44,030 nt of DNA from Actinomycetota bacterium (GTDB taxonomy: Bacteria; Actinomycetota; Thermoleophilia; Solirubrobacterales; Solirubrobacteraceae), in assembly GCA_005888335.1 (NCBI GenBank), contig VAWY01000144.1, forward strand, positions 1-44,030. Reading direction: 5' to 3'. Positions 1 to 44,030 of the stretch are shown one piece after another (positions within the stretch are counted from its first letter, which is position 1; each line of letters starts with the position of its first letter). A program made the translations under genes and the position numbers. The notes under the pieces are model-generated. The model saw nothing but the letters and a program-made list of their open reading frames with translations. It did not search any database and was not told where the DNA came from.

Positions 1-1010
1 CGCGGGCGGCCCGCCGCGGCGGCCCGCGGCGCCGCCGGGATCGTCCGCACGCCGTTGCAGCCGGCCTCCCAGCACAAGAAGCGGCTGAGATTCGCCGTCC
101 ACCACGGCAGCGGCGCGCCGTGCGGCGGATCCCAGTAGTCGTCGTTGCCGAAGTCGAAGAACCGCCCGCGCGCCCCGTCGCGCGTCTGCCGCGGCGAGCT
201 CGGCAGGCACATCGTGTCCTCCAGCGCGTCGGTGCAATGGCCGGTGGGATCGCCGTGCGGGGCGGCGTCGGGCTGCACGGCGCCGAGCGTGTGGCCGATC
301 TCGTGGCGCACGGCGTCGGGGCCGCAGAAGCCCGCGGGCGTACGGAACAGGACGGCGACGCTGCCGCCCATGTTGTTGCGGTTGGCCTCGGTGCGGCGCG
401 TGTCGCGGTAGAGCGTCGCCTGGCCGCACGCCCCCGGCGGCGCCGGCCCGTCGAGCCAGACGACGTAGTCGAACGGGCGCAGCGGCGCCTCGGCGGCGTC
501 CGGCCGCGTCACCGCGAAGCCGGCCGCCTCGAGCTCGTCGTACACGGCCTCGAGCGTGCCGTCGTCGACCCTCGCGTCGCTGGTCAGCTGCGCGCTGTCG
601 CGGTGCATGTGCACGACCGAGATGTCGAGGAAGTCGGGGCCGCACGTGGTGCCGAGGTCGAAGCGGATCGCGCGCGCGTAGCGCTGCTCGAGCAGGGAGG
701 AGGCGGCGAGCGCGTCGGCCTGGATCGTCGCGGCGAGCTCGTCGAGCCGGTCCGGCGCGCCGGCGGGCTCGGCGAGGATCGCGTGGTAGCGGTAGGGGCC
801 GTTGTCGACCTGGTCGGCGGTGTCGTCGGCGGTGAGCTCCTTGCCGCACCAAGGCACGGTCGGCGTGGCCCGGGGGCCGGGGGACGTCGCGGCCGAGAAC
901 GCCGAGATCGCGTCGACTCCGTGGCTGTAGACGACGCGGGCACGGGCTGCCGGGGCCGCCGTCAGGGCGGCCAGCGCGACGGCGGCGGCGGGGAACAGGC
1001 GCACGAGCAT
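1..1010 (-). CDS. Secreted zinc metalloprotease, metzincin-like (3' end outside window)
   Basis: The ATG at 1010 opens a frame that runs off the left edge, so about 336 residues are visible and the C-terminus is missing. A signal peptide is clear (MLVRLF, Ala/Leu core, cleavage near APAARA-R). The zinc site is H236-E-I-G-H240-T-L-G, coded at 303-291 on the minus strand; residue 246, where metzincins usually have the third His or Asp, is Gln. A later G-H258-C and a D-T-M267-C could supply a third ligand and the Met-turn. Many Cys residues fit an exported, disulfide-bonded enzyme. Substrate is unknown. It is divergent from the repeat protein at 1104, with a 93-base gap. Family call is from motif recognition only. 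Confidence 0.8.
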   Translation of the reverse strand, partial: MLVRLFPAAAVALAALTAAPAARARVVYSHGVDAISAFSAATSPGPRATPTVPWCGKELTADDTADQVDNGPYRYHAILAEPAGAPDRLDELAATIQADALAASSLLEQRYARAIRFDLGTTCGPDFLDISVVHMHRDSAQLTSDARVDDGTLEAVYDELEAAGFAVTRPDAAEAPLRPFDYVVWLDGPAPPGACGQATLYRDTRRTEANRNNMGGSVAVLFRTPAGFCGPDAVRHEIGHTLGAVQPDAAPHGDPTGHCTDALEDTMCLPSSPRQTRDGARGRFFDFGNDDYWDPPHGAPLPWWTANLSRFLCWEAGCNGVRTIPAAPRAAAAGRP

Positions 1011-1103
1011 GAGCCGGAGCGGGCGGGCATCCCCGCCGCCGCACAGTCGCCAAACGCCGCTCGACGCTCGTTCGAGAGGCGCTCTCTGCTACCACGAGGG
1101 ACG

Positions 1104-1451
1104 ATGGCCTCGCCTGCCGAACGCCAGGTCCTGCTCGCCCCGGACGTCGTCGCCCGCGCTGCTGCGCGCGTGGCGCCGCAGCGCGAGCAGCGCTGGATGC
1201 TCAGCCAGCCGCGCGAGCTGCGGCGCCACTTCGTGCGCCACGTCTTCGACCATCCGGACATGGAGCGCCGCCAGGAGATCTGGATGCTCACCCAGACCGA
1301 CGAGGTGCGCGAGACCTACATCGCCGAGGTCCTCGAGCGTCAGCACCCGCGCCCGCACCAGGAGATCTGGATGCTGCGCCAGCCCATCGACGTCCGCGAG
1401 AGCTACGTCCACGACGTCATCCTCGCCGAGGGCCCGCTGTCGTCGCCGTAG
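1104..1451 (+). CDS. Small cytosolic protein of three 29-residue tandem repeats
   Basis: The product is 115 residues. I chose the ATG at 1104 because GAGGGA sits just upstream (about 1096-1101) and the repeat-bearing part begins soon after; the frame stays open far upstream but only as a high-Arg shadow of the protease gene. After about 27 residues come three repeats of exactly 29 residues with the core Q-E-x-W-M-L-x-Q-x-x-x-V-R-E-x-Y-x-x-x-V. Repeats 2 and 3 both start QEIWML. There is no signal peptide or membrane segment. I do not recognise a family. The regular helix-like pattern with conserved Trp suggests a small repeat scaffold. It is followed 8 bases later by the methyltransferase gene and is probably co-transcribed with it. 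Confidence 0.7.
   Translation: MASPAERQVLLAPDVVARAAARVAPQREQRWMLSQPRELRRHFVRHVFDHPDMERRQEIWMLTQTDEVRETYIAEVLERQHPRPHQEIWMLRQPIDVRESYVHDVILAEGPLSSP
1185..1445 (+). repeat. Three in-frame tandem repeats of 87 bases
   Basis: Units lie at 1185-1271, 1272-1358 and 1359-1445, each 29 codons. Units 2 and 3 share CAGGAGATCTGGATGCT at their starts; unit 1 is more diverged. No gaps are needed to align the three translations. Confidence 0.85.
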
Positions 1452-1459
1452 GGCCGATC

Positions 1460-2041
1460 GTGAGCGCGGTGCACGACCTGGTGGAGGAGATCGTGGTGCT
1501 GGCGCCGGGCCGCGAGCTCGCCGTGCTGCGCCCGCGCGACAGCGAGGCCCTGCTCGACGAGCACGCCTTCGAGGCCGAGGAGTTCCTGCCCTACTGGGCC
1601 GAGCTGTGGCCGAGCGGCGTGGCGCTCGCGCGCGCCGTCGCGAACCGCGCGCTGCGCGGCGCGCGGGTGCTCGAGCTGGGCTGCGGGCTCGGCCTGCCGA
1701 GCATCGCGGCGGCGCTGGCGGGCGGGCGCGTGCTCGCGACCGACTGGGCGCCGGCGGCGATCGACCTGCTGCGCGAGAACGCGCGGCGCAACGGCGCGAC
1801 GCTCGAGACGGCGCTCGTGCGCTGGGAGGCGCCCGAGGCGCTCCTCGAGCGGGCGCCGTTCGACCTCGTGCTCGCCGCCGACGTCCTCTACGAGCGCCGC
1901 AACGTCCCGCTGCTCGCCGGCCTCCTCCCGCGCCTGGGCGGCGAGGTGCTGCTCGCCGATCCCGGTCGTCCGCCGCTCGAGGACTTCCTGGCGCGGACCG
2001 GCTCGGTGTGGGCGCGCCCGCCGCTCTACCGCCTGCTTTAG
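1460..2041 (+). CDS. SAM-dependent methyltransferase, METTL16/ETFB-lysine type
   Basis: A protein of 193 residues starting at GTG 1460. The SAM site is V-L-E-L-G-C-G-L-G-L-P-S (motif I, about residues 69-80), with the acidic motif II in A-T-D-W-A-P and a later D-L-V-L-A-A-D-V-L-Y. The upstream P-Y-W-A-E-L-W-P-S-G is typical of the methyltransferase 16 group, which includes protein-lysine and nicotinamide-type enzymes. The target cannot be told from sequence; a protein substrate is a guess. It follows the 29-residue-repeat gene by 8 bases. Its TAG stop is the first codon of a 166-bp palindrome shared with the convergent yqgE-like gene. Confidence 0.85.
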   Translation: MSAVHDLVEEIVVLAPGRELAVLRPRDSEALLDEHAFEAEEFLPYWAELWPSGVALARAVANRALRGARVLELGCGLGLPSIAAALAGGRVLATDWAPAAIDLLRENARRNGATLETALVRWEAPEALLERAPFDLVLAADVLYERRNVPLLAGLLPRLGGEVLLADPGRPPLEDFLARTGSVWARPPLYRLL

Positions 2042-2204
2042 TGCTGCGTCAGGTGACGTTCGCCCCGTCGCCGGCGGAGCGATCGTCGTGGCTGGCGTCG
2101 ACCGTCATCCGAAGGTGTGGCCCAGCCACATCGAGGATCGACGGGTGGCGCCAGGCGCGGCGAGCGCCCGCCGAACGGGGCGAACGTTGCCTGACGCGGC
2201 ACTA
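2039..2204. repeat. Stop-to-stop imperfect palindrome, 166 bp (probable bidirectional terminator)
   Basis: Both arms start with a used stop codon: TAG of the methyltransferase on the plus strand and TAG of the yqgE-like gene on the minus strand. Reading inward, the arms agree at about 27 of the first 30 bases; GCGTCAGG and ACGTTCGCCCCGT are shared. Similarity continues with small indels to the centre, where TGTGGC-CCA-GCCACA (2116-2130) closes the hairpin. I estimate about 80% identity between arms by eye. No U-rich run follows. Likely role is termination in both directions or protection of 3' ends. Confidence 0.8.
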
Positions 2205-2747
2205 GTTCAGCGACGGGTCCGGCGGCATCGTCGCCAGCAGCGCGTACTCGCCGCCCTTGCGGGCCAGGACGCGCGCCCACAGGCGCTCGGGATCGTCGGC
2301 GAACGCGTCCGCGGCCTCGGCGTCGACGACGATCCAGTCGTCGCGCTCGAGCTCTGACTCGAGCTGGCCGGAGCCCCAGCCGGCGTAGCCGAGGTAGGCG
2401 CGCGCGCCGCGCTCGCCGAGCGGCAGGTCGGCGAGGTCGGCGCCCTGCAGGACGAGCCCGACGCTGCCCAGCACCATCAGCGCCTCGTCGGGCGGCGCGT
2501 CGAGGTCGGCCAGCAGCACGATGCTCGCAGGCTGCACCGGCCCGCCCGACCACAGCCGCGCGCCGGGGCCGAGGACGTCGGCGAGCTCGGGGACTGCATC
2601 GCCGACCGCGAGCGGCGTCCGGCGGTTGACGATCAGGCCGAGCGCGCCCTCCTCGCTGTGCTCGCAGACGAGCACGACGGTGCGCCGGAAGTTGGGGTCC
2701 AGGAGCGTCGGTCCGGCCACGAGCAGCCGGCCGCGGAGGGAGTCCAT
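2202..2747 (-). CDS. yqgE: YqgE/AlgH family protein (UPF0301)
   Basis: A protein of 181 residues, close to the usual family length. The start M-x-S-L-R-G-R-L-L-V-A-G-P-x-L-L-D-P-N-F-R-R-T-V is the family signature, followed by G-L-I-V-N-R and, near the middle, W-S-G-G-P-V. A-Y-L-G-Y-A-G-W-G-x-G-Q-L-E is the second conserved block. The family is widespread and small, with one single-domain fold; its biochemical role is not settled, although AlgH was first named as a regulator in Pseudomonas. It lies at the downstream end of a minus-strand run after the helical protein at 2799-3131 and ends inside the 166-bp palindrome. Confidence 0.93.
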   Translation of the reverse strand: MDSLRGRLLVAGPTLLDPNFRRTVVLVCEHSEEGALGLIVNRRTPLAVGDAVPELADVLGPGARLWSGGPVQPASIVLLADLDAPPDEALMVLGSVGLVLQGADLADLPLGERGARAYLGYAGWGSGQLESELERDDWIVVDAEAADAFADDPERLWARVLARKGGEYALLATMPPDPSLN

Positions 2748-2798
2748 GGTGCAAGCGTCTACCCGGACGCGGCCGGATGCGCAACCGGGTTCGCGGCC

Positions 2799-3131
2799 TC
2801 AGTGCCGCTGCGCGAGCGGATCGAGCTCCTGCTCGGGGTCGGCCTCGGCGGCGCCCACGGAGAGCGCCGCGCGGGCGGGCAGGCGCTCGCGCGCCGCGTC
2901 CAGGCGCGCGCGCACCGGCCCGGCAGCCGCGCCGAGCACCCGGCGCTCGCGCGCGGCGAGCGCCGGCCAGCGGGCGCGCAGCGCGCTCAGGCCGGCGTCG
3001 GCCGCCTCGAGGCGGTCGCGCGCAGCGCCGGATGCGCCCTCGTCGAGGGCGGCCTCGGCGGCCGACACATCCAGCGCGACCGCGGCCAGCGCCTTGAGCA
3101 GCGAGTCCACGGGGCGGCCATGGTGCCGCAC
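2799..3131 (-). CDS. Small helical protein of unknown function
   Basis: A protein of up to 110 residues from GTG 3131. A second GTG at 3110 (V-D-S-L-L-K) would give 103 residues and may be the better start, since the first six residues look unlike the rest. The remainder is Ala/Leu/Glu/Arg-rich and strongly helical, with heptad-like spacing across about residues 10-100. There is no signal peptide and no Cys. It lies 10 bases after the ChaB-like gene, so the two are probably co-transcribed. I do not recognise a family. The chance that it is a real gene rests on composition and spacing only. Confidence 0.55.
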   Translation of the reverse strand: MRHHGRPVDSLLKALAAVALDVSAAEAALDEGASGAARDRLEAADAGLSALRARWPALAARERRVLGAAAGPVRARLDAARERLPARAALSVGAAEADPEQELDPLAQRH

Positions 3132-3141
3132 CCCCCGGACG

Positions 3142-3528
3142 TCACTGCTTGCGCGCGATCGCCCTCGCGAGCTCCTTCTTGCTCATCTTCGAGCGCCCCT
3201 CGACGCCGAGCCGCTTGGCGCGCTCGTAGAGCTCCTCCTTGGTGTTGCCCTCTGCGTCGACGCCGCCGTAGGTCTCCTTCGGGTGCTCGCGGGCGGCCCG
3301 GCCGCTCTGCTTGGCCTGCGGGTCCGAGGGGCCCTTCTCGTCCTTGAGCTCCCAGTGGTCGCCGCGCTTCTCGGCGATGTGCTTGACAGAGGCGTACGCC
3401 GTCCGGTGGGCGCGCTCCTCGGAGTCGTACTGCTCGTGCGCGCTGTCGAGCGTCTTCTCGTAGGTCCGCTGGACCTTCTTCGGCGACCGCTCGATCGTGT
3501 CCGGCAGGTCCTCCTTCTTCGCGGGCAT
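3142..3528 (-). CDS. ChaB family protein with Rho-N-like tail
   Basis: A protein of 128 residues with a strong GAGGAGG ribosome site five bases upstream of the ATG at 3528. Residues 1-60 match ChaB: D-L-P-D-T-I, then a basic helix, H-E-Q-Y-D-S-E-E-R-A-H-R-T-A-Y-A-S-V-K-H-I and W-E-L-K. Residues about 95-126 (T-K-E-E-L-Y-E-R-A-K-R-L-G-V-E-G-R-S, K-K-E-L-A-R-A-I) resemble the SAP-like Rho N-terminal domain, a small nucleic-acid-binding fold. E. coli ChaB was named for linkage to the ChaA cation antiporter, but its role is unclear. The pairing of the two domains suggests nucleic-acid contact. A cation antiporter of the ChaA type occurs far away at 41145-42200, so no operon link is seen. Confidence 0.85.
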   Translation of the reverse strand: MPAKKEDLPDTIERSPKKVQRTYEKTLDSAHEQYDSEERAHRTAYASVKHIAEKRGDHWELKDEKGPSDPQAKQSGRAAREHPKETYGGVDAEGNTKEELYERAKRLGVEGRSKMSKKELARAIARKQ

Positions 3529-3566
3529 GGCTGCCTCCTCGAAGTCGCTTCTGCCCGCGGACTGCC

Positions 3567-3583
3567 CCGGGCGCGGCGCCCGG
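3567..3583 (-). terminator. GC-rich hairpin after the acylase gene
   Basis: CCGGGCGC and GCGCCCGG are separated by one base, 13 bases downstream of the acylase stop codon on the minus strand. No U-run follows, so the hairpin may only weakly separate the acylase from the ChaB-like gene. Confidence 0.4.
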
Positions 3584-3595
3584 AAACACGGGGTG

Positions 3596-6319
3596 TCAGC
3601 GCGGGAGCCGCTGGGTGAGCTCGACCGTCTGCTGGAAGGTCGGCCGGTTCTGGAAGGGGAAGTTGGGGACGCCGACCGCGCTGGCCGTCGTGAAGCGATC
3701 CTGGTCGAAGCAGCGCGCCTGCGGGTCGGACTGGCAGTCGCCGTAGCCGTAGAGCTTGGCGTGGGAGTCGGTCAGCGCGTCGAGCAGCGTGCGGCGCAGG
3801 AGCAGCCGGCAGGCCTGGCGCGAGCCGTTGCCGCAGTAGCCGCGCGAGAGGCGCCCGAGCGGCTTGCGGTGGTTGAACATGTCGCGCAGGTCCTTGTTGA
3901 CGTAGCTCCACCAGCCGTCGGAGAAGCCGGGGTAGTCGGTCGCCGCCTCGCCGACCGGCGGGCCGCCGAAGCCGAGCATGTCCTTGAGGTCCTTGAACGC
4001 CTCGTCGCCGAGCACCGGTTGGTAGATCGCGTCGAGCATCCGCGGCCACCACGCGTCCATCAACGTGACCGCCTGGTCGTCGTCGTAGCGGCCGTCCTTG
4101 TCGAGGTCGCGCCTGTGCCCGCCGCTCGCCGCCCACGCGCGCAGGTGGTCGATCTCGGCGCGCAGCGTGGGGGAGCTTGGGTGCCCGAGCGCGCGCAGCA
4201 GCGGGCGCGTGAGCGCGAACGCGCGGATGTCCTGCGTCGCTGGCTCCTCCATCGCCTGAACGAGTTGCTCGAGGGCCATCTTGCGCGGACCTTTGATCGC
4301 CTGGCGCACGCGCTGCTCGATCATCCGCGAGCGGAAGACCGGGCCGTAGGAGAACTTGTCGTCGGCCGCCGCCCAGCCGGGCGCCTGCTTGTTGTTCCAC
4401 GACACCAGGTAGGGCGGGTCGACCGCGTGGGGCCGCTTGTCGAGCGGGACCGTCGACATCAGGTAGCGGTCGGGGTCGAAGCCCTGCCAGTCGTACTCGC
4501 CGGTGCCGAGGATCGGGAAGTCCGAAGACGTGTGCGGCGAGCGGTAGGGGTAGGCGCCCGAGAGCTGGTAGGCGATGTGGTCGGCGTCGATGTAGGACCA
4601 GTTGAAGGCGAAGTTGATGCCGTCGATCGCGCGGCGGAACGACTGCGGGTCCTTGACGAAGTTGGGGTCGTTGAGGCGCAGGAAGCCGAGCGCGGAGTCC
4701 GCCTCGTGGAAGTACGTCGTGCGCGCGGTCACGAACGCGACGTCCTTGCCGCCGACCTTGCCGCGCGCGAAGACGATGCCGTGCACCGTGCGGTAGACGG
4801 ACAGCGTCTCGCTGCCGGGCGGCGTCTGGTCGGAGACGTTGGGCTTCCACGAGTTGGTGACGTCGAGCTCGTCCATCGCCCGGCACTCGCCCCTGTAGAG
4901 GTAGTGGGTGTCGTCCTGGCAGAGGACCTCGGCGAACGTGTCGACGTTGTCCGACGTCGCGGTCGTCGCGCTCCACGCGTAGTCGCGGCCGTGGCCGAGC
5001 TGGACGTAGAGGTTGACGCCCGGGAACGTCGCGCCGCGGGCGTCGATGCCCGGGCCGTGCAGGTCCTCCTCCATGAGGATCTGCGGGACGAAGTAGCCGA
5101 CCTGGGGGCCGAGCACGCCGATCGCGTGCCCCGTCGTCGACTCGCGCGCGCTGACGAGCTCCCAGTTCGACGCGTGCGGCGGCTCGCCGACGAACTGGCG
5201 CAGCAGCTGCGAGCCGATCGAGCCGTCGTCGGGGATCGGCAGGCGCAGCGGCGTCGCGGTGCGGGCGCTGCCGCTGGGCTCGCCGGCCAGCGCGCCGCCC
5301 GGGGTCAGGAACGTCACGCTGCCGGGGTCGGGGAGCGCGAGGCCGCGCGGCGCGAACGACGGCGTCGTCTCGTACGGGAAGCGCTTGCGGCGGATGGTCG
5401 ACGGCGCCTCGGGATCGTTCTTGAGGCGGAAGTCCGACCACACGCGGCGACCGCGCTTGTCGCCGAAGCGCTTCTGCAGCGCTTCGAGCAGCAGCGCCGA
5501 GCGCAGCTCGTTGCCGCCGCCCTTGCCGAAGATGCCGCCGATCAGCGACGCCTCGGCGATCACGTCGGTGACCTTCCAGTCCTCCGGCTGCTTGCCGAAC
5601 GCCGCGTATTCGCCGGGCATCTTCGTCGGGTCGAGCCGGGCCTTGGCGATGTACGCGTTGATGCCGGCGACGTAGTTGGTGACGTCCTGGACGAGCTGCG
5701 CGCCCTCGGCGCCGCCGAGCACGGGGGCCTGGTCGATCTGGCGCTGCAGGTCGGCCTCGGTGTAGGGGGCGAGCGCCCACTGCACGCGGTCCATCTCGCG
5801 GTTGCCCTTCGCGCCGCCGGCGAACGACGAGAGCTCCGCGCGGCCGGTGTGGCGCAGGACGTCCATGAGGAACAGGCGGTCCTCGGCGCCGGCGTAGCCC
5901 GCGCCGAACATGACGTCCGCGCGCGAGTCGCCGTAGACGTGCGGGACGCCGTACTGCTTGTCCCTGATGATCGTCAGCCCGGGCCGCGGGGTCTCCGTGG
6001 TCTCCACGTCCTCGGGCCGCACGCCGAACGTCGCGTCCTTGTAGTAGGCGGCGACCTGGTCGTGGGTCAGCGCGGGCGACGCGTAGAGCAGATTCTCGTA
6101 GAGCGGCTGCTGGTCCATCCAGTGCGCCGGGCGCTGGTTGTTCGCCCGGAACGCGGCGAGCTGGATCGCGTTGTCGGTCCCGGCCTCGCCGGGCGGCAGG
6201 ATGTTGCGAAAGCCGCCGGCGTCGTCGGTGCCGTACGGCGCGACGGCGGCGGGCGCGGGGGCCGCGGCGACGCCCGCGAGCGCGAACACGAGCACGGCGA
6301 CGCCGACGACCCTGCGCAT
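3596..6319 (-). CDS. Penicillin acylase family Ntn-hydrolase, secreted
   Basis: A protein of 907 residues. The ATG at 6319 opens a standard signal peptide (M-R-R-V-V-G, hydrophobic core, A-P-A-P-A-A-V). The proenzyme start has I-R-D-K-Q-Y-G-V-P-H-V-Y-G-D-S, typical of the alpha chain. The autocatalytic junction is H-A-S384-N-W-E, in which Ser384 would become the N-terminal nucleophile of the beta chain after self-cleavage. Family members hydrolyse amide bonds of penicillins, acyl-homoserine lactones or other N-acyl compounds; substrate cannot be assigned here. It follows the SRPBCC gene by 50 bases and the MFS gene, so an exporter/hydrolase unit is possible. It is longer than most family members (750-850 residues). 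Confidence 0.92.
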   Translation of the reverse strand: MRRVVGVAVLVFALAGVAAAPAPAAVAPYGTDDAGGFRNILPPGEAGTDNAIQLAAFRANNQRPAHWMDQQPLYENLLYASPALTHDQVAAYYKDATFGVRPEDVETTETPRPGLTIIRDKQYGVPHVYGDSRADVMFGAGYAGAEDRLFLMDVLRHTGRAELSSFAGGAKGNREMDRVQWALAPYTEADLQRQIDQAPVLGGAEGAQLVQDVTNYVAGINAYIAKARLDPTKMPGEYAAFGKQPEDWKVTDVIAEASLIGGIFGKGGGNELRSALLLEALQKRFGDKRGRRVWSDFRLKNDPEAPSTIRRKRFPYETTPSFAPRGLALPDPGSVTFLTPGGALAGEPSGSARTATPLRLPIPDDGSIGSQLLRQFVGEPPHASNWELVSARESTTGHAIGVLGPQVGYFVPQILMEEDLHGPGIDARGATFPGVNLYVQLGHGRDYAWSATTATSDNVDTFAEVLCQDDTHYLYRGECRAMDELDVTNSWKPNVSDQTPPGSETLSVYRTVHGIVFARGKVGGKDVAFVTARTTYFHEADSALGFLRLNDPNFVKDPQSFRRAIDGINFAFNWSYIDADHIAYQLSGAYPYRSPHTSSDFPILGTGEYDWQGFDPDRYLMSTVPLDKRPHAVDPPYLVSWNNKQAPGWAAADDKFSYGPVFRSRMIEQRVRQAIKGPRKMALEQLVQAMEEPATQDIRAFALTRPLLRALGHPSSPTLRAEIDHLRAWAASGGHRRDLDKDGRYDDDQAVTLMDAWWPRMLDAIYQPVLGDEAFKDLKDMLGFGGPPVGEAATDYPGFSDGWWSYVNKDLRDMFNHRKPLGRLSRGYCGNGSRQACRLLLRRTLLDALTDSHAKLYGYGDCQSDPQARCFDQDRFTTASAVGVPNFPFQNRPTFQQTVELTQRLPR

Positions 6320-6369
6320 GAGGATGGCGGACCTTAATCGAGCGCGTCGCGCGCGGTCGCAGTCCGGGC

Positions 6370-6837
6370 CTACGGCTCGGGCTCGGGCTCCGGCTCCCCG
6401 CGCTCGACCTCGGCCTTGAGCTCGTCGAGCGTGGTGCGGATCACGTGGTCGCGCACCTTGTCGGCGAACCGCCCGCGAAGCAGCAGCCCGAGCCGCCGCC
6501 CGGGGTCGACGACGAGGTGGAACCACACCCGCGTCCGGCCGTCCCCGAGCTCCTCGAACCGGTACTCCCCGTGCAGGTCCTTGATGTCGCCCTCGACGTA
6601 CGTCCAGCTCATCCTGTGCGGCGGCTCATGGTGGTAGCGCAGCCGGTACTTGATGTCGCGCACGCGTGCGTCCGACACCGTCTCGCCGACGACCGGCCGC
6701 CCCTGCGCATCCCGCTCGATCACCCGCGCCGCACGAACCTGCGACTGCCACTTCGGGTACCGATCGAGCTCGACGACCAGCCCGAAGCACTCCTCACACG
6801 ACGCCCTGACCTCGATCGAGTTCTCGCCCTCGAGCAT
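6370..6837 (-). CDS. SRPBCC (polyketide cyclase/START-like) protein
   Basis: A protein of 155 residues. The start M-L-E-G-E-N-S-I-E-V and the later L-D-R-Y-P-K-W-Q are typical of the SRPBCC helix-grip fold, which binds lipophilic ligands in a deep pocket. The strand pattern continues through Y-R-L-R-Y, W-T-Y-V-E-G-D, Y-R-F-E-E-L-G-D-G-R-T-R-V and ends in the long helix V-R-D-H-V-I-R-T-T-L-D-E-L-K. The last residues are a (EP)n tail that may be disordered. The start lies 41 bases inside the upstream MFS gene, so translation is probably coupled. No catalytic residues can be named; ligand unknown. Confidence 0.85.
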   Translation of the reverse strand: MLEGENSIEVRASCEECFGLVVELDRYPKWQSQVRAARVIERDAQGRPVVGETVSDARVRDIKYRLRYHHEPPHRMSWTYVEGDIKDLHGEYRFEELGDGRTRVWFHLVVDPGRRLGLLLRGRFADKVRDHVIRTTLDELKAEVERGEPEPEPEP

Positions 6838-7924
6838 CTCCTGCCCCGGAGGCTAACCGTCGGGTCATCGTGACGGCGACGGCGACGACGCCGAGGCCGG
6901 CGACGAGATACGCCACCCGCGGCGACCACACCGATGTCAGGACTCCGCCGAGCAGGTATCCGACGCCCGGCGCGGCGGCCCCGACCGACTCCAGCAGCCC
7001 GACGACGCGCGCCTGAAAGCTGTGCTCGACGGCCTCCTGCACGGCGGTGAGCACGGCGACCCACTGCACGCCGTTGCCCACCCCGCCGAGGGCCGAGGCG
7101 AGGCAGGCCAGGACGATGCCCGGAGCGGCGGCCATCCCCAGATAGCCCGCGCCGACCAACAGCGTGGAGGTTCCGACGAGGACCGCTGTCGAGCGCCGGC
7201 GCAGGCGGGCAAAGAGCGCTGACCCGACGACCATGCCTGCGCCCCATGAGGCGAGGAGCGCGCCGAAGCCGACGTCGCCGGCGCCGAGCGTCCGCTTGGC
7301 ATAGACGACCTCGATCGGGATCACGAGGAAGAAGAAGATGAAGGCGAGGACCTGGGCGGTGACGAGCGTGCGGATCACGCGGTGTTCGGCCACGTAGCCG
7401 AGACCCGATCGGACGCGCGCGAGCCAAGGTTCTCCGCGATCGGGTTCCTCGGCGCGCGCGTGCGTGGTGCCCAGGAGGAGGAGGGCGACGAGCGCGAACG
7501 ATCCAGCGTCTATGCCGAGAGCGGCCGCCGCGCTGCTCGCTGCGACGACCAACCCGGCGAGCGCGGGGCCGACGGCACTGGTAGCCGCGAAGAGGACGTT
7601 GAGGACCGCGTTGCCCTCGCGCAGTGCGCCGTGCGGCCTGAGCACTCCGGCGACGGCAGCCCGGGAAAGGGCGCGCGCCGCGAGCGCGAGGGTCCCGTCG
7701 ACGAACGCAAGCAGCAGGACGGGCGCAAGCGAGAACTCCGTCGCGGCCACGACCGCCAGCGCCGCGAACGCCACCGCCTCGACCGCGTAGAGCGCCGGCA
7801 GGACGATTCGCGGCGACGAACGATCGAGCCACGCCGTCAGCCCGGGCGCCACGAACGCAGGAATGAATTTGCCGGCGACGAACAACCCGGCCGTCGCCAG
7901 CGCCGAGCCAGTGCCGTCGAACAC
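6794..7924 (-). CDS. MFS transporter, start codon uncertain
   Basis: At least 376 residues from GTG 7924, with 11 or so hydrophobic segments and the loop R-V-R-S-G-L-G-Y-V-A-E-H-R-V-I-R-T-L typical of multidrug-type MFS permeases of the MFS_3/enterobactin-exporter group. The frame is open upstream to 8071 and codes for L-R-I-P-T-F-R-R-L-A-A-S-Y-G-L-N-E-L-G-D-N, the normal first helix of this family. No ATG, GTG or TTG exists between the upstream TGA (8074) and 7924, so either a rare codon starts it (for example CTG at 7990) or the true start was lost. A TTGAGC/TCTTTA pair 18 bases apart lies in the divergent space to the HD-GYP gene. Substrate is unknown. Confidence 0.8.
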   Translation of the reverse strand: MFDGTGSALATAGLFVAGKFIPAFVAPGLTAWLDRSSPRIVLPALYAVEAVAFAALAVVAATEFSLAPVLLLAFVDGTLALAARALSRAAVAGVLRPHGALREGNAVLNVLFAATSAVGPALAGLVVAASSAAAALGIDAGSFALVALLLLGTTHARAEEPDRGEPWLARVRSGLGYVAEHRVIRTLVTAQVLAFIFFFLVIPIEVVYAKRTLGAGDVGFGALLASWGAGMVVGSALFARLRRRSTAVLVGTSTLLVGAGYLGMAAAPGIVLACLASALGGVGNGVQWVAVLTAVQEAVEHSFQARVVGLLESVGAAAPGVGYLLGGVLTSVWSPRVAYLVAGLGVVAVAVTMTRRLASGAGDARGRELDRGQGVV

Positions 7925-8108
7925 CAGGATCGCCAGCGCGACGATCGCGAAGTTGTCGCCGAGCTCGTTCAGGCCGTAGGACGCGGCCAGCCGACGGAAG
8001 GTCGGGATGCGGAGTGTGTCGACCGCGCTTGTCGTGCGGGCAGCGTAAAGACGAGCCGAGCAGAACCGCGCTCAAGATCAACGGAAATCGGGTCGATAGC
8101 GAGCGGGT

Positions 8109-9467
8109 ATGCGCCGACATGCGGCAATCGGCTGTGCCTGCTTTCTTCTGATTGGTGCGCTCGTTGGCGCGCTTGTCACCTCGCGCGCGCAGGACTGGCA
8201 CCCCACGGGGACCTTCCTTCTTCTGCTGCTGCTCGCGGTCGCGAGCGACGCGCTTGGGACGATCGAGGCGCGTGGCCAGCGGTTGTCTGGCTCGTTTATC
8301 GCCGTGGTCCTGGCAATGGCCTTCCTCGGCCCGGCGCCCGCTGTTTTCATCAGCGTCCTGACGATCTCTGTGGACGCGGCTCGGTCTCGCCCGCAGCGCG
8401 CTCATGCCCTGTGCAACTTGGCCGCTCATGCTGCGTTTCCCCTGGTCGGCGGTCTGCTCGGACGGTTCGCGAGGAACGCGGGCGTTTCGGATCAGACGAC
8501 CGAGTTCGCCCTCGTCGTCGTCGGCATCTACGGCGCGACCATCCTCTTGAACTTCGGATTCATCGCGGGCTTCCTTCGATTGCTTCGTGGATTCCGGATC
8601 AGGGACCAGATTCGCGAGGTGCTCGGGCCGGTGCTTCCGTCAGAAGGGACGGCCGCGGCGCTCGTCGCAGCCTTCGCCGTCGTCTACAGCACCAGCGGGC
8701 TCGCAGCGCTTGGTGTGCTCGTGATCGCGCTGTTTGCCTTCCAGGCGCTGACGCGGGCTTTGCTGCTGTCCCAGGATCGCGCTGAACAGCTCGCCGTCCG
8801 GTCCACGCAGTTGGCCTCTCTTCAGGTCGGCGTCCTCGCGGCGCTCGTCCAGACGCTGTCGCTCCGAGACAAGATGACCGCACGGCACTCAGCTGCTGTT
8901 GCGCGCTACGCAAAGGCGATTGCCCAGGCCGTCGGCTGCTCGCCGGCCGAACAGGAGCTCGTCCACACCGCTGGGCTCCTGCACGACATCGGCAAGTTCA
9001 TCTTTCCCGACCGGATCCTCTTCGCGGACCGGCGCCTGACCGACGAAGACTGGGTAGTCGTCAAGAAGCATCCTGCGCAGGGTGCTCGGGTCGTCGGCCG
9101 GGTTTCCGGCTACGGGCCGGTCGCGGAGATCATTCGCTGCCATCACGAGCGCATTGACGGCACCGGCTACCCACGTGGTCTCGCAGGGGACGACATCCCG
9201 CCGCTTTCAAGGATGATCTCCATCGCCGACACGTATGACGTGATGACGGCGCGCGACTCTTACCGCGACCCCGTCTCGAGCGCCGAAGCGATCGCCGAGC
9301 TGCGTCGCGTGTCGGATGCCCAGCTCGACGGGCGCCTCGTGGAGGTCTTCATCCAGATCCTTCACGAGCGCGGCATCGGCTTCCAGCACACGACGGACGC
9401 CGACTTCGAACGTGAGCTGAACTTCGAGGCCCGCGTCGCCGGCTTCCTCGAAGCCCCAGCCGCTTAG
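8109..9467 (+). CDS. Membrane-anchored HD-GYP domain phosphohydrolase
   Basis: A protein of 452 residues. About residues 5-225 are a multi-helix membrane region of five to seven segments, similar in layout to MASE-type sensor domains. The C-terminal half is an HD-GYP domain: H292-D293-I-G-K, then K-K-H-P, H345-H346-E-R-I-D-G-T-G-Y-P, followed by I-S-I-A-D-T-Y-D-V-M-T-A. All metal ligands and the GYP loop are present, so cyclic-di-GMP hydrolysis is plausible; some relatives act on other nucleotides. Codon use is less G/C-ended than in most neighbours (many ATT, CTT, GTT codons), which may mark later arrival. Divergent from the MFS gene. Confidence 0.9.
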   Translation: MRRHAAIGCACFLLIGALVGALVTSRAQDWHPTGTFLLLLLLAVASDALGTIEARGQRLSGSFIAVVLAMAFLGPAPAVFISVLTISVDAARSRPQRAHALCNLAAHAAFPLVGGLLGRFARNAGVSDQTTEFALVVVGIYGATILLNFGFIAGFLRLLRGFRIRDQIREVLGPVLPSEGTAAALVAAFAVVYSTSGLAALGVLVIALFAFQALTRALLLSQDRAEQLAVRSTQLASLQVGVLAALVQTLSLRDKMTARHSAAVARYAKAIAQAVGCSPAEQELVHTAGLLHDIGKFIFPDRILFADRRLTDEDWVVVKKHPAQGARVVGRVSGYGPVAEIIRCHHERIDGTGYPRGLAGDDIPPLSRMISIADTYDVMTARDSYRDPVSSAEAIAELRRVSDAQLDGRLVEVFIQILHERGIGFQHTTDADFERELNFEARVAGFLEAPAA

Positions 9468-9714
9468 CGCGATCCGGATCGGCGCGCCACGCGCCACTGG
9501 GAGCCCGGCCGCTCCATAATGCGCCGAACATCTGTCCAAACGTGAGCAAGGCAGCTCAATCTGGACGGATGGCCGTTTGCCGCGACCTCGCTAGCCTGGT
9601 TTCCTTCAACCCGCAAGGTTGAACGGCACGGACGCTGCAACGTCCGTGCCGCTATGAAATAGCTCGCGACGACGGCCGCGGACGTGGGGTGCGGCCGTAA
9701 AGGAGAGAGCCACG

Positions 9715-9732
9715 GTGGGCTTCAAGATCTAG
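9715..9732 (+). other. Five-codon ORF with good ribosome site
   Basis: GTG-GGC-TTC-AAG-ATC-TAG (M/V-G-F-K-I) follows AAGGAG with a nine-base spacer. The stop is followed three bases later by the odd palindrome GCGCGTATTACGCGC (9735-9749) and then by the terminator. Such a layout recalls a leader peptide, but nothing shows that it is translated. Confidence 0.3.
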
Positions 9733-9753
9733 TCGCGCGTATTACGCGCTTCC

Positions 9754-9786
9754 AGAGAGCGTCCCGGCTGAACCGGGGCGCTCTCT
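9754..9786 (+). terminator. Rho-independent terminator
   Basis: A 14-bp stem (9754-9767 with 9773-9786, one U-G pair) closes a five-base loop CTGAA and is followed by TTTCGTATT. It reads best on the plus strand. CGTATTACG occurs on both sides (9738-9746 and 9789-9797). Confidence 0.8.
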
Positions 9787-9884
9787 TTCGTATTACGGCC
9801 AAAACGCCGTGCGCTTGAGCGGGAGTGGACGTTCGTCGTACTTGTCGCTGGCGAAGTTGTGCAGTCCTGCCGACGTAGCAGGAG

Positions 9885-10394
9885 ATGGAGCGGGCCGGTC
9901 AGGCGATGGAGCGAGGTGTTCAGGCGTTGTTGGGGGATCTCGAGCGGTCCGGCCCCGAGGGGGTCGGGGCGCCGGTGCGGGGTGTCGCCGTGCTCGCTCG
10001 TGACGTCGGCGACCTGTTCCCCGGTGCCGTCGATCCGCTCGCTCGGCGGAGGCGGCGGGCCGGCGCCGCGCGGCTGGCGCGGCGGGCGTTGAGCCTCGGG
10101 ACGGCCGTGCACGGCGTGATCGCCGACCGGCCGGACACCGCGCGGGCGTGGTCATGGAACATGCGCGAGCTCGAGCACCGGATGGATCGCGTGCAGGCGG
10201 TCGGCAACGGCGAGGCCTGCGTGCGGGCGCTGGCGCGGGTCGCCGGGCTCGTGCTGGAGCTGCCGCCACTGGCCGACGAGGACGACTGGCAGGTGGGGCT
10301 GATCGCCTTCGCGGACGAGACCGTCCTGGCCGAGCTGCACGAGGCGTGCCTGGAGCTCGCCGCCTCCGCGCTCATGGTCGCGGTCTCGGTCTAG
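9885..10394 (+). CDS. Protein of unknown function, helical
   Basis: A protein of 169 residues from ATG 9885. GCAGGAG touches the start codon directly, so the ribosome site is poorly spaced. The sequence is mostly helical with a basic patch (R-R-R-R-R near residues 54-58) and balanced composition, while overlapping frames on the other strand are Pro/Arg/Ser-rich shadows. A central run W-S-W-N-M-R-E-L-E-H-R-M-D-R-V-Q-A-V and an acidic P-L-A-D-E-D-D-W stand out. I do not recognise a family. It lies 98 bases after the terminator at 9754-9786 and 57 bases before the hydrolase-cyclase gene, with which it could be co-transcribed. Confidence 0.6.
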   Translation: MERAGQAMERGVQALLGDLERSGPEGVGAPVRGVAVLARDVGDLFPGAVDPLARRRRRAGAARLARRALSLGTAVHGVIADRPDTARAWSWNMRELEHRMDRVQAVGNGEACVRALARVAGLVLELPPLADEDDWQVGLIAFADETVLAELHEACLELAASALMVAVSV

Positions 10395-10451
10395 CCAAGC
10401 GCGACACCGCCCGCCGCAAGGCGCGCAACCCGGGCTGAGAGGATCCGGGGC

Positions 10452-11798
10452 ATGGCCGGTCCGCCCGAGACCCGCTACGCCCGCGCCGACGAGCTGCACA
10501 TCGCGTACCAGGTCGTCGGCGAGGGAGCGATGGACGTCCTCTACATCACCGAGGTCCGCTCGCCGATCGACCTCGTCTGGGACGACCCGCTCGCTGCGCA
10601 CGGCCTGAGGCGCCTGGCCTCGCTCGGCCGCCTGATCACCCTCGACCCGCGCGGCTTCGGCAGCTCGGATGCCGTCGACCTGCACCAGATGCCGGCCGTC
10701 GCGACATGGATGGACGACCTCGTCACGGTGATGGACGCCGCGGACAGCCGGCGCGCCGCCGTCGTGGCCTCGGGCTCGGAGATGGGCCTGACCGCGATGC
10801 TCTTCGCCGCGACGCATCCCGAGCGCGTCTCGGCGCTGGTGCTCGTCAACCCGTACGCGCGCTTCGTGCGCTCGCCCGAGCACCCGTGGGCCCTGCCGGC
10901 CGACAAGTTCGACCTCTACCTCGAGAACTTCGAGCGGCTCGTCGGCCGCGGGCCGATCGTCGACTACCTGGCACCCTCGCGAGCCCACGATCCGTCGTTC
11001 CGCCGCTGGTTCACGCGCGGCGAGCGCCTCGGCGCCCCGCCGGGAACCGCTACGGCGACGTTCCGTCGTTACGCGCTCAGCGACGTCACGGGCGTGCTGC
11101 CCTCGATCCGCGTCCCCACGCTCGTCCTGCGCCGGCGCGGCGATCGCCACGTCCGCGAAGGCCACGCGCGGCTGATCGCCGAGCGGATCCCGGGCGCGCG
11201 GCTCGTCGAGCTCGAGGGCGACGACAACGTCTGGTACTCGGGCGACGTCGACGCGCTGCTCGACGAGATCGTCGGCTTCCTGACCGGCGCGCGCGCCGCC
11301 GGACGCGCCGACCGTGTGCTGGCCACGGTGCTCTTCACCGACATCGTCGACTCGACCAGCCGCGCAGCCGAGCTCGGCGACGCGCCGTGGCGCGCGCTCC
11401 TCGACGCCCACGACGAGATCGTCCGGGGCCACGTCGCCGGCTTCGGCGGGCGGCTGGTCAAGTCGCTGGGCGACGGCGCGCTGGCCACCTTCGACGGCCC
11501 GGCGCGCGCCATCCGCTGCGCGGTGGGCGTGCGCGACACGCTGAGCGCGCGCGGACTCGGCGTCCGGGCCGGCCTGCACACCGGCGAGGTCGAGCGCCGC
11601 GGCGACGACATCGGCGGGCTCGCCGTCCACATCGCCGCGCGCATCGCCGCGCTCGCCGCGCCCGAGGAGGTCCTCGTCTCGGGGTCGGTCCCGCCGCTCG
11701 TGGTCGGCGCCGGCCTGCGCTTCCGCGACGCCGGCACGCACACGCTCAAGGGCGTCCCCGAGCGGTGGCCGGTCTTCGCCGTCGAAGAGACGGGTTAG
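10452..11798 (+). CDS. Alpha/beta hydrolase fused to class III adenylyl/guanylyl cyclase
   Basis: A protein of 448 residues. Residues 1-275 are an alpha/beta-hydrolase: L-D-P-R-G-F-G-S-S-D, then A-S-G-S109-E-M-G as nucleophile elbow. The His expected in the last loop (usual form G-x-D-H-x-x-W-x-G-D) is Asn259 in G-D-D-N-V-W-Y-S-G-D, so hydrolase catalysis is doubtful and a sensor role is possible. Residues 290-445 are a cyclase domain with metal ligands D297 (L-F-T-D-I-V-D-S-T) and D341 (K337-S-L-G-D-G), and the late block G-G-L-A-V-H-I-A-A-R. The product would be cAMP or cGMP. Its TAG overlaps the TAA of the convergent zur-like gene by four bases. Confidence 0.92.
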   Translation: MAGPPETRYARADELHIAYQVVGEGAMDVLYITEVRSPIDLVWDDPLAAHGLRRLASLGRLITLDPRGFGSSDAVDLHQMPAVATWMDDLVTVMDAADSRRAAVVASGSEMGLTAMLFAATHPERVSALVLVNPYARFVRSPEHPWALPADKFDLYLENFERLVGRGPIVDYLAPSRAHDPSFRRWFTRGERLGAPPGTATATFRRYALSDVTGVLPSIRVPTLVLRRRGDRHVREGHARLIAERIPGARLVELEGDDNVWYSGDVDALLDEIVGFLTGARAAGRADRVLATVLFTDIVDSTSRAAELGDAPWRALLDAHDEIVRGHVAGFGGRLVKSLGDGALATFDGPARAIRCAVGVRDTLSARGLGVRAGLHTGEVERRGDDIGGLAVHIAARIAALAAPEEVLVSGSVPPLVVGAGLRFRDAGTHTLKGVPERWPVFAVEETG

Positions 11799-12223
11799 CC
11801 ACACGAGCCGCAGTGGCCGTGGAGCACGATCTCGTGCTCGTCGACCGCGAACGGCAGGCGCTTGGAGACGCGAGCGATCGTGCGCTCGAGCTCGGCGTCC
11901 TCGAACGGCGTGACGCGCCCGCACGAGTCGCAGACGAGGTGGTGGTGGTGCTCGCCGCTCGGGTGGGCCGTCTCGTAGCGGGCGGTGCCGTCGCCGACCT
12001 CCAGCCGCGAGACGAGCTTGAGCGCCGCCAGCTGCTCGAGCACGCGGTAGACGCTCGCGCGACCCACCGAGCGGCCCGACGCCCGCAGCGCCACCTCGAC
12101 GTCGAGCGCGCTGACGGCGCAGGCCTGGCGACCGAGGTGCTCGACCACCGCGCGCCGGGCGCCGCCGCGGCGGTAGCCGGCCTCGTCGAGCCGGCGCAGC
12201 GCGTGCTCCGTCCAGCCGGCCAT
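11795..12223 (-). CDS. zur: Fur family regulator, probably Zur
   Basis: A protein of 142 residues. An N-terminal winged helix (S-V-G-R-A-S-V-Y-R-V-L-E-Q-L, about 51-65) is followed by the dimer/metal domain with H-H-H-H-L-V-C98-D-S-C101 and a C-terminal C138-G-S-C141, the structural zinc Cys pairs of Fur/Zur proteins. It is the last gene of the metal uptake operon; its ATG overlaps the TGA of the second permease gene (TGATG), so it is translationally coupled. Zur rather than Fur or Mur is inferred from this context. It probably binds the palindrome at 15455-15477 when metal is ample, closing an autoregulatory loop. Confidence 0.88.
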   Translation of the reverse strand: MAGWTEHALRRLDEAGYRRGGARRAVVEHLGRQACAVSALDVEVALRASGRSVGRASVYRVLEQLAALKLVSRLEVGDGTARYETAHPSGEHHHHLVCDSCGRVTPFEDAELERTIARVSKRLPFAVDEHEIVLHGHCGSCG

Positions 12224-13032
12224 CACACCGCATGGTAGGCCGCGCGGGCCACCAGGAACATGGCGACGAGCACGGCCGCGATGGACGCCCCGGCGGCCGT
12301 CCCCGCGTAGTAGGACAGGTACAGGCCGGCCGACCCCGCGACCACCGCGACCGCTGCCGAGACCGCCATCATCGAGCGCATCCGCTGCGCGACGAGGCGC
12401 GCTGTCGCCGCCGGCCCGATCAACACGGCGACGACGAGCAGGTTGCCGAGCCCCTGAACGGCGACGACGATCGCCAGCGCCAGCAGGACCAGCAGCGCGG
12501 CGTCGACGGCGAGCGGCGAGACGCCGAGCGCGCGCGCCGTGCCGCGGTCGAAGCCCACGGCGAGCAGTCGACCGTGCAGCAGCGCCAGCGCGGCGAACAG
12601 CAGTGCCGCCAGGCCGCCGGCCAGCGCGAGGTCCGCGTCGCTGACCCCGAGGACGTCGCCGAAGAGCAGCGCGCCCAACCCCGGCGGCGACGCCGGCGCC
12701 AGCGCCAGCAGCGCGCCCGCCCCGAAGAGCGTCGTGACCACGACGGCCACGGCGGTGTCGCGGCCGATCTCCGGGGCGCGTCCGGCCAGCGCGACGCCCA
12801 GGGCGGCCACGAGGATCCCGGCGGCCCCGCCGATCAGCAGCGGCAGCCCGAGCAGCGCGGCCGCCACCAGGCCCGGGAACAGCGCGTGCGCGAGCGACTC
12901 GGCCGAGTACGACAGCTCGTAGAGCACCAGCCAGCAGCCGAGCAGCCCGCCGACCAGCCCGATGAGCGCGACCTCGGCGAACGCCCGCTGGAGCACGGGC
13001 TCGGACCAGGGCGCGGTCAGCCAGTCGAGCAT
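12223..13032 (-). CDS. znuB: Metal ABC transporter permease (ZnuB type)
   Basis: A protein of 269 residues with about eight membrane helices, the standard length for ABC-3 family permeases that import Zn2+, Mn2+ or Fe2+. Family traits include the early Y-S-A-E-S-L-A-H-A-L-F-P-G-L block, G-A-L-L-F-G-D-V-L-G and the late V-A-V-L-I-G-P-A-A-T-A-R-L. The ATG overlaps the ATPase stop (TGATG). This is the second permease of the operon; the first is joined to the binding protein (13769-15436). The two may pair as a heterodimer around the ATPase. Metal choice (zinc) is inferred from the linked Zur-like regulator. Confidence 0.9.
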   Translation of the reverse strand: MLDWLTAPWSEPVLQRAFAEVALIGLVGGLLGCWLVLYELSYSAESLAHALFPGLVAAALLGLPLLIGGAAGILVAALGVALAGRAPEIGRDTAVAVVVTTLFGAGALLALAPASPPGLGALLFGDVLGVSDADLALAGGLAALLFAALALLHGRLLAVGFDRGTARALGVSPLAVDAALLVLLALAIVVAVQGLGNLLVVAVLIGPAATARLVAQRMRSMMAVSAAVAVVAGSAGLYLSYYAGTAAGASIAAVLVAMFLVARAAYHAV

Positions 13033-13772
13033 CAGGCGCAGTGGTGGGGAGGGGCCAGCGCCTCGCGCCCCGACGGCAGCTCGACAAGGTCGCCGCCGTA
13101 GGTGCGCTCGAGCACCTCGCGGGTCAGGACGTCGTCGGGCGCGCCGAAGGCGACCTGGCGGCGGTTCACGCAGAGCACGCGCTCCCAGCGGCGCGTCTGG
13201 TCGACGTCGTGGGTGGCGACGAGCACGCCGCGCCCGTCGGCGGCCAGTCCGGCGAGCAGGGCCTCGAGCCGCTCGGCGCTCGGCGCGTCGAGCCCCGTGA
13301 ACGGCTCGTCGAGGAGCAGCAGCCCGGCGTCCTGCACGAGCGCGCGCGCGATCAGGACGCGCTGGCGCTGGCCGCCCGACAGCTCGCCGAACGTCGCGTC
13401 GGCCTCGTCGCGCAGCCCGACGAGCTCGAGCGCGCCGCGCGCGCGCCGGCGCTCCGCCCGTCCCGGCCGCCGCCACCAGGGCAGCCGCGAGAGCGAGCCC
13501 ATCAGCGCCACGTCCAGCGCGCTGACCGGGAAGTCGAGCCGCGAGCGGTCGGTCTGTGCCACCGTCGCGAGCGGCACCGCGAGGTCGAGCCTGCCGGCTT
13601 GCGGCGCCAGCTCGCCGAGCAGGACCCGGAACAGCGTCGTCTTGCCGCCGCCGTTGGGACCGAGCACGCCGAGGCGCTCGCCCTCGCGCACGGCGAACGT
13701 GACGCCGCTCAGCGCGAGCGCGCCGTTGTACCCGGCCGCGAGGTCCTCGGCCCGCGCGAGCACCGCGCTCAT
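13032..13772 (-). CDS. znuC: Metal ABC transporter ATP-binding protein (ZnuC type)
   Basis: A protein of 246 residues. Walker A is G38-P-N-G-G-G-K44-T-T, the signature is L-S-G-G-Q-R-Q-R-V, and Walker B is L-L-L-L-D-E-P-F-T-G-L-D, followed by the H-loop A-T-H-D. It energises the two permeases encoded on either side. The start overlaps the stop of the upstream fusion gene by ATGA, and the stop overlaps the next start by TGATG, so the whole operon is coupled. The C-terminus ends P-P-H-H-C-A, a possible metal-touching tail. Family assignment is firm; metal specificity is inferred. Confidence 0.93.
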   Translation of the reverse strand: MSAVLARAEDLAAGYNGALALSGVTFAVREGERLGVLGPNGGGKTTLFRVLLGELAPQAGRLDLAVPLATVAQTDRSRLDFPVSALDVALMGSLSRLPWWRRPGRAERRRARGALELVGLRDEADATFGELSGGQRQRVLIARALVQDAGLLLLDEPFTGLDAPSAERLEALLAGLAADGRGVLVATHDVDQTRRWERVLCVNRRQVAFGAPDDVLTREVLERTYGGDLVELPSGREALAPPHHCA

Positions 13773-15436
13773 CGCGCGCAGCCCTCCCGACCGCCGGTGA
13801 AGCCGCGGACCATCGCGTCGGCGTTGGCGCGCTCCATGCCGAGATACGTCGCGCCTTTCGAGCCCGCCGGCCCGAGCGTGTCGCCGTAGAGCGTGTAGCG
13901 CGCGCTCGCGCCCGTCTCGCGCGCGATCGCCCGCGCCACCCGCGGGCTCACCGAGGTCTCGGGGAACACCGCGCGCACGTGCTCGCGCTCGATCGTCCGC
14001 GCCAGCCGCGCCAGGTCACCCGCCGAGGCCTGCGCCTGCGTGCTCTGCGACGGGATGACCGCGCCGACGATGCGAACGCCGTAGCGGCGCGCGAATGCCC
14101 CGAACGCGTCGTGGTCGGTGACCAGCTTGCGCTGCGCGGGCGCCACGCGAGACAGGCAGGCGCGCAGGTCGCGGTCGACCACGCGCAGGCGCCCGGCGTA
14201 GGCCGCGGCGCGCCGCCGGTAGGCGGGGGCGTGCGCCGGATCCGCGGCGGCCAGCGCCCGGCCGATCTGGGCGACGGCGCGCTGCGCGGCGACGGGGTCG
14301 TGCCACCAGTGCAGGAAGCGCTGGCCGCGACCGAGGTCGATCACCCGCGCGTGCGCGCCCGACTCCTGGACCACGCGGCCCATCCAGCCGTCGAGCCCGC
14401 GCCCGTTGACCAAGACCAGCCCGGCGCCCGCGGTCGAGCGCACGTCGTCGGGGCGGGGCTCGTACTCGTGCGGGTCGGTGTTGGGCCGCAGCAGGCCGAC
14501 CACGCGCGCGTCGGGGCCGGCGACGTTGCGCGCGAAGTCGGCGATCTGCGTCGTCGTCGCCACCACCGTGACCCGGTCGCCGCCCGCGGCCGACCCGCCG
14601 CAGCCGGCCAGCGCGACGAGCGCGAGCAGGGCGACCGCCCGCCGCGCGCGCCACAGCGCGGCGACGGCAAAGCCCGCTCCCGCCACGACCGCGATCGCCG
14701 CACCCGGCGGCGCGTTGGTCTGGACCGCCAGCCAGAGGCCCACCGCGCCCTCGCCCGCGGCCAGCGCGACGCTCGCCCACTGCCACATGCGCAGACGCCG
14801 CGTCAGCAGGCGCGCGGTGGCGGCCGGGACGATGAACAGCGCGGTCACGAGCAGCGCGCCCACCGCGGCGAGCGAGGCGACGACCGCGAACGCGATGAGC
14901 GCGGCCAGCGCGAGGTCGGGCCAGCGCGAGCGCAGCCCGAGCGCCCGCGCGGCGTCGGGGTCGAAGCCGCGCGCGAGCCAGCGCTCGCCGAGCAGCAGCG
15001 AGCCGCCGGCGGCGAGCAGGCCCGCGATCGCGGCGAGCACGAGGTCACGCGGCCCGACGAGCAGCAGGCTGCCGAACAGCAGCGTGTCCACGCGCGCGCC
15101 CGAGCCGAAGACGTCGGAGGCGAGCAGCACGCCCGCCGCGAGACACCCGACCAGCACGAGCGCGGTCAGCGAGTCGCCGCCCGTCCGCCGCCGGCCGCCG
15201 AGCGCCACCACGCCCGCGGCGAACAGCCCGGCCGCGGCGAGCGCGCCGAGCGGCGCGGCGAAGCCGAGGCCGTCGGCGAGCACCAGGCCGGGAAAGGCCG
15301 CCGTGCCCGTCGCATGCGCGTAGAAGGCCATGCCGCGCAGGACGATCCACGTCCCCAGCAGCCCCGCCGGCACCGCGAGCAGCAGCACGGCCCACAGCCC
15401 GCGCTGGACGAAGGGCAGGTCGAACGCGTCGAGCAT
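13769..15436 (-). CDS. Fused metal ABC permease and substrate-binding protein (ZnuB-ZnuA type)
   Basis: A protein of 555 residues in one continuous frame. Residues 1-265 are an ABC-3 permease with eight or so helices (H-A-T-G-T-A-A-F-P-G; F-I-V-P-A-A-T-A-R-L). After R-A-R-R-A comes a hydrophobic stretch ending in a lipobox, L-A-G-C279-G-G-S, as if the signal of a lipoprotein gene had been kept. Residues 287-550 are a ZnuA-like binding protein with likely ligands H323 (D-P-H-E-Y-E-P), H376/H379 (H-W-W-H-D-P), H442 (T-D-H-D-A-F) and E493 (P-E-T-S). It is the first gene of the uptake operon, 18 bases downstream of the operator. The fusion would tether the binding protein to its own channel. Confidence 0.9.
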   Translation of the reverse strand: MLDAFDLPFVQRGLWAVLLLAVPAGLLGTWIVLRGMAFYAHATGTAAFPGLVLADGLGFAAPLGALAAAGLFAAGVVALGGRRRTGGDSLTALVLVGCLAAGVLLASDVFGSGARVDTLLFGSLLLVGPRDLVLAAIAGLLAAGGSLLLGERWLARGFDPDAARALGLRSRWPDLALAALIAFAVVASLAAVGALLVTALFIVPAATARLLTRRLRMWQWASVALAAGEGAVGLWLAVQTNAPPGAAIAVVAGAGFAVAALWRARRAVALLALVALAGCGGSAAGGDRVTVVATTTQIADFARNVAGPDARVVGLLRPNTDPHEYEPRPDDVRSTAGAGLVLVNGRGLDGWMGRVVQESGAHARVIDLGRGQRFLHWWHDPVAAQRAVAQIGRALAAADPAHAPAYRRRAAAYAGRLRVVDRDLRACLSRVAPAQRKLVTDHDAFGAFARRYGVRIVGAVIPSQSTQAQASAGDLARLARTIEREHVRAVFPETSVSPRVARAIARETGASARYTLYGDTLGPAGSKGATYLGMERANADAMVRGFTGGREGCAR

Positions 15437-15454
15437 CGGCGCGGGACGCTACCA

Positions 15455-15477
15455 GAAATGAGTCTCAATCTCATTTC
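15455..15477. promoter_or_regulatory. Palindromic operator, probable Zur box
   Basis: GAAATGAG and CTCATTTC flank a seven-base centre (TCTCAAT), a perfect 8-bp inverted repeat that is far richer in A/T than its surroundings. It lies 18 bases upstream of the uptake operon start and 26 bases upstream of the antiporter start, so it could act on both. Spacing and A/T content fit Fur/Zur-type sites, although it is not an exact match to the known actinobacterial TGAAAATCATTTTCA-like form. Confidence 0.75.
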
Positions 15478-15503
15478 GTCCATGGGGCACACTGGCAGCG
15501 CCC

Positions 15504-17282
15504 ATGAGCGAAGGCGTCCTGCTCCTCGCGACCGGCGCGCTGCTGGCCGGCGCCCTCGCCGCGTCGCTGCTCGCCAGCCGCCTGCGCGTACCGGGCCTGG
15601 TCGTCGTGCTCGGCGTCGGGATGGCGATCGGCTCCGACGGGGCGGGCTGGATCCACTTCGACGACTACGAGCTCGCCGAGCGGATCGGGGTGGTCGCGCT
15701 CGCGCTGATCCTCTTCGAGGGCGGCCTGGCCGCCGGCCTCAGCGAGATCCGGCCCGTCCTCGGGCCGGCGCTGTCGCTGGCCGTCGTCGGCACGCTCATC
15801 ACCGCCGTGATCGCCGGCCTCGCCGCCGCGTGGCTCTTCGACCTCTCGACGGTCGAGGGACTGCTCGTCGGGTCGATCGTCGCGTCCACCGACGGCGCGG
15901 CGATCTTCGCGCTGCTGCGCGGCTCGACGCTGCGCCGGCGCATCGCCCGCACGCTCGAGGGCGAGGCCGGCCTCAACGACCCGGTCGCCGTCCTGCTCGT
16001 GCTCGGCTTCATCGACTGGCTCCAGAAGCCCGACTACGGCGTGCTCGACATGGCCTGGCTGTTCGCGCGGCAGATGGGCATCGGGCTCGCGGCGGGCGTG
16101 GCGATCGGCCTCCTCGCGGTCGCCGCGATGCGCCGCGTGCGCCTGGCCTCGGCCGGCCTGTACCCGGTCGCGTCGATCGCCGCGGCCGCGCTCGCCTACG
16201 GCGCGGCCGCCACGCTGCACGGCTCGGGCTTCCTCTCCGTGTACCTGTGCGGCCTGGCGCTGGGCAGCGCGCCGACGCCCGCCACCCGGACGATCACGAC
16301 CTTCCACGACGGCCTCGCCTGGATCGCCCAGCTGACGCTGTTCCTCACACTCGGCCTGCTCGTCTTCCCGGGACAGCTGGGCGCCGTGGCGCTGGAGGGG
16401 ACGGTGCTCGCGTTCGTCGTCGCCGTCGTCGCGCGGCCGGTCGCGGCGATCATCGCCACCGCGCTGCACCGCTTCACGCTGCGCGAGCGCCTCGTGCTCG
16501 GCTGGGCCGGCCTGCGCGGCGCCGTGCCCGTCGTGCTGGCCATCTTCCCCGTGCTCGCGCACGTCCCCGACAGCCTCGACTTCTTCAACATCGTCTTCTT
16601 CGCGGTCGTGCTCTCGACGGTGCTGCAGGGCGCGACGTTCGTGCCGTTCGCCGAGCGCCTCGGCGTCACCACCAACGAGGCCGCGCTGCCCACGCCGCTG
16701 ATGGAGGCCGGGACGATCCGCCGGCTCGGCGCCGAGGTCGTCGAGTACCCGGTCCGGCCCGGCGACGCGATCGTCGGGCGCCGCGTGCGCGAGCTCGGGC
16801 TGCCCCGCGAGGCGCTGCTCAACGTGATCGTCCGCGGCGCTCAGGCGATCCCGCCGCGCGGCTCGACCGCGATCGAGGCCGGCGATCGCCTGCACGTCCT
16901 CGTGCGCCAGGAGGTCGCCGTCGAGTTCCGCCGCGCGCTCGACGTCTGGCGGACCGGGCCGCTCGGCGGCGAGCGCCGCCACGCGGTGACGCGCGGCAGC
17001 ACGGTCTTCACCACGCGTCCGTGGCGCTACGAGGACGGCGACCCCGGCCGGCCGCGGACCGTGGGCCGCGTCCACGTCGTCGAGCAGCTGCGCACCCGCC
17101 GCGACGCGCCGGGCGCGGTCGTCGCGCTGGCCGACGGGCGCTTCGCGTTCACGGGGCCGGTCGTGGCGATCGGCTCGGCCCAGCAGGTCCAGGACGCCGC
17201 ACGACGGCGGCTGCGGATCGCCGCCAGCGACGCCGACGCAGCCTGGTGGCGCGAGGTCATTGGCGCGCTCGCCGTTCCCTGA
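15504..17282 (+). CDS. K+/H+ antiporter, CPA1/NhaP2 type with RCK-C domains
   Basis: A protein of 592 residues. About residues 1-385 form a 12-13 helix antiporter domain with E-G-E-A-G-L-N-D-P-V-A, the conserved ion-site region of CPA1 carriers, and L-G-W-A-G-L-R-G-A-V-P-V-V-L. Residues about 405-480 are a TrkA-C (RCK-C) domain (V-E-Y-P-V-R-P-G-D-A-I-V-G-R-R-V-R-E-L-G-L-P), and about 520-575 may be a second one. This layout matches NhaP2/CvrA, which move K+ out in exchange for protons and are gated by a cytosolic ligand. It is divergent from the metal uptake operon over the shared operator. The stop is followed by a strong hairpin. Confidence 0.92.
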   Translation: MSEGVLLLATGALLAGALAASLLASRLRVPGLVVVLGVGMAIGSDGAGWIHFDDYELAERIGVVALALILFEGGLAAGLSEIRPVLGPALSLAVVGTLITAVIAGLAAAWLFDLSTVEGLLVGSIVASTDGAAIFALLRGSTLRRRIARTLEGEAGLNDPVAVLLVLGFIDWLQKPDYGVLDMAWLFARQMGIGLAAGVAIGLLAVAAMRRVRLASAGLYPVASIAAAALAYGAAATLHGSGFLSVYLCGLALGSAPTPATRTITTFHDGLAWIAQLTLFLTLGLLVFPGQLGAVALEGTVLAFVVAVVARPVAAIIATALHRFTLRERLVLGWAGLRGAVPVVLAIFPVLAHVPDSLDFFNIVFFAVVLSTVLQGATFVPFAERLGVTTNEAALPTPLMEAGTIRRLGAEVVEYPVRPGDAIVGRRVRELGLPREALLNVIVRGAQAIPPRGSTAIEAGDRLHVLVRQEVAVEFRRALDVWRTGPLGGERRHAVTRGSTVFTTRPWRYEDGDPGRPRTVGRVHVVEQLRTRRDAPGAVVALADGRFAFTGPVVAIGSAQQVQDAARRRLRIAASDADAAWWREVIGALAVP

Positions 17283-17290
17283 CGCCGAGC

Positions 17291-17327
17291 GGCACCGCAC
17301 CGCAACGCGTCTTGCGGTGTTGGTGCC
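17291..17327 (+). terminator. Hairpin after the antiporter gene
   Basis: GGCACCGCACCGCAA (17291-17305) faces TTGCGGTGTTGGTGCC (17312-17327) across a six-base loop; the inner 8 bp and outer 6 bp are perfect, with a small mismatch between. No U-run follows. It starts nine bases after the stop codon and may separate the antiporter from the amidase gene. Confidence 0.55.
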
Positions 17328-17354
17328 CGCGACGCCGAACACCTCCACCGACGG

Positions 17355-18998
17355 ATGTCCCTCGAAGACCACGAGCTCACCCGCCGGCGCCTGATGGCGC
17401 TCGGGCTCGCCACCGCCGCCGGCGCGCGCAGCCTCGCCGGCGGCGCCGCTCCCGCCCTCGCCGCCGCCGGCTCGCCGCGCAGCGCGTCGGTCGTCGTGCG
17501 CCTGCCCTACGCCCGGCGGGTCGGGCCGGTGCGCGTGCCCGGCGGGCTCGAGCTGGCGGGCCTGCGCTGGCCGGGCAAAGCCCACCTCCACGGCGAGCTG
17601 CGCGCCCGCCGCCGCGGCGAGCCCTGGACCCCGTGGCTGCCGCTGCACGGCGCCGGCGACCACGCCCCCGACGGCGACGCCCCCGACGGCGGGACCGACC
17701 CCGTGTGGACGGGCCGCGCCGACGAGGTCGAGCTGCGCCTCTCGCGCGCCGTCCACGGCCTGGCGCTGCACGGCGTGCGCACGCTCGGCCCGCGGCGCGT
17801 GATCCGCGCCCGCGCCGCCCAGGCCGACACCCCGCCGGTCCGGATCATCACCCGCACCGAGTGGGGCGGCGACGCGGTGGCGCCGCGCTCCGCGCCCGAG
17901 TTCGGCGAGGTGCGGATGGCCTTCGTGCACCACACGGTCAACGCCAACGACTACGGGCCCGAGGACTCGGCGTCGATCGTGCTGGCCATCTGCCGCTACC
18001 ACCGCGACCACAACCGCTGGAACGACCTCGGCTACAACTTCGTCGTCGACCGCTACGGCCAGGTCTTCGAGGGCCGCGCGGGCGGCATCGACCAGGCGGT
18101 CGTCGGCGCGCAGGCGCAGGGCTACAACGCGGTCTCGACCGGCGTCGGGAACATCGGCACCTACGACGTCGCCGGCCAGACGCCTGAGGCGCTCGAGGCG
18201 ATGGCCAACCTCATCGCCTGGAAGCTCGGCATCCACGGCACCCCGATCGAGGGCCAGGTGACGGTCACGTCGAACGGCGGCGACGTCAACCGCTACCCGT
18301 CGGGCACCCAGGTCGTCTTCAACCGCATCGCCGGGCACCGCGACGGCGACAAGACCGACTGCCCCGGCGACGCGCTCTACGCGCAGCTGCCCGCGCTGCG
18401 CGGCCGCGCCGCCGAGCGCCAGCGCGCGATGGGCGGGCCGCGCGTGGTCGGCCCCGTGCCGCGGCTGACGCTCCAGGCGGTCGCGACGCGCATCGCGCTG
18501 CCCGCCGAGGCGCAGGTTTCGGGCGCGCTGCTCGGCACCGACGGCAACCCGATCCCCGGGGCGCCGGTCTCGTTGCAGGTCGAGGGCAGCAGGGCCTGGG
18601 TGACCGTGGCGCGGGCCACGACCGCGGCCGACGGGACGTTCGGGGCGATGATGCCCGTCCACCGGCCGGCGGCCTCGACGCCGGTGCGCGTGTCGGTCAT
18701 CCCGGCGCTGAGCGCGCAGGCCTCGGCGCGGCGCGTGCGAGCGGGCGGCGCGGTGCGGGTCGCGGTCGCCGTCAGCCCCTACCGGCCGCGCGTCGTGCTG
18801 GCCGTCGCGCGCCAGCTCCCCGGTGGCCAGTTCGTGCCCGTCGGCACGGTGCGCTCGCGCGTGCGCGGCGGCCGCGGCCAGGCGACCGTGCGCCTGCGCC
18901 GGCCGGGGCTCTACCGCATCGTCGCCCTCGCTCCGGCGGACCAGCGCGCCGAGGCGGCGAGCGCGCCGTGGGTGTTCGTGCGTGCCGTCCGGCGGTAG
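17355..18998 (+). CDS. Tat-exported PGRP/N-acetylmuramoyl-L-alanine amidase
   Basis: A protein of 547 residues. The start holds a Tat-like signal, L-T-R10-R11-R12-L-M-A-L-G-L, ending near A-P-A-L-A-A-A-G. A middle region (about 155-375) is a peptidoglycan-recognition/amidase_2 domain: I-I-T-R-T-E-W-G-G, F-V-H192-H193-T-V-N, Y-N-F-V-V-D-R-Y-G-Q-V-F-E-G-R-A-G-G and zinc residues H328 (A-G-H-R-D) and C336 (D-C-P-G-D). It should cut the amide between MurNAc and L-Ala. Residues about 400-545 are two beta-rich Ig-like or carboxypeptidase-regulatory-like modules that may hold the enzyme in the wall. It sits 72 bases after the antiporter and before the sigma factor gene. Confidence 0.9.
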   Translation: MSLEDHELTRRRLMALGLATAAGARSLAGGAAPALAAAGSPRSASVVVRLPYARRVGPVRVPGGLELAGLRWPGKAHLHGELRARRRGEPWTPWLPLHGAGDHAPDGDAPDGGTDPVWTGRADEVELRLSRAVHGLALHGVRTLGPRRVIRARAAQADTPPVRIITRTEWGGDAVAPRSAPEFGEVRMAFVHHTVNANDYGPEDSASIVLAICRYHRDHNRWNDLGYNFVVDRYGQVFEGRAGGIDQAVVGAQAQGYNAVSTGVGNIGTYDVAGQTPEALEAMANLIAWKLGIHGTPIEGQVTVTSNGGDVNRYPSGTQVVFNRIAGHRDGDKTDCPGDALYAQLPALRGRAAERQRAMGGPRVVGPVPRLTLQAVATRIALPAEAQVSGALLGTDGNPIPGAPVSLQVEGSRAWVTVARATTAADGTFGAMMPVHRPAASTPVRVSVIPALSAQASARRVRAGGAVRVAVAVSPYRPRVVLAVARQLPGGQFVPVGTVRSRVRGGRGQATVRLRRPGLYRIVALAPADQRAEAASAPWVFVRAVRR

Positions 18999-19016
18999 AC
19001 GCGGTAGTCGCCGTGC

Positions 19017-20120
19017 GTGTGTTTGCGGGCCACACGGGACGGGCAGCCCGATCAGGCAGTGCCCATCAACCTCGACCAGCACACGGAAGCGGCTGACCTC
19101 ATCGCCCATGGCCGCGAGCGCGGCTGGGTCCGGGCGAGCGAGGTGGCCGCTGCGGTGGAGCACGCAGGCCTCGACGCGGACGGCGAGTCCGAGCTCGAGG
19201 ACCTGCTCGACCGCGAGGGGGTCCGTGTGCGCGACGACATCGGCCGGGAGAACGTGCCACCCACCCGCTACCGCAACCACCACCTCGCCGAGCAGACCGC
19301 TGACGCGCTGACGCACTTCCTCAACGAGGCGGGCAAGGTCCCCTTGCTCACCGCCGCCGAGGAGAAGGAGCTCGCCCAGCGGATCGAGCGCGGCGACCTC
19401 GATGCGAAGGAACAGCTCATCGAGGCCAATCTTCGCCTCGTCGTGTCCGTGGCCAAGAAGTACCAGGGCGCCGGCGACCTGTGCCTGCTCGATCTCATCC
19501 AGGAGGGAGTCCTCGGGCTCATCCGCGCCGCCGAGAAGTTCGACTGGCGCAAGGGCTTCAAGTTCTCGACCTACGCCACGCTGTGGATCCGCCAGGCGAT
19601 CCAGCGCGGGCTCGCCGACCGCGGTCGGACGATCCGCCTGCCGTCGAACGTCGCCCAGCGCGAGCGCCAGATCGCGGCCGCGTCGCGGCGCCTGAACGTC
19701 GAGCTCGGCCGCGAGCCGTCGCTCGAGGAGCTCGCCGACGCCAGCGGCGTCCCGCTGGCCCAGGTCATCGAGCTGCGCGACGCGTCACGCGTCGTGGCCT
19801 CGCTCGACCAGCCGGTGGGCGAGGAGGGCGAGACCGCCTACGGCGACCTGCTCGCCTCTCCCGAGGCGCCGATCGAGGAGACCATCCACGTCACCTGGCG
19901 CGAGGACATCGTGCTGCGCGAGGTCGCCGAGCTGCCCGAGCCGCAGCGGTCAGTCGTGCGCCTGCGCTACGGCCTTGACGGCACCAACGAGCCGCGCACG
20001 GTGTCGAGGGTGGCCCGCGAGCTGGGTCTCTCGCCGAGGGAGGTGCGCAAGCTGGAGGAGCAGGCGCTCGTCTCGCTCTCGCTCAAGCGCGAGATGCAGT
20101 CGCTGCACGAGGCGGCTTAG
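19017..20120 (+). CDS. Sigma-70 factor, group 1/2 type (RpoD-like)
   Basis: A protein of 367 residues from GTG 19017. A second GTG at 19059 (V-P-I-N-L-D-Q) would give 353 residues and fits the family start better; neither has a clear ribosome site. Regions: a short 1.1-like part (15-75), 1.2 (90-125), 2 (137-207, with [18 protein letters not shown] and [10 protein letters not shown]), 3 (215-290) and 4 (300-352, [17 protein letters not shown]). It recruits RNA polymerase to promoters. Region 4.2 is less canonical than in the main RpoD, so an alternative group 2 factor is more likely than the housekeeping one. It is followed, in frame after its TAG, by a PadR remnant. Confidence 0.92.
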
Positions 20121-20528
20121 TACGCCATCACCGACGAGGGACGGCGCGCGCTGCGCGACTGGCTCGCCAGCCCCCCGGAGGGGATCACGCTCGAGCACGG
20201 TCCGCTGCTGCGGATCCTGCTGGGCCGCGAGGCGCGACCCGAGGATCTGCTCGAAGCGGTCGCGGCGGTGCGCGAGCACGCCGAGGGCATGCTCGCCGTG
20301 GGCGTGCCGCTGGCGCAGGAGTACCTCGAGGGCCGGCATCCCCAGCAGGACGAGGTGCACCTGCGGTCGCTGACCTTCGACTACCTCTACCGCTGGGCGC
20401 TGTTCAACCGCGCGTGGGCGCAGCGCGCCGAGGCCGAGCTGCGCGGCTGGCGCGACCTCGAGCCGAGCGAGGGCAACAGCCGCCGCGCGCTCGAGCGCAT
20501 CCGGGCGGCCGTTTCAGCGGCGCCGTGA
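20121..20528 (+). pseudogene. PadR-family regulator C-terminal remnant, winged helix missing
   Basis: Directly after the sigma factor TAG (20118-20120), in the same frame, the sequence reads Y-A-I-T-D-E-G-R-R-A-L-R-D-W-L, the end of a PadR winged helix, and then a full Vir-type helical C-terminal domain to the TGA at 20526. The first roughly 60-70 residues that bind DNA are absent, and no start codon with a ribosome site precedes it; the first in-frame ATG is at 20289, with a GTG at 20268. The junction looks like a deletion or recombination point. Its end overlaps the convergent cupin gene by 15 bases. Confidence 0.8.
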
Positions 20529-21017
20529 CAAGCGCAGCAGCGGGCTGAAGAGCAGGCGCTGGAGCGCCGGCGGCGGCAGCGTGACCACCGTCGTGTCGCG
20601 GTAGCGGTCGACGAACTCGGCCATGCGCAGGGCGCCCTTCGGGCTCTTGACCAGCCCGTGGCGCGTGTAATAGCCGGCGCGCGAGAGCGCCGCGGCGTCC
20701 TCGAGGAACGCCTGCAGCTCGCCCGCGGGGCGCACCTCGACGTGGATGTGCGCCTCGCCGTCGCCGACGTTCTTGAACGAGTGCTTCACGCGCGGCGCGA
20801 CCACGACCTCGGCGCCGGGCTCGGGAACGACGGTGCGCCCGTCGATCTTGAAGCGCACGCGTCCCTGCCGGACCGTCCAGCGCTCCTCCTGCGCGGGGTG
20901 GTAGTGCGGCGGCACGTCGCCTCCCGGCGCGACCCGGATCTCGACGACGAGGTTCTCGCCCTCGCGACCGAACTCATAGCGCTGGCGGCGGTTGGGGTCG
21001 TACACCTGCTCGCTCAC
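20514..21017 (-). CDS. Cupin domain protein
   Basis: A protein of 167 residues from GTG 21017, with GGGAGG six bases upstream. One cupin barrel fills residues 20-100: P-P-H-Y-H-P-A-Q-E-E-R-W-T-V-R-Q-G (motif 1, with two His and Glu as likely metal ligands) and P-R-V-K-H-S-F-K-N (motif 2 His). The tail (100-167) is helical, with a hydrophobic and basic end (L-Q-R-L-L-F-S-P-L-L-R-L-S-R-R-R) that might touch a membrane. The reaction is unknown. It is divergent from a TetR gene over a shared operator (21037-21076), so it is probably the target of that repressor. Confidence 0.88.
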   Translation of the reverse strand: MSEQVYDPNRRQRYEFGREGENLVVEIRVAPGGDVPPHYHPAQEERWTVRQGRVRFKIDGRTVVPEPGAEVVVAPRVKHSFKNVGDGEAHIHVEVRPAGELQAFLEDAAALSRAGYYTRHGLVKSPKGALRMAEFVDRYRDTTVVTLPPPALQRLLFSPLLRLSRRR

Positions 21018-21036
21018 GACAGCCTCCCAGGTTGGC

Positions 21037-21076
21037 TACCGCTGGGTAACTTAGCACGACAAGTTACCCTTGGGTA
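21037..21076. promoter_or_regulatory. TetR operator between cupin and tetR genes
   Basis: GGGTAACTT (21044-21052) and AAGTTACCC (21061-21069) form a perfect 9-bp inverted repeat over an eight-base centre. Outside it, TACC (21037-21040) and GGTA (21073-21076) extend the same symmetry after three unmatched bases. The site ends at the base before the tetR start codon and lies 20 bases from the cupin start, so one bound dimer could block both genes. Confidence 0.88.
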
Positions 21077-21661
21077 GTGAAGACGCGAGGCGCGCGCAGA
21101 CGGCTCCCGCCCGACCAGCGGCGCGCGCTGATCGAGGACGCCGCGGCCCGGCTGTTCGCCGAGCGCGGCTACGCCGCGACCAAGCTCGAGGACATCGCCG
21201 CGGCCGCCGGCGTGACCAAGCCGATCCTCTACCGGCACTTCGACAACAAGAAGGCGCTGCACCTCGCGCTGCTGGCCAAGCACCGCGACGGCCTGCTCGA
21301 GCAGCTCGCCGCGCACGCGGTCGCCGACGGGCCGCTCGCAAAGCGGCTGCCGGTGATCATCGACGCGTGGTTCGCCTACGTCGAGGAGCACCCGTACGCG
21401 TGGCGGCTGCTCTTCCGCGACACCACGGGCGACCCCGAGATCCAGGCCTTCCACCGCGAGCTGCAGGCCAGCGCGCGCAACCTCACGATGGCGCTGCTCG
21501 AGCGCGAGCCCGAGCTGCGGGTCCCGCGCGACGAGCTCGAGCCGCTCGCCGAGGTCGTCCGCAGCGCGACGACGGGCCTGGCGTTGTGGTGGCTCGACCA
21601 TCCCGAGGTCGAGCGCTCGCTGCTCGTCGGCGTGCTGGCGCGCGTGATGCGCGGCCTCTGA
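21077..21661 (+). CDS. TetR/AcrR family transcriptional regulator
   Basis: A protein of 194 residues from GTG 21077. The DNA-binding helix-turn-helix lies at about 15-60: I-E-D-A-A-A-R-L-F-A-E-R-G-Y-A-A-T-K-L-E-D-I, A-G-V-T-K-P-I-L-Y-R-H-F-D-N-K-K. The rest is an all-helical ligand domain. The start codon lies directly at the edge of the palindrome, leaving no ribosome site, so the mRNA may be leaderless or start from inside the operator. It most likely represses itself and the divergent cupin gene. The ligand is unknown. The stop lies 16 bases from the stop of the convergent small gene. Confidence 0.92.
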   Translation: MKTRGARRRLPPDQRRALIEDAAARLFAERGYAATKLEDIAAAAGVTKPILYRHFDNKKALHLALLAKHRDGLLEQLAAHAVADGPLAKRLPVIIDAWFAYVEEHPYAWRLLFRDTTGDPEIQAFHRELQASARNLTMALLEREPELRVPRDELEPLAEVVRSATTGLALWWLDHPEVERSLLVGVLARVMRGL

Positions 21662-21677
21662 GGACCGCCGCTCAGTC

Positions 21678-21866
21678 TCAGCCTGGCGGGTTGGGCTCGG
21701 CCGCCGAGCGGGGCGCGCCGGAGCCGTCTTCCTCGGAGCCGAGAGCCTCCTCGCGCGGCGGTCGCGTCGTCTCGCTCAGCTCGCGCATGGACTCGCGCAG
21801 CGAGCGCATCTCGACAGCGCCGTCGAGGCGCGCCTGAATGGCGTCGATGCGTTCGCTCGCGGCCAT
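21678..21866 (-). CDS. Small hypothetical protein, 62 residues
   Basis: ATG 21866 opens a frame with a helical first half (residues 4-33, charged and heptad-like: R-I-D-A-I-Q-A-R-L, M-R-S-L-R-E-S-M-R-E-L) and a Pro/Ser/Gly/Glu-rich, probably disordered tail. There is no signal or membrane segment. No homologue is recognised and no good ribosome site is seen (GCGTTCCGCC before ATG). It fills the space between tetR and the AraC gene and reads in the same direction as the latter. It could be real, but the support is only codon composition and helix pattern. Confidence 0.4.
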   Translation of the reverse strand: MAASERIDAIQARLDGAVEMRSLRESMRELSETTRPPREEALGSEEDGSGAPRSAAEPNPPG

Positions 21867-21889
21867 GGCGGAACGCTAGCGCGAAATTT

Positions 21890-21906
21890 TGTAGCGATTG
21901 CTACTT
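21890..21906. promoter_or_regulatory. Short palindrome GTAGC-GATT-GCTAC
   Basis: A 5-bp inverted repeat with a four-base centre lies in an A/T-rich spot between the AraC gene stop (21911) and the small gene start (21866), next to AAATTTT. It may be a weak terminator of the AraC gene or an operator of the small gene. Confidence 0.3.
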
Positions 21907-21910
21907 GATG

Positions 21911-22969
21911 TCAGAAGGAAGACGCGTTCGTCCTCGCCCAGCGGCGCGGCGCCATCCCCTTCCAGCGCGTGAACGCGTGGACGAAGCTCGAGGCGCTCGA
22001 GTAGCCGACGCGGTCGGCGACCTGCTCGACCGTCAGCCGCTCGGTGGCCAGCAGCTCCTCGGCGAGCACCTCGCGCAGGCGCTCGACCACCTCGCGAAAG
22101 CTCGTGCCCTCTTCTGCGAGCTGGCGGCGCAGCGTGCGCACGCTGACGTGAAGGGCCGCGGCGACCTCCTCCTGGCCGGGCATCGCGCGCGGGTCGCGCA
22201 GCAGCTCGTCGCGCACGCGGCCGCTGACGCCGCGGCGCAGCTGCCGGCGTTCGAGCAGCTCGCGGCACTGCTCCGTGCACAGCTGCGCGGTCAGCGGCGC
22301 CGCGCGCGGCAGCGGCCGGTCGAGCAGCCGCGCGTCGAACGCGATGACCGTCCGCTCGGCGCCGAAGCGCGGCGGCACGCCGTAGGCGGCCTCGAAGCGC
22401 TCGGGGCGCCTGGGAGCGGGGAGCCGCAGCTCGACGCGCAGCGGGATCACCGGCTCCTCGAGCAGCTCGCTCCAGATCGCCAGCGCGGCGGAGCTGTCGC
22501 GCTCGAGCACGAAGCGGCGCACGGGCTCGGCGACGTCCCAGTCGTCGAAGCACGTCTCGAGCGCGCCGGGCGCCTTGCGATCGCTGATCCGCGTCAGGGC
22601 GTACGTGAGGTCGAGGAACTGGTTGGCGATCTCGTTGGCCTCGCGCACGGTCCGGCTCGAGAGCAGCGCGAAGCCCCAGATGCCGTACGTCGTCAGCCGG
22701 TAGCGGCGGCCCGCCTCGAGGCCCAGCGCCTCGGGATCGTCGACCGCGGCGACCAGGTTGGCCACGACGCGCAGCTCCTGGCCAGCGGTGACCTCGGCCT
22801 CCGGGTCGGCCAGCGCGGCGGCGGCGATCCCGGTCCCGGCGAGGCACCGCGCCGGCGCCACGCCATGCTCGCCCGCGAGCTGGCACAGCAGCGCGACGCT
22901 GGCGGCGCCCCGCGGGGCGTCCCACGGAACTGTGGCCGGATCAAGCAACGATCCGGCCCATCCTGCCAT
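21911..22969 (-). CDS. AraC family transcriptional regulator (OruR/ArgR-like)
   Basis: A protein of 352 residues. About residues 25-215 match the AraC-type arabinose-binding-like sensor domain seen in regulators of the OruR and ArgR kind. The C-terminal third carries two helix-turn-helix motifs: E-E-V-A-A-A-L-H-V-S-V-R-T-L-R-R-Q-L and V-E-Q-V-A-D-R-V-G-Y-S-S-A-S-S-F-V-H-A-F, followed by the usual G-M-A-P-R-R-W. It is divergent from the DUF3556-like/FAD oxidoreductase pair with a 58-base gap, so it is probably their activator. The effector might be a fatty acid or other lipid, judged only by the neighbours. Confidence 0.9.
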   Translation of the reverse strand: MAGWAGSLLDPATVPWDAPRGAASVALLCQLAGEHGVAPARCLAGTGIAAAALADPEAEVTAGQELRVVANLVAAVDDPEALGLEAGRRYRLTTYGIWGFALLSSRTVREANEIANQFLDLTYALTRISDRKAPGALETCFDDWDVAEPVRRFVLERDSSAALAIWSELLEEPVIPLRVELRLPAPRRPERFEAAYGVPPRFGAERTVIAFDARLLDRPLPRAAPLTAQLCTEQCRELLERRQLRRGVSGRVRDELLRDPRAMPGQEEVAAALHVSVRTLRRQLAEEGTSFREVVERLREVLAEELLATERLTVEQVADRVGYSSASSFVHAFTRWKGMAPRRWARTNASSF

Positions 22970-23027
22970 GGCTGCACCGCGTTCTCGACCGTACCTTCAC
23001 GGCAGTCCCCAAGGAGAGAGATCGCTG

Positions 23028-24764
23028 ATGAGCTTCCTGCAACCCGCACCGCCTCCGTTCGACCTCGACGAGTGGAAGGCCAAGCCCTACCTCGAGCGCC
23101 TGAAGGCCAACTGCCAGGACTGGGCGGTCAACGGCTTCGGCACGCCGGGCGTCGTCTTCCTGCTCTACGCCGTCAAGCTGGTCGTGTTCGTCGTCGCCGC
23201 ATTCTTCGTGATCTCGGTCACGACCCCCGGCGTCGGCGGCCTGGGCGACGTCGGCGACTGGTGGACCCGGCCGATCGTCTACCAGAAGCTCGCCGTCTGG
23301 ACGCTGCTGTGGGAGATCCTCGGCCTCGGCTCGGGGTCGATGCAGCTCGCCGCGCGCTACGGGCCGGTGATCGGCGGGGCGCTGTACTGGCTGCGACCGG
23401 GCACGGTCCGGCTGCCGCCGTGGCCCGACAAGGTGCCGCTGACGCGCGGCTCCCGGCGCACGCGCGTCGACGCCGTGCTGTACGCCGGCGTGCTCGTCTC
23501 GGGCATCCACCTGCTTGTCTCGAGCGGAACCGGCGGCCGGCTCGACCCCGCCGCGATCGCCCTGCTGCTCGCCTTCTGGGCGCTGCTCGGCCTGCGCGAC
23601 AAGGTCTCCTTCCTCGCCGCCCGTCCCGAGGTCTACGGCTTCCTGCTGATCGTCTCGCTGTTCCCGGCCCACAACCTCATCGTGGGCTGGCAGTTCGTCA
23701 TCTTCTTCATCTGGTGGGGCGCGGCGGCCTCCAAGCTCAACCGGCACTTCCCGTACGTCATCGCGGTGATGGTCAGCAACACGCCGTGGAACCGCTCGCG
23801 CAAGGCCAAGGCGCGGCTCTACGAGCGCTACCCCGACGACCTGCGCCCCGGTCGCTCCGCCGCGCTCGGCGCCCATCTCGGGACCGTGATCGAGTTCGGC
23901 CTGCCGCTCGTGCTCATCCTGTCCCACGGCGGCACGATCGGAACGCTCGCGGTGATCGGGATGATCATCTTCCACACCCACATCACCTCGACGTTCGCCC
24001 TCGGCGTGCCCATGGAGTGGAACCTGTTCATGATCTTCAGCGTCCTCTTCCTGTTCGGGCACTACGGGGACGTCCCGTTGTCGACGCTCGACAACCCGCT
24101 GCTGATCGCGGTGCTCGTCGTCGGCGGGGTGCTCATCCCGATCATCGGCAACCTGTTCCCGGAGAAGGTCTCGTTCCTGCCCGGGATGCGCTACTACGCG
24201 GGCAACTGGGCGACGAGCCTGTGGCTGTTCGGCAAGGACACCCAGGCCGAGAAGAAGCTCGACGAGCGCGTCGACAAGGTGGCCACGTCGACCGTCGAGC
24301 AGCTCGCCAAGCTCTACGGGCGCGAGACCGCCGAGTACTTCCTCGAGAAGAGCCTCGCGTTCCGGGCGATGCACAGCCACGGACGCGCGCTCAATGCGCT
24401 GATGGCGCGCGCCGTGGACGACGTCGAGGCCTACGACATCCGCGACGGCGAGCTCGTCTCGGGCATCGTCGCCGGCTGGAACTTCGGCGACGGCCACTTC
24501 CACCACCACCAGCTGCTCGAGGCGGTCCAGGAGCAGTGCGCCTTCGAGCCCGGCGAGCTGCGCGTGGTGGCGCTCGAGGGCCAGCCCGCGCACGTCCAGC
24601 GCCAGCACTACCGCATCCTCGACGCCGCGACCGGGGTGCTCGAGGAGGGCTGGGTCGACGTCGCCGAGATGGTCAAGCGCGGGCCGTGGCTGGAGGGGTC
24701 GTTCGACTTCCCGGTCGACGTCACCACGCGCCGCAGCGCCGACCGCGGCCTGACGCCGGCATGA
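23028..24764 (+). CDS. Multi-pass membrane protein, DUF3556-like
   Basis: A protein of 578 residues. ATG 23028 follows AAGGAGAG with good spacing. Ten or so membrane helices lie between about residues 38 and 385, for example V-F-L-L-Y-A-V-K-L-V-V-F-V-V and F-V-I-F-F-I-W-W-G-A-A. The short loop S-N-T-P-W-N-R-S and the motif F-H-T-H-I-T-S-T-F contain polar residues inside the membrane part. The C-terminal 170 residues are cytosolic and helical. I believe this is the actinobacterial DUF3556 family, whose function is not known to me. Its stop overlaps the next start (ATGA), so it works with the FAD oxidoreductase; a membrane-linked lipid or terpenoid pathway is a guess. Confidence 0.75.
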   Translation: MSFLQPAPPPFDLDEWKAKPYLERLKANCQDWAVNGFGTPGVVFLLYAVKLVVFVVAAFFVISVTTPGVGGLGDVGDWWTRPIVYQKLAVWTLLWEILGLGSGSMQLAARYGPVIGGALYWLRPGTVRLPPWPDKVPLTRGSRRTRVDAVLYAGVLVSGIHLLVSSGTGGRLDPAAIALLLAFWALLGLRDKVSFLAARPEVYGFLLIVSLFPAHNLIVGWQFVIFFIWWGAAASKLNRHFPYVIAVMVSNTPWNRSRKAKARLYERYPDDLRPGRSAALGAHLGTVIEFGLPLVLILSHGGTIGTLAVIGMIIFHTHITSTFALGVPMEWNLFMIFSVLFLFGHYGDVPLSTLDNPLLIAVLVVGGVLIPIIGNLFPEKVSFLPGMRYYAGNWATSLWLFGKDTQAEKKLDERVDKVATSTVEQLAKLYGRETAEYFLEKSLAFRAMHSHGRALNALMARAVDDVEAYDIRDGELVSGIVAGWNFGDGHFHHHQLLEAVQEQCAFEPGELRVVALEGQPAHVQRQHYRILDAATGVLEEGWVDVAEMVKRGPWLEGSFDFPVDVTTRRSADRGLTPA

Positions 24765-26182
24765 GCTCCGCCATCGTGGTCGGCGCCGGCCCGAACGGGC
24801 TGGCCTGCGCGGTCGCGCTCGCCCGCGAGGGCGTCGCCGTGACCGTGCTCGAGGCCGAGGACACCATCGGCGGCGGTGCCCGCAGCGCCGAGCTCACCGT
24901 CCCCGGGCTGCTGCACGACTGCTGCTCGGCAGTGCACCCGATGGCGGTCGGCTCGCCGTTCCTGCGGTCGCTCGGGCTCGAGCGGCACGGGCTCGAGTGG
25001 CGCTGGCCGGAGGTCGACTGCGCGCATCCGCTCGATGACGGCAGCGCGGGAGTGATGTTGCGCTCGCTCGACGCCACCGTGGCGGGGCTCGGCGACGACG
25101 GCGCCGCGTGGCGGCGGGTCTTCGGCGCCCCCGCCCAGTCGTTCGACGCGCTCAGCGAGGACCTGTTCCGCCCCGTCCTGCACGTCCCGCGCCACCCGCT
25201 GCGGCTGACGCGCTTCGGCGTGCCGGCCGCGCTGCCCGCGACCGTGCTGGCGCGCGCCTGGCGCACGCCGCAGGCGCGCGCGCTGTTCGGCGGCGTCGCC
25301 GCGCACGCGCTCGCGCCCCTGACCCGCCCGATGAGCTCGTCGGTCGGCACGGCGCTCATCTGCGCCGGCCACCGCTTCGGCTGGGCGGTGGCGCGCGGCG
25401 GCTCGCAAGCGATCACCAACGCGCTCGCCGCGGTCCTGCGCGAGCACGGGGGGACGATCGAGACCGGCGTGCGCGTGCGCTCGCTGTCCGAGCTGCCCGG
25501 CGCGGACGCGGTCGTGCTCGACCTGGCGCCCGCGCGCGCCGCCGACGTCGCGGGCGAGCGCCTGCCCCGGCGCGTCGAGCGCGCCTACCGGCGCTACCGC
25601 CACGGTCCCGCGGCGTTCAAGGTCGACTTCGCGGTGCAGGGCGGCGTGCCCTGGACGAACGAGGCCTGCCGCCGCGCGGGGACCGTCCACGCCGCCGGGC
25701 CCTTCGAGGAGATCGTCGCCGGCGAGCGCGACATCAACCGCGGGCGGATGCCGGAGCGGCCGTTCGTGCTCGTCTCCCAGCAGTACCTCGCCGACCCCGG
25801 GCGCTCGTCGGGCGACGTGCACCCGCTGTGGGCCTACGCGCACGTCCCGAACGGCTACGACGGCGACGCCGCGCAGGCGATCGTCGACCAGATCGAGCGC
25901 TTCGCACCCGGGTTCCGCGAGCGGATCGTCGCGACGAGGGTGCGCTCGACGCGCGAGATCGCCGCGCGCAACGAGAACTACGTCGGCGGCGACATCATCA
26001 CCGGGGCGAACACGCCGCTGCAGATCGTGATCCGGCCCCGGCTGGCGCTGGACCCGTACAGCACCGGCATCCCCGGGGTCTTCATCTGCTCCGCCGCGAC
26101 GCCGCCCGGCGCCGGGGTGCACGGAATGAACGGCTGCAACGCGGCGCAGTCCGTCCTGCGGCGGCTGCTCCGCCGCCGATGA
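24761..26182 (+). CDS. FAD-dependent oxidoreductase, phytoene-desaturase/CrtI-like
   Basis: A protein of 473 residues. The start has the Rossmann FAD site V-V-G-A-G-P-N-G-L-A-C-A-V-A-L-A-R-E-G, followed by V-L-E-A-E-D-T-I-G-G-G-A-R-S. The late blocks N-E-N-Y-V-G-G-D-I and S-A-A-T-P-P-G-A-G-V-H-G-M-N-G are typical of the NAD(P)/FAD oxidoreductases related to carotenoid desaturases and isomerases. It lacks a signal peptide. The ATG overlaps the TGA of the membrane protein gene, so translation is coupled. The true substrate is unknown; no other carotenoid genes are near. The TGA stop opens the 166-bp palindrome at 26180-26345. Confidence 0.9.
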   Translation: MSSAIVVGAGPNGLACAVALAREGVAVTVLEAEDTIGGGARSAELTVPGLLHDCCSAVHPMAVGSPFLRSLGLERHGLEWRWPEVDCAHPLDDGSAGVMLRSLDATVAGLGDDGAAWRRVFGAPAQSFDALSEDLFRPVLHVPRHPLRLTRFGVPAALPATVLARAWRTPQARALFGGVAAHALAPLTRPMSSSVGTALICAGHRFGWAVARGGSQAITNALAAVLREHGGTIETGVRVRSLSELPGADAVVLDLAPARAADVAGERLPRRVERAYRRYRHGPAAFKVDFAVQGGVPWTNEACRRAGTVHAAGPFEEIVAGERDINRGRMPERPFVLVSQQYLADPGRSSGDVHPLWAYAHVPNGYDGDAAQAIVDQIERFAPGFRERIVATRVRSTREIAARNENYVGGDIITGANTPLQIVIRPRLALDPYSTGIPGVFICSAATPPGAGVHGMNGCNAAQSVLRRLLRRR

Positions 26183-26345
26183 CTGATTCCACAACCCTCG
26201 CACCCGGCTGACCGCGCCTCGCGGCGCCGGATCGCCACCCGCCGAGACCGGCCCGTGCCGCTGGCACTGTGCCGGTCCGGCGTGCGGCGCCCGGCATCCG
26301 CGATCCACGGCCATCCGGGCATGACGGCCGCGGAACCAGCCATCA
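26180..26345. repeat. Stop-to-stop imperfect palindrome, 166 bp
   Basis: It runs from the TGA of the FAD oxidoreductase to the TGA of the convergent M3 peptidase. Arms agree, with small gaps, at CTGATTCC/CTGGTTCC, CCCGG, TCGCGG, GCCGG, CGCC, GCCG and GACCGGC, closing on GTGCC-GCT-GGCAC (26255-26267). I estimate 65-75% identity between arms by eye, less than in the element at 2039-2204. No protein gene is present in this gap. The likely role is termination in both directions. Confidence 0.7.
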
Positions 26346-28151
26346 GTCGATCCGCCCCGCCTCGCGCGCCGCGGCCTCGGCGTCGTCGAGCTGCTCGGCG
26401 ACGAGGTCCAGGCCCGCCGACCAGAAGCCCGGGTCGGAGAGGTCGACCCCCACGATCCGCGCGAGGTCCTCAGGGAGCATCGAGCCGCCCGCGGCCAGCA
26501 TCTCGAGGTAGCTGGGCACGAACGACTCGCCCTCGTCGCGGTAGCGGCGGTACACGCTGAGCGCGAGCAGCTGGCCGTAGGCGTAGGCGTACACGTAGCC
26601 GGGCGTGTTGATGAAGTGGGGGATGTAGCTCCACCAGGTGCGGTAGCCCTCGGTGACCTCGACGGCGTCGCCGAAGAGGTCTTCCTGCGTGCTCGCCCAC
26701 AGCTCGCCGAAGCGGTCGACGCTGAGTTCGCCCACGGAGCGCCGCGTGGTGTGGACGGCGTCCTCGAAGCGGTTCATCGCCGTCTGGCGGAACACCGTGG
26801 CGATCGCGCCCTCGATCGCCTCGGCCAGCAGCGCCAGGCGCGACTCGGGCGTCTCGGCCTGCTCGAGCAGCCGCCCGAAGACGATCGCCTCGCCGAAGAC
26901 GCTGGCGGTCTCGGCGACGGTCAGCGGCGTGTGCTGCTGGAGGATGCCCTGGTGCGCGGCGAACGCGAAGTGCAGGCCGTGGCCGAGCTCGTGGGCGAGC
27001 GTCAGGACGTCGCGGCGCTTGGCGGTGAAGTTGAGCATCACGTAGGGGTGCACGCTGGGCACCGCGGTCGTCGCGAACGCGCCGCCGCGCTTGCCCGGGC
27101 GCACCGGCGCGTCGATCCAGCGCTCGTCGAAGAAGCGGCGCGCCTCGCGCTCGAGCACGGGGCTGAAGCTGGCGAACGCGTCGAGGACGAGGTCGCGCGC
27201 CTCGCCCCAGCGGAAGACCGGCTCCTCGCTGGTCACCGCCGCGGCGCGGTCGAAGTCGGCCAGCTTGGGCACGCCGAGCATCTGGGCCTTGAGGCGGTAC
27301 CAGCGCTGCGGGATCGCCGCGTAGCGCTCCTGCACGGCGCTGACGAGCGCCTCGACGGACTCGTCGGAGACCTCGTTGGCGAGGTTGCGGCTCGAGATCC
27401 ACGTCGGGTAGCCGCGCAGGCGGTCGTCGGTGGCCTTGTCGGCGAGCAGCGTGTTGAGGATGAACGCGCGCGTGCGCAGCCCCGGCGCAAGCGCCTCGGT
27501 CACGTCGCGCGCGGTCTGCTCGCGCACCGAGCGATCAGCCGACGACAGGCGGGCCAGCGCACTGTCGAGCGGCTTGCCGGCCTCGCCGACCTCGATGGCC
27601 GAGACCTGCTCGGCGAACAGCCGCGCCCACGCCGCCCGCGCGCTGACCTGCTTCTCGGTGAGGATCTTCTCCTCGGGCTCGGAGAGCAGGTAGGGGCGGT
27701 AGCGGCGCTCCATGCGTAGGTGGTGGCGGGCGAAGTCGAGCCCCTCGGCGGCCAACAGCTCCTCGGCGCGCTCGTCGTCGAGGGCCGCCCACTCGAGGCC
27801 GAAGAACAGGAGCTTGGTCTCGATCGCCGTCCCTCGCTCCTGGACGCGCTGCAGCAGCGCGCCGCGGGCCGGATCGCTCGTGTCGGTCGAGAAGCGCAGG
27901 CCGGCGTACGTCCCGGCCTTGCCGGCGAGCTCCTCGATCGCCTCGAGCTCGCGCATCGCCTCGACGAGCTGCGGCCCGTCGAGGTCGGCGACGCGCCCGG
28001 CGTAGCGGTCGGCGAACGCGATAGCACGGCGCTCGGCTTCGTCGAGCCAGGCCAGCGCGCCCTCGTCGCCGCGCCCGTCCACGAGCGGGTCGAGATCCCA
28101 GGCGGTCTGGAGGAGGTCGGGGTCTTCGAGGGCGGTCTCGGTGCTGGCCAT
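26343..28151 (-). CDS. M3 family oligoendopeptidase (PepF-like)
   Basis: A protein of 602 residues, the normal length for oligoendopeptidase F. The zinc site is A-H387-E388-L-G-H391-G-L-H-F-A-F, with a third ligand Glu expected about 25-30 residues later in A-E-T-A-S-V-F-G-E. The N-terminal half is helical as in the family, with W-D-L-D-P-L-V near the start. It cuts small peptides in the cytosol; there is no signal. The start lies just past the hairpin at 28153-28178. The gene upstream on the same strand codes for a secreted helical protein and is probably not functionally linked. Confidence 0.94.
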   Translation of the reverse strand: MASTETALEDPDLLQTAWDLDPLVDGRGDEGALAWLDEAERRAIAFADRYAGRVADLDGPQLVEAMRELEAIEELAGKAGTYAGLRFSTDTSDPARGALLQRVQERGTAIETKLLFFGLEWAALDDERAEELLAAEGLDFARHHLRMERRYRPYLLSEPEEKILTEKQVSARAAWARLFAEQVSAIEVGEAGKPLDSALARLSSADRSVREQTARDVTEALAPGLRTRAFILNTLLADKATDDRLRGYPTWISSRNLANEVSDESVEALVSAVQERYAAIPQRWYRLKAQMLGVPKLADFDRAAAVTSEEPVFRWGEARDLVLDAFASFSPVLEREARRFFDERWIDAPVRPGKRGGAFATTAVPSVHPYVMLNFTAKRRDVLTLAHELGHGLHFAFAAHQGILQQHTPLTVAETASVFGEAIVFGRLLEQAETPESRLALLAEAIEGAIATVFRQTAMNRFEDAVHTTRRSVGELSVDRFGELWASTQEDLFGDAVEVTEGYRTWWSYIPHFINTPGYVYAYAYGQLLALSVYRRYRDEGESFVPSYLEMLAAGGSMLPEDLARIVGVDLSDPGFWSAGLDLVAEQLDDAEAAAREAGRID

Positions 28152-28152
28152 G

Positions 28153-28178
28153 GGGCGGGAGACTAGACGCCCCCGCCC
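28153..28178 (-). terminator. GC-rich hairpin between the secreted protein and M3 peptidase genes
   Basis: GGGCGGG (28153-28159) pairs with CCCGCCC (28172-28178) over a 12-base loop. It touches the peptidase start region on the minus strand, so it could terminate the upstream mRNA or hide the peptidase ribosome site. No U-run is present. Confidence 0.35.
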
Positions 28179-28190
28179 GCGCGGCCTGGG

Positions 28191-28850
28191 CTACCGGAAG
28201 CGGCTGGGGAACTGCCTGACGATGCCCCCGCTCAGCGCGTCGGCCATCGCGAGGATGTGATGGTGGACGTGGTCGTAGTCGGTGACGCTCGCCGCGTAGT
28301 GGCCGGTGAGCTCGTCGGACGCCTCCTTGAGCGTCTCGTCGAGGTGCATCTTCATCATCGAGCGCAGCGCGGCGCGCGGCCAGTTGCGCGGGTTGGCCTT
28401 GCTGAGGAAGTCAGCGATCTGGTTGGCGTTCGCGTACCAGGCGGCGTTGGCCTTGGCCAGCGCGGCCTTGTCGCCGGCCTTGGCGGCCTGGAGGACGTCG
28501 ACCGCGCCGAGGATGTGCTGCCTGAGCAGCGCGGTCAGCCGGTTGCCGGCCTTGGCGCCGTAGAACGGCTTGATGGCGTCGCCGATGTCGGTCTGGTTGG
28601 CCAGCAGCCGCGCTTCGGTGGCCTTGAGGTCGGGGTCGCCGGCGGCGAAGCTGACGATCGCCAGGCGCGTCCACGTGATGTGGTCCTCCCACAGCCTGCG
28701 CATGTCGTCGTGGAAGGCCTTCCGCTGGACCGTGGCCTTGGCGGCGGCGTGATGGCTCGCCGGCGTCGCGCCCGCGACGCCCGCGACGGTGAGTGCGCTC
28801 GCGGCCGCGGCGACGGCGATCGGGCGTGAGAGAAAGCGAAGTGAATGCAT
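28191..28850 (-). CDS. Secreted helical protein of unknown function
   Basis: A protein of 219 residues with a signal peptide (M-H-S-L-R-F-L-S-R-P-I, Ala/Val core, A-T-P-A-S-H). The mature part is four or more amphipathic helices with scattered His, Trp and Asp: W-E-D-H-I-T-W-T-R-L-A-I-V-S, W-Y-A-N-A-N-Q-I-A-D-F-L and Y-D-H-V-H-H-H-I-L-A-M-A-D-A-L. This resembles a four-helix-bundle exoprotein, perhaps metal-binding through the H-x-x-H-H-H cluster, but I know no function. A start-less zf-HC2 remnant lies 31 bases upstream on the same strand. Confidence 0.75.
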   Translation of the reverse strand: MHSLRFLSRPIAVAAAASALTVAGVAGATPASHHAAAKATVQRKAFHDDMRRLWEDHITWTRLAIVSFAAGDPDLKATEARLLANQTDIGDAIKPFYGAKAGNRLTALLRQHILGAVDVLQAAKAGDKAALAKANAAWYANANQIADFLSKANPRNWPRAALRSMMKMHLDETLKEASDELTGHYAASVTDYDHVHHHILAMADALSGGIVRQFPSRFR

Positions 28851-28881
28851 GGCCCCGTTGGCGACGCCCGGGGGGCGGTTC

Positions 28882-29055
28882 TTACGCCGGTGGTGTCCGG
28901 CCGCTGACCAGCGCGAGGAGGGAGTCGTGGTCCTCGCGGCAGGCGGCGCAGCCCTCGAGATGGGCGCGCATCACCGGCACGGCGGCCTCGGCGTCCGCGC
29001 CGGCGACCTCGAGCTCGACGTAGCGGTCGAGCGAGCGCCGGCCGAGTGGCCATTC
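28882..29055 (-). pseudogene. zf-HC2 anti-sigma-type remnant without start codon
   Basis: The frame from the TAA at 29058 to the TAA at 28882 codes for W-P-L-G-R-R-S-L-D-R-Y-V-E-L-E-V-A-G-A and then M-R-A-H-L-E-G-C-A-A-C-R-E-D-H-D-S-L-L-A-L, a clear zf-HC2 C-terminal half with the C-x-x-C pair. No ATG, GTG or TTG occurs before the end of the first helix, and the usual N-terminal Cys is missing. An ATG at 29051 exists in another frame, so an indel is possible. The upstream edge is the perfect palindrome at 29053-29074. It would once have bound a sigma factor. Confidence 0.65.
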
Positions 29056-29074
29056 TTACCGCGCGCGGTAAGAA
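29053..29074. promoter_or_regulatory. Perfect 22-bp palindrome upstream of the ferredoxin-reductase-like gene
   Basis: The arm TTCTTACCGCG is followed directly by its exact complement. GGCCA and TGGCC extend the symmetry on both sides after a one-base slip. It ends 29 bases before ATG 29104 and covers the 5' edge of the zf-HC2 remnant. It is probably an operator for the flavoprotein gene; no regulator gene is adjacent. A recombination scar is the alternative. Confidence 0.7.
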
Positions 29075-29103
29075 GTGGCCGCGTGTGATCAGCTACCGGT
29101 GCT

Positions 29104-30330
29104 ATGAGCGAGACACATCTGATCGTCGGCGGCGGGCTGGCCGCGGGCAAGGCGGCCGAGGCGCTGCGCGAGGAGGGCTTCGACGGGCGGATCGTCGTCG
29201 TCACCGAGGAGCGCGAGCGCCCGTACGAGCGCCCGCCGCTGAGCAAGGAGTACCTGCGCCGTGAGGCGCCGCGGGAGAAGATCTACGTCCACGAGGAGGG
29301 CTGGTACGCCGAGCACGACGTCGAGCTGCGCACCGGCGAGCGGGTGGCGTCGATCGACGCCGGCGCGTCGGTGGCGAAGCTCGACTCCGGCGAGGAGCTG
29401 CGCTTCGCCGCGCTGCTGCTGGCCACCGGCGCCGAGCCGCGCCGCCTGCGCGCGCCGGGCGCCGAGCTGGAGGGCGTGCACGTGCTGCGCTCGGTCGACG
29501 ACTCCGACGCGATCAGCGAGCGCCTCGAGCGCGGCGGCGGCCGGCTCGCCGTGGTCGGCGGCGGGTGGATCGGCTGCGAGGTCGCCGCGTCGGCGCGCCA
29601 GCGCGGGCTCGACGTGGTCATGGTCGAGCCGCTCGAGCTTCCGCTGGTGCGCGTGCTCGGGCCGGAGGTGGCCCGCGTCCTGCGCGACGTGCATGCCGAC
29701 CACGGCGTGGAGGTCCTGACCGGGACCGGCGTGGAGGCGTTCGAGGGCGACGGCGCGCTGCGCGCCGTGCGCACGAGCGACGGCCGCTCGATCGAGTGCG
29801 ACTTCGCGGTCGTGGGGATCGGCGTCGCGCCGCGGGTCCAGCTCGCGCAGGACGCCGGGCTCGCGGTCGGCGACGGCGTGCTCGTCGACGCGGCGCTGCG
29901 CACGAGCGCGCCGGGGATCTTCGCGGCGGGTGACGTCGCCGGGCAGGAGCACCCGCGCTACGCCGAGCGCGTGCGCGTCGAGCACTGGGCGAACGCTTTG
30001 AACCAGGGCGCGGCGGCCGGGCGCTCGATGGCCGGGCGCGAGGTCGTGTACGACCGCCTGCCGTACTTCTTCTCCGACCAGTACGACGTGGGCCTGGAGT
30101 ACAGCGGGCTTGCCGGCGCCGACGACGAGCTCGTCGTCCGCGGTGAGCTCGCGCCCGCCGGCTTCATCGCGTTCTGGCTGCGCGACGGGCGCGTGACGGC
30201 CGGGCTGAATCTGAACGTGTGGGATGTGACGGGGCCGATCCAGGAGCTGATCCGGTCGGGCGTGGTGGTCGATCGCGACGCGCTGGCGGATGTCGATACG
30301 CCGTTGGAGTCGTTGGTGGGGGCTGCGTAG
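29104..30330 (+). CDS. FAD-dependent ferredoxin/rubredoxin reductase (BphA4/ThcD type)
   Basis: A protein of 408 residues. FAD site I-V-G-G-G-L-A-A-G-K-A-A-E, then P-Y-E-R-P-P-L-S-K-E-Y-L, the classic oxygenase-coupled reductase block; NAD(P) site V-V-G-G-G-W-I-G-C-E-V-A; late G-I-F-A-A-G-D-V-A and the C-terminal reductase_C region (P-Y-F-F-S-D-Q-Y-D-V-G-L-E-Y-S-G). It passes electrons from NAD(P)H to a small ferredoxin, often for a cytochrome P450 or dioxygenase; neither partner is encoded nearby. No ribosome site is obvious before ATG 29104. Its TAG opens the large palindrome at 30328-30741. Confidence 0.93.
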   Translation: MSETHLIVGGGLAAGKAAEALREEGFDGRIVVVTEERERPYERPPLSKEYLRREAPREKIYVHEEGWYAEHDVELRTGERVASIDAGASVAKLDSGEELRFAALLLATGAEPRRLRAPGAELEGVHVLRSVDDSDAISERLERGGGRLAVVGGGWIGCEVAASARQRGLDVVMVEPLELPLVRVLGPEVARVLRDVHADHGVEVLTGTGVEAFEGDGALRAVRTSDGRSIECDFAVVGIGVAPRVQLAQDAGLAVGDGVLVDAALRTSAPGIFAAGDVAGQEHPRYAERVRVEHWANALNQGAAAGRSMAGREVVYDRLPYFFSDQYDVGLEYSGLAGADDELVVRGELAPAGFIAFWLRDGRVTAGLNLNVWDVTGPIQELIRSGVVVDRDALADVDTPLESLVGAA

Positions 30331-30741
30331 GTCGTTTGGGCGCTCCGCTCGTTTCGTGGGCCGCGGGTCGGGGCGTGGTCCGATGGCACCGAGGGGAACG
30401 CGGCCGGGTCTGCGCCCCGGCCGCCCGGCTCCGTGCGCGGACGCGGCTCCCCGGGGGAGCGAGCGGCTACGCGCCAAGGCTGTCGCGTATGTCAAGAAGC
30501 GCATGACTGTCATGCGCTTCTTGACGCATGCACGCCAGCGGCGCTGGTCCTGGCGCGTTTCCGCTCGCCTCGCGTGGGTGGGGAACGAAACCGCTCACTA
30601 TGCGCCCTTTCGTTCCCCACTCGGGGAGCCGCGACCGCGGACGATGCCGCGCCGCCCGGGCGCGGACCACGATCGGCATCCCCTCGGTGCCACGAGCGCG
30701 GCCGCGACCGGAGCGCGAAAGCGCGCGGGACGCCGCGCCTA
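30328..30741. repeat. Large stop-to-stop inverted repeat with nested hairpins
   Basis: The 408-base gap between two convergent genes has no gene. Centre: GTCAAGAAGCGCATGAC (30491-30507), one T, and its perfect complement (30509-30525). Outward, GCGAGCGG-x-x-ACGCGCCA, then CGCGGCTCCCCG, then GGCACCGAGGGGA recur in inverted order on both sides up to the two TAG stop codons. The right arm is about 50 bases longer because it carries its own hairpin, GTGGGGAACGAAA (30578-30590) and TTTCGTTCCCCAC (30608-30620). It may be a bidirectional terminator or an old inverted element. Confidence 0.8.
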
Positions 30742-31098
30742 ATGCGCCAGCGCCACCCCCAACCACACGATCGCCAGCGAGACCACGAAGATCGCCCCAT
30801 CGAGCACGTGCCACGCCGGCCGCCGGATATGCACGCCGACGAGCACCCCGGCGACAGCCACCAGCGCGAGCTTCACATGCAGCGTCCCATCCGACCAGCG
30901 GTGGTAGTACGACGCCATCTGCGTCCCCGTGACGACCAGGACGGCGAGCGCGACCAGCGTCCCGTACCCAAAGCGCCGCGCCATCGCTCGCATCTGCTCG
31001 GTGCCCCGCGCGACGGGGACGACCGCGGCGACGAGGACGAGCTGGCCGCCGACGAAGAAGGCCATGGCCAAGAGGTGCAGCCAGCGGACGACGGTCAT
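30739..31098 (-). CDS. Small four-helix membrane protein, CopD-like
   Basis: A protein of 119 residues. Four membrane segments: R-W-L-H-L-L-A-M-A-F-F-V-G-G-Q-L-V-L, L-V-A-L-A-V-L-V-V-T-G-T, V-K-L-A-L-V-A-V-A-G-V-L-V-G and F-V-V-S-L-A-I-V-W-L-G-V. His in the first helix and the G-G-Q, with a Y-Y-H-R-W loop, recall CopD/HemJ-type membrane proteins, which may bind heme or copper, but the match is loose. The start overlaps the TGA of the MFS gene by ATGA, so it is coupled to that exporter. Confidence 0.8.
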   Translation of the reverse strand: MTVVRWLHLLAMAFFVGGQLVLVAAVVPVARGTEQMRAMARRFGYGTLVALAVLVVTGTQMASYYHRWSDGTLHVKLALVAVAGVLVGVHIRRPAWHVLDGAIFVVSLAIVWLGVALAH

Positions 31099-32741
31099 CC
31101 GAACAGGATCGAGAGTAGGCCGGTGAGCGACCGCGGATCGACGCCGTAGCGCCGCTTGAAGCGCTGGGCGTCGGCGTCGTCGGCCAGCGCCAGCACGAGT
31201 TCCTCGCGCGAGGAGCCGATGCTGCAGGCAGAGCGATCGAGCTGCCGCAGCGCGACGTCCTGCAGCGCGCCCGTCAGCCCCCCGGTGCCGGGGAGCCGGC
31301 GCGGCGCGCACGGATCGGCGATCGTGACGGGCTTGGGCGCCCGCGAGCGGTGGAGCAGCGCGTAGGCGGGGACGGCGAGCAGCGAGACCGCCGCGAGCGC
31401 GATGGCCAGGCGCCCGCGGGCGACCGGAGCGCCGAAGAGCACGAGCACGGCCGCGGCGAGCACGCCGAGCGCGCCGGCGATCAGGAACGCCTCGTCGAAG
31501 GCGTCGCCGACCGCGGCGACGAGCGTCTCGTCTGCGCGGTCGGCGAGCGTGTCGAACGTCGCGCGCTCGGCGCCGCTGAACTGGTCGCGCTGCTCGTCGA
31601 TCGCGTCGCGCAGCTCGCCGCGCGGGTCCTTGCTGCGCACGCCGGTGAGCAGCGCCGGTGCGAGCGACAGCTTGTCCTGGGGCGGCAGGCGCGCGTCGAG
31701 GACGAGCGCCACGCCGCGCAGGCGCGCGGTGTGCGTGGAGGCGTCGAGCTGATGGCTGACGACCGGCGCGAGCGCAGCGAGCACGGCCGCGATGCCGACG
31801 TGGCGCAGGCAGAGCAGCCGCGCGGCGTCGCCCGCGCTGCGCTCGAGCAGCAGCTCGCCGCTCAGGGCGGGCAGCGCCAGGCCCATGCCGGCGCCGGCGA
31901 GGACCTGCGGCGGGATCGTCCAGGCGACCGACGCGCCGGGCAGGTAGGCGAGGCACAGCGTCCCGGCGCCGATGAGCAGCGCGCCGGTGACGGCGCGCAC
32001 CGCGGCCGGCCCGCGCACCCGCGAGGCCGCCAGCGCGGACACCGGCACCACGCTGACCGCCGCGGCCGCGACCAGCGGGTCGACGCTCCACCCGGCGACG
32101 AGCTCGAGGACGAGCAGGAAGAGCACCGCGGTGAGCGCGGCGGCGACGAACCCGAGCGCGGCAGCCGGGCCGGCGGGCAGCGGGCTGCGCGCGGGCGCCG
32201 GCACCGCGTGCGAGACCGCGGCTGCGCGGAACGCGACGACGGCCGCGGCGAGCGCGACCGGCGCCTGCGCGATGAAGATCGCCCGCCAGCCGAGCGCCTC
32301 GGTCAGCGCGCCGCCGAGCGCGGGGCCGGCGGCGGTGCCGAAGACCGCCGCCGCCACCCACAGCCGCCGCCCGCGCCCCGCCCCGTCGAGCAGCGTGAAG
32401 GCGGCCAGTAGCCCGGCCGCGCCGCCCGCCGCCTGCACCGCGCGGCCGGCGAGCAGCACGCCCAGGGACCCAGCCGCCGCGCACACGAGCGAGGCACCGG
32501 CCATGAGCGCCAGCCCGGCCGCGCCGACCCGCGCCGCCCCGTGGCGGCGCTCGAGCTCCCCGGCGACCGGCAGCGCCGCGGCGAGCACGAGCACGTAGAC
32601 GCCGAGCACCGCGGCGACGCCCTCGACCGTCGTGTCGAGCTCGCGCAGCAGCGCCGGGAGCGCGAGCGCGACGACCGACGCGTCGGCCAGCGCGAGGCCG
32701 GCCGAGACGGCGAGGACGAGGGCGGAGCGCCGCGACAGCAC
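31095..32741 (-). CDS. MFS transporter (DHA2-like) with C-terminal Cys-containing extension
   Basis: A protein of 548 residues with 12-14 membrane helices (about 8-465). The first half has the normal MFS loops (L-A-D-A-S-V-V-A-L-A-L-P-A-L-L-R-E-L, G-E-L-E-R-R-H-G). Between helices near 330-400 lies a long acidic/basic loop. Residues about 470-548 form a soluble tail: D-P-C-A-P-R-R-L-P-G-T-G-G, A-L-Q-D-V-A-L-R-Q-L-D-R-S-A-C-S, G-S-S-R-E-E-L-V-L-A-L-A-D and G-V-D-P-R. Such a tail is not usual in drug exporters; the two Cys could pair if it lies outside. Substrate unknown. Coupled to the CopD-like gene. Confidence 0.88.
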   Translation of the reverse strand: MLSRRSALVLAVSAGLALADASVVALALPALLRELDTTVEGVAAVLGVYVLVLAAALPVAGELERRHGAARVGAAGLALMAGASLVCAAAGSLGVLLAGRAVQAAGGAAGLLAAFTLLDGAGRGRRLWVAAAVFGTAAGPALGGALTEALGWRAIFIAQAPVALAAAVVAFRAAAVSHAVPAPARSPLPAGPAAALGFVAAALTAVLFLLVLELVAGWSVDPLVAAAAVSVVPVSALAASRVRGPAAVRAVTGALLIGAGTLCLAYLPGASVAWTIPPQVLAGAGMGLALPALSGELLLERSAGDAARLLCLRHVGIAAVLAALAPVVSHQLDASTHTARLRGVALVLDARLPPQDKLSLAPALLTGVRSKDPRGELRDAIDEQRDQFSGAERATFDTLADRADETLVAAVGDAFDEAFLIAGALGVLAAAVLVLFGAPVARGRLAIALAAVSLLAVPAYALLHRSRAPKPVTIADPCAPRRLPGTGGLTGALQDVALRQLDRSACSIGSSREELVLALADDADAQRFKRRYGVDPRSLTGLLSILFG

Positions 32742-32758
32742 CCCGCCAGTCTCGCGGT

Positions 32759-32923
32759 TAGCCGGGATCCGCCGATAGCTCGTGGATGCGAGGCGTCCGG
32801 AGGCCGAGTCAGACGGCTTCGGCCGCGCATCCGCAGGGTGACCCCTTCGGTTCGCGGCCGAAGCCGGACGGCGAAGGCGTCCGGGCGTCTCGCGCCGCGA
32901 GAATCGGGGCGGGTCCCGGCTCA
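32759..32923. repeat. Imperfect palindrome after the S15 hydrolase gene, 165 bp
   Basis: The right arm begins at the TGA of the hydrolase (minus strand). Arms share AGCCGGGA-x-CCGCC, CTCG-x-GG, GCGAG-x-CG-x-CCGGA and a perfect 13-bp core GGCTTCGGCCGCG/CGCGGCCGAAGCC, closing on GGGT-G-ACCC (32836-32844). The left arm also starts with TAG (32759), but no gene ends there; the MFS start is 18 bases away. Estimated identity between arms is about 75-80%. It separates the hydrolase gene from the MFS gene. Confidence 0.75.
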
Positions 32924-34753
32924 GCCGGCCCTGAGCGGGGCGAACCTCGTGATCCCCCGGCTGGCGTCGGGGTCGTCGAGCGTCGGCAGCTGGAGCCTCA
33001 CGCCGCTGACGCTCACGGTGAAGCGCTTGTCGCTACGGCGGTAGTACGTCGCGTCCGAGCCGCTCAGCTCGAGGCGGATCGTCCGGCCGCGGTCGATCGT
33101 GTAGCCGTTGCCGTGCAGCTGGAAGACGATCGAGCCGTGCTCGTTGGGCGTCAGCCGGTAGACGCCGCGGCTGATCAACCGCTCGGCGTGACTCTTGGCG
33201 TCCTGGTCGTAGAGCCGCGCGACGAGCTGCCCCGGGCCGCCCCGGACGCGAATGCGCGCCGCGATCGCCGGGGCGCCCATCAGCGTCAGACCGGGCGACC
33301 GGAAGGCGTAGACCGCCTGACCGCGCGGGCGCGCCGGCCGGATCGACCGGCACGGGTCCGTCGTGCCGCCGATCGGGTTGAACGCCTTGTCGGCCCGGGC
33401 GTCGGCGCGGTCCGAGCGGATCGTCTGCGTCGCGCCGCCGCCGCGGATGAGCAGCTGGCCGGGGTGGATCGCCGAGTACGTCTTGAACTGGCGCACCGCG
33501 CCGTCGGGCGCGCGCGCCGGGCACTCCGTGAGCATCGCGGCGACCGGCAGCGACGAAGCGCAGGTCGTCGCCGGGGCCGGCACGGAGCAAACGATGAAAT
33601 TCTCGATCGCAGCGTTGCGCGCCGCGAGCGTCGTGCCCTTGTTGCCACCGCGCGGATGGCCGAAGTTGCCCAGGAAGAGATGCGGCTCGCCCCGCAGCAG
33701 CGTGTAGGCGCGCAGCGCCTGGTCGGAGGGGAACAGGTCGTCGGTCCAACCCGTCGAGATGAGCATCGGCGCCACGCCGCTCGCCGACCGCGGCAGCGAC
33801 AGCGCGGAGTGGAAGCGGTAGATCTCGCCAAGAATCGCCGCCACGTCCTTGCCGTAGGGCTCGCCCTTGTCCAGCCGTGCCTTCCAGCGCGTCAGGTCCG
33901 CCCCCGGCGCGCTTCCCGGCTTGGCCACGAAGCCGGTCGCCTTGGCGGCGGTGAAGAGCAGGTCGAGCCAGCTCTTGATCGGGACGCCCGCGGGGGCCTG
34001 GCCGACGGTCGGCGACGGCGCCGACGTGTCGCGGTAGCGGCCGTTGGGCAGCAGCGCGGCGGCGAGGTCAGACCACGGGATGACCGGCGCGGCGGCGGCG
34101 ATGCGCAGCGGCGTGCCCGCGGGGCTCGTCCACGGCGCGAACGTGCCGTCGGGCAGGCGCACGCGGTCGCGCAGGACGGCCAGCATCAGCGACAGCCCGC
34201 CGCCGTAGGACTCGCCCGACACCGCCAGCTTGTCCGGGTCGGCGACGCCCTCGTCGACCAGCAGCCCCAGCAGCGTCTGGACGTCGCGCGCCTCGTAGCG
34301 CTGGTCGGCCAGGTGGATGAAGCCCTTGGCGCAGTCCGGCGTGCGCGAGTTCGCCCCGCCGCACGACCGCCCGAACCCGCGCAGCGACGGCGTGACGACC
34401 GCGTAGCCGCGCGTCGCGTAGTACGCGCTGTTGTAGCGCGCCTTGTCGCCCGTCGCCTCGGGGTCGGCGGACTCGAAGGCCCCCTTGCTGGAGCCGAAGC
34501 CGTGCAGCAGGACGATCGTCGGGAACGGCGGGGCGCCCTGCCCGGGCAGCGTGACGTCGACGTCGAGCGGCGTGCCGTCGAAGCTCGGGACGCGCTCGGC
34601 GTCGCTCGCCGTCGGGCAGAAGAGGACGGCGCCCTGCGGCTGGCAGGCGTGGCCGAACGGGGGCGGTGGCGGGGGGATCGCGGCCGCCGCCGGCCCGGCG
34701 AGGACGGCGCTCGCCAGCGCGGCGAGAGCGAGGACGAGAGCTGTGCGCGGCAT
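32921..34753 (-). CDS. Secreted S15/CocE-type alpha/beta hydrolase
   Basis: A protein of 610 residues. ATG 34753 follows AAAGG and opens a signal peptide ending in A-A-A-A-I-P. Residues about 50-400 are an alpha/beta-hydrolase of the X-Pro dipeptidyl-peptidase/CocE group: L-L-H-G-F-G-S-S-K-G, V-T-P-S-L-R-G-F-G-R-S, nucleophile G-E-S182-Y-G-G-G, acid in T-G-W-T-D-D-L-F, His in G-N-F-G-H-P-R. Residues about 420-605 fit the PepX C-terminal jelly-roll domain. A Pro-rich stretch (P-P-P-P-P-P) follows the signal. Likely acts on peptides or esters outside the cell. Confidence 0.9.
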   Translation of the reverse strand: MPRTALVLALAALASAVLAGPAAAAIPPPPPPFGHACQPQGAVLFCPTASDAERVPSFDGTPLDVDVTLPGQGAPPFPTIVLLHGFGSSKGAFESADPEATGDKARYNSAYYATRGYAVVTPSLRGFGRSCGGANSRTPDCAKGFIHLADQRYEARDVQTLLGLLVDEGVADPDKLAVSGESYGGGLSLMLAVLRDRVRLPDGTFAPWTSPAGTPLRIAAAAPVIPWSDLAAALLPNGRYRDTSAPSPTVGQAPAGVPIKSWLDLLFTAAKATGFVAKPGSAPGADLTRWKARLDKGEPYGKDVAAILGEIYRFHSALSLPRSASGVAPMLISTGWTDDLFPSDQALRAYTLLRGEPHLFLGNFGHPRGGNKGTTLAARNAAIENFIVCSVPAPATTCASSLPVAAMLTECPARAPDGAVRQFKTYSAIHPGQLLIRGGGATQTIRSDRADARADKAFNPIGGTTDPCRSIRPARPRGQAVYAFRSPGLTLMGAPAIAARIRVRGGPGQLVARLYDQDAKSHAERLISRGVYRLTPNEHGSIVFQLHGNGYTIDRGRTIRLELSGSDATYYRRSDKRFTVSVSGVRLQLPTLDDPDASRGITRFAPLRAG

Positions 34754-34812
34754 CTGCGGGCCTTTCTGCTTCCGACCGGAGCCGACCGTACGGTGCTCGC
34801 CCCGCCATACCC

Positions 34813-36423
34813 GTGTCGAGCACCCTCTCACCCACCTCCGATCTGCCCGCCTGGCCGGTCACCCGTCCGCTGCGCGCCTGGCAGCGCCAGGCGACGGCGG
34901 CGCTGGCCGCCCACGACGGCGACAGCTTCCTCGCCTCCGCCACCCCGGCCGCCGGCAAGACCACGTTCGGGCTGCGCGTCGCGCACGACATGCTGCGCGC
35001 CGGGCGCGTCGCGCGCGTCGCCGTCGTCGGGCCGACCGCGCACATCTGCCGCCAGTGGGCCGCCGACGCCGCCCGCTACGGCATCGACCTCGAGCCCAAC
35101 CGGCCCAACGCCGACGGGCCCGAGCCCCGCGACCGCCACGGCGTCGCCGTCACCTACCAGGCGGTCGCCGCCGGCCCGCGCACGCACGCCCGGGCCGCGC
35201 AGCGCGCGACGCTCGTCGTCGCCGACGAGCCGCACCACATGGGCGAGCACGCCGCGTGGGGCGCCCGGGCGCTCGAGGCCTTCGGCGCCGCCGAGTTCCG
35301 TCTGCTGCTGTCGGGCACGCCGTTTCGCTCCGACAACGCGGCGATCCCGTGGGTGACGTACGACGCCGACGGGATCTCGCGCGCCGACTTCATCTACGGC
35401 TACCCGCAGGCGCTCGTCGACCGCGTCTGCCGCCCGATCACCTTCCTGCCCTACGACGGCGAGATGGAGTGGATGGGCGACGGCGCGCGCCGCAGCGCCA
35501 CGTTCGACGTCGTGCTGCCGCGCGCGGAGAGCGCGCGGCGGCTGCGCACCGCGCTCGACGCGGGCGGCGACTGGATGGGCCACGTCCTGCGCGACGCCGA
35601 CGCGCGTCTGTCCGAGGTGCGCGGCGCGGGCCACCGCGACGCCGGCGGCCTCGTCGTGGCCGCCGACAAGGAGCACGCGGGCGCGATCGCCGCGCGTCTG
35701 GAGCGCGTCGCCGGTGAGCGCCCGGAGATCGTCACCAGCGACGAGCCCGACGCGAGCGCGCGCATCGCCGCGTTCGCCGCCGGCACGCGCCGCTGGCTCG
35801 TCTCCGTCCTCATGGTCTCCGAAGGCGTCGACATCCCGCGCCTGCGCGTCGGCGTCTACGCGACGACGGCGCGCACCGAGCTCTTCTTCCGCCAGGTCGT
35901 CGGGCGCTTCATCCGCTGCACCCCCGCGCCCGAGCACCAGATGAGCTACCTGCTGCTCCCGGCCGACCCGCAGCTCACCGACCTGGCCGCCCGCGTCGAG
36001 GAGGAGCGCAACCACGCGCTCGTCCTCGCGCCCGGCGAGGCGGTCGACGAGCCGCCCGACGAGCCGGTCGAGCGCCGCGCGGCCGACGAGGCGGCGTTCG
36101 CGGCGCTGAGCTCGAGCGCGTTCGCGGGCGACGCGATCCTCACCGAGACGATGCAGCTGTTCGCGACCGACCCGGCCCCGAGCCCGGCGCTGCAGGCCTT
36201 CTCGGCGCCGGAGCCGATCGAGCCGGGCTTCGCCGGCCGCGAGCGCTTGCGCGAGGAGCGCGCCGGGCTCGTCGCGCGGCTGGCGCGGCGCACCGGCGAG
36301 GAGCACCGCTCGATCCATGCGAGGATCAACCGGGCGACCGGCGCGTCATCGGTCGGGGCGGCGACGCGCGACCAGCTCGAGCGCGGCAACCAGCTGTTGT
36401 CGCGCGAGCTCAGAGGTTCCTGA
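34813..36423 (+). CDS. SF2 DEAD/DEAH-type helicase
   Basis: A protein of 536 residues from GTG 34813, the only in-frame start just before the conserved L-R-A-W-Q-R-Q-A (Q-like motif). Motif I is T-P-A-A-G-K49-T-T, motif II D138-E-P-H-H, motif III L-L-S-G-T-P-F-R, and motif VI Q-V-V-G-R-F-I-R. Domain order fits the XPB/RecQ-like restriction-type SF2 ATPases. The last 110 residues are a helical tail with no clear domain. There is no ribosome site, so the mRNA may be leaderless. The stop overlaps the convergent GNAT gene by 14 bases. Role in DNA or RNA repair cannot be stated. Confidence 0.9.
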   Translation: MSSTLSPTSDLPAWPVTRPLRAWQRQATAALAAHDGDSFLASATPAAGKTTFGLRVAHDMLRAGRVARVAVVGPTAHICRQWAADAARYGIDLEPNRPNADGPEPRDRHGVAVTYQAVAAGPRTHARAAQRATLVVADEPHHMGEHAAWGARALEAFGAAEFRLLLSGTPFRSDNAAIPWVTYDADGISRADFIYGYPQALVDRVCRPITFLPYDGEMEWMGDGARRSATFDVVLPRAESARRLRTALDAGGDWMGHVLRDADARLSEVRGAGHRDAGGLVVAADKEHAGAIAARLERVAGERPEIVTSDEPDASARIAAFAAGTRRWLVSVLMVSEGVDIPRLRVGVYATTARTELFFRQVVGRFIRCTPAPEHQMSYLLLPADPQLTDLAARVEEERNHALVLAPGEAVDEPPDEPVERRAADEAAFAALSSSAFAGDAILTETMQLFATDPAPSPALQAFSAPEPIEPGFAGRERLREERAGLVARLARRTGEEHRSIHARINRATGASSVGAATRDQLERGNQLLSRELRGS

Positions 36424-36817
36424 CGAAGCGGGCGATCGCCTCGTCGTGCGCGAAGCCGGCGTCGCGCCAGACGCTCGCGGCCGCGGCGTCGTCGCGCGCG
36501 ACGAGCGCGGTGATGCGCCGCGCGCCCAGCTCGCGCAGCCGGCGCTCGCCCGCGGCCACGAGCGCCCGGGCAACGCCGCGCCGGCGATGCGAAGGCAGCA
36601 CAGCGAGGCGGTACATGTTCCCGCGCCACCCGTCCCAGCCGGCGATCAGCGTGCCGACGAGCGCCCCGTCGACCTCGGCGACCAGCAGCGCCCCGAGGGC
36701 GATCGCGCCCTCGACGCCCGCCGCGTCGTCGGGCGTGCTCGCCGCCGTGGTGCGCGCCGCCGCCCACAGCGCGATCACGGCGTCGACGTCGCCCGCCGAA
36801 GCCCAGCGGATCGTCAT
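36410..36817 (-). CDS. GNAT family N-acetyltransferase
   Basis: A protein of 135 residues. I chose ATG 36817 (M-T-I-R-W-A-S-A-G-D-V) because it overlaps the stop of the upstream methyltransferase gene by ATGA and matches the usual GNAT start. The acetyl-CoA site is L-A-V-L-P-S-H-R-R-R-G-V-A-R-A-L, followed by L-G-A-R-R-I-T-A-L-V and A-S-V-W-R-D-A-G-F. Acceptor unknown. Confidence 0.92.
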   Translation of the reverse strand: MTIRWASAGDVDAVIALWAAARTTAASTPDDAAGVEGAIALGALLVAEVDGALVGTLIAGWDGWRGNMYRLAVLPSHRRRGVARALVAAGERRLRELGARRITALVARDDAAAASVWRDAGFAHDEAIARFVRNL

Positions 36818-37578
36818 CGCTCGGCGACGACGAGCCGGTAGCCGGCGTCGAGCTCCGGCAGCTCGCGCAAGTGTCCGTAGCGCTGGTCCCACGCGCCGCT
36901 CTCGAGGTCGGCGGCGAGCCGGGCCAGCGCGTCATCCGCGAGGTGCGCGAACGACGACATCCCCGCGCGCACGACCGGGTCGAGGTAGCGCTCGGGCCGG
37001 GCGTAGAACGCGGCGGCGACGCCGTCGCGGCAGTCGCGAGGGATCGGCACCGGCTCGACCCGAGCGCCGCCGCCGAGCGCCACGACGAACTCGTCGAGCG
37101 GCGGCGTGCGGGCGCGCTCGATCGCGATCGTCTCCGGGAGATAGTCGCGGGCGATCCACAGCGCGTCGAGCGCGTCGGGGTCGAACGTCCACACGACCAC
37201 GCGCCGGCGCGCCACCCGCACCATCTCGGCGACGCCCGCGCGCCAGTCGGCCCAGTGGTGGACGGTCATGACAGCCATCGCCGCGTCGACCGTGCGGTCG
37301 GCGAGCGGCAGGCGCTCGGCGCTCGCCCGGACCACCGGCGCGGCGCCCGGCGGGCGCTGGGCGATCATCGTCGCCGACGGCTCGACCGCGAGCACCCAGC
37401 GGTCGCGCGGCTCGTAGTGCCCGGTCCCCGCCCCGACGTTGACGACCGTGCGCGCGTCGCCCAGCGCGGCGTGGATGCGCGCCGCGATGCGCGGGTCCTC
37501 GGCGCGCGTGGCGGTGTACGTCCGGCCGAGGCTGTCGTAGGCGGCGCCCAGGCGCGCAGCATGGCAGGCTCCAGGCAT
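36814..37578 (-). CDS. SAM-dependent methyltransferase, class I
   Basis: A protein of 254 residues from ATG 37578. SAM motif I is V-V-N-V-G-A-G-T-G-H-Y-E, the acidic motif is L-A-V-E-P-S, and the post-motif region A-M-A-V-M-T-V-H-H-W-A-D-W fits the methyltransferase 11 group, with the start R-L-G-A-A-Y-D-S-L-G-R-T-Y typical of small-molecule enzymes. The start codon shares CATG with that of the divergent cupin gene. No other start fits, so both promoters must lie inside the opposite genes or the real start is missing. Coupled to the GNAT gene; joint modification of one substrate is possible. Confidence 0.85.
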   Translation of the reverse strand: MPGACHAARLGAAYDSLGRTYTATRAEDPRIAARIHAALGDARTVVNVGAGTGHYEPRDRWVLAVEPSATMIAQRPPGAAPVVRASAERLPLADRTVDAAMAVMTVHHWADWRAGVAEMVRVARRRVVVWTFDPDALDALWIARDYLPETIAIERARTPPLDEFVVALGGGARVEPVPIPRDCRDGVAAAFYARPERYLDPVVRAGMSSFAHLADDALARLAADLESGAWDQRYGHLRELPELDAGYRLVVAER

Positions 37579-37963
37579 GTCCGGATACTGCGCGAAACGC
37601 ATCGACGACATGGAGGCCTCCTTCCAGGGCGCCTTCAAGAAGGCGCGCGCCGAGCTCGGCGCCAGCGCGTTCGGCATCCAGGTCCTCGACCTGCCGCCGA
37701 ACTTGTCAGAGGGCTATCCCGAGCACGACCACTCCGAGGACGGCCAGGAGGAGATCTACGCGTTCATCCGCGGCTCGGGGCGCATGCAGGTCGAGGGCGA
37801 CGACATCGAGCTCAACCCCGACGTCATGGTGCGCGTCGGGCCCGGGGTGAAGCGGAAGATCACCACCGGGCCCGAGGGGCTGCGCATCCTCGCCATCGGG
37901 GGCGTCCCCGGCGCCGCCTACCAGATCATCCCGTCCACCGAGCTGACCGGCACCAGCGCCTGA
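37577..37963 (+). CDS. Cupin domain protein
   Basis: A protein of 128 residues. The whole protein is one cupin barrel with P-E-H-D-H-S-E-D-G-Q-E-E-I-Y-A-F-I-R-G-S-G (motif 1, two His and Glu) and M-V-R-V-G-P-G-V-K-R-K (motif 2 region, His replaced by Lys/Arg, so metal binding may be incomplete). Start M-S-G-Y-C-A-K-R-I-D-D-M-E-A-S-F is normal for this small actinobacterial group. The start codon overlaps that of the methyltransferase on the other strand. Nine bases separate its stop from the stop of the convergent MMPL gene. Function unknown. Confidence 0.88.
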   Translation: MSGYCAKRIDDMEASFQGAFKKARAELGASAFGIQVLDLPPNLSEGYPEHDHSEDGQEEIYAFIRGSGRMQVEGDDIELNPDVMVRVGPGVKRKITTGPEGLRILAIGGVPGAAYQIIPSTELTGTSA

Positions 37964-37972
37964 GGACGGGAC

Positions 37973-40183
37973 TCACGCGCGGGCGCCCGCAACCGCCGGC
38001 GCCGGCGCGTGCTCGAGCTTGGGCAGCCAGCCCAGCCAGTGCGGCAGGTACCAGTTCCAGTCGCCGAGCAGCTTCATGCTCGCCGGCAGCAGCACGCCGC
38101 GGATGACCGTCGCGTCGATGAGCACCGCGACGGCCAGGCCGACGCCCATCTGCTTGAACTCGAGCAGCGACAACGTCGCGAAGATCGAGAACACGCCGAC
38201 CATGACGACCGCCGCGCTGGTCACCACGCCGGCCGTCGACTTGATGCCGTGCGCCACCGCGTCGCCCGTCTTCATGCCGCGGTCCACGGCCTCGCGGATC
38301 CGGCTGAGGATGAACACGTGGTAGTCCATCGACAGGCCGAACAGGATCACGAAGAGGAACAGCGGCAGCCACGAGGTGATCGCCCCGTTGGACTGGAAGC
38401 CGAGCAGCTTCTCGCCGTGGCCGTCCTGGAAGATCCAGACGAGGACGCCGTAGGCCGCGCCGACGCTGAGCAGGTTGAGCACGATCGCCTTGATCGGGAT
38501 CACCAGCGAGCGGAACGTCACCAGCAGCAGCAGGAAGGCCAGCGACAGGACGAAGGCGAAGACGATCGGCGCGTTGGACTTCAGCAGGTCGTTGAAGTCC
38601 TTCGAACCGGCAGTCATGCCCGTCACGTCCGCGCGCACGCCCGACACCCGCCCGACCGTCTGCGGGACCAGCGCGTCGCGGAGCTTCGCCAGCGCGGCGT
38701 TGGACGCCGCGTCCGTGCCCGCACCGGCCAGCGGGATCGAGACGACCGCGGTGCGGTGGCTCGAGCTGACCGACGCGCTGACCGGGCGGCCCATCTGCGG
38801 GTCGCGCTCGGCGCGCGCGGTGAGGTCGTGGATCGCCGCGACGACGGGTCGCGCCGTCACGTCGCCGGCCTGGACGACCACCTGCGCCGGCTCCGGCCCG
38901 CCCGGGAACGCGGCCTGGATGCGGTCGTACGTCTTCATGATGGCCAGGTCGCGCGGCAGCCCCTGCGTGCCGGGCAGCCCGGTGTGCATCCCGAACGCGG
39001 GCAGCGCCATCGTCACCAGCAGCGCGGTGGCCAGAGCGCCGGCGACCAGCGGCCGGCGCATGACGCGGTCGACGATCCAGCCCCAGAACCGCGACTCGGT
39101 CGCCTTCTCGCGGTGCAGGCCGGGGATGCGGCCCTTCTCGATGCGGTCGCCGAGCTTGCTCAGCAGCGCGGGCAGCACCGTGACCGACCCGAGCATCGCC
39201 ACGGCGACGACGAGGATCGTGCCGGTCGCGAACGAGGCGAACGTCTTCGAGCCCGTGAGGTACATGCCGGCCATCGCCGCCATGACGGTCACGCCGGAGA
39301 TGAGCACGGCGCGGCCGGACGTGGCCGACGCGGTGGCCAGCGCCTGCCCGTTGGAGGCGCCCGCCGCGCGCTCCTCGCGCTCACGGCGCATGTAGAACAG
39401 CGAGTAGTCGACGCCGACCGCCATCCCGATCAGCAGGATCACCGACGAGATCGACTCGTCGACGGCGGAGATCTGGCTGACCACGCCGACGAGGCCGATC
39501 GTCGCGCCGACCGACGTCAGCGCGAGCAGCACCGGGAGGCCGGCGGCCACCAGCGCGCCGAACGTCAGGATGAGGATGGCCAGCGTGATCGGCAGCGAGA
39601 GGAACTCCGCGCGGCGGAAGTCCTCGCCGAGCTTGTCGTCGAAGGCCTTGCTCACGCTGGCGTCGCCGAACTGCTCGATGCGCAGCGACGGATGAGCGGC
39701 CTGCACGCGGGCCACTGCGTCGAGCGCCGGCTGGACCCGGTCGGCGGCGTCCTCGGACTTGCCGCGGAGGTCGAACCGGACGACGAGCGAGCGCCCGTCC
39801 TTGCTGATCTGCCCCGCGTTGCCGGGGGCGAAGGGCGACTTGACGTCCTTGACCTGCGGCAGCGGGGACAGGCGGGCGACGACGTCGGAGACGGCGGCGC
39901 GGACGCGGGGATCCGTCGTTCTCAGCGCGCCATGGCGGGCCTGCACGAGAACCTGCTCGGCGGCGGGCTGGGGGAACTCGTCGGCGAGGATGCGGTCCGC
40001 GCGGCCCGAGCTGCCCGTGCCGTCGTGGCCGCGCTGGATCGTCTTCGTGCCGAGCGCACTGCCGACGGCGAGCGCGACGACGACGAGGCCGATCCAGCCG
40101 AAGATCGCCGTCTTGCGGTGGGCCGCGCTCCAGCGGCCCATGCGGGCGGCGAGCGGAGCCTTGGGAGGAGTGCTGGGGGACAT
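37973..40183 (-). CDS. MMPL/RND superfamily exporter
   Basis: A protein of 736 residues with the MMPL plan: helix 1, an outer domain, helices 2-6, helix 7, a second outer domain, helices 8-12. Proton-relay motifs G-V-D-Y-S-L-F-Y-M-R-R-E-R-E-E and G-L-S-M-D-Y-H-V-F-I-L-S-R-I-R-E are both intact. Family members export lipids, siderophore parts or pigments. No ribosome site is evident before ATG 40183. It is divergent from the alpha/beta hydrolase across a palindrome at 40241-40258. No lipid-synthesis genes lie nearby, so cargo cannot be named. Confidence 0.93.
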   Translation of the reverse strand: MSPSTPPKAPLAARMGRWSAAHRKTAIFGWIGLVVVALAVGSALGTKTIQRGHDGTGSSGRADRILADEFPQPAAEQVLVQARHGALRTTDPRVRAAVSDVVARLSPLPQVKDVKSPFAPGNAGQISKDGRSLVVRFDLRGKSEDAADRVQPALDAVARVQAAHPSLRIEQFGDASVSKAFDDKLGEDFRRAEFLSLPITLAILILTFGALVAAGLPVLLALTSVGATIGLVGVVSQISAVDESISSVILLIGMAVGVDYSLFYMRREREERAAGASNGQALATASATSGRAVLISGVTVMAAMAGMYLTGSKTFASFATGTILVVAVAMLGSVTVLPALLSKLGDRIEKGRIPGLHREKATESRFWGWIVDRVMRRPLVAGALATALLVTMALPAFGMHTGLPGTQGLPRDLAIMKTYDRIQAAFPGGPEPAQVVVQAGDVTARPVVAAIHDLTARAERDPQMGRPVSASVSSSHRTAVVSIPLAGAGTDAASNAALAKLRDALVPQTVGRVSGVRADVTGMTAGSKDFNDLLKSNAPIVFAFVLSLAFLLLLVTFRSLVIPIKAIVLNLLSVGAAYGVLVWIFQDGHGEKLLGFQSNGAITSWLPLFLFVILFGLSMDYHVFILSRIREAVDRGMKTGDAVAHGIKSTAGVVTSAAVVMVGVFSIFATLSLLEFKQMGVGLAVAVLIDATVIRGVLLPASMKLLGDWNWYLPHWLGWLPKLEHAPAPAVAGARA

Positions 40184-40240
40184 GGGAAAAGCGTCGGCCC
40201 GCGCCGTTCCGTAACCCAGAGAGCCTCCCGGCGTCTTGAC

Positions 40241-40258
40241 GGTGCGGGAAACCGCACC
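40241..40258. promoter_or_regulatory. Palindrome between MMPL and hydrolase genes
   Basis: GGTGCGG-GAAA-CCGCACC is a perfect 7-bp inverted repeat. On the plus strand it follows TTGAC and is followed by ATCGAT, so it may lie between a -35 and a weak -10 of the hydrolase promoter and act as an operator. The linked region up to 40296 (GTGAAAAATCTCGC) is A/T-rich for this genome. Confidence 0.55.
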
Positions 40259-40296
40259 ATCGATGTGAAAAATCTCGCTATCGCTGCGAAACGGAA

Positions 40297-41181
40297 ATGC
40301 CGATCATTGGACCGATCGCCATGCGCACGCCCACCGTCTCCTCGGTTTCGCTGCCCGCCGGCCGGCGGCTGACGGTTCGCACCTGGGACGGCGCCGGGGA
40401 GCCGCTCGTCCTGCTGCACGGGCTGTTCGACTGCTCGGAGGGCTGGGCCAGCCTCGCCGCCCGGACCGAGCGGCCCTGCGTGGCGATCGACCTCCCCGGC
40501 TTCGGCGGCTCGGGGCTCCCCGGGCGCCCGCGGATCGAGGCCTACGCCGACGACGTCGTCGCCGCGCTCGAGCGCTTGGACGTGGGCCCCTGCGCGCTCG
40601 TCGGGCACTCGCTCGGCGGCGCGGTGGCCGCCGACGTCGCCGAGCGCGCGCCGAGCGTCGCGTCGCTCGTCCTGCTCGCGCCGGCCGGCTTCGGCCGGAT
40701 CGGCCTGGCCGAGGCGCTCACGAAGCCCATCGTCGTCGACGTCGCCATGCTGGCCATGCCCCTCGCGCTGGTCAACCCGCTCACCGTGACCGCCGCGTAC
40801 GCGACGTTCGTCGCCCACCGCCGGCTGCCCGAGCGCGACCTGCTCGCCCGCCTGCGCCGGCGCGCCGCGCGCGCGCCGCTCGGCGTGCGCGCCGCGACGA
40901 TCGCCATCGCGCACGCCGGCCGCGCGGAGCGCCGGCGCCTGGACTTCCACGGCCGGGTCGCCGCCCTGTGGGGCGCCCACGACGCGCTCGTGCCGACGAC
41001 TCACGCCGAGGGCCTGCGCACCGCGCTGCCGCAGGCTCACGTCGAGTTCTGGCCGGGCATGGGCCACCACCCGCAGCGCGAGCGCCCGGGGCGCCTGGCC
41101 GAGTTCGTCGAGCAGTGGGCGGCGCCCGAGGAGCCCGGCGAGGACTACTCGTACAGCGTCAGCGCGGCCAATATCACGTAG
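40297..41181 (+). CDS. Alpha/beta hydrolase
   Basis: A protein of 294 residues from ATG 40297, or 286 from ATG 40321 (M-R-T-P-T-V); the latter fits the fold start better and neither has a strong ribosome site. Full triad: nucleophile in G-H-S-L-G-G-A, Asp in G-A-H-D-A-L-V-P and His in G-M-G-H-H-P-Q. Oxyanion loop L-L-H-G-L-F-D. The family covers esterases, epoxide hydrolases and haloalkane dehalogenases; substrate unknown. Its last 37 bases overlap the convergent cation antiporter gene. Confidence 0.9.
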   Translation: MPIIGPIAMRTPTVSSVSLPAGRRLTVRTWDGAGEPLVLLHGLFDCSEGWASLAARTERPCVAIDLPGFGGSGLPGRPRIEAYADDVVAALERLDVGPCALVGHSLGGAVAADVAERAPSVASLVLLAPAGFGRIGLAEALTKPIVVDVAMLAMPLALVNPLTVTAAYATFVAHRRLPERDLLARLRRRAARAPLGVRAATIAIAHAGRAERRRLDFHGRVAALWGAHDALVPTTHAEGLRTALPQAHVEFWPGMGHHPQRERPGRLAEFVEQWAAPEEPGEDYSYSVSAANIT

Positions 41182-42089
41182 GTCCCGATCAGGGCCCAGC
41201 CTTCGAAGGCGGCGGCCTCGCCGTCGCCGGTGACCTGCCAGACCGCGATCGCCGTGAGCAGCAGCGCGCCGACGTAGACGGGGTCGATCGCGAAGGTCAG
41301 CGACTTCGCGAAGAACAGCGAGGCGAGGACGAGGACCGGGAACAGGAACGCCGCGATCTGGGCGACCGAGTTCTTGACGACCGAGATCGCGAGGTCGGGC
41401 TGGCCCTTGTCGGCGAGGATGACCCCCGTCGCGTTCTCCACCGCGTTGCCGGCGATCGCCACGATGACCAGGCCGGCGAACGCGTCCGAGATGCCGAGCT
41501 GGTCGATCGTCGGGCGCAGCGCGTGCACGAACCAGTCCGAGACGAACGCGGCGCCCACGCCGGCGGCGGCGAGCAGGCCCGCGGCCACCGCCAGCGGCAC
41601 CCGCGGGCCGTGCGTCTCCTGGGCCTGCTCGGACGGGCGGTCGCCGCGGATGTAGCCGACCACCCAGATCAGGTACACGCTCAGCAGCGTCACCGCGGCG
41701 ATCGACGAGATCGCCTTGACGTGGCGCGACGCGGGGTCGTTGCTGGCCAGCGAGATCGCCACCACGACGATGACGAACGAGCAGGCGAGCAGGAGCGTCG
41801 ACGTGTCGTTGGGCAGCCGGCGGCTGAACGTCATGCAGAGGTTCTCCGAGCGGCGCGCGCCGACGACGATGACCAGCCCGAGGACGAGCAGCGCGTTGGC
41901 GAAGATCGAGCCGAGGATCGACGTCTGCGCGACGACGGTCTCGCCCGCGCCGAGCGCGAACAGGACGACGAACAGCTCGGGCAGGTTGCCCAGCGTCGAC
42001 TGCAGCAACCCCGTCACGCCGGGGCCGAAGCGCTCGCCGACCTGCTCGGTGGCGAACGAGACGACCCAGGCCAGGCCGGCCAGGGCCAC
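41145..42089 (-). CDS. Cation/H+ antiporter of the CaCA/ChaA family, N-terminus uncertain
   Basis: From GTG 42089, 314 residues; the frame is open further up and codes at 42200-42090 for T-R-R-E-R-L-F-F-V-L-I-A-I-A-T-A-A-A-G, the expected first helix. No ATG, GTG or TTG lies in frame there; an ATC stands at the expected place (42198-42200), giving 351 residues. Two repeats carry the ion-site motifs: G-N-L-P-E-L-F-V-V-L-F-A-L and G-N-A-V-E-N-A-T-G-V-I-L-A. The family swaps Ca2+ or Na+/K+ for protons. Start use needs experimental proof. Confidence 0.9.
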   Translation of the reverse strand: MALAGLAWVVSFATEQVGERFGPGVTGLLQSTLGNLPELFVVLFALGAGETVVAQTSILGSIFANALLVLGLVIVVGARRSENLCMTFSRRLPNDTSTLLLACSFVIVVVAISLASNDPASRHVKAISSIAAVTLLSVYLIWVVGYIRGDRPSEQAQETHGPRVPLAVAAGLLAAAGVGAAFVSDWFVHALRPTIDQLGISDAFAGLVIVAIAGNAVENATGVILADKGQPDLAISVVKNSVAQIAAFLFPVLVLASLFFAKSLTFAIDPVYVGALLLTAIAVWQVTGDGEAAAFEGWALIGTYVILAALTLYE

Positions 42090-42232
42090 GGTCGCGATCC
42101 CGAAGGCGAGCAGCGCGGACGCGCCGGCGTAGCGCGCGACGCCGGCCGCGGCGGTGGCGATCGCGATGAGGACGAAGAAAAGGCGCTCGCGGCGGGTGAT
42201 GGGCGCCCGCGTACCCGTTACCTTGCCCCACG

Positions 42233-42649
42233 ATGCTGCCCGAGTGGCCGCCGGGGACCGTGACGATCCTCGCCACGGCCGGCGGCGCGCCGCACGCGAT
42301 CCCCGTCTCCGCGGCGATCCGCGCCGCGCCGGCCGTCGCGCTGCTCGGCCTGGCTCGCCGGCGCGAGTCGCTGGCGCGGCTGCGCGCCGACCCGCGCGCC
42401 GCGCTCGTCATCCTGGCGCGGGGCGACGTGGCAGTCACCGCGCACGGCCGCGCCGAGATCCTCGGCGAGCTCGCCGACGGCGTCGTGGCGGTGCGCCTCG
42501 ACGTCGAGCGCGTCCAGGACCACGGTCAGGCGACGTTCGCGATCGAAGACGGCGTGCGCTGGCGCTGGATCGACCCCGAAGCCGAGCGCCGCGACGCCGA
42601 GGTGCACCGCGCGCTGCGGGCCCTGGCGGATACCCTGCCGCCGCCGTGA
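42233..42649 (+). CDS. Pyridoxamine-5'-phosphate-oxidase-like flavin-binding protein
   Basis: A protein of 138 residues. The start W-P-P-G-T-V-T-I-L-A-T-A-G-G-A-P-H-A-I-P and the middle L-A-R-R-R-E-S-L-A-R-L-R-A-D-P-R-A-A-L-V-I-L match the split beta-barrel fold that binds FMN or F420. It is followed by G-R-A-E-I-L-G-E-L, the usual later strand. Reaction unknown. Its TGA overlaps the GTG of the FAH-family gene (GTGA), so they are coupled. Divergent from the antiporter. Confidence 0.82.
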   Translation: MLPEWPPGTVTILATAGGAPHAIPVSAAIRAAPAVALLGLARRRESLARLRADPRAALVILARGDVAVTAHGRAEILGELADGVVAVRLDVERVQDHGQATFAIEDGVRWRWIDPEAERRDAEVHRALRALADTLPPP

Positions 42650-43434
42650 AGCTCGCCACATTCGTCCCCAACGGCTCCGAGACCGTCCTCGCCGGTGAGG
42701 TCTCCGGGCACCACGTCACCGCGTTCCCCGAGGGGACCACCGTCCTCGACCGGCTGGCGAGCGGCGACATCACGCCCGCCCGCGGCGAGGTCTGGCCGCT
42801 CGCCGACGTGCGGCTGCTCGCGCCGGTGCCGCGCCCGCGCGCGATCTTCGGGATCGGCCTCAACTACGCCGACCACGCCGCCGAGACCGGCGCGCAGGCG
42901 CCCGAGGCGCCGATCGTCTTCCAGAAGCCGCCCGGGGCGAGCGCGCCGCCCGATGGTCCGGTGCGCATCCCGGCGGTGTCGCGGCGCATGGACTACGAGG
43001 GCGAGATGGCGATCGTCATGGGCGCCGGGGGCTCCGTCGCCGGGTTCGCGGTGGCCGACGACGTGACCGCGCGCGACCTCCAGCGCCGCGAGCCGCAGTG
43101 GACGCGCGCGAAGGGCGCCGACACGTTCTGCCCGTGGGGCCCGTGGGTCACGACCGCCGACGAGGTCGGCGATCCGGAGTCACTGGAGCTGCGCACCTGG
43201 GTCAACGGGGAGCTGCGCCAGGAATCCTCGACGGCGAACCTCATCTTCGGCGTGTCGGCGCTCGTGCGCTTCCTGCTCGAGGCCATCACGCTGGAGCCCG
43301 GCGACCTCATCCTCACCGGGACGCCGGCCGGCGTCGGCTTTGCGATGGACCCGCCGCGGTTCCTCGAGGCCGGCGACCGCGTGAAGATCGAGATCGAGCA
43401 CCTCGGCGCGATCGAGCACGAGATCGTCGCCTAG
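42646..43434 (+). CDS. Fumarylacetoacetate hydrolase family protein
   Basis: A protein of 262 residues from GTG 42646. Core blocks: I-F-G-I-G-L-N-Y-A-D-H-A-A-E, P-I-V-F-Q-K-P, metal ligands in D-Y-E-G-E-M-A-I-V-M-G, A-D-D-V-T-A-R-D-L-Q, K-G-A-D-T-F-C-P-W-G-P-W-V and L-T-G-T-P-A-G-V-G. Members hydrolyse or decarboxylate beta-keto and acylpyruvate compounds in aromatic-acid and amino-acid breakdown. Coupled to the PPOX-like gene. The exact substrate is unknown. Confidence 0.93.
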   Translation: MKLATFVPNGSETVLAGEVSGHHVTAFPEGTTVLDRLASGDITPARGEVWPLADVRLLAPVPRPRAIFGIGLNYADHAAETGAQAPEAPIVFQKPPGASAPPDGPVRIPAVSRRMDYEGEMAIVMGAGGSVAGFAVADDVTARDLQRREPQWTRAKGADTFCPWGPWVTTADEVGDPESLELRTWVNGELRQESSTANLIFGVSALVRFLLEAITLEPGDLILTGTPAGVGFAMDPPRFLEAGDRVKIEIEHLGAIEHEIVA

Positions 43435-43453
43435 AGGCTGTCTCAACCTCCTA
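43432..43453. terminator. Short stop-to-stop inverted repeat
   Basis: TAGAGG and CCTCCTA face each other between the stop codons of the convergent FAH-family gene and the membrane protein gene; both outer trinucleotides are the stop codons themselves. Arms are only 6-7 bases with one mismatch, a small version of the layout seen at 2039-2204. Confidence 0.35.
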
Positions 43454-44030
43454 GCTCTCCCAGAAGCTGTCGGGCGCGCGGCCGACCGCGGCGGGCGCCG
43501 AGCCGCCGATCAGGCAGCGCGCGGCGATCGTCAGCGCCGCCGCCCCCGCGGCCAGCGCCAGCACGACGGCGGCGCGCGTGGCGGTCACCGGCAGCGCGGA
43601 CAGGACGACGCCGTCGAGGAGGCTGGCGAACTTCGTCAGGCCGACGAAGACGCCGAGCGTTCCCAGCGCGCCGCCCGCCGCCAGGCGCGCCGACCTGCCG
43701 CCGAACGCGAGCACGAGCAGGCCGACGACCGTGAAGACGAGCTCGTTGGCGCTCTCGACCCACGTCCCGGCCGAGGCGTAGCGGTCGAGCGCGAAGTCCA
43801 GCGCGGCGACGATGGTTGCGGCGGCGGCGACCGCGCCCAGCGCTGCCGCCGCGCGCTCGTGCGTCCGCGTGTCACCGTTGCGCAGGACGAGCGCCGCGGC
43901 GAGCACGAACGGGGCCGCGAGCAGCAGCCACGGCCAGATCGGCGGCGCCGGGACGCGCACGACAGCGCCGGTCAGGCGCGCGCGCCGCCCGTCGACGATG
44001 AGCCCGATGGCCCACCGGCGGCGCTCGACG
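43451..44030 (-). CDS. Multi-pass membrane protein, 5' end outside window
   Basis: The frame is open to the right edge, so the N-terminus is missing; 192 codons are visible. Five membrane helices follow a hydrophilic start (R-R-R-W-A-I-G-L-I-V-D-G-R-R-A-R-L-T-G), for example W-P-W-L-L-L-A-A-P-F-V-L-A and A-A-L-G-A-V-A-A-A-A-T-I-V-A-A-L. A GTG at 43960 could begin a shorter form, but the reading frame continues well-formed upstream. No family is recognised. Confidence 0.7.
   Translation of the reverse strand, partial: VERRRWAIGLIVDGRRARLTGAVVRVPAPPIWPWLLLAAPFVLAAALVLRNGDTRTHERAAAALGAVAAAATIVAALDFALDRYASAGTWVESANELVFTVVGLLVLAFGGRSARLAAGGALGTLGVFVGLTKFASLLDGVVLSALPVTATRAAVVLALAAGAAALTIAARCLIGGSAPAAVGRAPDSFWES

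What the first reader, a model, noticed from the sequence alone, without database searches (positions are those of the whole stretch)
2039..32923. A class of gene-end palindromes about 165 bp long that begin at stop codons
Three elements (2039-2204, 26180-26345, 32759-32923) measure 166, 166 and 165 bp between the outer stop-like trinucleotides. Each is one imperfect inverted repeat along nearly its whole length, and each starts at a real stop codon on at least one side; two sit exactly between convergent genes. A larger (30328-30741) and a tiny one (43432-43453) follow the same plan. The arms of different elements do not look alike, so a shared length and layout without shared sequence is unexpected for a mobile repeat. 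Roles could be two-way transcription termination, 3'-end protection, or double-stranded RNA processing. With three cases, the equal length may be chance.
Basis: partly seen in the sequence, partly recalled or inferred. Interest (0 to 1): 0.85.

Follow-up and report, generated by a model that had tools for sequence, protein, structure and literature searches.

The report
Hairpin mobile elements at stop codons
The long palindromes at these gene ends are small non-coding jumping elements from three different families that tend to insert at the letters forming stop codons, so the neighbouring genes stay intact while a long hairpin appears between them.

Summary
The palindromes are real (fold z-scores -16.1, -5.1, -12.7, -12.9), but the three ~165-bp ones are mobile repeats. 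Each has full-length, sharp-edged copies at unrelated loci in other genomes of the order.

E1 ends match an IS630-family element and E2 ends an IS982-family element. E3 copies carry identical 3-bp TNA direct repeats in 9 of 12 cases; no transposase was found for it.

Target choice gives the stop-to-stop layout: E1/E2 use TA, mostly CTAG, and E3 uses TNA. These letters make stop codons, and duplicating them leaves the gene its stop. One empty site supports this. A neighbour's stop codon is the element end in 9 of 15 E1, 17 of 24 E2 and 9 of 12 E3 copies.

Less expected: stems covary between copies over their whole length. Departures from palindromy are mainly G.U on one strand, usually antisense to the neighbours (27 of 36). 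This suggests selection on a single-strand hairpin.

E4 is a real palindrome without known copies. The 22-bp item is not supported.

The parts
2039..2204 (+). E1: palindromic MITE with IS630-type ends; element 2041-2202, flanking TA at 2039-2040 and 2203-2204. The better-folding strand is +.
   Evidence: fold; copies; IS630 ends:
1460..2041 (+). Methyltransferase-like gene; its TAG stop (2039-2041) is the left end of E1
2202..2747 (-). AlgH-like (DUF179) gene; its TAG stop (CTA 2202-2204) is the right end of E1; 12 fetched homologues end at the matching residue
26178..26344 (-). E2: palindromic MITE with IS982-type ends, an old copy whose flanking TA are both mutated (CC left, AG right). The better-folding strand is -.
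   Evidence: fold; copies; IS982 ends:
24761..26182 (+). Amine-oxidase-like gene; now ends at a TGA inside the left end of E2 (26180-26182)
26343..28151 (-). Peptidase M3 gene; its TGA stop (TCA 26343-26345) overlaps the right end of E2
32758..32923 (+). E3: palindromic MITE of a TNA-duplicating family; element 32761-32920, flanks TTA (32758-32760) and TCA (32921-32923), not identical. The better-folding strand is +, antisense to both neighbours.
   Evidence: fold; copies:
32921..34753 (-). Peptidase S15-like gene; its TGA stop (TCA 32921-32923) is the right target repeat of E3
30328..30741 (.). E4: 414-nt palindrome with nested hairpins between two TAG stops of convergent genes; possible nested or composite element, no full copy found
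11795..11798 (.). Convergent genes sharing TTAG as overlapping stops: an unoccupied site of the kind that E1 is inferred to have hit

Best explanation
E1, E2 and E3 are non-coding, full-length-palindromic MITEs of three different transposon families, moved in trans by an IS630-type, an IS982-type and an unidentified TNA-duplicating transposase. Their layout follows from target choice. E1 and E2 insert at TA, mostly inside CTAG; E3 inserts at TNA, mostly inside CTNAG. In this G+C-rich lineage CTAG is rare and often part of a stop codon. The target letters are duplicated and the elements begin with G, so the upstream gene keeps or regains TAG, TGA or TAA. Where two convergent genes share CTAG or TTAG as overlapping stops, each keeps a stop and the element lies exactly between them. 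Shown: copies, sharp ends, target repeats, one empty site, terminal identity with IS elements, stop coincidence. Inferred: movement in trans, that the hairpin is kept for a function as RNA or single-stranded DNA of one strand, and that hosts retain mostly the orientation with the weaker fold in the mRNA.
For: Full-length copies elsewhere for each element; three E2 copies in one 6.36-Mb contig, the other two 94% identical to the query copy. E2 ends enclose an IS982-family transposase in a 992-bp element. E1 ends equal the termini of a 1,504-bp element with an IS630-family transposase. Ten same-length (1,004 bp) IS982-type copies in G171 all sit in C-TA-G, 7 of 10 with a neighbour's stop as the IS end. 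E3: identical TNA in direct order in 9 of 12 (p 0.0001 among 11 TNA pairs). Empty site: an E2 copy lies exactly at the yrbEA stop in G081 (gap 167 bp); in 26 of the 29 other loci examined yrbEB follows at an estimated -13 to 31 bp. Stop coincidence: 9 of 15 E1, 17 of 24 E2, 9 of 12 E3. NCBI annotation of two Streptomyces plasmid copies agrees. CTAG in 1.6 Mb of G084: 309 sites against 3,993 expected from composition, 93 of them in stop codons.
Against: No genome of the window's species is held, so neither copies nor empty sites were seen in it, and synteny at the window's own sites was not kept in the relatives held. The window's E2 has lost both TA, and its E3 flanks differ (TTA, TCA). The E2 copy at the empty site has TA on one side and TG on the other. 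Only 6 stretches of E1 type had TA on both sides, and 12 of 24 E2. No parent IS was found for E3. No IS with E1 ends was found in the order itself; the one seen is in Streptomyces. E4 has no known copies.
Confidence: 0.9

Rival explanations
1. They are host-evolved two-way terminators between convergent genes, each arising in place, with arms kept complementary by selection for termination.
For: Three of the four convergent gaps over 100 bp in the window are palindromic; stems are kept by compensatory change.
Against: Dispersed copies with sharp ends, target repeats, an empty site, ends shared with IS elements. No excess in convergent gaps of relatives. No T-run follows the stems by eye. Copies occur between co-directional genes of one operon.
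Confidence: 0.05
2. The elements are mobile, but the stop-codon preference is mostly survivorship: they insert at any CTAG or TNA and copies in coding sequence are lost.
For: 0 of 24 E2 and 1 of 12 E3 copies lie inside a called gene. Of the non-coding CTAG sites in G084, 37.5% are stops anyway, and of non-coding CTNAG sites 36.6%. For E1 the excess over 37.5% is weak (9 of 15, p 0.06).
Against: E2 has 17 of 24 at stops (p 0.001) and the IS982 copies in G171 have 7 of 10 (p 0.04). Copies are related and the background is from another genome, so these values are optimistic.
Confidence: 0.45
3. The one-strand G.U pattern and the covariation come from mutation, not function: template switching in a strand-specific hairpin during replication corrects A.C but leaves G.T.
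For: Double changes such as G-C to C-G are frequent, which a single templated copy would produce at once. The antisense bias (27 of 36) could follow replication direction.
Against: Within the main E2 subfamily the better strand is the same in 17 of 17 aligned copies whatever the neighbours' direction, so polarity is inherited, not set by the site.
Confidence: 0.3

Closest known systems
IS630-family (Tc1/mariner-type) elements and their MITEs
   Same: E1 shares about 30 terminal bases with an IS630-family element; TA target (passages of PMC2170065). A CTAG preference of IS630 is stated in the title of Tenzen and Ohtsubo 1991, seen only in that paper's reference list.
   Different: E1 has no transposase and is a hairpin over its whole length, not only at its ends.
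IS982-family elements and the IS982-derived MITE of Cardinium (PMC9769881)
   Same: E2 shares its ends with an IS982-family element; an IS982-derived MITE of about 240 bp has been described (passages).
   Different: In the passages seen, that MITE is not described as lying at stop codons; E2 is 166 bp and palindromic throughout.
TnRErm46 of Rhodococcus equi (PMC6794481)
   Same: Targets CTAG, and the repeat supplies TAG stop codons so that some target genes are not interrupted (passages).
   Different: A large transposon carrying genes, not a short palindromic element.
GTAG-tagged REPs (PMC3733652)
   Same: Palindromic; ends often provide the TAG stop to flanking ORFs; G-T pairing was taken as a hint of RNA function (passages).
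   Different: 20-40 bp, stems of 5-13 bp, tied to RAYT-type genes; here stems of about 60-73 pairs with DDE-type parents for E1 and E2.
YPAL/RU-2 of Yersinia (PMC2229807)
   Same: About 168 bp, palindromic, intergenic, mobile (passages).
   Different: Ends lack TA, target duplications vary from 3 to 26 bp; one family in enterobacteria.
MITEPsy1 of Pseudomonas syringae (PMC3189936)
   Same: Short MITE inserting at CTAG or YTAA (passages).
   Different: 100 bp with 18-nt terminal repeats only; attributed there to an IS5-like parent.

Membership tests
MITE (general) | Dispersed, non-coding, under about 300 bp, with terminal inverted repeats | tested here: met
   E1-E3:
MITE (general) | Target-site duplication | tested here: met
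   E3: identical TNA in 9 of 12. E2: TA on both sides in 12 of 24. E1: TA on both sides in 6 rows. Part of the copies have mutated flanks. TA is its own reverse complement, so for E1/E2 it is weaker proof than for E3.
IS630-type MITE (E1) | Ends shared with an IS630-family element | tested here: met
IS630-type MITE (E1) | Moved in trans by that transposase | not testable with these tools
   needs a transposition assay
IS982-type MITE (E2) | Ends shared with an IS982-family element | tested here: met
   among 16 IS loci long enough to test, 9 showed such ends
IS982-type MITE (E2) | Moved in trans by that transposase | not testable with these tools
   needs a transposition assay
IS5-type (TNA) MITE (E3) | Ends shared with an IS of that group | tested here: inconclusive
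   no parent IS found; the link of TNA repeats with an IS5 subgroup is recalled
Intrinsic terminator | Stem followed by a T-run | tested here: not met
   by eye
E4 as a MITE | Full-length copies elsewhere | tested here: not met
   3 of 232 genomes with partial hits only, two candidates scored per genome

The most novel reading that the evidence does not exclude
Three different transposon families have converged on one design: a non-coding element of about 156-167 bp that is a single long hairpin, enters at stop codons without harming the gene, and is selected to fold as RNA (or single-stranded DNA) of one fixed strand, with G.U tolerated on that strand only. The hairpin strand would serve the element's own life cycle, and hosts retain mainly the orientation that puts the weaker fold in their mRNA.
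Probability: 0.4. Interest if true: 0.75.

Novelty: new variant of a known kind. Interest (0 to 1): 0.55.

Why it matters
It shows how mobile DNA can spread in compact, G+C-rich genomes with little damage: target letters, stop-codon letters and the duplicated repeat coincide. It offers a route by which long hairpins appear exactly between convergent genes, and warns against reading gene-end palindromes as evolved terminators before looking for copies elsewhere. The one-strand G.U pattern predicts which strand of a palindromic MITE matters, which RNA mapping can test.

Tried and rejected
Own-genome survey: not possible. Rfam at gathering thresholds: no match. Elements alike among themselves: no. 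General convergent-gap palindrome in relatives: no. Empty sites at the window's own positions: gene order not kept in the loci held. with loose E1 ends gave 53 rows, mostly chance pairs; dropped for the stop count, which uses the 15 E1 rows left after removing the partial hit in L224. Partial hits for E2 and E3 (for example L224, L227, L210, L211) were left out likewise. One search listed nested pairs of the same copies; superseded. E3 parent: the 981-bp pair in L415 held no transposase recognisable by eye (no domain search was run), and no plasmid match was found. E2 in plasmids: four short hits. Literature; these gave the prior art cited, and I saw no paper in those listings that describes these families. 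The library lacks most subscription journals. Integron attC sites were considered from recall only.
Full report
OBSERVATION. The window is 74% G+C and its nearest protein relatives include Solirubrobacterales. No genome of its own is held. The three elements and the larger one are palindromes far beyond shuffles: z -16.1, -5.1, -12.7 and -12.9. Three of the four convergent gaps longer than 100 bp are palindromic and one is not; one gap is 16 bp and four convergent pairs overlap. The 22-bp item is not above background.

NOT A GENERAL FEATURE OF GENE ENDS. In 80 loci of relatives, stems of 35 or more unbranched pairs were found in 4 of 80 folded convergent, 22 of 283 co-directional and 3 of 122 divergent gaps. 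In 1.6 Mb of the related genome G084, stems of 50 or more pairs were found in 5 of 119 convergent, 12 of 486 co-directional and 6 of 202 divergent gaps.

MOBILE REPEATS. Each element was searched in 232 genomes of the order. E1: 75 of 232 genomes had a match at E up to 0.001, mostly short; full-length or nearly full-length matches (70-78% in the best, down to 69%) were found in G082, G046, G085, G089, G090, G088, G051, G084 and G186. E3: 8 of 232 at E up to 1e-5, full-length in G173 (two), G100 and G077. E2: 28 of 232 at E up to 1e-5, with many full-length copies. Only three candidates per genome were scored, so copy numbers are lower bounds. E4: 3 of 232, partial. Flanks differ between copies. 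In G091 three E2 copies, the query copy and two at 94%, lie hundreds of kb or more apart. Shorter palindromes with the same ends (about 45-125 bp) also occur. An E1-type 167-bp element recurs in plasmids of Streptomyces and Embleya: 39 records with a match, 8 covering at least 80% of the query.

PARENTS. One pair of E2 ends lies 992 bp apart and encloses a 289-aa protein that NCBIfam assigns to the IS982 family above its cut-off. Relatives of it were found in 35 of 232 genomes. Of 30 such loci, 14 were too short to test and 9 of the other 16 showed ends of this type. E1's last 30 bases match Streptomyces plasmid DNA in 20 records; in one of these, the ends bound a 1,504-bp element with an IS630-family transposase. 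For E3 no transposase was found.

TARGET AND STOP CODONS. E2 copies have TA on both sides in 12 of 24 and on at least one side in 24 of 24; E3 copies have TNA on both sides in 11 of 12, identical and in direct order in 9. Ten 1,004-bp IS982-type copies in G171, of equal score, all sit in C-TA-G, and in 7 of 10 a neighbour's stop is the IS end; only ten candidates were scored there. In G084, CTAG occurs 309 times against 3,993 expected from composition: 93 in stops, 155 intergenic, 61 coding. For TNA as such the stop share is only 3.6%, for CTNAG 12.4%. A neighbour's stop codon is the element end in 9 of 15 E1 copies, 17 of 24 E2 copies (both ends in 4) and 9 of 12 E3 copies. NCBI annotation agrees in the two plasmid copies with annotated genes there; three others had no annotation. 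In G084, 11 convergent pairs overlap by 4 nt with CTAG (6) or TTAG (5). Insertion in such a site gives each gene its own stop with the element exactly between, as at E1.

EMPTY SITE. In G081 an E2 copy separates yrbEA from yrbEB by 167 bp. Among 29 other loci from the same search, yrbEB follows at an estimated -13 to 31 bp in 26; in three it is not adjacent. In the close relatives G079 and G076 (97% identity) and in G077 (88%) YrbEA ends at the same residues. The two sides of the G081 copy read TA and TG, so this repeat is imperfect. For E1 in the window, 12 AlgH homologues fetched out of 120 listed all end in PPDP-x-x-N, where the window's protein ends too.

HAIRPIN. In 17 E1-type copies 31 of 58 pairs, and in 21 E2 copies 26 of 42, show changes on both sides; 91.6% and 92.5% of cells are paired, no shuffle of 500 reaches any of the five measures, and slid controls fall to 29-50%. 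The structures were derived from the same alignments, which favours them over slid versions. Departures from palindromy are mainly G.U on one strand: 7 against 1, 12 against 1 and 6 against 0 in the window's E1, E2, E3; single tests p 0.07, 0.003, 0.03. The energy difference between strands (0.193, 0.244, 0.166 kcal/mol per nt) exceeds the 99% point of simulated neutral decay (0.162; largest of 300, 0.194), but one single-copy hairpin of G084 reaches 0.22 and several others are lopsided too. The better strand is the same in 17 of 17 copies of the main E2 subfamily, opposite in four copies of G065 and G066 that differ in sequence, and the same in 16 of 17 E1-type copies. Of 52 copies, 36 have flanking genes of one readable direction: the better strand is antisense in 27 and sense in 9 (p 0.004); with genes on both sides 19 and 5. 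Relatedness makes these values optimistic.

READING. Shown: dispersed families, sharp ends, target repeats, ends shared with IS630 and IS982 elements, one empty site, stop coincidence. Inferred: movement in trans, selection on one strand, the orientation filter. How far the stop preference is active choice and how far survivorship is open. Sparing of stops by CTAG targeting is known for TnRErm46, and supply of TAG by GTAG REPs (passages of PMC6794481 and PMC3733652). What is added is a set of long, whole-length palindromic MITEs from several transposon families with a shared size class and one-stranded pairing.

Noticed in passing
L372:630-1750 (G138): An IS982-type element sits in the exact centre of a perfect terminator-like palindrome (ACCCCCTCCCGT / ACGGGAGGGGGT).
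   Followed up: no
G084, 335066-335240 and 4812020-4812193: A further palindromic repeat family: two copies 97% identical, 166-175 bp, TAG at one end, with 10-12 G.U pairs on one strand against 1 on the other.
   Followed up: partly
G084, e.g. 401611 and 289399 in the stretch from 2400001, 861 in the stretch from 1200001: Another dispersed palindromic family with several 82-91% copies.
   Followed up: no
L221 (G065) and L226 (G186): Both carry an E2 copy between a permease gene and a malK-like gene: one old insertion or two hits at the same stop.
   Followed up: no
L209:1504-1662 (G077): An E3 copy inside a called gene, the only one among 24 E2 and 12 E3 copies.
   Followed up: no
L223:1645-1664 (G081): The start codon of yrbEB lies a few bases after the element, so its ribosome-binding site would have to come from the element.
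   Followed up: no
window 30485-30532: Inside E4, a near-perfect 17-bp hairpin with a 3-nt loop, possibly an element nested in an element.
   Followed up: no
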